Shown here one piece after another: positions 1-48,833 of a DNA stretch of 48,833 nucleotides. Under the pieces are notes generated by a model, which saw only the letters and a list, made by a program, of their open reading frames with translations, searched no databases and was not told the origin of the DNA. This stretch comes from Bacteroidaceae bacterium (GTDB taxonomy: Bacteria; Bacteroidota; Bacteroidia; Bacteroidales; Bacteroidaceae). The DNA is taken from assembly GCA_017940605.1 (NCBI GenBank), contig JAGAYF010000044.1:1-48833 (forward strand), read 5' to 3'. Position 1 is the first letter of the stretch; every line of letters begins with the position of its first letter. The position numbers were made by a program, and so were the translations under genes.

Positions 1-189
1 GGCAATTCTAACGGCAACAGGTAAGGGTTGGCTATAATCGCCAGCCTTTCGGATGTCAAGCGTCAATGAACCATAGACGCTTCCGTTGGAAGATGTGAAC
101 TTTGCCAAGCACTTCTCACCTCTACTGCTTTGAGAGGCATTCTTGTCGTTTTGGTGACCTTTTGCAGCTGTTCCTTTCTCATATTTCAT
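1..189 (-). CDS. Partial ORF, N-terminus of an unidentified mobile-element protein
   Basis: Reading leftward from an ATG at 189, the frame stays open for 63 codons to the window edge, so only the N-terminus is visible. It begins MKYEKGTAAKGHQ and has a Lys/Ser-rich first part followed by a stretch ending SLTLDIRKAGDYSQPLP. The later part faintly resembles the N-terminal arm-binding segment of Bacteroidota tyrosine recombinases, but that is a guess. It is divergent from the broken integrase at 253 and shares its AT-rich composition, unlike the GC-rich genes after 900. An annotation needs the sequence left of this window. Confidence 0.4.
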   Translation of the reverse strand, partial: MKYEKGTAAKGHQNDKNASQSSRGEKCLAKFTSSNGSVYGSLTLDIRKAGDYSQPLPVAVRIA

Positions 190-220
190 AACATTAACCT
201 TTTAAAAAGTCCTTATTTTA

Positions 221-259
221 GGTTCATCCGACAAATGCGTAGTTTTTGTCTGATGAACC
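221..259. repeat. Inverted repeat with 15-nt arms between divergent mobile-element ORFs
   Basis: The left arm at 221-235 (GGTTCATCCGACAAA) and right arm at 245-259 (TTTGTCTGATGAACC) are reverse complements except for one central position, with a 9-nt spacer. It lies in the gap between the leftward ORF starting at 189 and the broken rightward integrase. It overlaps candidate integrase starts at 235 and 253. No T-run follows, so it is not an obvious terminator. An operator, recombinase core site or element-end palindrome are all possible. Confidence 0.6.
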
Positions 260-717
260 ATAAGAAAGACTTGCGAGTTGATGGCACTTACAATGTAAAA
301 ATCAGATTTACCTACAAGCGAGAGGTAAAGAGGCTTTCAACGAGCCTGTTTGCAAAGCCTGCGGATTTGGTCAAGAAGAACTTGAAAATCAAAGAGGGTA
401 CACCACTGAAAAGAGAAGTGGATAGGCTTGTAGCCCACTACCAAGCGTTGTATTCTGCCATGCAGGTAGATTTGAAGAACTACACGCTAAAAGAAATCAT
501 GGCAGGTCTTGAAGGGGAACTGAGAAAGCAGGAAAAGATAGACTTCATCCTGTTTTCCAGAGAGTGGATAAGCAAGGCTACCATAAAAGGTGCTGCGAAC
601 TATACAACTACGCTTAATGCCTTTGTCGCTTTTCTTGGTAAATAGGAATTGGACATTTCCGAACTAGCTATTCGAGGCAAAATCGGAAGAATGTTTTTCC
701 TCTATGACCAAATTTGA
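253..717 (+). pseudogene. Truncated tyrosine recombinase (N-terminal SAM-like part only)
   Basis: The reading frame from about 253 (MNHKKDLRVDGTYNVKIRF) looks like the arm-binding start of a Bacteroidota site-specific integrase. A Lys-rich spacer follows, then the core-binding SAM-like segment with NYTTTLNAFVAFLGK. A TAG stop at 643-645 interrupts the frame just where family members continue with ELDISE, and that exact continuation (ELDISELAI) is present after the stop. The frame ends at TGA 715-717 without any catalytic domain, so the R-H-R-Y active-site residues are absent. It therefore carries a nonsense mutation and a 3' deletion, and is a decayed remnant. The true start is uncertain (235 or 253) because an inverted repeat overlaps both. 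Confidence 0.65.
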
Positions 718-846
718 CAGTCATTTCAAGAATCATCAATGTGTTTTCCAGCAGATTTATACAGGAATTCTACCGTTTTATGCGTAATTTTATGGTATTT
801 TTTGATAATATTCTGTCACCACATTAGCAAATACACACAATTTTGC

Positions 847-854
847 TAATTTTG
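847..854 (+). promoter_or_regulatory. Candidate -7 box for the lipoprotein at 881
   Basis: TAATTTTG matches the Bacteroidota -7 consensus TAnnTTTG and lies 26 nt before the ATG at 881. No good -33 TTTG sits 19 nt upstream. The gap 718-846 before it is AT-rich and shows no other recognisable feature. Confidence 0.45.
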
Positions 855-880
855 CAACAATTAATAATAAAATATAAATC

Positions 881-2185
881 ATGAAGAAATCTGAACTATC
901 AAAATGGTACACCATATTTGTAACGGTGTTCCTCCTGTGTGCATGCAGTAATCGCGACATTACTGAAGACATTCCCTCGAACGGCAACAGTTCCCATTTA
1001 TCCGTCATTACGCGCGGCGTGGACGATGGGGGCGAAGTCTCCTACCCCGTAGCCGTCTATATCTTCAACGCCGATGGATGCTGTGCCGTGGAGACATTGG
1101 AGACAGAGGAGGACAACCTGTCGGTATCCCTACCCGAGGGCAGTTATGAATTATATGCCATAGCTGGTGCATCAACAGAGGATTACGACCTGCCTACACA
1201 GGCTGCTGCAACAACCACGAGCATGGTCGCTCTAAAGGAGGGAAAGACACACAGCGACCTAATGTGCGCCCATGCCACTGCGACCCTGACCGACGGTGCT
1301 GACAACAGCGTGACGCTGTCATTGAAACGCAAGATTATGCAAGTGAAGGAAGTCACCATCAAGAGCGTACCTGCAGGCACGGCCGAAGTAAGCGTGTGCA
1401 TCGCTCCCCTATGGGAGAACATCAAGTTGGACGGCAGCTATGACGGCGAGGGCGGGAAGCAGGAACTGACACTCACGAAACAGGCCGACGGCCGCACGTG
1501 GAAGAACGAGACCGCTGTAAACTGCCTGCCCTCCGTAGGCAAACCGTCCATCACGATAAGCATCACGAAGGACGGCACGAAGAAGGAGTACACCTACGTA
1601 TGCACCGAGGAGTTGGAGGCCAACAGCAAGCTCACCTTCGAGGGGACGTACACGGAAGAGATACAAGTCACCATGACGGCGACCGTGGAGGGAGCGCAAT
1701 GGGGCGAAAACCGCACCGTCAGCTTTGAGTTCAACGGGAGCAACACCGCAACAGTGCCCCCAGCCGCATCCACCGTCAGCGCAGGAGATATATACAAGGG
1801 CTGCTACGTGCTGGCCGTGAACGGGAACAAGGCTACGCTGCTTTCCCCAAACGAGAAGATGGGCCCGTTCAACAAGTCGGACTCCGAGGAAACGAAACAG
1901 GAGAAGTTGGCCACAGAGCTGGCAAAGAATGGGGTGGACGGAATCGACGGATGGCGCGTGATGACCGTAGCCGAGGCGCAGTTGATACATGGCAACTTCA
2001 GCGGAATCAATGCCATACTGACAGAAAATTCCATCAGCAATATAAAGAATAGCGTTTCATACATGGTCAGCGACAACGGTGCGTTGAAGAAAGCAGAATT
2101 GTCGGCTTCCTTGTTCCAGTTGGAGGACAGTCTTGATGGGTATACCTATCTCCGTCCCGTCGCCGAGGTGACGCTGGATGAGTGA
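881..2185 (+). CDS. FimB/Mfa2-like surface lipoprotein with FISUMP-like C-terminus
   Basis: A 434-aa exported lipoprotein. Residues 1-21 form a signal peptide and the lipobox ends at Cys22 (LLCAC). After an acidic Ser/Asn tether the protein has a beta-rich domain with LPEGSYELYAIAGAS near residue 85, the kind of motif found in FimB/Mfa2 fimbrillin-anchor proteins. Further beta-sandwich-like sequence follows. The last ~130 residues (GWRVMTVAEAQ onward, ending YLRPVAEVTLDE) resemble the FISUMP-type end domain of Bacteroidales surface lipoproteins. It starts right after the integrase remnant but has the GC-rich composition of the core genome. No fimbrial major subunit gene lies beside it, so a fimbrial role is inference. 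A stand-alone surface adhesin is the alternative. Confidence 0.6.
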   Translation: MKKSELSKWYTIFVTVFLLCACSNRDITEDIPSNGNSSHLSVITRGVDDGGEVSYPVAVYIFNADGCCAVETLETEEDNLSVSLPEGSYELYAIAGASTEDYDLPTQAAATTTSMVALKEGKTHSDLMCAHATATLTDGADNSVTLSLKRKIMQVKEVTIKSVPAGTAEVSVCIAPLWENIKLDGSYDGEGGKQELTLTKQADGRTWKNETAVNCLPSVGKPSITISITKDGTKKEYTYVCTEELEANSKLTFEGTYTEEIQVTMTATVEGAQWGENRTVSFEFNGSNTATVPPAASTVSAGDIYKGCYVLAVNGNKATLLSPNEKMGPFNKSDSEETKQEKLATELAKNGVDGIDGWRVMTVAEAQLIHGNFSGINAILTENSISNIKNSVSYMVSDNGALKKAELSASLFQLEDSLDGYTYLRPVAEVTLDE

Positions 2186-2273
2186 TGCCCATTACCCGTC
2201 TCCGTTTATTTTCTTTTTTATCTGAAGACGGTCTGTTCTTATAGTCAATCGTTGTGAATTTCCCATCGTTCGG

Positions 2274-3050
2274 ATGGTTCAGAAATTTCTGAAATTTACT
2301 TTTTGCTTTCTCCTGTGTACGGCAGGCGTGGGGCGTGCTTTGGCGCAGCACACTGCGATGGAGCGCATCTCTGCCGACCGCCCGGGTATGGGAACGGGAA
2401 CTGATGTCCTGCCGCAAGGGTGTTTTCAATGGGAAACGGGCACAGCCTATGAATATGCACATGAAAAACGATCAACAGAACACTTTTGGAATTGGAATAA
2501 CTCATTGTTCCGCTATGGCGCGACCTCCACGGCAGAACTGCGCCTGGAACTGAACGGCGCATACAAGCACGTGGATGGCAACGGCAAGTGGGGTATGCCC
2601 CCTATCATAGCAGGCACAAAGGTCCGCGTCTTGGAAGGGGAACACGCCCTGCCCGACATCTCCTTGCTGGCCAATTTTTCCATCCCCACGAGCTACAAGG
2701 ATTTCGGCGCGAACAGGATAGCCCCGTCATTCCACCTGCTGTTCAGCCACACGCTGAACCCACATTTCGACTTGAACTACGAGGCCGGATTGGAATGGGA
2801 CGGCACGACATCAGACCCTGCCATCTTTACCGTGGTGGGGACAAACTATAACCTATCCGACCAATGGAGCATCTTTGTGGAGAATTACAACATCTTCTCC
2901 AATCACGACAGGGCGCAATGGAACATGGATTTCGGATGCAGCTGGACCGTAACGCGCCGAATGCAGCTAGACCTTGCCGGAGCATTCTCCCTGCGCCAAC
3001 CCCTTAACCACTACATCATCAGTTTGGGGTTGGCGTGGTGGATTCACTGA
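2274..3050 (+). CDS. Outer-membrane transporter-like protein (Phenol_MetA_deg-like barrel)
   Basis: A 258-aa protein with a signal peptide ending near ALAQ (residue 25). The mature start ISADRPGMGTGTDVLPQG is the typical opening of the family related to the MetA pathway of phenol degradation, an outer-membrane beta-barrel family often annotated simply as transporter. Alternating hydrophobic and aromatic strands run to the C-terminus, which ends in an aromatic-rich strand (LGLAWWIH), as expected for a barrel. Its substrate cannot be inferred. It lies 38 nt upstream of the VanX-like dipeptidase and could be cotranscribed with it. Confidence 0.65.
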   Translation: MVQKFLKFTFCFLLCTAGVGRALAQHTAMERISADRPGMGTGTDVLPQGCFQWETGTAYEYAHEKRSTEHFWNWNNSLFRYGATSTAELRLELNGAYKHVDGNGKWGMPPIIAGTKVRVLEGEHALPDISLLANFSIPTSYKDFGANRIAPSFHLLFSHTLNPHFDLNYEAGLEWDGTTSDPAIFTVVGTNYNLSDQWSIFVENYNIFSNHDRAQWNMDFGCSWTVTRRMQLDLAGAFSLRQPLNHYIISLGLAWWIH

Positions 3051-3088
3051 ACCCACATTTTCTTCAACATCAGCAATAAAACACCCAC

Positions 3089-3787
3089 ATGTTTCTACAC
3101 CATCTTGCTCAACAAATCCATCTTCGCACCCCACTTCTTTTTCTCCTATGCGCACTGACCGTCCAGGTGCAGGCCCAGTTAAGCCCAACCGAACAACGCA
3201 TGGCCGACCAGGGATTGGTCAATATAAAAGACATCGACCCCACCATTCAGGTCAGCCTCATGTATTCGCGTCCCGACAACTTCACGAAACGCGTCCTCTA
3301 CACCGATTTGCGCCAGGCCTTTCTGTTGCCCAAGACTGCCCAAGCCCTCAAAAAAGCGCAATCGCTGTTGAAAAAGGAACATCCCGAATGGAGTCTCATC
3401 ATATTCGATGCCACGCGCCCCATGAGCGTCCAGCAAATCATGTGGAACATTGTGAGCGGTACAAGCAAGAGCATCTACGTGAGCAACCCAGCCAACGGAG
3501 GCGGCCTCCATAACTATGGATTGGCCGTAGACATCAGTATCTGCAACGAAAAGGGAGACACCATCACCATGGGAACAAAAATTGACTACATGGGCAAAGC
3601 GGCCCACATTACGGAGGAAGAACAACTGTTGAAGGAGGGACGGCTGACGGCCACAGCCGTCAGGAACAGACGGCTGCTAAGGAAGGTCATGACCGAGGCA
3701 GGGTTCATTGCCCTGCCCACCGAGTGGTGGCATTTCAACTTGGTCAGCCGGGCCACGGCAAAAAGGGAGTACAAGGTCATTCGGTGA
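3089..3787 (+). CDS. D-alanyl-D-alanine dipeptidase (VanX/DdpX type, M15D)
   Basis: A 232-aa secreted zinc dipeptidase (signal peptide ends near VQAQ) that should hydrolyse D-Ala-D-Ala. The zinc and catalytic set is complete: H141 and D148 in GLHNYGLAVDIS, catalytic E212 and zinc H215 in EWWHFN. The arginine of DATRPMSVQ corresponds to the substrate-orienting Arg of VanX. The 7- and 3-residue spacings match VanX. No vanH, vanA or vanR/S neighbour exists, so this is not a glycopeptide-resistance cluster. A role in periplasmic peptidoglycan turnover or D-Ala salvage is more likely. It probably follows the barrel protein in one transcript. Confidence 0.85.
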   Translation: MFLHHLAQQIHLRTPLLFLLCALTVQVQAQLSPTEQRMADQGLVNIKDIDPTIQVSLMYSRPDNFTKRVLYTDLRQAFLLPKTAQALKKAQSLLKKEHPEWSLIIFDATRPMSVQQIMWNIVSGTSKSIYVSNPANGGGLHNYGLAVDISICNEKGDTITMGTKIDYMGKAAHITEEEQLLKEGRLTATAVRNRRLLRKVMTEAGFIALPTEWWHFNLVSRATAKREYKVIR

Positions 3788-3864
3788 CAGGATTCTCACC
3801 TCAGCCATACCACCCAAATTGTGCCTTTTCAGGCCATTTATGAAACATTATTGCGAAAAAATCG

Positions 3865-3893
3865 TTGCTATTAACGAAATTTCCGTAATTTTG
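3865..3893 (+). promoter_or_regulatory. Candidate promoter of the EEP-fold pair
   Basis: TTG at 3865-3867 and TAATTTTG at 3886-3893 are separated by 18 nt, close to the Bacteroidota consensus. The predicted transcript would start about 30 nt before the ATG at 3929. Confidence 0.5.
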
Positions 3894-3928
3894 TCGCAAC
3901 AATATTAACAATTAACAATCAATCGCAC

Positions 3929-4792
3929 ATGAAAAAGATTCATTACATTCTTCTGTTCGCCGCATTGTGGAGCATGGCTGCCGCTCCGCTGGCACTGCGC
4001 GCCCATAAGCTGCGCATCATGACCTTCAACATCAGGTTGCACACCAAGGCCGACGCCCCGCTCAACATGTGGGAGGACCGCCGCGATGCAGCGTGTGCCT
4101 ACGTCAAGAAAGTCAATCCTGACATCTTTGGAATGCAGGAAGTCAAGAAAGACCAGCTGGACGACGTGGTCAATCGCCTGCCGGGATACAGCTATGTCGG
4201 CGTCGGCCGCGATGACGGCAAGGACGCAGGCGAGCACATGCCCGTTTTCTACCGCACAGACAAGTACAACCTCATAGACAAGGGCTGGTTCTGGCTCTCC
4301 GAGACGCCCAACGAGCCCTCATTCGGCTGGAACGCCGCCTGCCGGCGCATTGCCACATGGGTTATCCTGGAGGAAAAGAAGAGCAAGGTACGCTTCTTCT
4401 ACTGCAACACCCACTTCGACCACATCAGCGTGACGGCACGCAAGGAATCAGCCAAGCTGACCAAGGACAAGTTCAAGGAACTGGCAGGCAACCTGCCCAC
4501 GTTCTTCACAGCCGACTTCAACACCAACGAGAAGGAAGAGACATACAGCTTGCTCTGCAACTATTCCTACCCCTACAACGACGCATGGCACGTAGCCAAG
4601 AAGCGCGAGGGAGGACCGGCCACGTTCAACGGATGGGGAAAGGTCCGCAATGTGGAAGACAAGAAGATTGACTTCATATTCCTGTCGCCAGGCATCCAGG
4701 TGAAGAAGGCCGTCATTCACGACAGCTCACTGGGCGGCGGCCGCTACCTGAGCGACCACAATGCCCATTGGGCAGACGTGACATGGAAGTAG
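3929..4792 (+). CDS. Secreted endonuclease/exonuclease/phosphatase-family hydrolase
   Basis: A 287-aa protein with an N-terminal signal peptide (cleavage near residue 25) and a complete EEP fold. Visible active-site residues are N34 (MTFNIR), metal ligand E71 (GMQEV), H162 and D164 (NTHFDH), D196 and N198 (TADFNTN), and D276-H277 (SDHNAHW). Members of this exported Bacteroidota branch are metal-dependent phosphodiesterases or phosphatases acting on lipid-linked, nucleic-acid or sugar phosphates; the substrate cannot be told from sequence. It is followed 55 nt later by a paralogue of nearly identical length, so the two come from a tandem duplication. Confidence 0.85.
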   Translation: MKKIHYILLFAALWSMAAAPLALRAHKLRIMTFNIRLHTKADAPLNMWEDRRDAACAYVKKVNPDIFGMQEVKKDQLDDVVNRLPGYSYVGVGRDDGKDAGEHMPVFYRTDKYNLIDKGWFWLSETPNEPSFGWNAACRRIATWVILEEKKSKVRFFYCNTHFDHISVTARKESAKLTKDKFKELAGNLPTFFTADFNTNEKEETYSLLCNYSYPYNDAWHVAKKREGGPATFNGWGKVRNVEDKKIDFIFLSPGIQVKKAVIHDSSLGGGRYLSDHNAHWADVTWK

Positions 4793-4847
4793 CCGTCCCT
4801 GCCAAGGGAAGTCTTGCTGCATAGAATTTTTCTGAAAAAGCGACAAT

Positions 4848-5699
4848 ATGAAAAGGGGTGGCTATACATACCGATGGTTACTGCTGTCAGCAGTTGCGCT
4901 GACGGCGCTGACGGCCATGGCCGAGACGCCCAGGCTGCGCGTACTGTCCTTCAATGTCATGGGACAGGCACGCGGGAGCAGCCTGCCCTGGAGCGACCGC
5001 AGCACAGCCATGTGCCTCACGCTTCACAAGCTGCAAGCCGACGTGATGGGCCTGCAAGAAGTCGACTCCATACAGGCAACCGACCTGGCGCAGGGGTTGC
5101 CCGATTACGGGTTCGTCGACGAACGCCTGCCCGAGGGGACACCCCACGGCGAAAGCAACGTCATCCTGTACTACAAGAAGAATTACAAACTGATAGACCA
5201 CGGAACGTTCTGGCTCTCCGAAACTCCCGAGTTGCCCTCGCCCTGTTGGGACAACCCACGGCAGCAAAGCGTATGCTGGGCCGTTTTTCAGAGCCTCAAG
5301 TCGGGCATCAGTTTCCTGGTGGCCAACACTCGGTTTGACCAACTCAATGCCGAGCAGCGGCTCAACAGCTCCGTCCTCATCAAGAACTACCTGAGCAAGA
5401 TGACCAACAACACACCCGTCATTTTCATGGGCAGCCTGGGGTGCGAATCCAACGAACCCTTCTACCAATCGTTGCTGCACAGGTACATTCCCCTGAAAGA
5501 CGCGTGGGAAAGCGCACAGCGGAAAAAGGGCGGCCCTGACACGACCAACGGACTGGCCGCCGAGCAGCACAGGGTGGACTATATTTTCACCATTGAGGGA
5601 GTTAAGGTCAGGCAGGCCCGTGTGCAGCCGGCGCTCGCAGGCCAAAACGAGGTCCTTTCGGACCACGACCTACTGTGGGTCGACCTGGTGAAAAAGTAG
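4848..5699 (+). CDS. Degenerate EEP-fold paralogue, probable pseudoenzyme
   Basis: A 283-aa exported protein aligning almost residue for residue with the preceding gene: N36, Q70-E71, the FWLSETPE block at 121-128, and D272-H273 in SDHDLLW are kept. Three catalytic positions have changed: His162 of NTHFDH is Arg (NTRFDQ), and the DxN pair at 196/198 is Ser and Gly (MGSLGCES). These are the residues that in DNase I-like enzymes activate water and hold the phosphate. Hydrolysis is therefore unlikely, while the fold and partial metal site appear maintained with no frameshift. A binding, regulatory or decoy role is inference. A strong terminator follows. Confidence 0.8.
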   Translation: MKRGGYTYRWLLLSAVALTALTAMAETPRLRVLSFNVMGQARGSSLPWSDRSTAMCLTLHKLQADVMGLQEVDSIQATDLAQGLPDYGFVDERLPEGTPHGESNVILYYKKNYKLIDHGTFWLSETPELPSPCWDNPRQQSVCWAVFQSLKSGISFLVANTRFDQLNAEQRLNSSVLIKNYLSKMTNNTPVIFMGSLGCESNEPFYQSLLHRYIPLKDAWESAQRKKGGPDTTNGLAAEQHRVDYIFTIEGVKVRQARVQPALAGQNEVLSDHDLLWVDLVKK

Positions 5700-5756
5700 C
5701 AGCCGCCTTTTCCTGCCACAGCAGGATACACAGACTTTTCTGTCAACACAGGCACA

Positions 5757-5794
5757 GGGCCGAAGTCTCAAGAGAAGACTTCGGCCCTTTTCTA
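5757..5794 (+). terminator. Intrinsic terminator after the EEP-fold pair
   Basis: A perfect 12-bp stem pairs GGGCCGAAGTCT (5757-5768) with AGACTTCGGCCC (5776-5787) across a 7-nt loop, followed by TTTTCT. Confidence 0.9.
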
Positions 5795-5863
5795 CACATG
5801 TATTAATGCTTTGGATTTCTGTCCATCGCCACAAGCCGGCGACATTGCCGGCAGGCGGCCACC

Positions 5864-5942
5864 GCTTACGCCCCATTCACAGCCCTGTTGCGCCCCGCAG
5901 GAAATTTGGCAGGCCGCATTCTGACCACTTTCACGCCTTGCG
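5864..5942 (+). repeat. Phased box array, copy A (4 boxes)
   Basis: Boxes centred on ACGCC 5868-5872, GCGCC 5890-5894, the core AGGCC 5911-5915 (within CAGGCCGCAT 5910-5919) and ACGCC 5933-5937 are spaced 22, 21 and 22 nt. The box sequences are TTACGCCCC, TTGCGCCCC, core and TTTCACGCCTTG. It lies between the EEP terminator and tRNA-Asn. See the finding on the family. Confidence 0.75.
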
Positions 5943-6021
5943 GAACAGGCAGCACCTCCTGTTGTGCTTTTTCTAACAATGGCATGGTGGTTTTTACCTT
6001 GCGGCCAACAGGAAAAAACAA

Positions 6022-6054
6022 AAAAAGGATTCAGATACATTCTGAATCCTTTTT
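6022..6054 (-). terminator. Terminator of tRNA-Asn
   Basis: GGATTCAGA (6027-6035) pairs with TCTGAATCC (6041-6049) around a 5-nt loop. The flanking A-run and T-run extend the stem and give a T-run on the minus strand directly after the tRNA. It could also stop plus-strand transcripts. Confidence 0.85.
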
Positions 6055-6056
6055 CG

Positions 6057-6130
6057 CGCTTCAGGATGGGCTTGAACCAACGACCCCCTGATTAACAGTC
6101 AGGTGCTCTAACCAACTGAGCTACTGAAGC
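6057..6130 (-). tRNA. tRNA-Asn (GTT)
   Basis: The minus strand reads GCTTCAGTAGCTCAGTTGG and onward, with a 7-bp acceptor stem (GCTTCAG/CTGAAGC), D-arm, anticodon arm with loop CTGTTAA (anticodon GTT), and T-arm GGTTCAAGCC. The discriminator base is G. CCA is not encoded, so it must be added after transcription. Length is 74 nt. Confidence 0.95.
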
Positions 6131-6156
6131 AGGTGCATTTTTGGTTTTTTGCGGTG

Positions 6157-6186
6157 CAAAATTACTTATATTTTTGAAAATAGCAA
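6157..6186 (-). promoter_or_regulatory. Promoter of tRNA-Asn
   Basis: On the minus strand, TTG (6186-6184) is followed by exactly 19 nt and TAATTTTG (6164-6157), which matches the Bacteroidota consensus. It abuts the divergent -7 box TAACTTTG (6187-6194) of the PfkB gene, so the two promoters are back to back. Confidence 0.75.
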
Positions 6187-6214
6187 TAACTTTGCGTAAA
6201 AATTTCTCGATATC

Positions 6215-7189
6215 GTGAAAAAAATTATAGGAGTAGGCAATGCCTTAGTGGATATATTGGTCCACATAGAAAGCGATAAAGTACTGGATGAGTTGCAATT
6301 GCAAAAGGGTGCAGTATGCTTTACCACCGATGAGCAGCAGCGCAGGGTGGATGAGCAAATCAGGAAGCTGAATCCCGTCATATCGGCCGGCGGTTCGGCA
6401 GCCAACACGATGAAGGCAGCGGCTCAGCTGGGACTGGAGGCCACCTATGTGGGCAAGATTGGGAAGGACGACATGGGAAGAGCCTTTTCCCAGGCCTTGA
6501 GGGAGCAGGGCGTCATTCCCGTCCTGCTGGAAACCGACGCTGCGCCCACGGGCACGGCATCGACCCTGATATCGCCCGACGGGCAGCGCTCCTTTGCCGA
6601 CCAATTGGGGGCTGCCACCCTGCTTCAGGCCCATGAAATTACGGCACTGCCTTTCAGAAACTACGATGCACTCTACATGGAGGGCTATCTCGTGTCGGAC
6701 CATGGCTTTGCCCAAGCCATCCTGAGACAGGCTAAGGCCGACGGGCTGCTTACCTGCCTGGATTTGGCCTCCTACAACATTGTCCAAGAGGACAGTGCCT
6801 TTTTCCGGCAGTTATTGGCCGAGGAGGTGGACATCGCCTTTGCCAATGAGGAGGAAAGCTGGGCACTGACCGGACTGCCCCCCAGGGAGGCAGTCAGAAA
6901 GATGGCCGGATGGTGTTCCGTGGCGGTGGTGAAGACGGGAGCACAGGGCGCGATGGCCTGCTCAGGCAAGGAAATCGTGGAATCAGCGGCCATACCCGTC
7001 CCCAAGGTAGTGGACACGACGGGAGCGGGCGACAGTTTTGCCGCCGGCTTCCTGTGGGCCTGGTTTGACGGGAGAACCCTGACCGCCTGTCTGGATGCAG
7101 GCAACGCCGTAGCGGCGGAGATGATTCAGCACATAGGGGCAACGCTCCCTGCCGAGGTGTGGACCGCCATAAGAACACATATCCAGTAA
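6215..7189 (+). CDS. PfkB-family carbohydrate/nucleoside kinase
   Basis: A 324-aa cytoplasmic kinase with a GTG start at 6215, chosen because the protein begins at the family's first strand (KKIIGVGNALVDILV). It has the PfkB substrate segment AGGSAANTMKAAAQLG near residue 60 and the C-terminal signature DTTGAGDSFAAGF, with catalytic base D273. Overall sequence is closest to the adenosine-kinase/ribokinase-like branch common in Bacteroidota, but the phosphoryl acceptor cannot be fixed. A -7 box (TAACTTTG) lies 20 nt upstream, giving a very short leader. The S41 protease starts about 50 nt downstream and may share the transcript. Confidence 0.85.
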   Translation: MKKIIGVGNALVDILVHIESDKVLDELQLQKGAVCFTTDEQQRRVDEQIRKLNPVISAGGSAANTMKAAAQLGLEATYVGKIGKDDMGRAFSQALREQGVIPVLLETDAAPTGTASTLISPDGQRSFADQLGAATLLQAHEITALPFRNYDALYMEGYLVSDHGFAQAILRQAKADGLLTCLDLASYNIVQEDSAFFRQLLAEEVDIAFANEEESWALTGLPPREAVRKMAGWCSVAVVKTGAQGAMACSGKEIVESAAIPVPKVVDTTGAGDSFAAGFLWAWFDGRTLTACLDAGNAVAAEMIQHIGATLPAEVWTAIRTHIQ

Positions 7190-7238
7190 AGTTGAAGTCG
7201 TAAACAAATTACAATAAGCACACATGGAATTACAGAAC

Positions 7239-8906
7239 ATGAAACGAACTATTTTTTTCCTGCTGTTCCTGCTGTCCCTGTCGAGTGGGGCAAGGGGACA
7301 GAAGAACCACACCTATGAGGTGGGGAAGAACCTGGAGATATTCAACCGCCTGTATCGCGTACTGGATGAATACTACGTCGATACGCTCGACCCAGGCAAA
7401 CGCATCCCCGATGCCATCCAATACATGCTGGAGGGGCTGGACCCCTACACGGAATACATACCCGCCGACGACAAGCGCAACCTGGAAGCCATGACTACTG
7501 GGAAGTATGCCGGCATAGGGGCGATGATTCGCTATTACAAGGAGAAGGATCGCTGCGTCGTCAGCGAACCTTATGAGGGTATGCCGGCCGCCCTGGCCGG
7601 CGTGCGCGCAGGAGACGTGATTCTCTCCATCGCCGGCATCGACACGGGGGAAAAAGGGAATCGTCCCACGGACGAATACGTGGCATCGGTGAGCAATCAA
7701 CTGCGCGGCGACCCGGGAACGAGTTTTGTGCTGGAGGTAGAGCGGCCCGGCGAGAAGGCTCCCCTGCGCTTCGAGGTACACAGGGCCAGCGTCACAGTAC
7801 CTGCCGTGCCCTACTACGCCATGGTCACCGACAGCACGGGATATATCTGCCTTACGACATACACGCGAGGCTGCGCCGACCAAGTTCTGAAGGCCATGCA
7901 GGAACTGAAGCAGCAGGGAGCGAAATCGCTCATCCTCGACTTGCGCGACAACGGGGGCGGCCTGGCCATCGAGGCCGTCGACTTGGTCAATCTCTTCGTC
8001 CCGAAGGGGAAACTCATCCTCAGCATGAAGGGAAGGTTCAAGGAAACGGACCAAAAATACATTTCGCGGCACAATCCGGCCGACGTGCAGATTCCGCTCG
8101 TCGTGCTGGTCAACGGACACAGCGCGTCCAGCTCCGAAATCACCTGCGGCGCACTGCAAGACCTGGACCGCGCAGTGGTGATGGGCGAGCGTACTTACGG
8201 AAAGGGGCTGGTGCAGCAGCCCCACGAGCTTCCGCACGGCGCAGTGCTCAAGCTGACCACTAGTCACTACTACATACCCAGCGGACGCTGCATCCAGGCA
8301 CTGGATTATTCGCGCAGGGCCGAAAGCGGCGAGGCATACCGCACGCCTGACAGCCTGACGCGCGTATTTCACACTGAGCAGGGCCGTGAGGTCCGCGACG
8401 GCGGCGGTGTAACCCCCGACGTGTCCTCGCCAGCCGACACTCTGCCCAACCTTATCTACTACCTGCGCGCCAGTGATTGTTTCATGGACTACTGCACGCA
8501 GTACAGGAACAGCCATGAAAGCATAGGCGATGCCCAAAACTTCACCCTGACGGATGCCGATTGGGAGGATTTCAAACAAGTGGTGCAGAAAAGCGACTTC
8601 ACCTACGACCGCCAGACCTTCAAGGCACTGCAGGAACTGCGCCGCATGGCACGGTCGGAAGGCTACGCCCAAAGCACGCAGGCCGAGTTTGATGCACTGG
8701 AGAAGAAACTCTCGCACGACCTGAGCTACGACTTGGAGCAGAACCGCAAGCAGATACAGCGCGACCTGGAAGCCGAGATAGCCACGCGATACTATTACAA
8801 GCATGGGTTCTACGCCTCCTTCCTGCGCCACGACAAGACCCTGCACGAGGCCGTAGCCCTCCTGCGCAGCCCCGAACGCTACAAGTCCATCTTAAGGAAG
8901 CCGTAA
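7239..8906 (+). CDS. Periplasmic C-terminal processing protease (S41), first paralogue
   Basis: An exported Ser/Lys protease. Counting from the upstream ATG at 7224, the catalytic serine is S302 in NGHSASSSEI and the lysine is K327 in TYGKGLVQ. Their 25-residue spacing is that of CtpA/Tsp. A PDZ domain (GIGAMIRYY to LRGDPGTSFVLEV, about residues 90-180) precedes the catalytic core and an extended helical C-terminus follows. I prefer the ATG at 7239 because MKRTIFFLLFLL is a cleaner signal peptide; 7224 adds five residues. A second S41 protease lies at 20700-22295, so the genome has at least two. The substrate is unknown. Confidence 0.88.
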   Translation: MKRTIFFLLFLLSLSSGARGQKNHTYEVGKNLEIFNRLYRVLDEYYVDTLDPGKRIPDAIQYMLEGLDPYTEYIPADDKRNLEAMTTGKYAGIGAMIRYYKEKDRCVVSEPYEGMPAALAGVRAGDVILSIAGIDTGEKGNRPTDEYVASVSNQLRGDPGTSFVLEVERPGEKAPLRFEVHRASVTVPAVPYYAMVTDSTGYICLTTYTRGCADQVLKAMQELKQQGAKSLILDLRDNGGGLAIEAVDLVNLFVPKGKLILSMKGRFKETDQKYISRHNPADVQIPLVVLVNGHSASSSEITCGALQDLDRAVVMGERTYGKGLVQQPHELPHGAVLKLTTSHYYIPSGRCIQALDYSRRAESGEAYRTPDSLTRVFHTEQGREVRDGGGVTPDVSSPADTLPNLIYYLRASDCFMDYCTQYRNSHESIGDAQNFTLTDADWEDFKQVVQKSDFTYDRQTFKALQELRRMARSEGYAQSTQAEFDALEKKLSHDLSYDLEQNRKQIQRDLEAEIATRYYYKHGFYASFLRHDKTLHEAVALLRSPERYKSILRKP

Positions 8907-8960
8907 GAAAGCTCATCTTTTTGTTTTATGGCCAAAATCAATACCCTATTCGCCTCTTGA

Positions 8961-9004
8961 AAAAACAGGTTGCCCTGAAAGCCATCGACTTTCAGGGCAA
9001 CCTG
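8961..9004 (-). terminator. Strong terminator of tRNA-Leu
   Basis: A perfect 16-bp stem pairs 8966-8981 with 8989-9004 around a 7-nt loop. It is followed on the minus strand by a T-run (plus-strand A-run ending at 8965). It starts 3 nt beyond the tRNA 3' end. Confidence 0.9.
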
Positions 9005-9006
9005 AG

Positions 9007-9088
9007 TACCCAGAGCCGGGATCGAACCGGCATGCCTTGCGGCACTGGTGTTTGAGACCAGCGCGTCTACCAATTCCGCCATCTGGGC
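9007..9088 (-). tRNA. tRNA-Leu (CAA)
   Basis: The minus strand starts GCCCAGATGGCGGAATTGG, the class II leucine tRNA opening. The anticodon arm CTGGT-CTCAAAC-ACCAG gives anticodon CAA. A variable arm with TGCCGCAAGGCA follows, then the T-arm GGTTCGATCCC and an acceptor stem closing with TCTGGGT and discriminator A. CCA is not encoded. Length is 82 nt. Confidence 0.95.
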
Positions 9089-9140
9089 ATTTGGACTTTG
9101 CAGAAAGGATGCTTGCACCCATCTACACTCAAACAAGGTG

Positions 9141-9170
9141 CAAAAGTACATCATTTTTTCCAAATAACAA
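9141..9170 (-). promoter_or_regulatory. Promoter of tRNA-Leu
   Basis: Minus-strand TTG (9170-9168), 19 nt, then TACTTTTG (9148-9141) matches the Bacteroidota consensus spacing exactly and lies about 50 nt upstream of the mature tRNA 5' end. Confidence 0.75.
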
Positions 9171-9431
9171 GTATTTTGAAGAAAGTTTCTGTTTTTTCTT
9201 CGTTTTTTATTCCGCAGCCTCTTTAGGCAGACAAGATGCGATGACAGGAGGAGCGTCGCGGTTCGGAAATCATTTTCTTTCCAAGGAAACTTCCACAAAA
9301 TGCAGGAGGGAGCTGGGCATCCTACATGTTTTTTTCGTATCTTCGTCCCTGCCTACAGGCTGCTCCCTGCTGCATGAAGCAGCTACCGAGAACACACAAG
9401 ACGCATCACAACCGACAAAAAACTGCATTCC
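9171..9431. other. Intergenic region before vsr, nothing clear
   Basis: It holds no convincing gene or RNA. A weak -7-like TATCTTCG at 9338-9345 could start the vsr transcript, with a leader of about 80 nt. Unlike other gaps of this size, it carries no phased box array. Confidence 0.4.
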
Positions 9432-10010
9432 ATGGCCGACAACCATTCCGCACAGCAGCGCCACACGAACATGGCAGCCATACACAGCAAGGACACGAAG
9501 CCCGAACTGGTCGTGCGCCGTTTTCTCTGGTCACGCGGCTTTCGCTACCGCCTGAACCACCCACGGCTGCCCGGCAGGCCCGACATTGTGCTGAGGAAAT
9601 ACAAGACCTGCATCTTTGTGAACGGATGCTTCTGGCACGGCCACAAGGTCCATCTGTCCCAGGACGGAGAACAGATGCCGACGGTGGAGTATTCGGCATG
9701 CTGCAAGATTCCAAAGACCAACCGAGACTTTTGGACAAAGAAGATTCAGCGCAACCAGGCGCGCGACCGCGAGGTGCTGCACAAACTGGCCTTCATGGGG
9801 TGGCGCACCATCACCATATGGGAATGCGAACTGACCCCTGCCAGACGGGAAAGCACGCTGGAATCGCTGGCCTACACACTCAACAAGATGTTCCTGCAAG
9901 ACATAAGCACCACCCACTACGACATGACGGAAGAAGCACCCCCGACGGCTGCCGAGGCCGCCGCCAGCTACCATGCCGACCCACACAGGACGGAGCACAG
10001 CGCAGAATGA
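9432..10010 (+). CDS. vsr: Very short patch repair endonuclease Vsr
   Basis: A 192-aa protein that should nick DNA 5' of the T in T:G mismatches left by 5-methylcytosine deamination. It opens with the family signature NMAAIHSKDTKPE, followed by FRYRLNHPRLPGRPDIVL with the catalytic Asp in PDIV. GCFWHGH contributes the active-site histidines, and WTKKIQRNQARDRE and ITIWECEL are also typical. A C-terminal Ala/Glu/His-rich tail of about 35 residues looks non-conserved. Vsr normally accompanies a C5-cytosine methylase, but none lies within this window, so this copy is orphaned or serves a distant methylase. It is downstream of tRNA-Leu and has core-like base composition. Confidence 0.9.
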   Translation: MADNHSAQQRHTNMAAIHSKDTKPELVVRRFLWSRGFRYRLNHPRLPGRPDIVLRKYKTCIFVNGCFWHGHKVHLSQDGEQMPTVEYSACCKIPKTNRDFWTKKIQRNQARDREVLHKLAFMGWRTITIWECELTPARRESTLESLAYTLNKMFLQDISTTHYDMTEEAPPTAAEAAASYHADPHRTEHSAE

Positions 10011-10081
10011 GACATGGCCAGAAGCACAGGACACGGTGCAAAGGCGCGTCAGGAATCACGACAACAAGGAAAGAGTCGTTT

Positions 10082-10157
10082 ATTACGCCCCATTTGCAGA
10101 GGTTTTACGCCTTGCGCAAAATTTTTCAAGGCGCATTCGCCCACCTTTTGGGCCTTG
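10082..10157 (+). repeat. Phased box array, copy B (4 boxes)
   Basis: Boxes at ACGCC 10085-10089, ACGCC 10107-10111, core variant AGGCG 10129-10133 (CAAGGCGCAT) and GGGCC 10150-10154 (TTTTGGGCCTTG) are spaced 22, 22 and 21 nt. Core and last box each carry substitutions, so this is the most diverged copy. It lies between vsr and the DUF2059-like gene, about 90 nt before that gene's -7 box (TAACTTTG 10248-10255). Confidence 0.7.
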
Positions 10158-10280
10158 TTCGGCCCGCCCCACCCCACTCGGCCGCCGGCCCGCCACACAG
10201 CCGTGCATGAATACGGGCGGCATGCATGGTTTTCAAAATAAAATCATTAACTTTGCAACAGATTTATAGTTTTCCGCCTT

Positions 10281-10754
10281 ATGTTGAGAAAAATGATAGC
10301 CCTCGGCCTGCTCCTCCTCACGTCGGTGGCGATGAGAGGCCAAAACAGCGGCATCGACTCCACCGCCGTATGGAACAGGCTGCTGGAAAATACCGAGTTG
10401 GCCAACACGCTGGATGCCCTGGGCCGCGAGGTCAAGGCACAGGTACTGGAGCAGATGCCGTTGCTGTCCAAGGTGACCGTCGGCGAGTTGGACGACTCCA
10501 TCCGAACCATAGGCCGGCAGTACCTTGACGAGCACGTCATGCCCCTGCTCAAGCAGCACTTCACGCTGGATGATGCCATTGAGATCAATGCCTTCTACCA
10601 GACCGTGGCAGGCAGCAAGCTCAAGGAGGTCCAGCAGGGCCTGTCTACCCAGATGACCAACAACCTGCACCAATACAGCACCAGGCTGAACCAGGCCGTC
10701 ACGGAGATTCTGCAACGGGCGGCGAACACGCCATCGGGCCAACCAGACAACTAG
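10281..10754 (+). CDS. Exported DUF2059-like protein
   Basis: A 157-aa protein with a signal peptide (MLRKMIALGLLLLTSVAMRG). The mature part is helical. Its segment LLKQHFTLDDAIEINAFYQTVAGSKL matches the pattern of the DUF2059 family (a helix pair ending in FY-x(3)-G-x-K). The function of that family is not established. A -7 box TAACTTTG at 10248-10255 is well placed for its promoter. The stop is 5 nt before the U32 gene, so the two are very probably cotranscribed. Confidence 0.6.
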   Translation: MLRKMIALGLLLLTSVAMRGQNSGIDSTAVWNRLLENTELANTLDALGREVKAQVLEQMPLLSKVTVGELDDSIRTIGRQYLDEHVMPLLKQHFTLDDAIEINAFYQTVAGSKLKEVQQGLSTQMTNNLHQYSTRLNQAVTEILQRAANTPSGQPDN

Positions 10755-10759
10755 CATCT

Positions 10760-12028
10760 ATGGACGGAAAAAAGCTGCAAGACTTTGAGGTCATGTCTCC
10801 CGTGGGTTCATGGGAGTGCCTGGCCGCCGCATTCAAGGCGGGGGCAGACAGCATCTACTTCGGTGTGGAGGCCCTCAACATGCGTGCCCACTCGGCCGCC
10901 CACTTCTCGGTGAGCGACCTGGGTGAGATAGCGGAGCAATGCCACCGCAACGGGGTGAAAAGCTACCTCACGGTCAACACAATCATGTACGAGGAAGACC
11001 TGCCGCTGATGCGCCGCATATGCGACGCTGCCAAGGCGGCCGGCATCAGCGCGGTCATTGCCAGCGACGTGGCCGTGCTGCAATACTGCCATGTCATTGG
11101 GCAGGAAGTCCATCTGTCCACGCAGCTGAACATCAGCAACATTGAATCGCTTAGGTTCTATGCGCAATTTGCCGACGTCGTGGTACTGGCGCGCGAGCTG
11201 AACTTGCAGCAGGTGGCCCACATCAGCCGGCAGATAGGGGAACTGGGCATCACAGGACCCGGCGGACGGCCCGTGCGCATTGAGATGTTCTGCCACGGGG
11301 CCCTGTGCATGGCCATCAGCGGAAAATGCTACCTGAGCCTGAACAACCTGGGCCACAGCGCCAACCGAGGCGCATGCCTGCAGGTCTGCCGCCGCAGCTA
11401 CACCGTGCGTGACCGCGAAACGGGGCTGGAATTGGACGTTGACAACAAATACATCATGAGTCCGAAGGACCTGAAGACCATCCGCTTCATGGACCGCATG
11501 ATGGAGGCGGGCGTCAGCGTGTTCAAGATAGAGGGACGCGCCCGTGGGCCGGAATACGTGTATACGGTGACACAGTGCTACAAGGAAGCCATCAGCGCCG
11601 TGCTGGACGGGACATTCACTGAGGCGAGGAAGAACCAGTGGGACGAGCGGCTGGCCAGCGTCTTCAACCGCGGTTTCTGGGATGGGTACTACCTGGGGCA
11701 GGCTTTGGGCGAGTGGAACAAGGAATATGGCTCTTCGGCCACCGAAAGGAAAGTCTACGTGGGCAATGGCGTGAAATACTTCAGCAAGCTGGGCGTGGGC
11801 GAATTTGAAATCCTTGCCGCCACCATCAGCAAGGGCGACCGGCTTATGGTTACCGGCCCGACGACCGGCATTGTCTACATTCAGGCTGACGACATCCGCT
11901 ATGAGACGAAGCCAGTGGAGACGGCGCTCAAGGGACAGCGCGTCAGCATCAAGGTTCCCGAGAAGATACGACCGTCCGACAAGCTCTACAAGATTGTTCC
12001 TGCCGATGAGGTCAGGAAACAGGCGTAA
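10760..12028 (+). CDS. U32-family protein (TrhP/YegQ-like RNA hydroxylation protein)
   Basis: A 422-aa cytoplasmic protein of the family named peptidase U32. The TIM-barrel-like N-terminal part starts FEVMSPVGSWECLAAAFKAGAD. The family signature region is EMFCHGALCMAISGKCYLS, followed by RGACLQVCRRSY, providing four cysteines that could hold an iron-sulfur cluster. A C-terminal beta domain (residues ~330-422) follows. Characterised relatives (TrhP, RlhA) act in hydroxylation of tRNA or rRNA rather than proteolysis, so that role is more likely. Which RNA is modified cannot be read from the sequence. Confidence 0.8.
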   Translation: MDGKKLQDFEVMSPVGSWECLAAAFKAGADSIYFGVEALNMRAHSAAHFSVSDLGEIAEQCHRNGVKSYLTVNTIMYEEDLPLMRRICDAAKAAGISAVIASDVAVLQYCHVIGQEVHLSTQLNISNIESLRFYAQFADVVVLARELNLQQVAHISRQIGELGITGPGGRPVRIEMFCHGALCMAISGKCYLSLNNLGHSANRGACLQVCRRSYTVRDRETGLELDVDNKYIMSPKDLKTIRFMDRMMEAGVSVFKIEGRARGPEYVYTVTQCYKEAISAVLDGTFTEARKNQWDERLASVFNRGFWDGYYLGQALGEWNKEYGSSATERKVYVGNGVKYFSKLGVGEFEILAATISKGDRLMVTGPTTGIVYIQADDIRYETKPVETALKGQRVSIKVPEKIRPSDKLYKIVPADEVRKQA

Positions 12029-12074
12029 TCCTCAAAAAATCGCGGATATTCTTTTCTTATTTTGCATTATTACT

Positions 12075-12082
12075 TATCTTTG
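12075..12082 (+). promoter_or_regulatory. -7 box for the lipoprotein-phosphodiesterase-AraC cluster
   Basis: TATCTTTG matches TAnnTTTG and lies 29 nt before the ATG at 12112. A T-rich stretch 19 nt upstream could be a weak -33 box. Confidence 0.5.
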
Positions 12083-12111
12083 CACCGAACAATTCTAATA
12101 TCTTCTACACA

Positions 12112-13815
12112 ATGAAAAAGATTTTTGCCCTTGCCCTTGTTTCCACCCTGTTGTTGGGATGGGGCTGTTCAAGCGATGACCACGACAGAAAGGATGACAT
12201 CAACAATGTAGCCATCACGGGCAACGTGAAAGACATCAAAATCATATCGGCCGTCATTGAAGGAAAATTCAACGGCGCGCTGGCGGCGGGCGAAGACGGC
12301 ATCTATACAGCGGGCATGGAGTATTCAAACACGCCAGACTTTGAACAATTCTATCGGGTGCGCTCCACAAACTCCAACCCCAAGAGCATGTCCACCAAAA
12401 TCATGTGCGTTCCGCAAACCACCTACTACTACCGCGCCTATGTCAACGTAAACAACCAATACTACTATGGCGACGTCAAATCATTTACCACAAAGACATT
12501 CACCAACATTGCCAAAACGGGCGAAGTGCAAGGAACATCCTACACACACGCCACGGTATTGATGTATGTTGACGAGAACCTGCAGGAAGACGAGTTTGAA
12601 GGCAGCGTCACCTCAGGGCGCACCTACGGAGCTTCCACCGGTGGGGAAATATACCATGACGTGGCCATTTTCTACTCCAGCAACCGCCGCTCGCTGGAAA
12701 AGATTGCCGCCGGAGACACATCGGAATCAAAAAATGTCAAGATATATCAACGCGCCATCCACTCGGCCGACTACACATCCATAAAAAGAGAAAACGGACA
12801 ACGCGAATTCCTGGTGAGATTTAACGACATGGACCCCGAAACGGAATTCTACTACTGCGCAGGCACCATCAGCTACTCCAAAAAGGTAGCTGACATCCGC
12901 CCGTACACAGGAATTGAGACGAGAGCCTATACCGGCGGCGAAATACATGCCGTGAAAACGCTGTCCATCGACAACCTGACATTGAAGACGCACGATGCAG
13001 AAAACGTATCGTACATATGGGGAAGCATACCTTGGACCGCATCGGAAAGCATCCTGAATGACATCTCCGCCTACGCCACTCCGCGCAGCGGCATCATTTA
13101 TTCCACATCGGAAGAGGGCATAGAGAACCACAAGGGGGTTGTAGCCTACATTGAAAAGACCGACCAGGCAGATTCAATGGTCATCAACCTGAACCCAATT
13201 GAAGTCGGGACTACATTCTACTACCGTTCATTTGTCCGGTTCGGGACAAAATACCTCTATGGCCCGATAAACCATTTTTCCACCATGAACGGCGGCGATG
13301 TAACGCCCGGAGAGATAATTGATCTGGGGTTAAGCATCAAATGGCGCAACCGCAACGTGGGTTCTGCCACCCCTGAAGACCCCGGATACTATTTCCAATG
13401 GAGCAGAACGGACACTACGGAGTTCATTGAGCGTGACGACTGGTGGGGAGAAGTCACCGCGCCCGCCAATATAAGCGGAACGGCATACGATCCTGCGCGA
13501 AAATACATTAATGACAGTTGGAGAATGCCCAAAATCAATGAACTTGAGGATTTACAGAAGCAATGCATGTGGATCAAGGGCGAACGGAACGGACAAGCTG
13601 GGTATATTGTCATGGGAACCAATGGCAACACCATCTTCATGCCCTTCACGGGCTATATGTACTCACAAGGACAAATTAAGGAGACCGATAAAATGTATTA
13701 TTTCAGTGGGCAGTCCTATTACGCCATAAGCCCATTTACATTAACCGATATATTTGGCGGGCTCACACAAGTATCGCGTCGCTATGGGTGCGTAATCCGG
13801 CCGGTCACCAAGTAA
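12112..13815 (+). CDS. Multidomain surface lipoprotein with FISUMP-like C-terminus
   Basis: A 567-aa lipoprotein with lipidated Cys19 (LLLGWGC) followed by SSDD, an acidic motif often seen on exported Bacteroidota lipoproteins. Repeated beta-sandwich-like segments contain TTYYYRAYVNV and TTFYYRSFVRF (near residues 103 and 366), with the fibronectin-III-like pattern of a Tyr-rich strand. The C-terminal ~165 residues (IIDLGLSIKWRNRNVGS onward, with SWRMPKINELEDL and the final CVIRPVTK) are a typical FISUMP-type domain. No enzymatic motif is visible. The phosphodiesterase gene starts 24 nt downstream, which suggests that the two act together at the surface or periplasm. Confidence 0.7.
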   Translation: MKKIFALALVSTLLLGWGCSSDDHDRKDDINNVAITGNVKDIKIISAVIEGKFNGALAAGEDGIYTAGMEYSNTPDFEQFYRVRSTNSNPKSMSTKIMCVPQTTYYYRAYVNVNNQYYYGDVKSFTTKTFTNIAKTGEVQGTSYTHATVLMYVDENLQEDEFEGSVTSGRTYGASTGGEIYHDVAIFYSSNRRSLEKIAAGDTSESKNVKIYQRAIHSADYTSIKRENGQREFLVRFNDMDPETEFYYCAGTISYSKKVADIRPYTGIETRAYTGGEIHAVKTLSIDNLTLKTHDAENVSYIWGSIPWTASESILNDISAYATPRSGIIYSTSEEGIENHKGVVAYIEKTDQADSMVINLNPIEVGTTFYYRSFVRFGTKYLYGPINHFSTMNGGDVTPGEIIDLGLSIKWRNRNVGSATPEDPGYYFQWSRTDTTEFIERDDWWGEVTAPANISGTAYDPARKYINDSWRMPKINELEDLQKQCMWIKGERNGQAGYIVMGTNGNTIFMPFTGYMYSQGQIKETDKMYYFSGQSYYAISPFTLTDIFGGLTQVSRRYGCVIRPVTK

Positions 13816-13839
13816 ACCAGAACACAAAACCATCCAAAA

Positions 13840-15069
13840 ATGAAAAAGTTCCTACTTCTGTATGTTTGTTGCGCATTGGCCATCTCCGACAGCCTGCAAG
13901 GCAAGACGAGAAAAGCGATATACATCGTCATAGACGGCGTTGCAGCTGACAACATCGAGCGATTGCACCCAAAAACTATAACAGAAATAAGGAAAACTGG
14001 CCAATACAGCCGCGCTTACTGCGGAGGCGAGGTGGGAATGTACTCTGAGACACCCACCATCTCGGCAATCGGATACGCTAACCTGCTTACGGGCACGTGG
14101 ATGAACAAGCACAACGTAAAGGGCAACTCAAACATTGAGGCCAACTACAATTATTGGAATCTATTCAGGATAGCGAAGGAGCAAAAGGGGCGAAATTACA
14201 AGACTGCCCTGTTTTCCAGCTGGACTGACAACCGTTTGTACCTGCTGGGCGAGGGAAAGGAGGACAATGCCAAGTTGAAGATTGATTATGTCCACGACGG
14301 CTACGACCGCGACAAAGTTCATTTTCCCAAACGCCCACATCGGTTGGAAATCTACGCCTACGACTCCGTTGTTTGCCGCCGTGCCGCCGAATGCATCCGC
14401 CAGGAAGCCCCCGATTTCAGTTGGGTCTACCTATGGTACACCGATGCGGCCTACCACGCCTATGGAAACGGCTCGTATACCGACCAATACGTCCTGAAGG
14501 AAGACGCTGACATCGGCCTCATTTGGGAAGCGGTGAAGTATCGTGAGAAAAACTTCGACGAAGAATGGCTCTTCATCGTCACCACCGACCATGGCCGCAA
14601 CGAAAACGGCTTCGGGCACGGCAAGCAGAACAGCTACGCCCGCGAAGTTTGGTTCGCCACCAACCAAAAGAAAGTAAACAAGCTATTCTCGCCCCAAACG
14701 CTCTCCCACGTTGACTTGAATCCCACCATCTGCCGATGGATGGACTGGCAACTACCGCAGGATGTCCGCTTTGAACAGGACGGCCACCCTTTCATGGGCA
14801 AAATAGATCTCTACGACCTGAAATGTCCCACATATGACAAGACCGTCCAACTGAAATGGAAGCATTTCGGTTCGTCCGAGACCGCTACCGTCTACCTTGC
14901 CACGGACAATCGGTTTGCCGAGGGGCAACGCGACGAGTGGATACAGGTAGGTACTGTTCCCGTCAAGGCGGGGAAATACAGCATCGACTTATCCAAGTTC
15001 CCCGATTCAAAATTCTACAAGATTGTCGTGGAAACGCGCAACAACCACGTCACCCGCTGGTTGAAATAG
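13840..15069 (+). CDS. Exported type I phosphodiesterase/nucleotide pyrophosphatase-like enzyme
   Basis: A 409-aa exported member of the alkaline phosphatase superfamily. The metal-binding and catalytic pattern is complete: Asp in IYIVIDGVAAD, nucleophile Thr in SETPTISAIGYANLLTG, Asp/His in WYTDAAYHAYG, and DH of TTDHGRN, with a further His in GHGKQ. The C-terminal ~90 residues form a separate beta-rich segment. The N-terminus (MKKFLLLYVCCALA) is a signal peptide whose cysteines could allow lipidation, though the lipobox is not convincing. The substrate could be a nucleotide, phospholipid or phosphonate. It sits between the FISUMP lipoprotein and an AraC regulator that begins 3 nt after its stop. 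Confidence 0.8.
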   Translation: MKKFLLLYVCCALAISDSLQGKTRKAIYIVIDGVAADNIERLHPKTITEIRKTGQYSRAYCGGEVGMYSETPTISAIGYANLLTGTWMNKHNVKGNSNIEANYNYWNLFRIAKEQKGRNYKTALFSSWTDNRLYLLGEGKEDNAKLKIDYVHDGYDRDKVHFPKRPHRLEIYAYDSVVCRRAAECIRQEAPDFSWVYLWYTDAAYHAYGNGSYTDQYVLKEDADIGLIWEAVKYREKNFDEEWLFIVTTDHGRNENGFGHGKQNSYAREVWFATNQKKVNKLFSPQTLSHVDLNPTICRWMDWQLPQDVRFEQDGHPFMGKIDLYDLKCPTYDKTVQLKWKHFGSSETATVYLATDNRFAEGQRDEWIQVGTVPVKAGKYSIDLSKFPDSKFYKIVVETRNNHVTRWLK

Positions 15070-15072
15070 CCT

Positions 15073-15984
15073 ATGGCCAGAAAATCCAAGAACGAAATCC
15101 GGTTCATTTCCCCCTACAAGGGAAATCCAACCCCTATCAACATCCACTTCGACATCAGCTACAACGATGGCGACATCTTTTTCCTGGACGAGGTCAAGGA
15201 CATATCTTCCTCCGAGACCACATGCCTGTCGGCCAACATACTCATGCTCTGCACCAAGGGCCAAATGCAGATTAACATCAATGGTCGGACGGTACAGATA
15301 CGGAAGGGCGACATCCTGTTGTGCCCTCCCAACGTCATACTGAGCGACTACCTGTTCAGCACCGACTATGAATGCAAGATTTGCCTGCTCACGGAACGCA
15401 TCATGGAGGACTTTCTGCGCAGCAACATCTCCTTATGGAACAACGCCATCTACATTAACAAGGTCAACCTGGTGCACATTCCCGAGGAGTCGCTGCCATA
15501 CAACATCCACCTCTACGAAGCCCTGCGGTTTCTCATCAAGGAAAAGGACCACCCTTACAGAAAGGAAAAGATTCAGGGCATCGCCAGCGTCATGCTCATC
15601 GGACTGTGCGGCATGCTGAACCAAGGCATCATGGTCAGCGACAGGAAAAACAATTCACGGCAGGAAAATGTCCTGCACGCCTTTCTGCACCTGCTCAACA
15701 CCCACCGCATCAAACGCCACTCCGTGGAGTTCTATTCGCAGCAGCTGCACCTCACCCCCAAGTACCTTTCACAGATTTGCAAACGCGTAAGCGGAAAGAC
15801 CGCCCTTGAGTGGATAAAGCAGTACATACTCGAAGACGTGCGGTACTACCTGCGCAACACCGACCTGTCCATTAAGGAAATAGCCGAGATTACCGGTTTT
15901 CCCAGCATCTCCTTTTTCGGAAAATACATTAAGCGACATTTGGGAATTTCACCCGTGGCCTACCGCCGCGAGCTAAGGGATTAG
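15073..15984 (+). CDS. AraC-family transcriptional regulator
   Basis: A 303-aa cytoplasmic regulator. The N-terminal half is a cupin-like sensor domain (ISYNDGDIFFLDEV to VQIRKGDILLCPPNV). The C-terminal ~100 residues carry the two helix-turn-helix motifs of AraC proteins (LHLTPKYLSQICKRVSGKT and IKEIAEITGFPSISFFGKYI), ending in HLGISPVAYRR. It starts 3 nt after the phosphodiesterase stop, so it is the last gene of that operon and is likely to regulate it. The sensed ligand is unknown. Confidence 0.88.
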   Translation: MARKSKNEIRFISPYKGNPTPINIHFDISYNDGDIFFLDEVKDISSSETTCLSANILMLCTKGQMQININGRTVQIRKGDILLCPPNVILSDYLFSTDYECKICLLTERIMEDFLRSNISLWNNAIYINKVNLVHIPEESLPYNIHLYEALRFLIKEKDHPYRKEKIQGIASVMLIGLCGMLNQGIMVSDRKNNSRQENVLHAFLHLLNTHRIKRHSVEFYSQQLHLTPKYLSQICKRVSGKTALEWIKQYILEDVRYYLRNTDLSIKEIAEITGFPSISFFGKYIKRHLGISPVAYRRELRD

Positions 15985-15991
15985 GCACGTC

Positions 15992-16579
15992 TCAATGGAA
16001 GACGATGAAGATGGCACACACAGCCAGCAGCAATGCCAGGACTGCGTCGACCACCTGCATCTTCTTGTTGAAGAAACGGCGCAGATACTCACCTGCCAAG
16101 AGCCAGGCCAGGTTGGCCACCGGCCCTGCCAGCAACAGCAACGCGCCCACCTTGAAGAGTTCGCCTATATCGTCCGTGTAGGGCAGGACAAACATGCTGA
16201 ACATGGTGAGTTCAAACAGGATAATCTTGACATTGGTCAGCTGGACCAATAACCCCGACACAAAGTTGCATCCTTCCACCTTGGCCGACGCATCGGCAGG
16301 GGCGCGCCATATCTTATATGCCAGCCACAGTATGTAGGCCGCACCCAGGTACTTGAGCCACACCACGTACGGGCCTACGGCCTCGCCTATGAAGTGGCAC
16401 AGGAACACACTGACGACAAGGATAATGCAAAAGCCCACCAACAAGCCGCGCCACATCTTCAACGACTGCCGCCGCCCGTACTTCAGGGCACACGAAAAGC
16501 TGTACAAATTGGCCGGCCCGGGCGAATAGCCCACCAGCAGTATGTACAACAGCAGGGATGGCAGCAAATGCAGCGGCAT
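15992..16579 (-). CDS. LysE/RhtB-family amino-acid exporter
   Basis: A 195-aa inner-membrane protein with about six hydrophobic segments. It opens with LLYILLVGYSPGPANLYSFSCALKYGRR, the LysE-family motif (SPGPA/N) near the first helix. Relatives export lysine, threonine, homoserine or cysteine; the substrate is not predictable. It is convergent with the AraC gene, 7 nt between stops. Its upstream region is the 85-bp tandem repeat, whose left arm supplies a minus-strand TAACTTTG -7 box at 16609-16602, about 22 nt before the start codon. Confidence 0.8.
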   Translation of the reverse strand: MPLHLLPSLLLYILLVGYSPGPANLYSFSCALKYGRRQSLKMWRGLLVGFCIILVVSVFLCHFIGEAVGPYVVWLKYLGAAYILWLAYKIWRAPADASAKVEGCNFVSGLLVQLTNVKIILFELTMFSMFVLPYTDDIGELFKVGALLLLAGPVANLAWLLAGEYLRRFFNKKMQVVDAVLALLLAVCAIFIVFH

Positions 16580-16601
16580 GGTTCGAATAGGTTTTGCACT
16601 G

Positions 16602-16770
16602 CAAAGTTACGAATAAAATGAGAGCAGAGCAAGTGGGGACAAACAAAGTTTGTCCGAACGACTCTGCCGAATGAAAGTAACTTATCCAAAGTTACGAATA
16701 AAATGAGAGCAGAGCAAGCGGTGACAAACAAAGTTTGTCCAAACAGCTCTGCCGAATGAAAGTAACTTAT
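16602..16770. repeat. Two tandem copies of an 85-bp palindromic element
   Basis: Copy 1 (16602-16685) and copy 2 (16687-16770) differ at only a few positions and repeat with an 85-nt period. Each is built as nested inverted repeats: outer AAGTTAC/GTAACTT, middle GCAGAG/CTCTGC, and an inner GACAAAC-AAA-GTTTGTC hairpin. Each copy could therefore fold into a long hairpin as DNA or RNA. The outer arm contains CAAAGTTA, a minus-strand TAACTTTG promoter-like box facing the LysE gene. The short open frames across it are by-products of the repeat. It resembles a MITE-like or RNA-type element, and no terminal duplication could be confirmed. Confidence 0.8.
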
Positions 16771-16975
16771 TCCGAGTCATGAGTTATTTCCAGAACGTTT
16801 TCTTATTTTTGCCGAACAATACAACCCACCGCCAGCCCTTTCACCGCAGAAGCCATGCATCCAAGGACAGAAACAGCCGGTATGAAGCACTTTTTCCCTG
16901 CCCATGCAAAATAAACTTTCCCCACGCGCGTTAACCTAAATAGAGAGGACCATTCACACAACACGACAGACAGCC

Positions 16976-18064
16976 ATGAGCAACGACACAAGCAACCATT
17001 ACTGCATCATACTCTGCGGCGGCGTGGGAAACCGCCTGTGGCCCTACAGCCGCGAGGAGCGTCCCAAGCAGTTCCTTGACCTGATGGGCATGGGATTGTC
17101 CATGCTGCAACTGACCTACCATCGATTTTCGCGCATTGTCCCGCCCCAGAACATATACATCTCGACCTACAGGGACTACACCGACATGGTCAGGAGCCAA
17201 TTGCCCGACATACAGGAGGACCACATCATAGCCGAACCCGTGCAGCGCGGCACAGCCCCTGCAACGGCCCTCACCCTGGCCCGCATCTACCAGGCCAACC
17301 GCAAGGCCAGCATCATCGTATCGCCAGCCGACCAGATGATTGTCAGGGAGGATGCCTTCCGCCAGCAGGTGGCCGACGCACTGGCCTTTGTGGAGCAGGA
17401 AGACAGGTTTGTCGTCATGGGCATCAAGCCCACCTATCCCGAGACGACCTACGGATACATCCAGGCCGGCAATGAGGTGGACGGCGACTTTGCACGCGTC
17501 AAGAGCTTCACCGAGAAGCCCGGCCCTGCCTATGCCCAACTGTTCTGCGACAGCGGTGAGTTCTTCTGGAGCACAGGACTGTTCCTGGGCAACGCCCAGG
17601 CATTTCTCTCCGTCTTCAAGGAATTTCATCCCGCCATGGCCCAGATTGTCCACATGATAGACAACGGGGACAGCGAAAGGGAACTGGAGAACTACATAGG
17701 TGAGCAGTTTCCGCGCACGCTCTACCAATCGCTGGACATGCTCATACTGGAACACTGCGCCAACGTGTACGTACAGTCGTGCAGCTTCGGGTGGGCCGAC
17801 CTGGGCAACTGGGACAACCTGTTCCAGGTATCGCAGAAGGACAGCCAGGGAAACGCCGTGCTGAACAGCCGCTCCGAGTTATACAACAGCCACGGCAACG
17901 TAGTCAACGTTCCTCCCGAGAAGGTGGTCTTTGCCAAAGGGCTGGACAACTACCTCATTTCAGAGAATGGCAACATCCTGATCATCTGCCCCAAGGACGA
18001 CCCTGCCCTGCTGCGCCGCATGATGGCCGACGCACGGTTGAAATACGGCAACGACATGCGGTAG
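16976..18064 (+). CDS. manC: Mannose-1-phosphate guanylyltransferase
   Basis: A 362-aa single-domain nucleotidyltransferase making GDP-mannose from mannose-1-phosphate and GTP, for exopolysaccharide, O-antigen or GDP-fucose synthesis. The GTP-binding signature CIILCGGVGNRLWPYSREERPKQF is near the N-terminus. Later motifs are EPVQRGTAPATALTLARIY, SPADQMI (metal and substrate), GYIQAG, FTEKP and WADLGNWD. It lacks the phosphomannose isomerase domain of the long bifunctional type. No polysaccharide genes adjoin it. A -7-like box at 16804-16811 (TATTTTTG) would give a leader of about 160 nt. A terminator follows 55 nt after the stop. Confidence 0.93.
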   Translation: MSNDTSNHYCIILCGGVGNRLWPYSREERPKQFLDLMGMGLSMLQLTYHRFSRIVPPQNIYISTYRDYTDMVRSQLPDIQEDHIIAEPVQRGTAPATALTLARIYQANRKASIIVSPADQMIVREDAFRQQVADALAFVEQEDRFVVMGIKPTYPETTYGYIQAGNEVDGDFARVKSFTEKPGPAYAQLFCDSGEFFWSTGLFLGNAQAFLSVFKEFHPAMAQIVHMIDNGDSERELENYIGEQFPRTLYQSLDMLILEHCANVYVQSCSFGWADLGNWDNLFQVSQKDSQGNAVLNSRSELYNSHGNVVNVPPEKVVFAKGLDNYLISENGNILIICPKDDPALLRRMMADARLKYGNDMR

Positions 18065-18118
18065 CGACTGTCCGGGGGCTCAGACCCCCAGCTATACAGG
18101 CACAACCAGGAAACCATA

Positions 18119-18148
18119 GGCGTAAAACATTGTTTTTACGCCTTTTTT
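18119..18148 (+). terminator. Terminator of manC, shared with phased array C
   Basis: GGCGTAAAA (18119-18127) pairs perfectly with TTTTACGCC (18134-18142) across a 6-nt loop and is followed by TTTTTTG. The 3' arm is itself the first TTTTACGCC box of array C. A second GC hairpin (GGGGG 18074-18078 with CCCCC 18085-18089) lies between the stop codon and this terminator. Confidence 0.88.
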
Positions 18149-18233
18149 GAGATATTTCACGCCCCATTCTACGGGCTTTTACGCCTTGTTCATGGGTTTT
18201 TCACGCCTCAGGGAAATGGGCCAGGGCCGCATG
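18134..18233 (+). repeat. Phased box array, copy C (5 boxes)
   Basis: ACGCC cores at 18138, 18159, 18181 and 18203 and the final core GGGCC at 18224 (AGGGCCGCAT) are spaced 21, 22, 22 and 21 nt. This copy differs from the others in having the GGCCGCAT box last. It is located between the convergent manC and coiled-coil lipoprotein genes. The remaining sequence up to 18384 shows no gene. Confidence 0.75.
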
Positions 18234-18384
18234 GCGACAACATGTCTTGCCTTCCTGCCACCAACAGGCCGCATGGACCGGCCGCCCCTTGCATCCACCG
18301 TCCCATGAGCCGACCCTGAACGGGCCTGGACGCACAGGCGAAAGACGGAAGCCACCACCGCCCCGCCCTGAACAGAACCGGAAA

Positions 18385-18416
18385 AAAGAAAGGGATGTAC
18401 CCGGAAGGTACATCCC
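18385..18416 (-). terminator. Terminator of the coiled-coil lipoprotein gene
   Basis: GGGATGTACC (18392-18401) pairs with GGTACATCCC (18407-18416) around a 5-nt loop. The minus strand continues with a T-rich tract (TTTCTTTTTTC). An A-run on the other side lets it work partly in both directions. Confidence 0.85.
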
Positions 18417-18451
18417 AAAAAATGGAATATAAATAAGAAAAACAATCTTCT

Positions 18452-19051
18452 TTACAACTTGGGCACAGCCTTGTTAATGGCATCCGTAGCCTTGTTGGCA
18501 GCCTTGGTCACTGCATCGGCAGCCTTGGTCTTGCCTTCCTCCACCTTGGCATTGGCGGCATCCTTGGCCTGCTGTTCGGCATTCTCAACGGTTTCCTTGG
18601 CAGCGGCCTTGGCATTTTCCACAGCCTCACCTGCAGCGTCGACAACGGCCTCGGCAGCAGCCTTGACGCTGTCGCCAGCACCTACGACGTCCTCAACAGC
18701 CTGATCAACGGTCTCCTGAAGGACTTCGCTGTAATCCTTGCCCGTGGCATCCTTGAAAGCCTGTTTTGCAGACTCCAGCTTTTGCTGTGCATTCTCAAGT
18801 TTGCTCTTTACACCGTCCAGGGCTTCCTGGGCAGCGGCAATGGCACTTTCCTTGGCCTCTTCGCTTTCGTAGGTAGCTCCCGAAATGGCATCAAAATCAG
18901 CCTGCACAGAATCCAGTTCTGCCTGAATCTGCTGCAGTTCAACGTTGGCCGTCTCAACAGCCTGCTGCACGGTTGCCTGGTCAGCCTTTTTGTTGCAAGA
19001 CACCAGACACAATGTTGCCGCAAGGGGCAAAATAGCAAATAATTTCTTCAT
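18452..19051 (-). CDS. Ala/Glu/Lys-rich coiled-coil lipoprotein
   Basis: A 199-aa lipoprotein with lipobox LVSC and lipidated Cys19. Residues ~25-110 show heptad-like Gln/Glu/Leu patterns (coiled coil). Residues ~115-199 are an extremely Ala-rich amphipathic repeat (AAKETVENAEQQAKDAANAK and similar, roughly 11-residue periodicity), comparable in composition to LEA or apolipoprotein-like helices. No enzyme motif is present. Its role could be an envelope spacer, membrane-surface binding or stress protection; none is proven. A -7 box TATCTTTG (plus coordinates 19105-19112) lies upstream and its own terminator follows, so it is a single-gene unit. Confidence 0.75.
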   Translation of the reverse strand: MKKLFAILPLAATLCLVSCNKKADQATVQQAVETANVELQQIQAELDSVQADFDAISGATYESEEAKESAIAAAQEALDGVKSKLENAQQKLESAKQAFKDATGKDYSEVLQETVDQAVEDVVGAGDSVKAAAEAVVDAAGEAVENAKAAAKETVENAEQQAKDAANAKVEEGKTKAADAVTKAANKATDAINKAVPKL

Positions 19052-19185
19052 TTTAATTCTTTTTTCGACAACCCCCTGAATCGTAGGGGATTTTCATCAG
19101 TTTGCAAAGATATTCCATATTTTAATTATAGGCGCACAAAAAACGTAAAATTAATTTAAAATTGCGTTTTTTGCGCTTCATTTGA

Positions 19186-19611
19186 CTATTTCCCCGCATT
19201 CTGGCGCATGGCAAGGGCATCGTTTTCCGCCTGTTCCATGAGTTGGCGCTCACCCGGCCCTTTGTCATTGATTCCGCACAGGTGCAGCACGCCATGGATG
19301 ATTACGCGGTACAGTTCTTCCTCATAGCTGGTATTCAGCTGGCGGCTGTTGCTCCCTACCGTGTCCAGGCTGATGAAAATGTCGCCGTTGATGATGCGGC
19401 CCTCGGTATAGTCGAACGTTATGATGTCGGTGTAATAGTCATGGTGCAGGTACTGGCGGTTTACCTCGAGAATCTTTTCGTCATTGCAGAATATGTAGGC
19501 AATTTCGCCCACGGCAAATCCATGGCTGGCCGCTACCTGACGTACCCAGGCGCTTGTGGCGCGCTTGGGTATGGACGGCACTGCCGTTCCTTGGGAAGTG
19601 TATGTAATCAT
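19186..19611 (-). CDS. ybeY: Endoribonuclease YbeY (rRNA maturation)
   Basis: A 141-aa metal-dependent single-strand RNase acting in 16S rRNA 3'-end maturation and ribosome quality control. The signature appears as [20 protein letters not shown]. The first two histidines of HGxLHLxGyDH are present but the third position reads Asp-Lys, the form I associate with Bacteroidota homologues. The usual upstream block [26 protein letters not shown] is intact. It overlaps the ruvB stop by 4 nt and is the last gene of the parE-coaD-protease-ruvB block. Confidence 0.93.
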
Positions 19612-20663
19612 TCTTGGTTCTGGTTGTCAAACAATGTAGGACCATCGGCGGGCAGGCCGAAACGGGAGCGTCCCAGGTGCTTGTAGGCAAGGTCGGTGGC
19701 TTCTCGGCCGCGTGGGGTGCGCTTGATGAACCCTTCCATGATGAGGAATGGCTCGTAGACTTCTTCCACCGTTCCTTCATCCTCGCCAATGCTGGTTGCT
19801 ATGGTGTTGACCCCCACCGGACCTCCGCCAAATTTGTCTATGATGGCCGTGAGGAGCTTGTTGTCTATTTCGTCCAGTCCGTAACGGTCGATATTGAGTG
19901 CCTCAAGGGCGATGAGGGCTATGCGAAGGTCTATGCTGCCTGTTCCTTTCACTTGGGCAAAATCGCGCACGCGCCGCAACAGTGCGTTGGCCACACGCGG
20001 CGTTCCGCGGCTGCGGCCTGCAATCTCGGCTGCCGCCTCGTCGGCAATGGCAATCTGGAGCATCTTGGCCGAACGCAGGATGATACGCTTCAGTGTCAAG
20101 GCATCATAATACTCCAGGTGCATGTTGATACCGAAACGGGCGCGGAGAGGCGCGGTCAACAGGCCGCTGCGCGTGGTAGCCCCGACCAGCGTGAACGGAT
20201 TCAGGTTGATTTGGATGCTGCGGGCGGCAGGACCTTTGTCAAGCATGATGTCTATCTTGTAGTCCTCCATGGCAGAATATAGATACTCTTCCACGACGGG
20301 CGAAAGACGGTGTATCTCGTCGATGAACAGCACATCATGAGGTTCCAACGAGGTCAGCAAGCCCGCCAAGTCGCCGGGTTTGTCCAACACAGGTCCTGAA
20401 GTCACCTTGAAACCTACGCCAAGTTCATTGGCTATGATATTGCTCAGCGTTGTCTTTCCCAGTCCGGGAGGACCATGGAGCAGTGTGTGATCAAGCGGCT
20501 CGCCACGGAACTTGGCAGCCTCGACAAACACACGCAGGTTATCCACGACTTTCTGCTGGCCGTTGAAGTCATCGAACGCCAACGGGCGCAACGCATTTTC
20601 GTACTCACGGTCGGTTTGCAGTCCTGCCTGCTCACTCCTGATGTCGAAAGTATCTTCTGTCAT
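19608..20663 (-). CDS. ruvB: Holliday junction branch-migration helicase RuvB
   Basis: A 351-aa AAA+ motor of the RuvABC complex that moves Holliday junctions during recombinational repair. Walker A is GPPGLGKTT, Walker B FIDEIHRL, sensor motif [19 protein letters not shown], and the arginine region [17 protein letters not shown]. The C-terminal winged-helix DNA-binding domain includes [17 protein letters not shown]. It has the usual family length. It lies 36 nt after the S41 protease gene and overlaps ybeY by 4 nt, so translational coupling is likely. Confidence 0.97.
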
Positions 20664-20699
20664 ATAGTGTAATATTAGGCGTTCGCCATTGGCAAGGAT

Positions 20700-22295
20700 T
20701 TATTTGCCCGACAAGATTTCGATAGCCTTCAATACGGCCTCGTTGTCCTCATTCATGATGGCATAATATTGCGACATGTCCCACAAATCGCGCGCCGTGA
20801 GAGCCTTCAGGAGCATGGACAGCTGTTCGTGCGTCTTGGTTTTCTCTGCTTCGTCGGCAGGGCGCACATCCATGCGGACACCGGCAGAAAATATCGAATC
20901 GATCAATTCGTCGGGTACGACATACTCCTTGTTAAACTTATCAAAGTTTGAATATTTGGCACTCAGTTCCTTGCGATGCTGGTCCTGATAGGTCATGTAG
21001 TTCTCCAGGATGCAATTCTTGCGGCTCAGGGATGTATAGTACTTGGTATACTTGAGTGTATCCAGGGGAATGAACTCGTCGGGCATGACACCGCCGCCGC
21101 CATACACGGTACGCCCTTTCCGAAGGGTCTTATATTTCAGGCTGTCAGGGAAATGAATGCTGTCGCGGTGCATCAATTCGCCCAATTTGTAGCGGTTGTA
21201 GACATCTTCCTGGTATTCTTTTTTCTTTCCCTTTTCATAGGGTTTCTGAATACAACGACCGGCAGGCGTATAGTAGTGCGAAACTGTCACCCTAATGAGC
21301 GAACCGTCAGGCAACGGCACTGGCCGCTGGACAAGCCCCTTTCCGAATGTGCGACGACCGACCAAGATACCCCTGTCCTGGTCCTGGATAGCACCGCTGA
21401 CGATTTCGGCAGCCGATGCTGAGTATTCGTCTACAAGGACCACAATATCGCCATCAAGAAAGTTGCCGCCGCTCGTCGCACGGTACTCATTGTGCGGCAC
21501 GGAACGGCCATCGGTGTACACTATCAGGTCACCTTCCTTTAAAAATACGCTGGCCACGTCGCGAGCCGCCTCCAAATATCCCCCGCCATTGCCCTGCAAG
21601 TCAAGAATGAGCTTCTTCATGCCCTGTTTCTTGAGTTTGGCAATCGCTGCATCCAACTCCTTGCGCGTGTCAACGGCAAAGCTGCTGATTCTGATGAGTC
21701 CGATACCGGGGCGCACCATGTAGGCCGCATCAACTGAATGCAATGGTATCTTATCGCGCGTAACGCGGAAATTTAACAACTCGGGAACGCCCTTTCGCAC
21801 TACTCCAAGATTGACTATCGTACCCTTCGGGCCGCGCAGGCGTTTCATGATTTGGTCGCGCGGCATATTGACACCAGCAATAGCGGTATCATTCACTTTT
21901 ACAATGCGGTCGCCCGGAAGTATTCCCACTTTTTCGGACGGTCCTTTGGAAATGGTCTGAATTACGACGAGCGTATCCTTTAATATATTGAATTGGACTC
22001 CGATTCCTTCGAAATTGCTATTCAAAGGCTCGTTGAACTTCTTGGTTTCTTCCGCATTCGTATACGAAGTATGGGGATCCAGGTTCTCCAGCATGGCCTT
22101 GATGGCCGCATCGGCCAATTTCCCTTCATTAATAGTGTCAATGTATAATTGTTTCAGGGCTATCGTGGCCATATTCATCTTCCGGAGCGCCATTTCCATG
22201 GATGCCGGCATCTCGCGGCTGTGGTTGGACTGAGCTTGGACTGAAGAAAAAGATACTGTCAGCAATGACAACAAAATTACAATGTATTTTTTCAT
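20700..22295 (-). CDS. Carboxy-terminal processing protease (S41), second paralogue
   Basis: A 531-aa periplasmic protease with signal peptide MKKYIVILLSLLTVSFSSVQAQ. The PDZ domain spans about residues 95-185 (GVQFNILKDTLVV to GPKGTIVNLGVV). Catalytic Ser294 is in EYSASAAEIV and Lys319 in TFGKGLVQ, 25 residues apart as in CtpA. The conserved DLQGNGGGYL loop precedes them. This is the copy in the conserved Bacteroidales parE-coaD-ctp arrangement, so it is likely the housekeeping enzyme, with the plus-strand copy at 7239 a more specialised paralogue. It lies 12 nt downstream of coaD. Confidence 0.93.
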   Translation of the reverse strand: MKKYIVILLSLLTVSFSSVQAQSNHSREMPASMEMALRKMNMATIALKQLYIDTINEGKLADAAIKAMLENLDPHTSYTNAEETKKFNEPLNSNFEGIGVQFNILKDTLVVIQTISKGPSEKVGILPGDRIVKVNDTAIAGVNMPRDQIMKRLRGPKGTIVNLGVVRKGVPELLNFRVTRDKIPLHSVDAAYMVRPGIGLIRISSFAVDTRKELDAAIAKLKKQGMKKLILDLQGNGGGYLEAARDVASVFLKEGDLIVYTDGRSVPHNEYRATSGGNFLDGDIVVLVDEYSASAAEIVSGAIQDQDRGILVGRRTFGKGLVQRPVPLPDGSLIRVTVSHYYTPAGRCIQKPYEKGKKKEYQEDVYNRYKLGELMHRDSIHFPDSLKYKTLRKGRTVYGGGGVMPDEFIPLDTLKYTKYYTSLSRKNCILENYMTYQDQHRKELSAKYSNFDKFNKEYVVPDELIDSIFSAGVRMDVRPADEAEKTKTHEQLSMLLKALTARDLWDMSQYYAIMNEDNEAVLKAIEILSGK

Positions 22296-22307
22296 CGTTT
22301 CTTGGAC

Positions 22308-22748
22308 TTAGGGTAAATATTGGGAGACATCCTTACCATATGCTATCAACTCACGAATGGCGCTGGAGCTGATGCAGGCATACTGATGCTCCGTGAACAA
22401 CAATACGGTCTCAATGCCAGTCAATTGGCTGTTCATCTCTGCGATATCGCGCTCATACTCAAAATCTCGAACGGAACGCAAACCGCGAAGGATGAACTGG
22501 GCATTCATCTTCTTGGCAAAATCGGTCGTTAATGTATCATAGCTGGCCACTTCAACGGAAGGCTCATCCTTATATAGGCGTTGCAAGGTCTCTATGCGCT
22601 GTTCCAACGAAAAAAGCGGCCGCTTGCTGTTGTTTACACCTATGCTGATAATTATTGTATCGAAAAGAGGCAACGCACGACGGACAACACTGGCATGACC
22701 TATGGTAAAGGGGTCAAAACTTCCTGGAAATATCGCTATTCTACTCAT
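22308..22748 (-). CDS. coaD: Phosphopantetheine adenylyltransferase
   Basis: A 146-aa enzyme transferring AMP from ATP to 4'-phosphopantetheine, the penultimate step of coenzyme A synthesis. It has the nucleotidyltransferase motif FPGSFDPFTIGH at residues ~7-18, the conserved RGLRSVRDFEYE substrate region, and the C-terminal ISSSAIREL motif. It is slightly shorter than typical (about 160 aa) at the C-terminus, as expected in this phylum. It starts 7 nt after parE. Confidence 0.96.
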   Translation of the reverse strand: MSRIAIFPGSFDPFTIGHASVVRRALPLFDTIIISIGVNNSKRPLFSLEQRIETLQRLYKDEPSVEVASYDTLTTDFAKKMNAQFILRGLRSVRDFEYERDIAEMNSQLTGIETVLLFTEHQYACISSSAIRELIAYGKDVSQYLP

Positions 22749-22755
22749 ATTCCTA

Positions 22756-24789
22756 TCATTCTACAAAATCTTCTTCTGGGCGATCCTCTTCTACTACCAA
22801 ATTGTCAATGATGAAATTCTGGCGTTCCATTGTATTCTTGCCCATATAATAGCTGAGCAGGTTATTCACTTGGTCGTCCTTGTGTAAAGTCACCTGCTCC
22901 AAACGAATATCAGGTCCAATAAAATATTTGAATTCCTCGGCATTGATTTCTCCCAATCCCTTGAAACGAGTAATCTCAGGATTCGGACCTAAATCCTCTA
23001 TCGCCCTCACCCTTTCTTGTTCTGAGTAACAATAACGAGTTTCATACTCGGAACGGGAATTGCCTTTCTGCCCTTTCAGGATGGCTGCCCCTGCCGCATT
23101 TTCGTCAATTCCTCCTTTATCCTTGGTCGAACTTTTCTTAGTGCCTTTCTTTAGGCGTCGCACCCTGAACAAGGGCGTCTGCAAGATGAATACGTGGCCT
23201 TTTTTTATGAGATCGGGGAAAAATTGGAGAAAAAAAGTGATCATCAGCAGGCGGATGTGCATTCCGTCCACGTCAGCATCCGTTGCTACTATTATTTTAT
23301 TGTAACGCAAGCCCTCCAACCCACTTTCGATGTTCAGTGCGGCCTGCAGAAGGCTGAATTCCTCGTTATCGTATATGGTCTTCTTTGTCAAACCATATGT
23401 ATTGAGAGGTTTTCCACGCAAACTAAACACAGCTTGCGTCGTAACGTCCCTGCTTTTCGTGATTGAGCCACTCGCGCTCAAGCCTTCCGTTATAAAAATA
23501 CAGGAATCCTCACGCTTGTCGCCCTTCGCATCATTATAATGCACATGACAATCACGCAACTTACTATTATTCAGGCTTACTTTCTTTGCATTCTCACGGG
23601 ATTTCTTGGTCAAGCCTGCCAATTCTTTCCTTTCGCGCTCCGAACGCTGGATCTTCTCCAAAAGAATCTCTGCAATACCCAGTTCACGGTGCAAGAAATT
23701 ATCTAAATTCTCTTTTATGAAGTCACCGACAAACTTATTGATGCTTATACCGCCTGGAGACATTGTTTGGGAGCCCAATTTGATTTTAGTCTGACTTTCA
23801 AAGACGGGTTCTTCCACGTCCAAGGCAATAGCGGCAACGATTCCGTTACGAACATCCTGGTAATCCATATTTTTCCCAAAATACTCCTTGATTGTTCGGG
23901 CTATGTGCTCCTTGAATGCACTCTGATGCGTTCCCCCCTGCGTTGTGTGCTGACCATTCACAAAGGAATAGTACTCTTCGCCATACTGGTTGGTGTGAGT
24001 GAACGCAATCTCAATACCATCTCCTTTCAAATGCACAATATCATACAGCTTGTCAGCAGTAAGATTATCATTCAACAAGTCTTCCAATCCGTTGCGGCTG
24101 ACAATGTGCTTACCATTATAATAAACGGACAGGCCTGAGTTCAAATAGGTATAGTTGCGCAACTTTTCGGTGACAAACTCACTGTGAAAAGCATAGTTTA
24201 CGAACAAAGTCTCATCAGGAACAAAGAGAATTTCCGTTCCGTTGCCCTCTGAAGTATCGTTTGTCTCGTCCGATTTGAGCTTACCCTTTTCAAAAACAAC
24301 CCTTCTCACCTTTCCGTCACGATAGGAAGCTGCTTCAAAATGATGGCTGAGCGCATTCACGGCTTTGAGGCCCACACCATTCAAGCCCACGCTTTTCTTG
24401 AACACCTTCGTGTCATATTTTCCACCCGTGTTCAACTGACTCACAGCCTCAATCAGCTTCCCCTGCGGTATTCCACGGCCATAATCCCTCACACACATAC
24501 CACGGCCCTCTTCCACCGCATCAATGTCAATGCGCTTACCCTGTCCCATTCGGAATTCGTCGATACTGTTATCCACGACCTCCTTCAGCAGCACATAGAT
24601 GCCGTCCTCGGCATGCGATCCATCGCCCAACCGGCCAATGTACATGCCAGGACGGGTACGCACATGGTCCATGTCCTCCAAATGCTGGATACTATCTTCA
24701 TCATATGCCACCGCAGATGGACCTGTAGTGTCAAAAGGTATTTCCTCAGGGGCTTCAGCCATAGGTTCTGCCGTGATTTTCTTTGCCAT
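22756..24789 (-). CDS. parE: DNA topoisomerase IV subunit B
   Basis: A 677-aa type IIA topoisomerase ATPase subunit that forms topoisomerase IV with ParC and decatenates chromosomes. The GHKL ATPase part includes [29 protein letters not shown], and GRGIPQGKL with [14 protein letters not shown]. The TOPRIM part has [11 protein letters not shown] and [12 protein letters not shown]. The C-terminus holds [13 protein letters not shown], and a short acidic N-terminal extension precedes the ATPase. Some features are shared with GyrB, but overall length and the neighbouring coaD favour ParE. It begins 16 nt after the GNAT-fold gene. Confidence 0.9.
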
Positions 24790-24805
24790 ATATCTCTTAG
24801 CTCTA

Positions 24806-25951
24806 TTATCCTATTACTTTCTTATAGCAGCGACGGCGCTTATGGGTGCGGCCGTCCAAAAATTTCCACTGGGCCTGGACTTTGTCATTAATCTCCAGTT
24901 CAGGATTGCTCTCTCCCCACTTGTATCCTTTCCTTATATAGATAGGCAACAAGTCAGCAAAGAGCAATGAATTCACACCCTTGCCTTGCAACTCGGGCTT
25001 GACGGCAATCAACAACAGGTCCAGCTGCGGCGCATGCTTCCACTTCAAAGCCTTCAGCAAATGCCACCAACCAAAGGGGAACAACTTGCCATGGGCTTTC
25101 TGCAGGGCCGTACTCATCGACCCCATCGAGATTCCCACAGCCACCAACTCACCAGAATCCTCCTTCTCAATGAGCGTCACCATCTCCAAGTCCAGCACCT
25201 GCAGATACGTCTTGATATATTTGTCTATTTGGGCGCGTGTCATCTCGGAATAGCCGAAAAGCGGTTCATAGGCCTCATTAATCAAATTGAATATCGCATA
25301 CCCGATGCCTGTCTTGCGGATTTCCCTCACGCTTTTCAGTTTTCTGATTCGCAGCCCATAGCGTCGCTTCACTGTATCGGCCACACGCATGTACACTTCG
25401 GGGACTTCCTTGGGCACTTGCAACTTAAACTCCACCCAGTCCACTTCCTTTTCCAACCCCAAGGCCTCCATGTGGCGCGGATAGTAGGGATAATTGTAGA
25501 TGGTGGCCATTGTGCTGATTTGGTCAAAGCCTTCTATCAGCATTCCCTCGGCATCCATGTCGGTAAAGCCCAGCGGGCCTTCCAATGTCTCCATTCCCCG
25601 TTCATGACCCCATGTCTCCACGGTTTCCATCAACTTACGGCTCACGTTCGGGTCGTCTATGAAGTCTATCCACCCAAACCGCACCGCCTTCTTGCCCCAT
25701 TTCTTGTTGGCCTTATGGTTGATGATGGCCGCCACGCGGCCCACTATCTTGCCTTCCTGATAAGCCAGGAAGTAATCGGCCTCGCAAAATTCAAATGCGG
25801 GATTACCCTTGGCGGAAAAGGTGCTGAGCATATCTTCATAGAGGTCGGGAACCGAATACGGATTGTCTTTATACATTTCATAATTGAAACGAATGAACCG
25901 CTTCAGGTCGCCCTTCGTCTGTACTTTCTTGATTATTGTCTCCATCTTCAA
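24806..25951 (-). CDS. GNAT-fold acyltransferase-like protein, function unknown
   Basis: A 381-aa cytoplasmic protein with N-terminal [20 protein letters not shown], a middle [19 protein letters not shown] motif, and a C-terminal [20 protein letters not shown] stretch. The last resembles the acetyl-CoA-binding loop of GNAT enzymes (Q/R-x-x-G-x-G/A). Bacteroidota homologues are usually annotated only as N-acetyltransferase or hypothetical. ATG 25951 and ATG 25945 are both possible starts. It heads the minus-strand block before parE. The upstream palindrome at 25975-25988 suggests a dedicated regulator. Confidence 0.6.
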
Positions 25952-25974
25952 GCAATTCTGATATATTGGGGACT

Positions 25975-26009
25975 AAGACGGCCGTCTTCCTGCCCCTACT
26001 GCAAAATTA
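25975..26009 (-). promoter_or_regulatory. Promoter with operator-like palindrome upstream of the GNAT-parE block
   Basis: A minus-strand -7 box TAATTTTG lies at 26009-26002. Immediately downstream, near the expected transcription start, is the perfect 14-nt palindrome AAGACGGCCGTCTT (25975-25988), suited to binding a dimeric repressor. It is not followed by a T-run, so it is not a terminator. The rest of the 25952-26253 gap shows only the divergent ompA promoter. Confidence 0.45.
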
Positions 26010-26170
26010 GTTACAAAATTAACAAAATGTATTGAAATACCTGTCATTTTCCCACAAAAAACCTTTCCGCACCCCCTACCATCACATCCCCATGCGGTCC
26101 AATCATAAAAGTCTCAGGCCTTGTTTGACGATAAATAAATTAAATTTCTTTTAAAAAAAGTTCGATTTTT

Positions 26171-26201
26171 TTTGCCGATTCCATCAAAATGCGTACCTTT
26201 G
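26171..26201 (+). promoter_or_regulatory. Consensus promoter of the OmpA-family gene
   Basis: TTTG (26171-26174), exactly 19 nt, then TACCTTTG (26194-26201) is a textbook Bacteroidota promoter, the best in the window. The leader before the ATG at 26254 is about 45 nt. High expression is expected for a major outer-membrane protein. Confidence 0.85.
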
Positions 26202-26253
26202 ACAAAATTTTGCACAACACGACTGATAATAACAATATTATAATTTATAAAAC

Positions 26254-27390
26254 ATGAAAAAACTTAGCTTTTTCCTTTCGCTGGCAGTAGGACTGATGCT
26301 GTGCACGTCAACTGCCAATGCTGCTGCAACAGAAATCGAGGATGACGCTACAACGTCCCACCTGTTCGTAGGTGTGCAGGGCGGTGGCCAGGCAACATTC
26401 TCCAACTATGACTTCAGCAAGATGATCTTGCCCTATGGCGCAGTGTACTTCGGTGGATACTACAACCCCGTCGTGGGTGGACGCCTGCACGCCATGGGTT
26501 ACCGATCCAAGGGTGGTTTCAAGAGTTTGGACCGCTCTTATTACTACAACTACTACACGGCCGATGCCGACTTGCTCATCAATTTGTCCAACTTGTTCTG
26601 GAAAAAGAACCAGCACTTCGCCAATTTGGTACTCATTGGCGGTGTAGGACTGAACTATGCTTGGCACAACCGCGACTTCAAGAACATAATCGCCCAGAAC
26701 CCAGGCTTGCTCCCGCAGGCTTCCGAGTACTGGAAAGGCAGCAACCTGAGTCACAATTTCCGCTTGGGCCTGCAGCTCGACCTGGCCGTCAGCAAGCACA
26801 TCGGCATCAACCTTGAGGCCGACTTCAACAACCTGAACGACAAGTTCAACTCCAAAATGTCCAACAAGTGCGACTGGATGCTCAACGCCGGCGTGGGACT
26901 GAGCTACAAGTTTGCCTACAAGACAAAGAAAGTGGTGCTTCCGCCGCCACCTCCCGCACCTGCACCTGCGCCAGTACCCGCTCCCAAGCCCGCTCCCGCA
27001 CCTGCACCTGCCCCCAAGCCCGAGCCCAAACCCGCTCCCGCACCTGCGCCAGTCGTAAAGACCATCAACGAAAACATCTTCTACGACATTCGCTCATCGG
27101 CAGTACCCCAGAGCGAGTTGAGCAAGGTGGAGAAAGTGGCCAACTTCCTGAAGGAAAACCCCGAAGCCACAGTGGAAATCGTGGGCTATGCTGACAAGAA
27201 GACTGGCAATCCCACCATCAACATGAAGTATTCGCAGAAGCGCGCCAACGACCTCAAGAACATGTTGGTCAACAAGTACGGCATCAATGGCAGCCGCATT
27301 TCGGCCAGTGCCAAGGGCGACACCGTACAGCCTTTTGCCGAGAATGTCAAGAACCGCGTAAGCATCATCAGCGGTACGACTAAGAAATAA
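26254..27390 (+). CDS. OmpA-family outer-membrane porin with Pro/Ala linker
   Basis: A 378-aa protein with a signal peptide ending near NAAA (residue ~25). Residues ~30-225 are an eight-strand-type barrel rich in Tyr/Asn/Gly. A striking Pro-Ala-Lys linker occupies about residues 229-268 (repeats of PAPAPA and PKPAPAP). The C-terminal OmpA/MotB domain binds peptidoglycan: VEIVGYADKKTGNP, then YSQKRANDLKNMLVNKYGI and the final NRVSIISG. It is the major-porin type that ties the outer membrane to the cell wall. It has a consensus promoter and its own terminator, so it is monocistronic. Confidence 0.93.
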   Translation: MKKLSFFLSLAVGLMLCTSTANAAATEIEDDATTSHLFVGVQGGGQATFSNYDFSKMILPYGAVYFGGYYNPVVGGRLHAMGYRSKGGFKSLDRSYYYNYYTADADLLINLSNLFWKKNQHFANLVLIGGVGLNYAWHNRDFKNIIAQNPGLLPQASEYWKGSNLSHNFRLGLQLDLAVSKHIGINLEADFNNLNDKFNSKMSNKCDWMLNAGVGLSYKFAYKTKKVVLPPPPPAPAPAPVPAPKPAPAPAPAPKPEPKPAPAPAPVVKTINENIFYDIRSSAVPQSELSKVEKVANFLKENPEATVEIVGYADKKTGNPTINMKYSQKRANDLKNMLVNKYGINGSRISASAKGDTVQPFAENVKNRVSIISGTTKK

Positions 27391-27420
27391 TCTTCCGGCA
27401 AACACTGCTTGCCACCCCAC

Positions 27421-27458
27421 ATGGGCCGCATGGACACTCGTTCATGCGGCCCATTTTC
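27421..27458 (+). terminator. Terminator of the OmpA-family gene
   Basis: ATGGGCCGCATG (27421-27432) pairs with CATGCGGCCCAT (27443-27454), a perfect 12-bp stem with a 10-nt loop, followed by TTTTC. The stem contains GGCCGCAT, the same octamer as the core box of the phased arrays. Confidence 0.85.
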
Positions 27459-27514
27459 TTGGTTTGCCAAAACGGAGGCCTGACGGGCGGGGGCACGCAC
27501 GAGGCAAGACGCGT

Positions 27515-27613
27515 TTTTTACGCCTTATTCATGGTGTTTTTGCGCCTTGTCCAAAATTTTTCAGGCCGCATCGTCGGTGCTTTCACGCCCCGTTGTCACG
27601 CTCTTGCGCCTTG
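27515..27613 (+). repeat. Phased box array, copy D (5 boxes)
   Basis: Box cores at ACGCC 27520, GCGCC 27542, AGGCC 27563 (core TTTTTCAGGCCGCAT), ACGCC 27585 and GCGCC 27606 are spaced 22, 21, 22 and 21 nt. This is one of the clearest copies. It lies between the ompA terminator and the Ca2+ ATPase promoter. The GC-rich stretch that follows (27614-27770) shows nothing else I recognise. Confidence 0.8.
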
Positions 27614-27814
27614 AGGCCGTTCCCCCACCCGCCGGGCAGGCATCCCCGGGCCGCAACAGGCCATATTGGGCCACCCGCGAAACATTCCACGGCTTCCAGG
27701 GCAAGAGAAAGCCCCTGCCTTTCGCACCAACAGGAAATTCTTTTCCGCTTTACCGTGCCATCTTCGCCCAACTTGCAGTATCTTTGCATTAAAATTGAAG
27801 TTGCCTATTTTTCT

Positions 27815-30424
27815 ATGACTGATAAAAACCATTTCGACTGCGTCGGGCTCACCCAGCAGGAGGTCGAGGAAAGCCGTGCCGCCCACGGAAACAACCGCAT
27901 CACACCGCCCAAACAGACCCCGGCCTGGAAGTTGTATCTTGAGAAATTCAACGACCCCATCATACGCATCCTGCTCATTGCGGCCCTGCTCTCACTGGGC
28001 ATTGGGCTGGTCGAGCATGAGTTTGCCGAGACCATTGGCATCCTGGCGGCCATCCTGCTGGCCACTGGCATTGGGTTCTACTTTGAACTGGATGCCAAGA
28101 AGCGGTTTAACATCCTGAACGCCCTGACAGAGGAAGAACCCGTCGTCGTAATACGCGACGGCCACATAGAAGAAGTGCCCCGCAGCCAGGTTGTCGTGGG
28201 CGACATCGTCGTTCTGGAGCCTGGGTGTGAAGTGCCGGCCGACGGCGAATTGCTGCAAGCCAACCACCTGGAGGTCAATGAAAGCAGCCTGACGGGCGAA
28301 CTGTCAGTGCACAAGACGGTACAGGCGGCCCATTTTGACAACGGCGCAACGTATGCCTCCAACCGCATGCTGCGCTCCACAATGGTCATGGACGGCAACG
28401 GAATCATGCGCGTCGATGCCGTGGGCGACGCAACCGAGTTTGGACACGTGGCCTACGAATCCTCCAAATCGGTGGAAATCAACACACCGCTGCAAAAGCA
28501 GCTCACTAGGCTGGCCGACAGGATTTCCGTCGTCAGCATCATTGTGTCCATCCTCATTTTTGTGGTCTGCACGGCCAACGGCCTGATGAATTACTTTGGC
28601 TGGCTGCCCGCCGGACAGGACACGGACTGGCTTGAGGTGGCAGGAATCGTCTTGCGCAACTTCATGATAGCCGTCACGCTGATTGTCATGGCCGTTCCCG
28701 AGGGCCTGCCCATGGCCATCACGCTCAGCTTGGCCCTCAATATGAGACGCATGCTACGCACCAACAACCTGGTACGCCAAATGCACGCCAGCGAAACGAT
28801 GGGGGCGGTGACAGTCATCTGTACCGACAAGACGGGCACGCTGACACAGAGCCAGATGAGTGTTGCCGACCTGGCCTTTGCCCCCGAGCATGAATCTGTC
28901 CTGCTCGAAGGCATTGCCGCCAACACCACAGCCCACATTGGGACGGACGGACAAGCCATAGGCAACCCCACGGAGTGCGCGCTGCTGCTGTACATGCAGG
29001 CACGTGGGGCTGACTACGCCTCCATGCGCCGCAAGGCGGACATAGTGGAGCAATTGCCCTTCTCCACCGAGCGGAAATACATGGCCACCTGGGTTCGGTC
29101 AAGCCTGCTGGACGGCCAAGCCGTCTACGTGAAAGGCGCGCCCGAGGTAGTCCTAGCCATGTGCCGCATGGACAATGCGTCACTGCAGTCACAGATACAG
29201 AAAAGGCTGGCAGAGTACCAGCAAGCCGCCATGCGGACATTGGCATTTGCCTATCTTTCGCTGGACGGGGAAGACCAGGAGGAATGTACGCTGGAAGACC
29301 TGCTGAAAAAAGGGAACTTGCAATTCTTAGGCCTGGCCGCCATTGACGATCCCGTCAGGCCCGAAGTTCCTGCGGCCGTAGACACCTGTCGGAAGGCAGG
29401 AATACAAATCAAAATCGTGACCGGCGACAACGAAGGCACGACCATCGAGGTGGCACGCCGCATAGGGCTGTGGACAGCCGAAGACGGGGCAGCAAACGCC
29501 ATGACCGGAGCGCGTTTTACCGCGCTCAGCGATGAAGAGGCCTTGAAGCAGATGGGCCAGATCAAGGTGCTGAGCCGCGCCCGCCCCATGGACAAGCAAC
29601 GGCTAGTGCAATTGTTGCAGAGACAAGGCGAGGTCGTTGCCGTCACAGGCGACGGGACCAATGATGCCCCCGCACTGAACCACGCAGAGGTGGGACTCTC
29701 GATGGGTTCGGGTACGCGCGTTGCCAAAGAGGCCAGCGACATCACCTTGCTGGACGATTCCTTCGGCAGCATTGCGACGGCGGTGGAATGGGGACGCTCA
29801 TTGTACAAGAACATCCAGCGCTTCCTGGTCTATCAGCTGACCATCTGCATCACAGCCTTGGTCGTCTCGGCCGTTGGCGCGGTGCTGGGTCACGACATGC
29901 CGCTGACGGTGACGCAGATCCTGTGGATCAACCTCATTATGGACACATTCGCGTCGCTGGCCCTGTCGACGCTGCCCCCAACGCCCAGCGTGATGCAGGA
30001 AAAGCCGCGCCGCGAGACCGATTTCATCATATCGAGGACCATGCTGCGCGTCATTTTGCTGTGCGCCGCGCTGTTCCTGGTCTTTCTCTTTGGAACGATG
30101 TTTTTCCACCGCGCATGGGGCATCTCCAACGAGCGTTACCTGACCATTTTCTTCACGCTGTTCGTCTTGTTCCAGTTCTGGAATTTGCTTAACGTCCGCA
30201 CGGTAGGCGGCAACACGACGGCATTCACCCATTTGGGGCAATGCAAGGGCTTGCTCTTCGTAATGGCGGTCATTCTGGCCGGACAGTTCATCATCGTCCA
30301 GATAGGCGGCAGCGTCTTCCGCACCGTGCCGCTCGCTTGGCAGGACTGGCTGTGGATGCTGGGCGTGTCGTCCTCCGTTCTCTGGATAGGAGAAATCGTG
30401 CGCGCCGTAAAACGTAGATTTTAA
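27815..30424 (+). CDS. Calcium-translocating P-type ATPase (PMCA/P2 type)
   Basis: An 869-aa inner-membrane P2-type ATPase, most likely exporting Ca2+. The ATG at 27815 (MTDKNHFDCVGLTQQE) is chosen because a -7 box TATCTTTG lies at 27779-27786, so upstream in-frame ATGs could not be on the transcript. The N-terminal cation-ATPase segment is followed by the TGEL actuator motif (SSLTGELSVHK), phosphorylation motif ICTDKTGTLT, KGAPEVVL in the nucleotide domain and VTGDGTNDAPALNHAEVG in the hinge. The transmembrane ion-site segment is AVPEGLPMAITL, and M5-M6 contain WINLIMDTFASLALST. Na+ or Mg2+ cannot be fully excluded. Confidence 0.92.
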   Translation: MTDKNHFDCVGLTQQEVEESRAAHGNNRITPPKQTPAWKLYLEKFNDPIIRILLIAALLSLGIGLVEHEFAETIGILAAILLATGIGFYFELDAKKRFNILNALTEEEPVVVIRDGHIEEVPRSQVVVGDIVVLEPGCEVPADGELLQANHLEVNESSLTGELSVHKTVQAAHFDNGATYASNRMLRSTMVMDGNGIMRVDAVGDATEFGHVAYESSKSVEINTPLQKQLTRLADRISVVSIIVSILIFVVCTANGLMNYFGWLPAGQDTDWLEVAGIVLRNFMIAVTLIVMAVPEGLPMAITLSLALNMRRMLRTNNLVRQMHASETMGAVTVICTDKTGTLTQSQMSVADLAFAPEHESVLLEGIAANTTAHIGTDGQAIGNPTECALLLYMQARGADYASMRRKADIVEQLPFSTERKYMATWVRSSLLDGQAVYVKGAPEVVLAMCRMDNASLQSQIQKRLAEYQQAAMRTLAFAYLSLDGEDQEECTLEDLLKKGNLQFLGLAAIDDPVRPEVPAAVDTCRKAGIQIKIVTGDNEGTTIEVARRIGLWTAEDGAANAMTGARFTALSDEEALKQMGQIKVLSRARPMDKQRLVQLLQRQGEVVAVTGDGTNDAPALNHAEVGLSMGSGTRVAKEASDITLLDDSFGSIATAVEWGRSLYKNIQRFLVYQLTICITALVVSAVGAVLGHDMPLTVTQILWINLIMDTFASLALSTLPPTPSVMQEKPRRETDFIISRTMLRVILLCAALFLVFLFGTMFFHRAWGISNERYLTIFFTLFVLFQFWNLLNVRTVGGNTTAFTHLGQCKGLLFVMAVILAGQFIIVQIGGSVFRTVPLAWQDWLWMLGVSSSVLWIGEIVRAVKRRF

Positions 30425-30433
30425 CCTCACAAC

Positions 30434-31084
30434 ATGACACCCATCAAGAATATCATTTTCGATTTCGGCGGCGTACTCTGCGATCTCGACTTCCAAGGAT
30501 GCCTGGAGGGCCTCGTCGGGCTGGGATACCCACGCGAGAAGCTCACAAAGGAGTTTGTAATGACCGGAGTCTTCCAGAAAATGGACCTAGGCACGATTTC
30601 GACCGAGGAGTTCTGGGAGGAACTGCGCCGCACCAGCCACCGCCCCGACGTAGGCGACGAAGAATGGCGCGCCGTATGGAACAGCATTCTCTTGGGAATC
30701 CCAAAACAACGGTACGAAGCACTCAGGGAACTCCGCAAAGGCTACCGCCTCTTTCTTCTCAGCAACATCAGCGACCCGCATTGGGAATACACGGTGCAGA
30801 ACCTGGCACAATACGGCGGGGAGTGCTTCCTGGACTGGTTTGAGCGCGTGTTCCTTTCCTTCCAGATGCATTTGGAAAAACCCGACACCACTATATTTAA
30901 AAAGGTATTGGAAGAAACTGGCATATCCGCGGCGGAAACCCTTTTTGTCGACGACCGCGGTGACAACATCCAAGGGGCGCGGCGCGCCGGCCTCGTGGGA
31001 CTGCAAGCCATCGGCGACGAATGGATTGCCCCGCTGGTGGGAAAAGAACTATACGCAGAGGATTTCAAGAATGAAAGTCATTAA
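30434..31084 (+). CDS. HAD-IA family phosphatase (YihX-like)
   Basis: A 216-aa cytoplasmic HAD hydrolase. Motif I is IIFDFGGVLCDLD (nucleophile Asp10) with the D-x-G form seen in YihX-like sugar-phosphate phosphatases. Motif II is LFLLSNISD, motif III the Lys of LEKPDTTIF, and motif IV FVDDRGDNIQGARRAG. A helical cap follows motif I. It starts 9 nt after the Ca2+ ATPase and overlaps ribF by 14 nt. The adjacency to RibF makes an FMN or other flavin-related phosphatase role conceivable, but this is inference. Confidence 0.85.
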   Translation: MTPIKNIIFDFGGVLCDLDFQGCLEGLVGLGYPREKLTKEFVMTGVFQKMDLGTISTEEFWEELRRTSHRPDVGDEEWRAVWNSILLGIPKQRYEALRELRKGYRLFLLSNISDPHWEYTVQNLAQYGGECFLDWFERVFLSFQMHLEKPDTTIFKKVLEETGISAAETLFVDDRGDNIQGARRAGLVGLQAIGDEWIAPLVGKELYAEDFKNESH

Positions 31085-31997
31085 GAAGAACGCCAAGGCC
31101 CAACTGCCGCCCAATGCCGCCACCATCGGATTCTTCGACGGCGTACACCTGGGCCACCGCCACATTATCGGCCAGGTAAAGCACCTGGCGCAGGAGCGCG
31201 GCCTGCAAACGCTCATCGTCACCTTTACAGAGCATCCGCGCAAGGTGCTGAACTGCGACTACCAGCCCACTCCGCTCAATACGTTCAGCGAAAAGATGGC
31301 CCTGCTGGGCCAATGCGGCGTTGACTACTGCTGTCCACTGGAGTTTGACAAGGAATTGGCACAGACTTCCTCGTACAATTTCATGCGCGACTTCCTAAAG
31401 AACCGCCTCAACGTGCAATTGCTCGTCGTGGGCTACGACAACCACTTCGGCAGCGACCGGAACGCTACTTTCCAAGACTACGTTCGCTACGGAAGACAAC
31501 TGGGAATCGAAGTGGTACAGGCAGAAGAATATCCCCTGGCCGACCAGCGCGTCAGTTCCTCAGCCATTCGGTTCTGCATACAGACCGGCGACGTGGCGAC
31601 GGCGGCCCAACTCCTGGGCTATCCCTATTCCATTACAGGCAAAGTGGTCAAAGGACATCAGCTGGGGGCCAAGATGGGTTTTCCCACGGCCAACATTGAC
31701 CTGCGCAACGTGCATAAAATCCTGCCACGCGATGCCTCCTATGCCGTGCGCGTCCTGCACCACGACCAGGCCTATGCCGGCATGGCCTACATAGGCCGAC
31801 GCCCCACGGTCAGCGCCGAAGGCGAAAGGACGCTTGAGATACACCTGCTCCACTTTGACGGAAACCTGTACGGTCACACCATCAGCGTCCAGTTCATCCA
31901 ACAACTGCGCCCCGAAAGGCGTTTCCACTCGCTGAGCGAGCTTGAGCAGGCCTTACGGCACGACTTGGAAGAAACGGAAAGGATTGTCACGCCATGA
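31071..31997 (+). CDS. ribF: Bifunctional riboflavin kinase/FAD synthetase
   Basis: A 308-aa enzyme converting riboflavin to FMN and FMN to FAD. The ATG at 31071 places the protein start (MKVIKKNAKAQLPPNAATIG) just before the adenylyltransferase motif GFFDGVHLGH, at the family's normal length. The frame is open further upstream inside the HAD gene but carries no conserved sequence there. The FAD synthetase half includes VVGYDNHFGSDR and RVSSSAIR. The kinase half has KVVKGHQLGAKMGFPTANI and the closing FIQQLRPERRF. It overlaps the HAD gene by 14 nt and the CPBP gene by 4 nt, so coupled translation is likely. Confidence 0.95.
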   Translation: MKVIKKNAKAQLPPNAATIGFFDGVHLGHRHIIGQVKHLAQERGLQTLIVTFTEHPRKVLNCDYQPTPLNTFSEKMALLGQCGVDYCCPLEFDKELAQTSSYNFMRDFLKNRLNVQLLVVGYDNHFGSDRNATFQDYVRYGRQLGIEVVQAEEYPLADQRVSSSAIRFCIQTGDVATAAQLLGYPYSITGKVVKGHQLGAKMGFPTANIDLRNVHKILPRDASYAVRVLHHDQAYAGMAYIGRRPTVSAEGERTLEIHLLHFDGNLYGHTISVQFIQQLRPERRFHSLSELEQALRHDLEETERIVTP

Positions 31998-32797
31998 AAA
32001 AGGCGCTGCTGTTTGTCTCGGTCTTCATTGTCGGCCAGTTGTTCGTCTCTTCGGTGGGCGTAGCCGTGTTTTCGCTCATCCAGTCGCTGTCGGGCAGCAC
32101 GGCCGACGGCAGCGACCTGCTCAGCGACCCCTATGTCCTGTCCTTGCTCTCGCTTGTGGCCGACGTGGTCGTGCTGGCTATTGCCTACTTCCTGCTCCGC
32201 ACCTACCGCAAGGAGCCATTCCTCCACTGCCTGCGCCGCTGGGTGGGCGGCAGGCCGCTTGTCCTCATCCTGGTCACTTCAGCGGTGTGCATGTGGGCCG
32301 TCAACCTGGTGTGCGAGGCCATTGACATTCCTGACATGCTGGAAAACCAGTTCCTGTCGCTTTCCCACAACTTCCTGGGCATCTTTCTCATGGCCGTGGC
32401 CGGCCCGTTTGCCGAGGAGTACGTCTTCCGCTACTGCATTGAGGGCTCGCTGCTGAGAAGCAAGCGCTGGGAACGCCACGCCGTCTGGATTTCGGCCCTG
32501 CTGTTCGGCCTGGTGCACTTCAATCCCGCCCAAATCTTTGCCGCCTTCCTGTCGGGCCTGTTCCTGGGCTGGCTCTACCGCCGCACGCGCAGCCTTTGGC
32601 CGCCGTTGCTCTGCCACGTGCTGAACAACAGCATGGCCGTCATGCAGATGCAACTGTTCCCGCCCGACACGACCACGCGCCAACTCATCGGCAGCGACAC
32701 AGCCTACCAGGCCGTCCTCATTGCGACCGTCCTGATGGGAACAGCCCTGCTCATCGGCCTGTTCCGCAAGCTACCCAGGGAAGAAAGTTTTTCCTAA
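31994..32797 (+). CDS. CPBP/CAAX-type intramembrane glutamic protease
   Basis: A 267-aa polytopic membrane protein with about seven hydrophobic segments. The CPBP (Abi/Rce1-like) catalytic motifs are all present: FAEEYVFRYCIEG (EExxxR), FGLVHFN (FxxxH), and CHVLNNSMAV (HxxxN/D). Such proteins are membrane-embedded glutamic peptidases; natural substrates in Bacteroidota are unknown. It overlaps ribF by 4 nt at its start and its stop overlaps the convergent AraC gene by 4 nt. Confidence 0.88.
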   Translation: MKKALLFVSVFIVGQLFVSSVGVAVFSLIQSLSGSTADGSDLLSDPYVLSLLSLVADVVVLAIAYFLLRTYRKEPFLHCLRRWVGGRPLVLILVTSAVCMWAVNLVCEAIDIPDMLENQFLSLSHNFLGIFLMAVAGPFAEEYVFRYCIEGSLLRSKRWERHAVWISALLFGLVHFNPAQIFAAFLSGLFLGWLYRRTRSLWPPLLCHVLNNSMAVMQMQLFPPDTTTRQLIGSDTAYQAVLIATVLMGTALLIGLFRKLPREESFS

Positions 32798-33699
32798 ACC
32801 GCCCTGCGCCGGTATTCCGTGGGGGAAACGCCCACGTTGCGCTTGAAATAGCGGTTGAAGTGCTGGGGATAGGAAAATCCCAGCCCGTAGGCTATCTCCT
32901 TCACCGTCCTGTTCCGGTCAAGCAGGGCATGCTTGGCCAAATCCACTATCTTTCGCTGAATGTACTCCTGCGGCGTGCGCCCCGTCTCGCGCTTCACCAG
33001 GTCGCCAAAATAGTTGGGCGACAGGAAGCACTGTTCCGCCAGGTACTTCACCGAGGGCAGCCCGTCGCGGACGGCCAGGCCCTGGCTGAAGTAGGCATCG
33101 AGCACATCCTCCAGCTTTTCCAGGATGTCCTTGTTGGCCCGCGTGCGCGTGGTAAACTGGCGTTCATAGAAACGCAGGCAGTAATCCAGCAGCAGTTCGA
33201 TGTGCCGGCTCACCAGCCTGAGCGTATGGCCGTCGGCCTGACGGCGCAACTCGTCTGACACTTGGCCCAGCAGGCTGCGGAACAAGTCTCTCTCCTCGTC
33301 ATTCAGGTGAAGGGCCTCGCGCGATGAGTAGGAGAAGAAATGATACTGCCTGATGTTGCGACCCAGCGAAGTGCCGTGTATGAGGTCGGGATGGAACAGC
33401 AGCCCGCAGGCGCGCGGTGCCGACTGGGGCTCATAATGGAAGCTCACCACCTGGCCCGGCGCAAAGCTGACGACCGTTCCTTCCTGGTAGTCATAGGGCT
33501 GACGGCCGTAGATGAGGTCACCGCACTTGGCATCCTTCAGAAAGAGGGCATAGACCCCGTAGCTGAACGTATAGTTGCCCGCAGGGGCATGCTTCTGCGC
33601 CTGCGACGTGTCCACCACCGTCACCAACGGATGGGCCACGGGCAGCCCGTGGATCTGGCAATAGGCCGCCACAGTATCTATCATGATTTTTTTATCCAT
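32794..33699 (-). CDS. AraC-family transcriptional regulator
   Basis: A 301-aa regulator. The N-terminal cupin-like domain includes GTVVSFAPGQVVSFHYE. The C-terminal domain has helix-turn-helix segments (SVKYLAEQCFLSPNYFGDLV and VKEIAYGLGFSYPQHFNRYF) and the usual ending VGVSPTEYRR. This arrangement is typical of short Bacteroidota AraC regulators often beside oxidoreductase genes, but no such gene adjoins here. A -7 box TATATTTG lies at plus coordinates 33718-33725. Start codons at 33699 and 33684 are both plausible. Its target is unknown. Confidence 0.88.
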   Translation of the reverse strand: MDKKIMIDTVAAYCQIHGLPVAHPLVTVVDTSQAQKHAPAGNYTFSYGVYALFLKDAKCGDLIYGRQPYDYQEGTVVSFAPGQVVSFHYEPQSAPRACGLLFHPDLIHGTSLGRNIRQYHFFSYSSREALHLNDEERDLFRSLLGQVSDELRRQADGHTLRLVSRHIELLLDYCLRFYERQFTTRTRANKDILEKLEDVLDAYFSQGLAVRDGLPSVKYLAEQCFLSPNYFGDLVKRETGRTPQEYIQRKIVDLAKHALLDRNRTVKEIAYGLGFSYPQHFNRYFKRNVGVSPTEYRRRAV

Positions 33700-33867
33700 A
33701 GTCTCTTATTCTCAGTGCAAATATAGGTATTTTTTCCGAAAACCGCACAACAGCCCGACCATAATTGCATGTTTCAGCCTGAAACACAGCCCCCAGGCCC
33801 TCTGCCCAGGGAAAGAGGATGCCGACAGCGCGCCTGACCGCCGCCATGGGGCATCAGCGCAAAACAG

Positions 33868-33946
33868 CAAGGCGTAAAAGCCCGGCAAACAAGGCGTGAA
33901 AGGGAGACGAATGCGGCCTGCCAGATTTTCTGCGGGGCGTAAAAAA
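33868..33946 (-). repeat. Phased box array, copy E (4 boxes, minus orientation)
   Basis: On the minus strand the order is TTTTTTACGCCCC (core 33940-33936), GGCAGGCCGCAT (33919-33915), TTTCACGCCTTG (33897-33893) and TTTTACGCCTTG (33875-33871), spaced 21, 22 and 22 nt. It is the only copy in reverse orientation. It lies between the divergent AraC and feoAB genes. The rest of this 33700-34131 gap holds only their promoters (feoAB -7 box TAACTTTG 34094-34101). Confidence 0.78.
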
Positions 33947-34131
33947 CCGAGTTTTCAGCCCCGACGCGCCGCAGCCTCGGCGGCATTTTGGTTTTTAGGT
34001 AGTTGGGCCCATCACGCCCCCAGTTTCCCGCCTGCCGCATACCCAAATTTGGGGATTTTTTCCCGAAACGCTCAGTATTTCAGCCATAAGCGGTAACTTT
34101 GCACTTGGAAACAAAGGTTTCTGCACGGGTC

Positions 34132-36513
34132 ATGACTGATAGAGACAAGAACACGATGTTGCTGAACGAACTGCCCATAGGACAGACCGCGCGCGTGGTG
34201 CGCGTGGGCGGCGAGCGCGAGTTGCGCCAGCACCTGCTGGACATGGGAGTCATACCGGGTGCCGAGGTGATGCTGGAGAAGTATGCCCCCATGGGCGACC
34301 CCATCCAAATCAAGGTACACGGCTATCAACTCACCCTGCGCCTGGCCTCGGCAGCCATGATTGAGGTAAGCCCGTGCGCGCCCAGCCCCACCACGCAGGA
34401 CCTGGCCCACACGAAGGAAAAGGCCAAGCCGACCCCCCACCCGGGATACGGCGAGACCACGGCGGCCAACCACAGCCGCACAAGGCATGCCGTGCTGCCC
34501 AAGGACAAGAAGCTGGTGTTTGCGCTCGTGGGCAACCAGAATTGCGGCAAGACGACCCTCTTCAACCAGCTTACGGGCATGAATCAGCACGTGGGCAACT
34601 TCCCCGGCGTGACCATCGACACCAAGAGCGGCACGGTCAGGGGGTATCCGCAGGCCGAAGTGGTGGACTTGCCGGGCATCTACTCGCTCTCACCCTACAG
34701 CAACGAGGAAATAGTAAGCCGCGACTTCATACTCAGGGACAAGCCCGATGCCATCATCAACATTGTGGATGCGACCAACATTGAGCGCAACCTGTACCTG
34801 ACCATGCAACTCATGGAACTGAAGACCCCCATGGTGGTGGCCCTCAACATGATGGACGAAGTGCGAAGCAACGGCGGCTCCATCCTCATCAACGAAATGG
34901 AACGCCGGCTGGGACTGCCCATCGTGCCCATATCGGCCGCTAAGGGCGAAGGCGTGAGCGAATTGATTGAGCACGTGGTGCACGTGGCGCAGTATCAGGA
35001 AATTCCCGACTGGCTCGACCTGTGCTCACCCCAGGACAACGGCGGTGCCATGCACCGGTGCGTCCATTCGGTGATGCACCTCATTGAAGACCACGCCGTA
35101 CAGGCCGACATACCCACGCGATTTGCCGCCTGCAAGCTGGTGGAGCATGACGAACTGGTGGAACAGGCCCTGCAACTGCACAGCAAGGAGCGCGAAGCCA
35201 TCGAACTTATCATCAGCCAGCTGGAGGAAGAGCGCGGCATGGATGCCGCCGCCGCCGTGGCCGAGATGCGCTTCGTCTTCATCAGCCGCATTTGCCGCAA
35301 GACCGTCATACGGCCGCCCGAAAGCAAGGAGATGCACCGCAGCAGGCACATAGACCGCTTCCTGACGGGACGGTGGACGGCACTGCCCGCATTTCTGCTG
35401 ATCATGATGGTCATCTTCTGGCTCACGTTCGACGTCATAGGCGGCCGCATGCAGAACGGGCTGGCCAAATGGATTGCGCTCATCACCCAGCAGGCCGACG
35501 CACTGCTGACACAGTGGGACATCTATCCCGTACTGCGCAGCCTGATTATCAACGGCATCTTCTCGGGCGTGGGAGTGGTGCTGAGCTTCCTGCCCATCAT
35601 TGTAGTGCTGTTCTTCTTCCTGTCCATACTGGAAGACAGCGGATACATGGCGCGCATAGCCTTTGTGACGGACAAACTGCTGCGCAAGATAGGCCTGTCG
35701 GGCCGCTCCATCGTCCCCTTGCTGCTGGGATTTGGCTGCAGCGTGCCCAGCGTGCTGTCGTGCCGCACACTGCCGTCGGAACGCGACCGCAAAGTGACGG
35801 TCATGCTTGTCCCGTTTATGAGTTGCACGGCCAAGCTGCCCATCTATGCTTTCTTTACGGCCGTTTTCTTCCCGCGCCATGCCGCCTTGGTCATGATCCT
35901 GCTTTACCTGACGGGCATCATCACGGGCGTACTGGTGGCCCTGCTGCTGAAGCGCGTCATCTTCAGGGGTCAGCCCGTGCCCTTTGTCATGGAACTGCCC
36001 ATCTACCGTTTCCCGTCGGCCATCAGCGTGGGAAGACTCATCTGGGACAAATCCCGCGACTTCCTGCAGCGCGCCTTTACCTTTATATTTATGGCCACCA
36101 TTGTCATTTGGTTTTTGCAGACCTTTGACTGGCGGCTTCAGGTGGTCACCAGTTCCCACGACAGCATGCTGGCCAATGTTTCGGGTTGGATAGCGGCGGC
36201 ATTTGCGCCCCTGGGGCTGGCCGATTGGCGCATCGTTACGTCTTTGGTCTCAGGCTTCATGGCCAAGGAGAGCGTCGTTTCCACGCTGACCGTACTCTTT
36301 GGCAGCGACACGCCGATAGCATCGGTCCTGACACCGACCACTGCATTTACATTCCTCGTTTTCTGCCTTTTGTACACACCCTGCGTGGCAACCATCGCGA
36401 CCGTGAAACGCGAAATGGGAAGCCGCTATGCCATGGGCCTCGTGCTGTGGCAGTGCGCCATAGCCTGGGTGGCAGCGTGGCTTGTCCACATAGTTTGCCA
36501 GTGGCTGCTTTAG
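34132..36513 (+). CDS. feoB: Ferrous iron transporter, FeoA-FeoB fusion
   Basis: A 793-aa inner-membrane Fe2+ importer. A FeoA (SH3-like) domain occupies about residues 1-75 (LNELPIGQTARVVRVGG to LRLASAAMIEV). A linker follows, then the FeoB GTPase: G1 GNQNCGKTT at residue 134, G2/G3 NFPGVTIDT and DLPGIYSLSPYS, G4 NMMDE. The gated membrane domain comes next (LGFGCSVPSVLSCRTL, VPFMSCTAKLPIYAFF and later segments). The start is set at 34132 because a -7 box (TAACTTTG 34094-34101) would put the in-frame ATG at 34099 before or at the transcription start. A FeoB-associated peptide follows 22 nt downstream. Confidence 0.95.
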   Translation: MTDRDKNTMLLNELPIGQTARVVRVGGERELRQHLLDMGVIPGAEVMLEKYAPMGDPIQIKVHGYQLTLRLASAAMIEVSPCAPSPTTQDLAHTKEKAKPTPHPGYGETTAANHSRTRHAVLPKDKKLVFALVGNQNCGKTTLFNQLTGMNQHVGNFPGVTIDTKSGTVRGYPQAEVVDLPGIYSLSPYSNEEIVSRDFILRDKPDAIINIVDATNIERNLYLTMQLMELKTPMVVALNMMDEVRSNGGSILINEMERRLGLPIVPISAAKGEGVSELIEHVVHVAQYQEIPDWLDLCSPQDNGGAMHRCVHSVMHLIEDHAVQADIPTRFAACKLVEHDELVEQALQLHSKEREAIELIISQLEEERGMDAAAAVAEMRFVFISRICRKTVIRPPESKEMHRSRHIDRFLTGRWTALPAFLLIMMVIFWLTFDVIGGRMQNGLAKWIALITQQADALLTQWDIYPVLRSLIINGIFSGVGVVLSFLPIIVVLFFFLSILEDSGYMARIAFVTDKLLRKIGLSGRSIVPLLLGFGCSVPSVLSCRTLPSERDRKVTVMLVPFMSCTAKLPIYAFFTAVFFPRHAALVMILLYLTGIITGVLVALLLKRVIFRGQPVPFVMELPIYRFPSAISVGRLIWDKSRDFLQRAFTFIFMATIVIWFLQTFDWRLQVVTSSHDSMLANVSGWIAAAFAPLGLADWRIVTSLVSGFMAKESVVSTLTVLFGSDTPIASVLTPTTAFTFLVFCLLYTPCVATIATVKREMGSRYAMGLVLWQCAIAWVAAWLVHIVCQWLL

Positions 36514-36535
36514 ATTTTCTTACAACAACACAGAA

Positions 36536-36685
36536 ATGAACCTCCAAAGCTGGTTACTGCTGCTTGTCATACTGCTGGTTGCGCTGGGCATACTGCGCAT
36601 CTTGCTCCGCAACCACCGCGCCCAACGCGGCGGATGCACCCATTGCGACCAACAGCATTGCCCGTTTCGCAGCAAAAAAGAATAA
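36536..36685 (+). CDS. FeoB-associated Cys-rich membrane protein
   Basis: A 49-aa protein starting MNLQSWLLLLVILLVALGI, a single transmembrane helix. A short basic segment and the Cys/His tail GCTHCDQQHCPF follow, giving three cysteines and two histidines suited to Fe2+ or Zn2+ binding. This is the architecture of the FeoB-associated Cys-rich family found downstream of Bacteroidota feoB. It lies 22 nt after the feoAB stop, so it is almost certainly cotranscribed. A role in Fe2+ handling at the FeoB pore is inferred from context. Confidence 0.85.
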   Translation: MNLQSWLLLLVILLVALGILRILLRNHRAQRGGCTHCDQQHCPFRSKKE

Positions 36686-36715
36686 TCCACCGTAAAGTCT
36701 GATTTTTTTCGAAAT

Positions 36716-37909
36716 ATGCTTGAACTACAAAACTTCTATAACGCCCAACGAGTCCTGAAATCGATTCTGCGCACGACCAACCTGCTGCACACACCCAAGC
36801 TAAGCACCGAATGCGACGTATACATCAAGCCGGAATGCCTGCAAAAGACAGGTTCATTCAAGCTGCGCGGTGCTTACTACAAGATATCGCAACTTTCCGA
36901 TGAGGAAAAGGCCCGCGGAGTTGTGGCCTGCTCAGCAGGAAACCATGCCCAGGGTGTGGCACTGGGAGCAACCTCAATGGGAATCAAGAGCCTGATCTGT
37001 TTACCCGAGGGAGCGCCTATCAGCAAGGTCGAGGCGACCCGCCGACTGGGAGCAGAAATCTGTTTAGTCCCCGGCATCTATGACGATGCCTATGCACGCG
37101 CCCTGCAGCTGCGCGACGAAAACGGTTACACCTTTGTCCATCCGTTTGACGACGAGAACGTCATTGCCGGTCAGGGAACGGTGGGTCTGGAAGTGCTGGA
37201 ACAATTGCCCGACGCGCAAGCCGTCGTAGTTCCGGTGGGCGGTGGCGGTCTCATCAGCGGCGTGGCCTATGCGCTGAAAGCCGTGCGGCCCGACATAAAG
37301 GTCTTTGGCGTTCAGGCAGCAGGCGCGGCCAGCATGGTGGAAAGCATCGCGCGGCAGAAACGCACGACGCTGGAAAAAGTATCCACCATCGCGGACGGTT
37401 TGGCCGTCAAAGAACCCGGCGAGATAACCTACGATTTGTGTTCGCGCTACGTGGACGAAATCATTTCCGTCGGGGAGGACGAAATATGCTCGGCCATACT
37501 GCGTTTGCTGGAAGAAGAAAAAATGGTGGTTGAAGGGGCCGGCGCGGCCAGCATCGCCGCCGTAATGTTCAACAAACTCCCACTGAAGGGACTGAAGACC
37601 GTGTGCATCGCAAGCGGAGGGAACATTGACGTAAACATTCTCAACCGCGTCATAAGCCGCGGCCTTGCAAAGGACGGCCGCCTTTGCAATATCGAGATGG
37701 AATTGCCCGACAAACCAGGAAGCCTCGTGAAAGTTTCCAGCGTCATCGCCCGACTCGGGGCAAACATCCTCAGCGTTCATCACGACCGCACGGCAAACCG
37801 CCGCGAAGTCAATGCATGCATACTCCACATCACGGCAGAGACAAAGAATGCGCACCATGTGGAACTCATCAAGGAAGCGCTGAGCAAGGAAGGACTGAAA
37901 ATTTTATAA
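36716..37909 (+). CDS. ilvA: Threonine ammonia-lyase with C-terminal ACT domain
   Basis: A 397-aa PLP enzyme converting threonine to 2-oxobutyrate, the first step of isoleucine synthesis or threonine catabolism. The PLP lysine is K49 in KTGSFKLRGA. Other motifs are ACSAGNHAQGVA, PVGGGGLISGVAYAL and EGAGAASIAAV. The last ~70 residues (LPDKPGSLVKVSSVIARLGA onward) form one ACT-like domain, as in the shorter, often catabolic type, rather than the double domain of long biosynthetic IlvA. RidA follows 18 nt after the stop. Confidence 0.93.
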   Translation: MLELQNFYNAQRVLKSILRTTNLLHTPKLSTECDVYIKPECLQKTGSFKLRGAYYKISQLSDEEKARGVVACSAGNHAQGVALGATSMGIKSLICLPEGAPISKVEATRRLGAEICLVPGIYDDAYARALQLRDENGYTFVHPFDDENVIAGQGTVGLEVLEQLPDAQAVVVPVGGGGLISGVAYALKAVRPDIKVFGVQAAGAASMVESIARQKRTTLEKVSTIADGLAVKEPGEITYDLCSRYVDEIISVGEDEICSAILRLLEEEKMVVEGAGAASIAAVMFNKLPLKGLKTVCIASGGNIDVNILNRVISRGLAKDGRLCNIEMELPDKPGSLVKVSSVIARLGANILSVHHDRTANRREVNACILHITAETKNAHHVELIKEALSKEGLKIL

Positions 37910-37927
37910 ACCAACAGATCATTTTAT

Positions 37928-38308
37928 ATGGACATCCAATCAATTCACACAGAAAAAGCCCCCCAGGCCATCGGCCCGTACAGCCAGGCCATTGAAGCCA
38001 ACGGATTCGTATTTGCATCGGGTCAAATTCCCCTCGACCCCGCCACAAACACATTTGTTGCAGGTGGAATCAAGGAGCAGACGGCCCAAGCGCTGACCAA
38101 TGCCAGCCACATTCTGCGGCAAGCCGGCACTGACTTGAGCCACGTGGTCAAAACAACCGTGTTCCTCCATGACATGGACGACTTTGCCGCCATGAACGAA
38201 GTGTACGCCCAGTTTTTCAGCGAGCCCTACCCTGCACGCAGCGCCGTGGCCGTCAAGAAACTGCCCAAGGGCGCACTTGTAGAGATTGAGTGCATCGCCG
38301 TAAAATAA
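37928..38308 (+). CDS. ridA: Reactive intermediate deaminase RidA
   Basis: A 126-aa protein of the RidA/YjgF/UK114 family that hydrolyses 2-aminoacrylate and 2-aminocrotonate, the unstable enamines released by PLP dehydratases. It has APQAIGPYSQAI at the start, FASGQIPLDP, and PYPARSAVAV containing the catalytic Arg, ending LVEIECIAVK. It sits 18 nt after the threonine deaminase gene that makes its substrate, a clear functional pair. The CDF exporter begins 12 nt later and may be cotranscribed. Confidence 0.96.
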   Translation: MDIQSIHTEKAPQAIGPYSQAIEANGFVFASGQIPLDPATNTFVAGGIKEQTAQALTNASHILRQAGTDLSHVVKTTVFLHDMDDFAAMNEVYAQFFSEPYPARSAVAVKKLPKGALVEIECIAVK

Positions 38309-38320
38309 CCCCCGCCCAAC

Positions 38321-39229
38321 ATGGGTAGCCATCACCACCACCCACACCACTACGAAGGGGACAACCGCTCGCAGAACGGTATCTTCGTACTGTGCATCCT
38401 CCTCAACCTGCTATTCGTAGGCATTGAGGCCGGCGTTGGGCTGTGGCAACACTCCCTCTCGCTGCTGGCCGATGCCGGCCACAACCTGAGCGATGTCTTC
38501 AGCCTGCTATTGGTCCTCGTTTCCTTTCACTTGGCCAAAATACGCTCCAACTCGCACTTCACCTACGGATACAAAAAAAGCACCATCCTCATTTCCCTCC
38601 TCAATGCCATCATATTGCTCATTGCAGTAGGCGGCATCCTGCTTGAGAGCGTGCGAAAGTTCTCCCATCCCGCCGCCATTGACGGCGCAGCCGTCTCCTG
38701 CACGGCCCTCGCGGGCATCCTGGTAAACGGCTTCACGGCCATCCTGCTCATCCGCGGCCAGCAACATGACCTTAACGTGCGCGGCGCGTTCCTCCACATG
38801 GTTGCCGACACGCTGGTCTCGGCCGGCGTGGTGGTCAGCGGCTACATCATCAGACATACGGGCTGGTATGTCATCGACCCGCTTGTCAGCATCCTGATTG
38901 TCGTTGTCATTATCTTCAGCACGTGGCGCTTGCTTTCCGACAGCCTGCGTCTCAGCCTGGACGGACTGCCCGAGGGCATCAGCCTGGAGCAGGTAACGCA
39001 AACGCTGACCGAGCATCCCCTGGTCAAGGACGTCCATCACGTCCACGTGTGGGCCATCAGCACGACGGACAACGCCCTGACAGCCCATATCGTCATTGAA
39101 AACCTGGACGAGATGGAGGATATCAAGGACACCCTCAAGCAACGGCTGGCCGCGCTGGGCATTGCGCACAGCACGCTGGAGATGGAGACCCCTGCCAGCC
39201 ATTGCCACCACGACAACTGCTGTTGCTGA
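38321..39229 (+). CDS. Cation diffusion facilitator (CzcD/ZitB-type metal exporter)
   Basis: A 302-aa inner-membrane metal/proton antiporter, most likely for Zn2+. A His-rich N-terminus (MGSHHHHPHHYEGD) is followed by six transmembrane segments with ADAGHNLSDVFS in TM2 and HMVADTLVSAG in TM5, the H/D metal-site motifs. The C-terminal cytoplasmic domain (VKDVHHVHVWAIST) ends in HCHHDNCCC, a second metal-rich tail. Both tails suit Zn2+, Co2+ or Cu sensing. It closes the threonine deaminase-ridA transcript, although no functional tie is evident. Confidence 0.92.
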   Translation: MGSHHHHPHHYEGDNRSQNGIFVLCILLNLLFVGIEAGVGLWQHSLSLLADAGHNLSDVFSLLLVLVSFHLAKIRSNSHFTYGYKKSTILISLLNAIILLIAVGGILLESVRKFSHPAAIDGAAVSCTALAGILVNGFTAILLIRGQQHDLNVRGAFLHMVADTLVSAGVVVSGYIIRHTGWYVIDPLVSILIVVVIIFSTWRLLSDSLRLSLDGLPEGISLEQVTQTLTEHPLVKDVHHVHVWAISTTDNALTAHIVIENLDEMEDIKDTLKQRLAALGIAHSTLEMETPASHCHHDNCCC

Positions 39230-39230
39230 C

Positions 39231-39262
39231 AAAAAGGGAGGCCGCTGAACAGCGGCCTCCCT
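39231..39262 (-). terminator. Terminator of mdh
   Basis: GGGAGGCCGCT (39236-39246) pairs with AGCGGCCTCCC (39251-39261) around a 4-nt loop. The plus-strand A-run 39231-39235 gives TTTTT on the minus strand. It may weakly stop the convergent CDF transcript as well. Confidence 0.85.
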
Positions 39263-39291
39263 TCACAAACGGGTTCTATGTCAATACCCCA

Positions 39292-40284
39292 TCAAAGGTT
39301 GGGGTTAATCTTATTCCATTCGCTGACAGGGGGAACGATGTTGAGCGTTACCAACTCGTCGCGCATCTTGCAAAGGTGCTCATAGCTGGCATCGAGCTTG
39401 GCGTTCTCCTCTGCCGTGCCCTGGGGAACTTCAAAGGTTGCGCCGTTGATTCCCATGGTGGTCTTCATGGCCATCATGATGTGGTCATACTTGTCTGTCT
39501 TCACATATGTGCCAACAGGGAAACGGAACGGTGCGCCGCCCATGGCTGCGCGTATCATCTCAACGCTGAGGTAGGAGGGGCTTTGGAATGAGCTGCGGCC
39601 GCGCAGCTTGATGATGGCAGCACCACCCTGCGTCACGTCTTTCTTCATTTGCTCCCACTCCTCGGCAGGAAATTCGGCCGTACCAATGATGTCGGTCAGC
39701 TTGCGGCCTGCGATTTCCACATGGCTTCCAAACACAGCCATCTGCTCACCATGGCCGCCGTAGGTGGCACAACCGGTGATTTCGTCCTGCATAACGCCGA
39801 ACTTCTTGGCCAACGCGCTCTGCAGACGGGTGGTATCCAGTCCGGCCAGCGTGGTAACCTGTCCGGGCTTTAACCCAGAGTACAGCAATGTCACCAAACC
39901 TGTCAGGTCGGCGGGATTGAAGATGATGACCACGTGCTTCACGTCGGGGCAGTAGGCCTTGATGTTCTTGCCCAGCTCTTCAGCAATCTTGCAGTTGCCT
40001 GCCAGGAGGTCCTCACGCGTCATTCCCTCCTTGCGGGGTGCACCACCGCTGGAAATAATGTACTTGGCATTGGTAAAGGCCTCCTTTACATCGGTCGTAG
40101 CCGTGATTTTCACGTTGCCAAAGCCGCTCTGGCGCATTTCCTCGGCCACTCCCTCGGGCGAGAACACGTCATAGAGACAGATATCGTTGGTCAGTCCCAT
40201 CATCAGGGCCGACTGTACCATGTTGGAGCCTATCATACCTGCGGCACCCACAATAACAAGCTTGTCGTTAGTCAAAAATTCCAT
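39292..40284 (-). CDS. mdh: Malate dehydrogenase (NAD-dependent)
   Basis: A 330-aa enzyme interconverting malate and oxaloacetate, part of the reductive branch used for fumarate and succinate production in these anaerobes. The ATG at 40284 gives MEFLTNDKLVIVGAAGMIGSNM, with the Rossmann loop GAAGMIG immediately inside, as in Bacteroidales homologues. An upstream in-frame ATG at 40317 would add 11 poorly conserved residues. Other motifs are SSGGAPRKEGMTREDLL, IFNPADLTG and ATYGGHGEQM with the catalytic His. A -7 box TAAATTTG lies at plus coordinates 40335-40342. It is monocistronic with a strong terminator. Confidence 0.92.
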   Translation of the reverse strand: MEFLTNDKLVIVGAAGMIGSNMVQSALMMGLTNDICLYDVFSPEGVAEEMRQSGFGNVKITATTDVKEAFTNAKYIISSGGAPRKEGMTREDLLAGNCKIAEELGKNIKAYCPDVKHVVIIFNPADLTGLVTLLYSGLKPGQVTTLAGLDTTRLQSALAKKFGVMQDEITGCATYGGHGEQMAVFGSHVEIAGRKLTDIIGTAEFPAEEWEQMKKDVTQGGAAIIKLRGRSSFQSPSYLSVEMIRAAMGGAPFRFPVGTYVKTDKYDHIMMAMKTTMGINGATFEVPQGTAEENAKLDASYEHLCKMRDELVTLNIVPPVSEWNKINPNL

Positions 40285-40537
40285 TGTATTGTTATCTTTA
40301 AAATTAATTATTTCCACATCTGCGGTAGCGAGTGCAAATTTAACGATTATATTTGAGAATTGCGGCCTTTGCCCCCAATTTATTTTTCATCGTTGCCCGC
40401 CAAGGTTTTTCCTGTGCAGAACCCACTTTCCGGGGAGCATCTGCAGGGGCATCGCCCTGCGTGATCCGGCACTGTCCGGACCGTCCCTTTACGCCGCACG
40501 GTAGGGCGGCCGTCACGCACGCCAAGCCAGCGCCGTT

Positions 40538-40617
40538 TCTTACGCCTTGTTCGTCCCACTTTTACGCCTTGACGGAATTTTTTCAGGCCGCATTCAACTG
40601 CTTTTTACGCCTTGCCG
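40538..40617 (+). repeat. Phased box array, copy F (4 boxes)
   Basis: Box cores at ACGCC 40542, ACGCC 40564, AGGCC 40585 (core TTTTTTCAGGCCGCAT) and ACGCC 40607 are spaced 22, 21 and 22 nt; three are TTACGCCTTG. An isolated ACGCC at 40519 (23 nt earlier) may be a decayed fifth box. It lies between the divergent mdh and pepP genes. The rest of the gap (40343-40537) shows nothing clear. Confidence 0.8.
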
Positions 40618-40629
40618 TTTTCGTTTTAT

Positions 40630-40680
40630 GGGGCATACGTGAGAAACATGCCCCAGCCCTACCCCCTGCAGCCCAGGGCT
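40630..40680. other. Two adjacent hairpins next to array F
   Basis: GGGGCAT (40630-40636) pairs with ATGCCCC (40648-40654), and directly after it AGCCCT (40655-40660) pairs with AGGGCT (40675-40680). Neither is followed by a T-run. They start 13 nt after the last box of array F and might form part of the same structured region. Confidence 0.4.
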
Positions 40681-40802
40681 GGACGGCCATGAACCACAGC
40701 GCGAGCCACTTGGGCCACAACCGTCGTGCCTTACCACGGCTGCGCCACGCCATGGGGGCCGTGTTTTCACGAATGGGCGGCAAAACGATTCCGTGTTTTT
40801 AT

Positions 40803-40832
40803 TGGCCGTTTTCCAAAGTTACATTAACTTTG
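40803..40832 (+). promoter_or_regulatory. Promoter of the pepP-priA unit
   Basis: TTG (40803-40805), 19 nt, then TAACTTTG (40825-40832) gives a consensus Bacteroidota promoter, 16 nt before the ATG at 40849. The leader would be only about 10 nt. Confidence 0.75.
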
Positions 40833-40848
40833 CAGAAAGAAAACAAGA

Positions 40849-42663
40849 ATGGAACAGAACCCCACGCAACGCGTCCAATCCCTGCGCAGTTTCATGCGTG
40901 AACACCAATTGGACGCATTTATCATACCTACCGCCGACCCCCACGCCAGCGAGTACGTGCCTGCCCACTGGGAGTGCCGTCGGTGGCTGACGGGCTTTAC
41001 GGGTTCGGCGGGTACGGCCGTCGTTACCCACGACCAGGCCGCGCTGTGGACCGACTCGCGCTACTTCCTGCAAGCCGGGGAGCAGTTGGAGGGCACGCCC
41101 TTCCGGCTCATGCGCGAGCGCACCGAGGGGACACCCACCCTGGGGCAGTGGCTCGCGCAGCAGTTGCACACAGGGCAGCAGGTGGGCGTGAACGGACAGG
41201 TGTTCAGCATAGGCCAGTTAAACGACCTGCGCGCAGAACTGGACGGAAGTGGCATTCAGGTGACATTGGCCGCCGACCCCTTTGACCACATTTGGCCCGA
41301 CCGCCCCAGCCTGCCCAATGGAAAGGCATGGGTGCACCCTGTACAATATGCAGGTGAAGGCAGGGCCGACAAGGTGGACCGCCTGCGCCATGAGTTGCGC
41401 TCAGTGGGGTGCAACGCCATGTTGGTAACGGCACTGGACGAGGTGGCATGGCTGCTCAACCTGCGCGGCAGCGACATCCACTGCAATCCGCTCTGCCTGA
41501 ACTTCTGCCTGGTGCTTCCCCACGCCGTCCACCTGTACATCGACTCCGCCAAGCTGACGGCAGCGGCCCTGGACGAGCTGACGGGTGGGGATTGTCCTGT
41601 CAGCCTGCACCCCTATCAGGACATTTACCATGAACTGCCCCGCGTGGCCGACGGCTGTCGCTGCCTGCTGCCACCGCAGACCAATGCGCAGCTGTTCCTG
41701 CGCATGCAAGGCGCAGAACAAGCCATGCTGCCGTCGCCCATAGCGTCGATGAAAGCAGTGAAGAACGAGACGGAAATAGGCGGATTCCGCCAAGCCATGC
41801 TGCGCGACGGCGTGGCCATGGTCAAGTTCCTGCGCTGGCTGAAACCAGCCGTACAGGCCGGCGGCCAAACCGAACTGAGCGTCAGCCGCAGGCTGGAGGA
41901 ACTGCGCGCCGAGGGACACGGATACAGGGGACTCAGTTTTGACACCATAGCGGCCTACGGGCCGCACGGGGCAGTGGTACACTATGAGGCCACGCCCCAG
42001 ACCGATGCCCCGCTGAAGCCACGCGGGCTGCTGTTGCTGGACAGCGGCGCACAATATGTGGACGGCACGACCGACATAACGCGCACCATAGCACTCGGAC
42101 CGGTGACGGCCGAGGAAAGGAAAGTCTACACCTTGGTATTGAAAGGCCACATCGGGCTCAGCAGGCTGCGCTTTCCGCGCGGAGCAAGCGGCACGCAGCT
42201 GGACCTGGCCGCACGGGCGGCCATGTGGCGCGAGGGATACAATTTTGGACACGGCACGGGACACGGCGTAGGCAGTTTCCTGTGTGTGCACGAAGGCCCG
42301 CACCAAATCAGGCAGAACTATGTGGCCGAACCCTTTAGGGAAGGCATGATTGTCACCGACGAGCCCGGCATCTACGTGGAGGACCATTTCGGTGTCCGCA
42401 TAGAGAACATGCTCCTGTGCGTACCCTTCAGGACAACGGCCTACGGAGCGTTTTTGGAATTTACGCCGCTCACGCTGTGCCCCATCGACCTTGCGCCGGT
42501 GGCGCGAGAAAGGCTCACTGCCGAGGAAGTGGAGTGGATAGATGCCTACCACCGGCACGTGAGGGCCGAGTTGATGTCCCTTTTGACCGACGAAGCTGAC
42601 CGCGAATGGTTGCGCCAAGCCACCCAACCCCTCCACATGCAACTGGCCCATGAAGTATGCTGA
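40849..42663 (+). CDS. pepP: Xaa-Pro aminopeptidase (M24B, aminopeptidase P type)
   Basis: A 604-aa cytoplasmic metallopeptidase removing N-terminal residues before proline. Two creatinase-like N-terminal domains (starting LRSFMREHQLDAFIIPTADPH and with NLRGSDIHCNP near residue 200) precede the pita-bread catalytic domain. Metal ligands are all visible: LLLDSGAQYVDGTTDITRT (two Asp), GTGHGVGSFL (His), TDEPGIYVED (Glu) and RIENMLL (Glu). The ~600-aa three-domain length is that of XPNPEP1-like enzymes, rather than short E. coli PepP. Its last 14 nt overlap the priA start. Confidence 0.93.
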   Translation: MEQNPTQRVQSLRSFMREHQLDAFIIPTADPHASEYVPAHWECRRWLTGFTGSAGTAVVTHDQAALWTDSRYFLQAGEQLEGTPFRLMRERTEGTPTLGQWLAQQLHTGQQVGVNGQVFSIGQLNDLRAELDGSGIQVTLAADPFDHIWPDRPSLPNGKAWVHPVQYAGEGRADKVDRLRHELRSVGCNAMLVTALDEVAWLLNLRGSDIHCNPLCLNFCLVLPHAVHLYIDSAKLTAAALDELTGGDCPVSLHPYQDIYHELPRVADGCRCLLPPQTNAQLFLRMQGAEQAMLPSPIASMKAVKNETEIGGFRQAMLRDGVAMVKFLRWLKPAVQAGGQTELSVSRRLEELRAEGHGYRGLSFDTIAAYGPHGAVVHYEATPQTDAPLKPRGLLLLDSGAQYVDGTTDITRTIALGPVTAEERKVYTLVLKGHIGLSRLRFPRGASGTQLDLAARAAMWREGYNFGHGTGHGVGSFLCVHEGPHQIRQNYVAEPFREGMIVTDEPGIYVEDHFGVRIENMLLCVPFRTTAYGAFLEFTPLTLCPIDLAPVARERLTAEEVEWIDAYHRHVRAELMSLLTDEADREWLRQATQPLHMQLAHEVC

Positions 42664-45121
42664 TGTCATCCTGCCCCTGCCGCTCGAGGGCCACTTTACC
42701 TATGGTCTGACCGATGACCTGACGGTTTCGGTGGGATGCCGCGTCATCGTTCCCCTGGGCAAGAACAAACTGTACACCGCAATCGTCAGCCGCATCCATG
42801 AGGAGCGGCCGCAAGGCGACTACCAGATAAAGAATATCATAGACTGCATTGACAAGAAGCCCGTTGTCACTGAAATTCAACTGAAGTTCTGGCAATGGAT
42901 AGCCCAATACTACCTGTGCACCGAGGGCGACGTCATGAAAGCCTCGCTGCCGACCGGCATGAAGTTGGAAAGCGAGACGCAACTCCTGTTGAACGAAGAT
43001 TTTGACCAATGGGAGAAACTCACAAAAAAGGAAATCCAGGTGTATGAGATGCAGCAACAGCACCAATACAGGAACGTAGCACAACTGCAAAAGGCCATGA
43101 AGGATTTCCGCCTGCTCGGCACGCTGCGCAGCCTGATGGACAAGGGCGCACTGACCGTGAAGGAGGAACTGAAGGACGCATTCCAGCCCAAGAAGGAGGT
43201 CCACATACGGTTGTGCCAGCCCTACCGCACCGAATCGGCCCTGAACCAACTGGCAGGGCAGTTGGAGAAGCACCCTAAGCGCTATGCGCTGCTCATGAAA
43301 TACTTGGAGATGTCGGGAATGCCCGCCGCCCTCACGTTGAAGAACCCCAAGCTGGTCCAGGAGGTCAGCCGCGCCCAACTGCTTGCGGAAGCCCAGGTGT
43401 CGGCCGCCGTCCTGACGGGCATGAAAGGGAAAGGCTACTTCGAAACGTACGATTTCGAGGTGGGGCGGCTCAAATACGCTGGCAAAGCCGTGAGCGAGCA
43501 GCTCCCGCTGAGCGATGCGCAGCAAAAAGCCTACGACGGGATTCTCTCCGCATTCAACGAGAAGCGCGTTTGCCTGTTGCAGGGCGTCACTTCCAGCGGC
43601 AAGACCGAGATTTACATCCGTCTCATCCGACGGGAACTGGAAGCCGGTCGCCAAGTCCTGTATCTCCTGCCCGAAATAGCCCTCACCACGCAGATTACCC
43701 AACGACTGAAACGCATTTTCGGGGACAAGATGGGCGTTTACCACAGCAAGTACCCCGATGCAGAGCGCGTGGAAATATGGAAGAAGCAATTGTCGGAAAA
43801 GCCCTACCAACTCATCCTGGGAGTGCGCTCATCCTTGCTCCTTCCCTACCGAAACCTGGGCCTTGTCATCGTGGACGAGGAGCATGAGACCTCCTATAAG
43901 CAACAAGACCCAGCCCCGCGCTACAATGCCCGCGATGCGGCCGTCGTGCTGGCCTCACTGTTTCAGGCCCGCACCCTTTTGGGAACTGCTACGCCCAGCC
44001 TGGAGAGCTATTACAATGCACAGACCGGCAAATACGGCTACGTCGTCTTGGATAAACGCTTCGGCGACATGCAGCTCCCCCAGATTGAAATCGTTGACGT
44101 GCAAGATTTGCAACGAAGGAGGCTGATGCGCCCGCCTTTCTCGCCTCGCCTGGAAGAAGAAATCGAGCAAGCGCTGGAAAACAGCGAACAAGTCATCCTT
44201 TTCCAAAACAGGCGCGGATATACGCCCGTCATGGAGTGCCGCCAATGCGGCTGGATTCCCTCCTGCCAGTTCTGCGACGTCAGCCTCACCTATCACCACG
44301 AACAGCAACGCCTGGTCTGCCACTATTGTGGCACAAGCTACGCCGTTCCGCGCACTTGCCCGAATTGCCAGGAGCGTGACTTGCGCTCCTACGGCTTTGG
44401 CACTGAAAAAATTGAGGAAGAAGTTCACCGCCGCTTCCCTGAAGCGCGCACTGCACGCCTTGACTTGGACACTACGCGCTCCAGAAACGCCTACGAAAGG
44501 ATTATCCGGGATTTTGCGGAGCGTAAGACCGATATTCTCATCGGCACGCAGATGGTTTCAAAGGGGTTGGACTTCGACCACGTCCACGTAGTGGGCATCC
44601 TAGACGCAGACACGATACTGACGCGCCCCGATTTCCGCGCCTTTGAGCGGTCATTCCAGATGATGTCGCAGGTAGCGGGCCGCGCAGGCCGCCGAAACAA
44701 GCGCGGATACGTCATCCTGCAAACGCGCCACGCCGACTACCCCGTCGTCGGCCAGGTAGCGCAAAACGACTTCAAGGGAATGGCCCTCCAAAACATGGAA
44801 GAGCGCAGGAAGTTCCTGTATCCGCCGTTCTGCAGGCTCATCTACATCTACGTCAAGCACAGGGACGACCGTGCAACCGAGGATGCGGCCCAGGACATGG
44901 CGCAAATCCTGCGCAGCCGCTTCGGAACGCACGTCCTGGGCCCTGACCGCCCCGCCGTGGCGCGCATACAGATGATGTACATCCGCAAAATCATGCTCAA
45001 GGTAGGCCCTGCGGAAAACGCCATGCAGGTACGCCGCGTCCTGCGCCAAGCAGCGGCAGCCATCACGGCTTCGCCCAAGCACAAGGCGGTCAGCATCTAC
45101 TTCGATGCCGACCCCACGTAG
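42650..45121 (+). CDS. priA: Primosomal replication-restart helicase PriA
   Basis: An 823-aa superfamily 2 helicase that reloads the replisome at stalled forks. The N-terminal 3'-DNA-binding domain begins YADVILPLPLEGHFTYGL. The helicase core has Walker A GVTSSGKTEIY, DEEH (IVDEEHETSYKQ) and LLGTATPSLES. Zinc-binding cysteines appear in MECRQCGWIPSCQFCDVSLTY and CHYCGTSY with CPNCQ. Motif V is LIGTQMVSKGLDF and motif VI is QVAGRAGR. It overlaps pepP by 14 nt, implying cotranscription, and its stop is 13 nt from the convergent secreted-protein gene. Confidence 0.97.
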   Translation: MKYADVILPLPLEGHFTYGLTDDLTVSVGCRVIVPLGKNKLYTAIVSRIHEERPQGDYQIKNIIDCIDKKPVVTEIQLKFWQWIAQYYLCTEGDVMKASLPTGMKLESETQLLLNEDFDQWEKLTKKEIQVYEMQQQHQYRNVAQLQKAMKDFRLLGTLRSLMDKGALTVKEELKDAFQPKKEVHIRLCQPYRTESALNQLAGQLEKHPKRYALLMKYLEMSGMPAALTLKNPKLVQEVSRAQLLAEAQVSAAVLTGMKGKGYFETYDFEVGRLKYAGKAVSEQLPLSDAQQKAYDGILSAFNEKRVCLLQGVTSSGKTEIYIRLIRRELEAGRQVLYLLPEIALTTQITQRLKRIFGDKMGVYHSKYPDAERVEIWKKQLSEKPYQLILGVRSSLLLPYRNLGLVIVDEEHETSYKQQDPAPRYNARDAAVVLASLFQARTLLGTATPSLESYYNAQTGKYGYVVLDKRFGDMQLPQIEIVDVQDLQRRRLMRPPFSPRLEEEIEQALENSEQVILFQNRRGYTPVMECRQCGWIPSCQFCDVSLTYHHEQQRLVCHYCGTSYAVPRTCPNCQERDLRSYGFGTEKIEEEVHRRFPEARTARLDLDTTRSRNAYERIIRDFAERKTDILIGTQMVSKGLDFDHVHVVGILDADTILTRPDFRAFERSFQMMSQVAGRAGRRNKRGYVILQTRHADYPVVGQVAQNDFKGMALQNMEERRKFLYPPFCRLIYIYVKHRDDRATEDAAQDMAQILRSRFGTHVLGPDRPAVARIQMMYIRKIMLKVGPAENAMQVRRVLRQAAAAITASPKHKAVSIYFDADPT

Positions 45122-45134
45122 ATATAGTAAGGGA

Positions 45135-45899
45135 TTATTTCACCAAAACCTTGGTTTGCGTTCCCCTGGAACGCACAATGTAGATTCCGGCCGGGCACTC
45201 CTCGGCGGCATTCAGCCTGCGGCCCTGCATATCGTAGAGTTGACAGTCAGGGTCGCCTGCCACGATGATTTTCCTGCCCACCACATTCACGACAGGCCTG
45301 GCCGCAGCGGCCGGCAGGGCGCGGATGGCGTCAGGGGCAAGGTTGGCATCCACGATGTACCAGGCAAAACGGCTGTCCTGCACGGCATCGACGTCGACCG
45401 TCTGCCCAATGGAACTGGAATCAGTGGCGCACAGGTAGCGCGTCACGCCGTCTTCCTCGGTGCAGCTGATGAGCACCTGGCCGCTCTGGCCAATGGGGGT
45501 CACGGTAAAGGCCGCCGTGTTACTGCGCAGGGCCACAAACTGAACCGGGTGCAACAGGCTGGCCTTGTCCGACGCATTCTGAAAATAACGCCAAGTGCTG
45601 GCGTTCCTGATGTAGTATTGCGACGTATCGGTCTTGACCGAGACAAACTCAAAGCGCTGCAATTCACTGTTCATGTCAAGGGATTCCACCAGGAAAGCCT
45701 TGAGCTTCGACTGGTGCGTGTTGTCCTGCACGCAATGGTAGGCCAGGTCGGGGCAGGCACTGAAGATGTGGTACTGCTTGGTCTGGCCTGTCACGGGGTC
45801 GGTCACGGAAGCGTACTGCTGAGCCCACGCGGGAGCGGCACAGGCGGCGACAGCCAGCGCGAGGAACAGCTTGGTCAGGATCTTCAGCATGGCTTTCAT
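45135..45899 (-). CDS. Secreted protein with C-terminal sorting-domain-like tail
   Basis: A 254-aa exported protein of unknown function (signal peptide ends near PAWAQ). The middle ~170 residues repeat short blocks such as YYIRNASTWRYFQNAS and RYLCATDSSS. These are compatible with a beta-trefoil/ricin-like carbohydrate-binding fold, though I cannot confirm it. The last ~50 residues (VVGRKIIVAG, LYDMQGRRLN, CPAGIYIVRSRG and final KVLVK) have the build of a type IX secretion or Por C-terminal sorting domain. It starts 2 nt after the glycosidase lipoprotein stop and is surely cotranscribed, so it may help target polysaccharide. Confidence 0.6.
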   Translation of the reverse strand: MKAMLKILTKLFLALAVAACAAPAWAQQYASVTDPVTGQTKQYHIFSACPDLAYHCVQDNTHQSKLKAFLVESLDMNSELQRFEFVSVKTDTSQYYIRNASTWRYFQNASDKASLLHPVQFVALRSNTAAFTVTPIGQSGQVLISCTEEDGVTRYLCATDSSSIGQTVDVDAVQDSRFAWYIVDANLAPDAIRALPAAAARPVVNVVGRKIIVAGDPDCQLYDMQGRRLNAAEECPAGIYIVRSRGTQTKVLVK

Positions 45900-45901
45900 C
45901 G

Positions 45902-47002
45902 CTACTTGCCGTTCAGGGCGCGGATTACGTTGACTTCGTTCTGTATGTAGGGCGTACCGTCGGGACGGAGTATGTCATGAAACCACAGCGCGGGCTCAGA
46001 ACCGTCGGGGATGGGCGTGCTCCACTGGTAGATGGTGTTTGTCTTACCCTGCACGAAGCCCCAGTTGATGGCCACGACGTTCTTTTCCTTCAGCATGGGG
46101 AGTATGGTCTGGAACGTGCTGTTCTGCGTACGCGCCATGTACTCTGTGCACACCAGCGGACGGTTCAGCATGGTGAGGTACTTAATCATGGTGCGGTGGT
46201 TCAGCGAGTCGCCATAGTTGTGATAGGATATGACATCGGAGTTCTCAATCTGCAACGCATTGAGCGGCGCATATTCGTCGGCCCAGTTCCACAGGCCGGC
46301 CGTCAGGGGCTGCGTGGGGCGCTCGGCGCGTGCCCACTCAAAAGCCTTCCTCAGCAGGGGCAGGCTGCTGGTCAGGTGGCCGCTGTTGCCGGGCTCGTTA
46401 TAGAGATCCCACAGCAGGATGCGGTCGTCCTGGCCAAAGGTTTTCACAATGTCCCTCACGTATTTCTCCAACGACGCATACATGGCCGCCGTATCCTTGC
46501 GCACGCTCACCGAGGGGTCCTGCACCCACCCGCTGTTGTGTATGCCTGGCTTGGGCTGCGGCTGTTGGCCGTATTGCGACTCCTCGTTCCAGCAGTCGTC
46601 AAAGAAGACAAAGAGCGGCCTGATGCCGTGCTTCCGGCACACGTCGAGGAACTGGCCCATGCGCTTCTTCATTCCGCTGGGGTCGTTCTGGTAGACCACG
46701 CTGCTCAGGTAGACGCGCAGCGTCTTGAAGCCCAGGTCCTCGGCCCAGGTCAGTTCCTTGTCAATTTGTGCCTCGTCATAGGTATCCTTGCTCCACATCT
46801 CTATCTGGTTGATAGCCGTGGCCGGAATGTAGTCGCAGCCCGAGAGCCACCCTTGCCTGCTGTACCATTCCCGGGCCTGCTGCTCTGTCCAGCGAGTGCC
46901 GGGTTCGGAAGGGCTGCATGAGGTCAGCGACGACAGAAGAACCATGGAGACGGCCATCGTCAGGAGCGAAGATTTCAGAAGTTTCATTTGTTTCATGTTC
47001 AT
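45902..47002 (-). CDS. Clan GH-A glycoside hydrolase-like lipoprotein
   Basis: A 366-aa lipoprotein (lipobox LTSC, then SPSE) with a TIM-barrel glycosidase pattern. The acid/base Glu is in LWDLYNEPGN and the nucleophile Glu in VCTEYMAR, about 85 residues apart. Preceding strands are LGFKTLRVYLS and IRPLFVFFDDCW. This matches GH5-like or related clan-A enzymes; homologues are often annotated as 1,4-beta-xylanase, but the substrate is unproved. In-frame ATGs lie at 47002, 46996 and 46987. A -7 box TACTTTTG (plus 47018-47025) makes 46987 (MKLLKSSLLTMAV) the most likely start. It is followed after 2 nt by its secreted partner. Confidence 0.75.
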   Translation of the reverse strand: MNMKQMKLLKSSLLTMAVSMVLLSSLTSCSPSEPGTRWTEQQAREWYSRQGWLSGCDYIPATAINQIEMWSKDTYDEAQIDKELTWAEDLGFKTLRVYLSSVVYQNDPSGMKKRMGQFLDVCRKHGIRPLFVFFDDCWNEESQYGQQPQPKPGIHNSGWVQDPSVSVRKDTAAMYASLEKYVRDIVKTFGQDDRILLWDLYNEPGNSGHLTSSLPLLRKAFEWARAERPTQPLTAGLWNWADEYAPLNALQIENSDVISYHNYGDSLNHRTMIKYLTMLNRPLVCTEYMARTQNSTFQTILPMLKEKNVVAINWGFVQGKTNTIYQWSTPIPDGSEPALWFHDILRPDGTPYIQNEVNVIRALNGK

Positions 47003-47143
47003 TGGGATTATTCAGGGCAAAAGTACAACAATTCTTTGGTTTGCCGAAGAAAAAGCGGCAAATATTTTCAGCAGGCGGCCGCGGGCATGGAGGAAAAGGT
47101 GCAGTAGGACACCCTGCACGGCACGGAAGCGGGCAAACACCGT

Positions 47144-47243
47144 CTTTTACGCCTTGTCGGTCGCATTTTCACGCCTTGCCCACGATTTTTCAGGCCGCAT
47201 ACGCCGGCCTTTCACGCCCCGCGCGGCAGCCCCCGCGCCTTGC
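47144..47243 (+). repeat. Phased box array, copy G (5 boxes)
   Basis: Box cores at ACGCC 47149, ACGCC 47171, AGGCC 47192 (core TTTTTCAGGCCGCAT), ACGCC 47214 and GCGCC 47235 are spaced 22, 21, 22 and 21 nt, the same pattern and box order as copy D. It lies between the divergent glycosidase and Tat-exported genes. Apart from promoter-like TAACTTTA at 47293-47300, I see nothing else in this gap. Confidence 0.8.
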
Positions 47244-47383
47244 ATGGTGAAAGTATTTTGCCGCAATGCATGGGGAAACGGCAAAAAATGAGTAACTTTA
47301 CCCAGCCGAAGCATCTTCATGGGCCGACCGGCAGCCCTTGCACCCCTGCAGAATGATTATATGACACAAAAACTATTTATATT

Positions 47384-48508
47384 ATGAACAGAAGAGATTT
47401 TTTAGGCCAGACGGCCATCGGTCTGGCAGCGCTGAGCGTAGGCACGGCCTGCGCCGCCAAGGGAAAGAAAGGCATTGCGAAGACGCAGCCGCAGACCTTT
47501 GCCGCCCAACTGGGCGACATCAGGGCGCTCTTCCTGCAACTGGGCAACAACATGTGGTGCGACTACCCCGCCGAGAGCATGGGGCGGACGGCACGGGAGG
47601 GTATTCAGTATTTGGCCAAGAAGCCCGACCTCAAACTTGTGTGCCGAGACGAAGTGTGGCGCGCGGCCACCGACAGGATGGCCGAACTGGGGCTCAACAT
47701 GGTCGTCGTCGACCTGGGCGAGGGACTGTTCTACCCCAGCCACCCCGAGCTGGCCATTGAGGGCACATGGAGCATTGAAAAGATGCGCGCCGAAATAAAA
47801 CGGCTGAACCAGATGGGCATCGAGGTCGTGCCCAAGCTCAACTTCTCGACGACCCACAACGGATGGATGGGCGACTACACCCACATGGTCTCCTCCAAGC
47901 CCTACTACCGCATGTGCGAGGAGGTCATCAGCGACGTCATCGAGATATTCGGGCATCCGCGCTTCTTCCACATCGGATACGATGAGGAGAGTGCCTCATT
48001 CCAGGAAAGGCACGGCTATCAATACATATGCGCACGCAAGGACGAATTTTGGTGGAAAGACTTCCTGCACATCATAGGCACGCTGGAGAAGCACAATGCC
48101 CGTCCGTGGATGTGGAGCGACTACGGATGGCATCACGAAGACTTCTATGACCGCTGCCCCAAAAGCGTGGTGCAGCAGAATTGGTTCTACGACAGCCAGA
48201 ACGGCGGCTTCGACATGAACACCAACAAGACTTCCGACCTCGTAAGGCTGCAGCACTTCGTCAAGCTGGACAAGGCTGGTTTTGACCAAGTGCCCTGCGG
48301 CACCAACTGGGTGGGCGGCGTGCGCAAGAAGCTCAACATGAATGCCGATGACGTCATGGGAAAATTAGTCACGTTCATACGCGAGCACGTGTCGCAGGAG
48401 CGGCTCATGGGATTCATGCTCGCCCCCTGGTGTCCCACCGACACCCCCGAAAACGGCAAGAAGATACTGGACGGCATCAGTCAATTGGCCGAAGCCGTGA
48501 AGCAATAA
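47384..48508 (+). CDS. Tat-exported GH20-like TIM-barrel protein
   Basis: A 374-aa protein with a twin-arginine signal (MNRRDFLGQTAIGLAALSV, then GTACA, which may also be lipidated at Cys23). The body looks like a TIM barrel. RFFHIGYDEESASF at about residue 200 echoes the HxGxDE acid pair of GH20 beta-hexosaminidases. RPWMWSDYGWHHED and GFMLAPWCPTD echo later barrel strands of such enzymes. Homologues in Bacteroidota are usually listed as Tat-pathway or hypothetical proteins. A glycosidase role is likely but unproved; folding before export suggests a cofactor or complex fold. A strong terminator follows 7 nt after the stop. Confidence 0.65.
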   Translation: MNRRDFLGQTAIGLAALSVGTACAAKGKKGIAKTQPQTFAAQLGDIRALFLQLGNNMWCDYPAESMGRTAREGIQYLAKKPDLKLVCRDEVWRAATDRMAELGLNMVVVDLGEGLFYPSHPELAIEGTWSIEKMRAEIKRLNQMGIEVVPKLNFSTTHNGWMGDYTHMVSSKPYYRMCEEVISDVIEIFGHPRFFHIGYDEESASFQERHGYQYICARKDEFWWKDFLHIIGTLEKHNARPWMWSDYGWHHEDFYDRCPKSVVQQNWFYDSQNGGFDMNTNKTSDLVRLQHFVKLDKAGFDQVPCGTNWVGGVRKKLNMNADDVMGKLVTFIREHVSQERLMGFMLAPWCPTDTPENGKKILDGISQLAEAVKQ

Positions 48509-48514
48509 GATGGC

Positions 48515-48550
48515 AGGAGGAAAGGCACAAGGCCTTTCCTCCTTTCTTTT
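48515..48550 (+). terminator. Terminator of the Tat-exported protein gene
   Basis: AGGAGGAAAGGC (48515-48526) pairs perfectly with GCCTTTCCTCCT (48532-48543) around a 5-nt loop, followed by TTCTTTTT. Confidence 0.92.
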
Positions 48551-48635
48551 TACAGGAAGAACAAGCGCCCGTCATCGTAGCTGGCAACAAGCAGCAGCCA
48601 GACAGCATCGCCGGCGACTACACTCCAGCCAGGAC

Positions 48636-48676
48636 AAAAAGAGATGCCCCACCGACTTCTTCAGTCAGTGGGGCAT
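48636..48676 (-). terminator. Terminator of the partial gene at the right edge
   Basis: ATGCCCCAC (48644-48652) pairs with GTGGGGCAT (48668-48676), extended by GACT/AGTC after one mismatch. The plus-strand A-run before it gives TTTTT on the minus strand. It ends the leftward transcript of the partial gene 48721-48833. Confidence 0.85.
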
Positions 48677-48720
48677 GCTCCGCTATACTGTCCCTGCCTC
48701 AGGGCAAGGATGATTTCCGG

Positions 48721-48833
48721 TTACTGAACGTATACCTTCGTCTTGCCAATGATGTACAGACCCTTGCTCAGGCCCTTCGTGGCCTCGCCGCCCTTGGCCT
48801 GGCGCTTGATCAGCTTGCCGTCGATGCTGTATA
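48721..48833 (-). CDS. C-terminal fragment of a secreted protein with sorting-domain-like tail
   Basis: Only the last 36 codons are in the window, entering from the right edge and ending at TAA (48721-48723). The tail reads YSIDGKLIKRQ, then GLSKGLYIIGKTKVYVQ. This is the typical final strand pair of Bacteroidota C-terminal sorting-like domains (Y..DG/QG-R-L, then GLYI-x-G-x-K-x-x-V). The body of the protein lies outside the window, so its function is unknown. Confidence 0.75.
   Translation of the reverse strand, partial: YSIDGKLIKRQAKGGEATKGLSKGLYIIGKTKVYVQ

Follow-up and report, generated by a model that had tools for sequence, protein, structure and literature searches.

What are the short arrays of regularly stepped boxes that recur between the genes of an uncultured gut bacterium, a Prevotella relative? 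In the window, by which we mean the whole analysed stretch of 48,833 nucleotides, seven such arrays had been reported in a preliminary description, and all were found at the positions given there. They are members of one family (family I), of which the host assembly contains at least about 150 copies, and look like a chromosome-wide set of putative protein docking sites, of a kind without a published description that we could find. The earlier view that no described family fits agrees with the open-access literature at the level of titles and abstract beginnings, in which none was found among the matches listed.

Copy A (5864..5950, plus strand; profile span 5865-5950) lies between a gene at 4848-5699(+) and tRNA-Asn at 6056-6130(-), and copy B (10078..10173, plus strand; profile span 10078-10173) between the Vsr gene at 9432-10010(+) and a gene at 10293-10754(+). 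Copy C, with a degenerate centre (18132..18233, plus strand; profile span 18132-18202), is flanked by convergent genes at 16976-18064(+) and 18452-19051(-), and copy D (27513..27613, plus strand; profile span 27513-27608) by an OmpA-like gene at 26254-27390(+) and a cation ATPase gene at 27815-30424(+). Divergent genes border copy E (33868..33951, minus strand; profile span 33884-33951), namely AraC-like at 32794-33699(-) and FeoA-FeoB at 34132-36513(+), as well as copy F (40535..40628, plus strand; profile span 40535-40628), with a malate dehydrogenase family gene at 39292-40317(-) and an aminopeptidase-like gene at 40849-42663(+), while copy G (47142..47243, plus strand; profile span 47142-47236) lies between 45902-47002(-) and 47384-48508(+) as called. 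The one variant box per copy proposed initially is exact only in copies D (27559..27571, +), F (40581..40593, +) and G (47188..47200, +); it has two mismatches in copies A (TGGCAGGCCGCAT, 5907..5919, +), B (TTTCAAGGCGCAT, 10124..10136, +) and E (TGGCAGGCCGCAT, 33911..33923, -), and in copy C a degenerate variant box CACGCCCCAT occupies the expected place, the central variant position being TTTCACGCCCCAT (18155..18167, +).

Within an array, usually of four boxes, the lattice is rigid, with 22 nt from box to box (71 of 73 steps), 21 nt from box to variant (69/69) and 22 nt from variant to box (67/67), as counted in 70 copies which, found by an ungapped core and chained only at steps of 20-23, are biased towards regularity. 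The step values of 21 or 22 nt reported before are hence correct, but their alternation is not a property of its own, since the box type fixes each step. In a three-box search with five permitted lengths for each of the two spacers the total length was identical in 39 of 40 matches, the remaining match of 48 nt beginning at a chance CGCC, and the right-hand box, which is outside the search pattern, showed GCC at a single fixed offset in 30/30 of the loci checked. Conservation peaks at the variant box, which has a neighbour box at -21 in 68 and at +22 in 66 of 71 copies, at -43 in 47/71 and at +44 in 23/70. The spacers, described as non-conserved, are free in sequence but show a G+C lean and weak preferences adjoining the boxes, and the A+T periodicity of the arrays is 10.75 bp, 6.8 times that of shuffled sequence. 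The variable box positions track regional GC (rho 0.31, n=83), which speaks for long residence.

Chance does not account for the family. With up to two mismatches, TTTTACGCCTTG occurs 21 times in the window versus 3.9 expected, a number reached in 0/100 shuffles. The three-box pattern has 40 matches in the genome and none when read in reverse, and a PWM scan gave 50 copies in 415 kb and none in shuffled sequence, so that the shuffled-sequence control suggested in the preliminary description did not yield equal numbers. A sequence-only profile, trained on genome copies including those of the window, recovers 7/7 window arrays. The reported recurrence every 4-9 kb applies to the window, which is richer than the assembly with its density of about one array per 9-13 kb.

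As initially proposed, the arrays occur only between genes, with 0/87 array calls inside called genes in a sensitive scan of 810 kb and 0/76 in an earlier scan. Length of the intergenic gap is associated with occupancy, as 0/306 gaps below 200 bp versus 65/109 gaps of at least 250 bp carry an array; of the latter, 15/19 convergent, 42/64 co-directional and 8/26 divergent gaps are occupied, arrays being enriched at gene ends and in convergent gaps and depleted in divergent ones. No gap in this table, which leaves out contig C22, carries two arrays, and one call of the more sensitive scan, on contig C10 and 135 bp from another within one gap, was taken as a double call. The smallest of 70 distances between neighbouring arrays is 3910 bp, and 2 distances fall below 4 kb, where distributing the arrays over gaps of at least 250 bp would give 10.8; six further arrays, found on C22 by the more sensitive scan, brought no shorter distance. 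On the other hand, a separate scan counted 65 gaps of at least 250 bp without a family-I array; the nearest such array was within 3.9 kb for 23 of these gaps and farther away for 42.

We give about even chances to the explanation, drawn from sequence, that an oligomeric DNA-binding protein would assemble on the arrays, at transcription-unit boundaries. The central variant box with one box on either side would nucleate the complex, further subunits would occupy the weaker boxes, which follow at intervals of 21-22 bp on one helix face, and about 110-130 bp of array DNA would be bent or wrapped. Occurring singly in long gaps between genes and mostly at least 3.9 kb from the next, such complexes may anchor or insulate chromosome segments of about 4-10 kb as a topological or loop-domain element. 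Protein binding, DNA wrapping and domain function are in this respect what we infer for the arrays. The multimer on one face of the DNA put forward in the preliminary description is consistent with the two-turn lattice, the kept boxes, the free spacers and the A+T period, the binding itself being putative.

Bacterial chromosomes are split into topological domains, and to our knowledge few sequence elements that set their borders are known. If the proposal is true, a single array per long gap, mostly at least 4 kb from the next, with a fixed lattice and a sequence that changes between species, would provide a direct handle on domain borders and also on the evolutionary replacement of binding sites as an entire set. 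Even under a different function, a dispersed repeat whose copies so strictly keep their distance calls for explanation.

The box sequence of family I is species-specific. The three-box pattern was found only in the host among 19 genomes of the genus and among 148 of the order, and the two-box pattern only in the host among 295 genomes; in viral contigs the strict box pattern had no match and a loose pattern 110 stretches, taken as chance, and plasmids had no match to the box pattern. Searched against 18 congeners, the profile found a single weak match in each of five (E 0.028 to 0.1), likewise taken as chance. The two-turn geometry is wider, as the host genome holds further array families, and most sampled congeners as well as, when pooled, ruminant Prevotellaceae possess other arrays between genes whose period is two or four turns. 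None of the 11 other-family arrays in the host lies inside a gene, and one has a family-I array within 3.9 kb, versus 4.3 expected (P=0.03, post hoc). A bolder and less probable explanation than the docking sites is a chromosome-spacing system in which selection would act on the two-turn geometry and on how far away the next array is, rather than on the letters, such that unrelated box families may share the long gaps, stay at least about 3.4-3.9 kb apart and be replaced between species. If true, bacteria would have their own equivalent of insulators or loop anchors set at regular intervals, with a recognition that evolves fast.

Between species, arrays differ as blocks. Of six syntenic gaps (at least 150 bp in either genome), three carry an array in the relative and none a family-I array in the host; two related gaps are 172 and 409 bp longer in the relative that bears the array. 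Sharing of arrays beside orthologues (29 for relative G005, 23 for G018) is not above chance, with 3 and 2 shared arrays, respectively, at 5' ends (P=0.31, 0.27) and none at 3' ends, where the host has an array in 3 cases for each relative. Both the block differences and the chance-level sharing count against the assembly-site explanation, as do the long gaps devoid of a family-I array and the short distances, down to 1.4 and 2.7 kb, between same-family arrays of G005 and G018, respectively. So do a weak 10.75-bp A+T signal in other array families (1.24 times) and a two-turn peak missing from the 8.4 kb of intergenic DNA of three genomes from other genera of the family. For a general architectural protein one kept site sequence would be expected, yet the boxes differ between congeners, and the host protein search (LytTR, Lrp) gave no binder candidate.

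The main rival, which we regard as unlikely, considers the arrays as old mobile elements of a non-autonomous kind. Their 22-bp boxes would be transposase sites that persist as still useful or still mobilised, and the exclusion of about 4 kb would be a relic of cis-immunity during their spread. Transposase sites of Mu and Tn7 are about 22 bp long and form arrays with steps of about 22 bp. The 3.9 kb exclusion matches the kilobase scale of Mu cis-immunity, given as strongest around 5 kb (PMC7350765); cis exclusion of further copies, a trait of Mu/Tn7-type ends that the arrays share, may have other causes. The two longer gaps with an array and the species-specific boxes agree with mobility, and the block-wise differences of the arrays between species leave a very old mobile origin conceivable, which qualifies the earlier rejection of a decaying transposon. 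That rejection is otherwise supported, as no terminal repeats were seen and the flanks of the copies are unrelated (mean identity 0.26, best pair 0.41). Inverted flank matches of at least 9 nt, in a search that short or diverged ends could escape, occur in 7/71 copies versus 7.5 expected, at odds with the terminal inverted repeats of a MITE; direct matches between the two flanks of an array are not in excess and flank-made hairpins equal the control. No paired ends were seen, the PF09299 transposase domain of Mu/Tn7-type elements is without match in the host assembly (73% complete) and present in 1/19 genus genomes and 0/6 near-complete ones, by a profile that matched 0/14 control genomes and whose sensitivity rests on the single genus match, and exclusion seemingly extends across different families (P=0.03). 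Slippage during replication, with functionless minisatellites and a mutational preference for units of 21-23 nt, agrees with the long whole-unit tandem repeats that constitute the arrays of many relatives (G003 and G017 among them) and with a Prevotella array, L175, which resembles the host box and whose unit has three matches in its genome, all inside that array. It is hardly probable for the host family, which keeps boxes and frees spacers at well over 100 places with unrelated flanks, because slippage predicts neither kept boxes, dispersal nor mutual spacing.

Distinctly unlikely, too, are gyrase or BIME-2-like supercoiling sites, whereby the array would position gyrase after transcription units. 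Gyrase wraps about 130 bp of DNA, which is the extent of phased DNA per array, and BIME-2 binds gyrase; the preference for gene ends and convergent gaps over divergent ones fits as well. Gyrase is expected to be conserved whereas the box sequences are not, and a palindromic REP unit is missing. Two-turn spacing is known for LytTR, Lrp/AsnC and AraC regulators. Octamers of the archaeal Lrp type reportedly wrap DNA (PMC10201364). Ordinary sites of such a dimeric regulator are nevertheless very improbable in view of the occupancy of long convergent gaps, where promoters are not expected, and of the functionally unrelated genes adjoining the window arrays. LytTR sites are attractive for two-turn direct repeats, but a LytTR protein is without match in the 73% complete host assembly and missing from 12/19 genus genomes, including 4/6 near-complete ones. 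Lrp is encoded in 17/19 genomes, once in each and twice in G011; the stretch VSRAVVHQR, which we take to be its recognition helix, is identical in the host, G005 and G002, three species with different boxes, making Lrp octamer sites unlikely.

Among dispersed repeats, BrickBuilt, a minisatellite/MITE of Porphyromonas gingivalis, a fellow member of the Bacteroidales, is intergenic and species-specific, with a unit of about two turns (23 nt) at 19 places. According to its description (PMC4596501), it consists of up to 22.8 units without spacer, and most copies have a leader and/or tail with inverted ends (3/19 have neither). The arrays differ by 22/21/22 steps with kept boxes and free spacers, usually four boxes, a central variant, no leader or tail seen and at least about 150 copies. 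REP/BIME elements share more than 100 dispersed extragenic copies and regular spacing within a composite element, but REPs are palindromic, BIMEs alternate in orientation and both are RAYT-associated, as far as the excerpt of the source goes (PMC2817692), whereas family-I boxes are direct and non-folding. The Y1 transposase (RAYT) is without match in the host assembly (73% complete) and present in 4/19 genus genomes. The TAACTGA repeats of Beggiatoaceae, similar in forming 169 intergenic direct-repeat sets in one draft genome, are 7 nt long, were proposed as a possible post-transcriptional network and, in the account consulted, have neither a lattice of two turns nor a centre or a minimum distance between sets (PMC4679880).

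The alternative of a transcribed ladder, which the preliminary description had offered beside the multimer, is not supported by the RNA analysis. At gathering score the Rfam matches in the window are two tRNAs only, and for a conserved array fold three base pairs were predicted, with compensatory change in none. The strand of the arrays relative to co-directional genes is random (24 same, 21 opposite) and bears no relation to GC skew (rho -0.08, n=71). Within contigs there is a weak strand bias (P=0.019), and neighbouring arrays share their strand in 51 of 97 cases, as in a random arrangement.

The seven sites in the window are, on reading and scanning, members of one family of phased box arrays (family I). 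Searching the assembly to which the window belongs (2.01 Mb, 73% complete) for two boxes followed by the single differing central box, the variant box, gives 40 exact matches; the reversed pattern gives none. A profile built from 32 copies gives 160 matches at E<=0.1 in this assembly, of which some are additional fragments of an array already matched; as 150 of 914 first-look candidates were scored, copies may be missing from this count. The same profile finds one weak match each in five of 18 congeners (E 0.028 to 0.1) and none in the other 13.

Ungapped alignment of 30 copies delimits a conserved stretch of about 85 bp with the order T-run, ACGCCTTG, about eight free bases, ACGCCTTG again, CAnGAAATTTTTCAGGCCGCAT, another free stretch and one more box, beyond which the columns are near random. 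The regular spacing is not produced by the design of the search, because the spacers were free by five lengths each, yet 39 of 40 matches share one total length, and because all 30 copies place the GCC of the right-hand box, which the search pattern lacked, at a single offset. In 70 copies detected by the ungapped core, with steps of 20-23 nt considered, the box-to-box step is 22 in 71/73, box-to-variant 21 in 69/69 and variant-to-box 22 in 67/67 cases; 43 copies have two boxes left and one right of the variant, 15 have the converse arrangement, and 12 a different layout. Conservation peaks at the variant box and falls off in either direction over lattice positions of about -61 to +66, with a weak inverted box at -61 (71 copies). 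The main box variation is TT/CC and A/G, and the variable positions track regional GC (rho 0.31, P=0.005, n=83). A+T content is periodic at 10.75 bp, 6.8 times as strongly as in shuffled sequence, and at 21.5 bp, 3.6 times as strongly; the flanks of the copies are unrelated to each other (mean identity 0.264, best 0.41), and no RNA structure was found in the arrays. It is near certain that the arrays are real and their boxes under constraint, and well supported that they act as DNA; the natural reading is that a putative protein oligomer assembles on them. Elsewhere in the window, the gap 16579-16975 holds an 85-bp unit twice (16602-16770), with the palindrome GGACAAACAAAGTTTGTCC and a unit length of about four times 21.

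With genes called by a custom codon-based script, RNA genes not included, none of 76 copies in 810 kb of the assembly lies within a gene, five being at stretch edges. When gaps are tabulated without contig C22, no gap holds two arrays, and arrays are found in 0/306 gaps below 200 bp and, among gaps of at least 250 bp, in 42/64 co-directional, 15/19 convergent and 8/26 divergent ones. Arrays in co-directional gaps (45 copies) stand at a median of 130 bp past the stop codon and 218 bp ahead of the next start. Hairpins with stems of at least 8 occur in the left flank of 12 and the right flank of 12 of the 71 copies, where about one would be expected. Of the twelve convergent gaps listed, several have such hairpins separating a stop codon from the array. 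G+C is higher in array gaps (convergent, 57% vs 44%). The gene for a Vsr mismatch endonuclease (9432-10010) immediately precedes copy B.

Neighbouring arrays keep apart. Among 70 distances (80 arrays, ten contigs; median 7.0 kb) the smallest is 3910 bp, and two fall below 4 kb (3910 and 3996 bp) compared with a mean of 10.8 expected, and a lowest value of 3 in 2000 draws, when equal array numbers are dealt at random among gaps of at least 250 bp. A more sensitive scan with thresholds set above six local shuffles makes 87 calls, none within genes, and has one distance below 3.9 kb vs 11.6 expected; six arrays gained on C22 obey the exclusion distance, and one added call on contig C10, 135 bp from another in one shared gap, looks like a double call. 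Among profile matches, a sample overlapping with the other two, no neighbours are closer than 3907 bp (97 distances). The exact distance is not general, because same-family arrays stand as close as 1.4 kb in the congener G005 (4 distances) and 2.7 kb in G018 (3 distances). Position and spacing, and these only, suggest that the arrays divide or insulate the chromosome. On C22, the stretches L253-L257 have 59-63% GC, with family I arrays that are G+C-rich, weak and partly missed by the first scan; on contig C11, 9.1 kb (L095:5629-14750) contain no gene called by the script.

Gaps of the same genome that lack family I have self-match peaks at 22, 21 and 44 as well, and at least four further families, chosen by eye and then pattern-counted, reside there (ACTCCCCGAGTTTTTT, AGATGCGCATCT, CTTACCCGTAAG and CCAAGGCATGGAA types). 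Arrays of other families number 11, none within genes; lattice-like sites at C10 60149, C23 26579 and C23 95798 escaped the family patterns and are outside this count. One of the 11 lies less than 3.9 kb from family I vs 4.3 expected (P=0.03, post hoc), and the minimum distance irrespective of family is 3381 bp (81 distances). A second family of ACTCCCCGAGTTTTTTAAAA type occupies a 21-nt lattice in gaps at least 6.9 kb from family I (L080:8610, L242:14131, L245:12723, L249:6789, L091:9686 and L252:12891).

Congeners possess intergenic arrays with boxes different from those of family I. The box is AAATCCGTTTTCGT with step 21 in G005, where a palindrome TAAATC[C/G]GATTTA lies between two boxes in 3 of 9 clusters listed, and GAAACGGCGTTTC-like, also with step 21, in G018, where AAATTT precedes an inverted box in 6 of 8 clusters listed and one composite array has two box types sharing one 21-nt lattice. 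Units are 41-43 nt in G003 and G017, and G002 has several intergenic array types. Intergenic self-match is maximal at 21, 22, 42 or 43 nt in 7/8 genomes, weakly so in G012 and confounded by heptamer repeats in G002; in G011, the exception, 23 leads. Overlooked coding DNA could contribute to lags 21 and 42, but is an unlikely source of lags 22, 43 and 44. In 78 named loci pooled, mostly from ruminant-gut Prevotellaceae, lags 22 and 21 lead, followed by 14 and 44, and the best lag in the 62 strong arrays is 22 in 19, 14 in 13 and 21 in 6. No two-turn peak is seen in three genomes from other genera of the family (8.4 kb of intergenic sequence), and 16 genomes from other families yield one two-turn array in 31 kb. 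Heptamer-type intergenic repeats (7, 14, 28 nt) occur in G002 and several Prevotella (L235, L128, L137, L153 and others). A 22-nt array of Prevotella sp. RUI127 (L175) has the unit ACCTTTCAGCCAGGCGTAAAAG, which resembles box plus variant of family I and is found in that genome at this array only.

Six gaps of at least 150 bp in either genome have a matching gene pair in a congener; the relative has an array in three, and the present genome a family I array in none. Two of these gaps are shorter in the present genome, by 172 and 409 bp; promoter-like ends look related by eye.

With respect to candidate proteins and a mobile origin, LytTR, Y1 transposase and Mu/Tn7-type transposase domains have no match in the assembly, absences that are weak for this assembly alone because it is incomplete. 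Lrp is present in 17/19 genomes, its recognition helix unchanged across the three species compared. Dispersed extragenic repeats in themselves are well known. Here a two-turn lattice, a central variant, a single array in each gap, an exclusion distance of kilobases and species-specific boxes occur together, a combination for which a search of titles and abstract starts of open-access papers found no description.

Further features of the window are a single open frame with FeoA and FeoB domains (34132-36513), a 42-bp tandem repeat within an OmpA-like gene (26951-27047) and overlapping long frames at 45902-47002 (minus) and 45977-46921 (plus), of which the script favours the minus frame.
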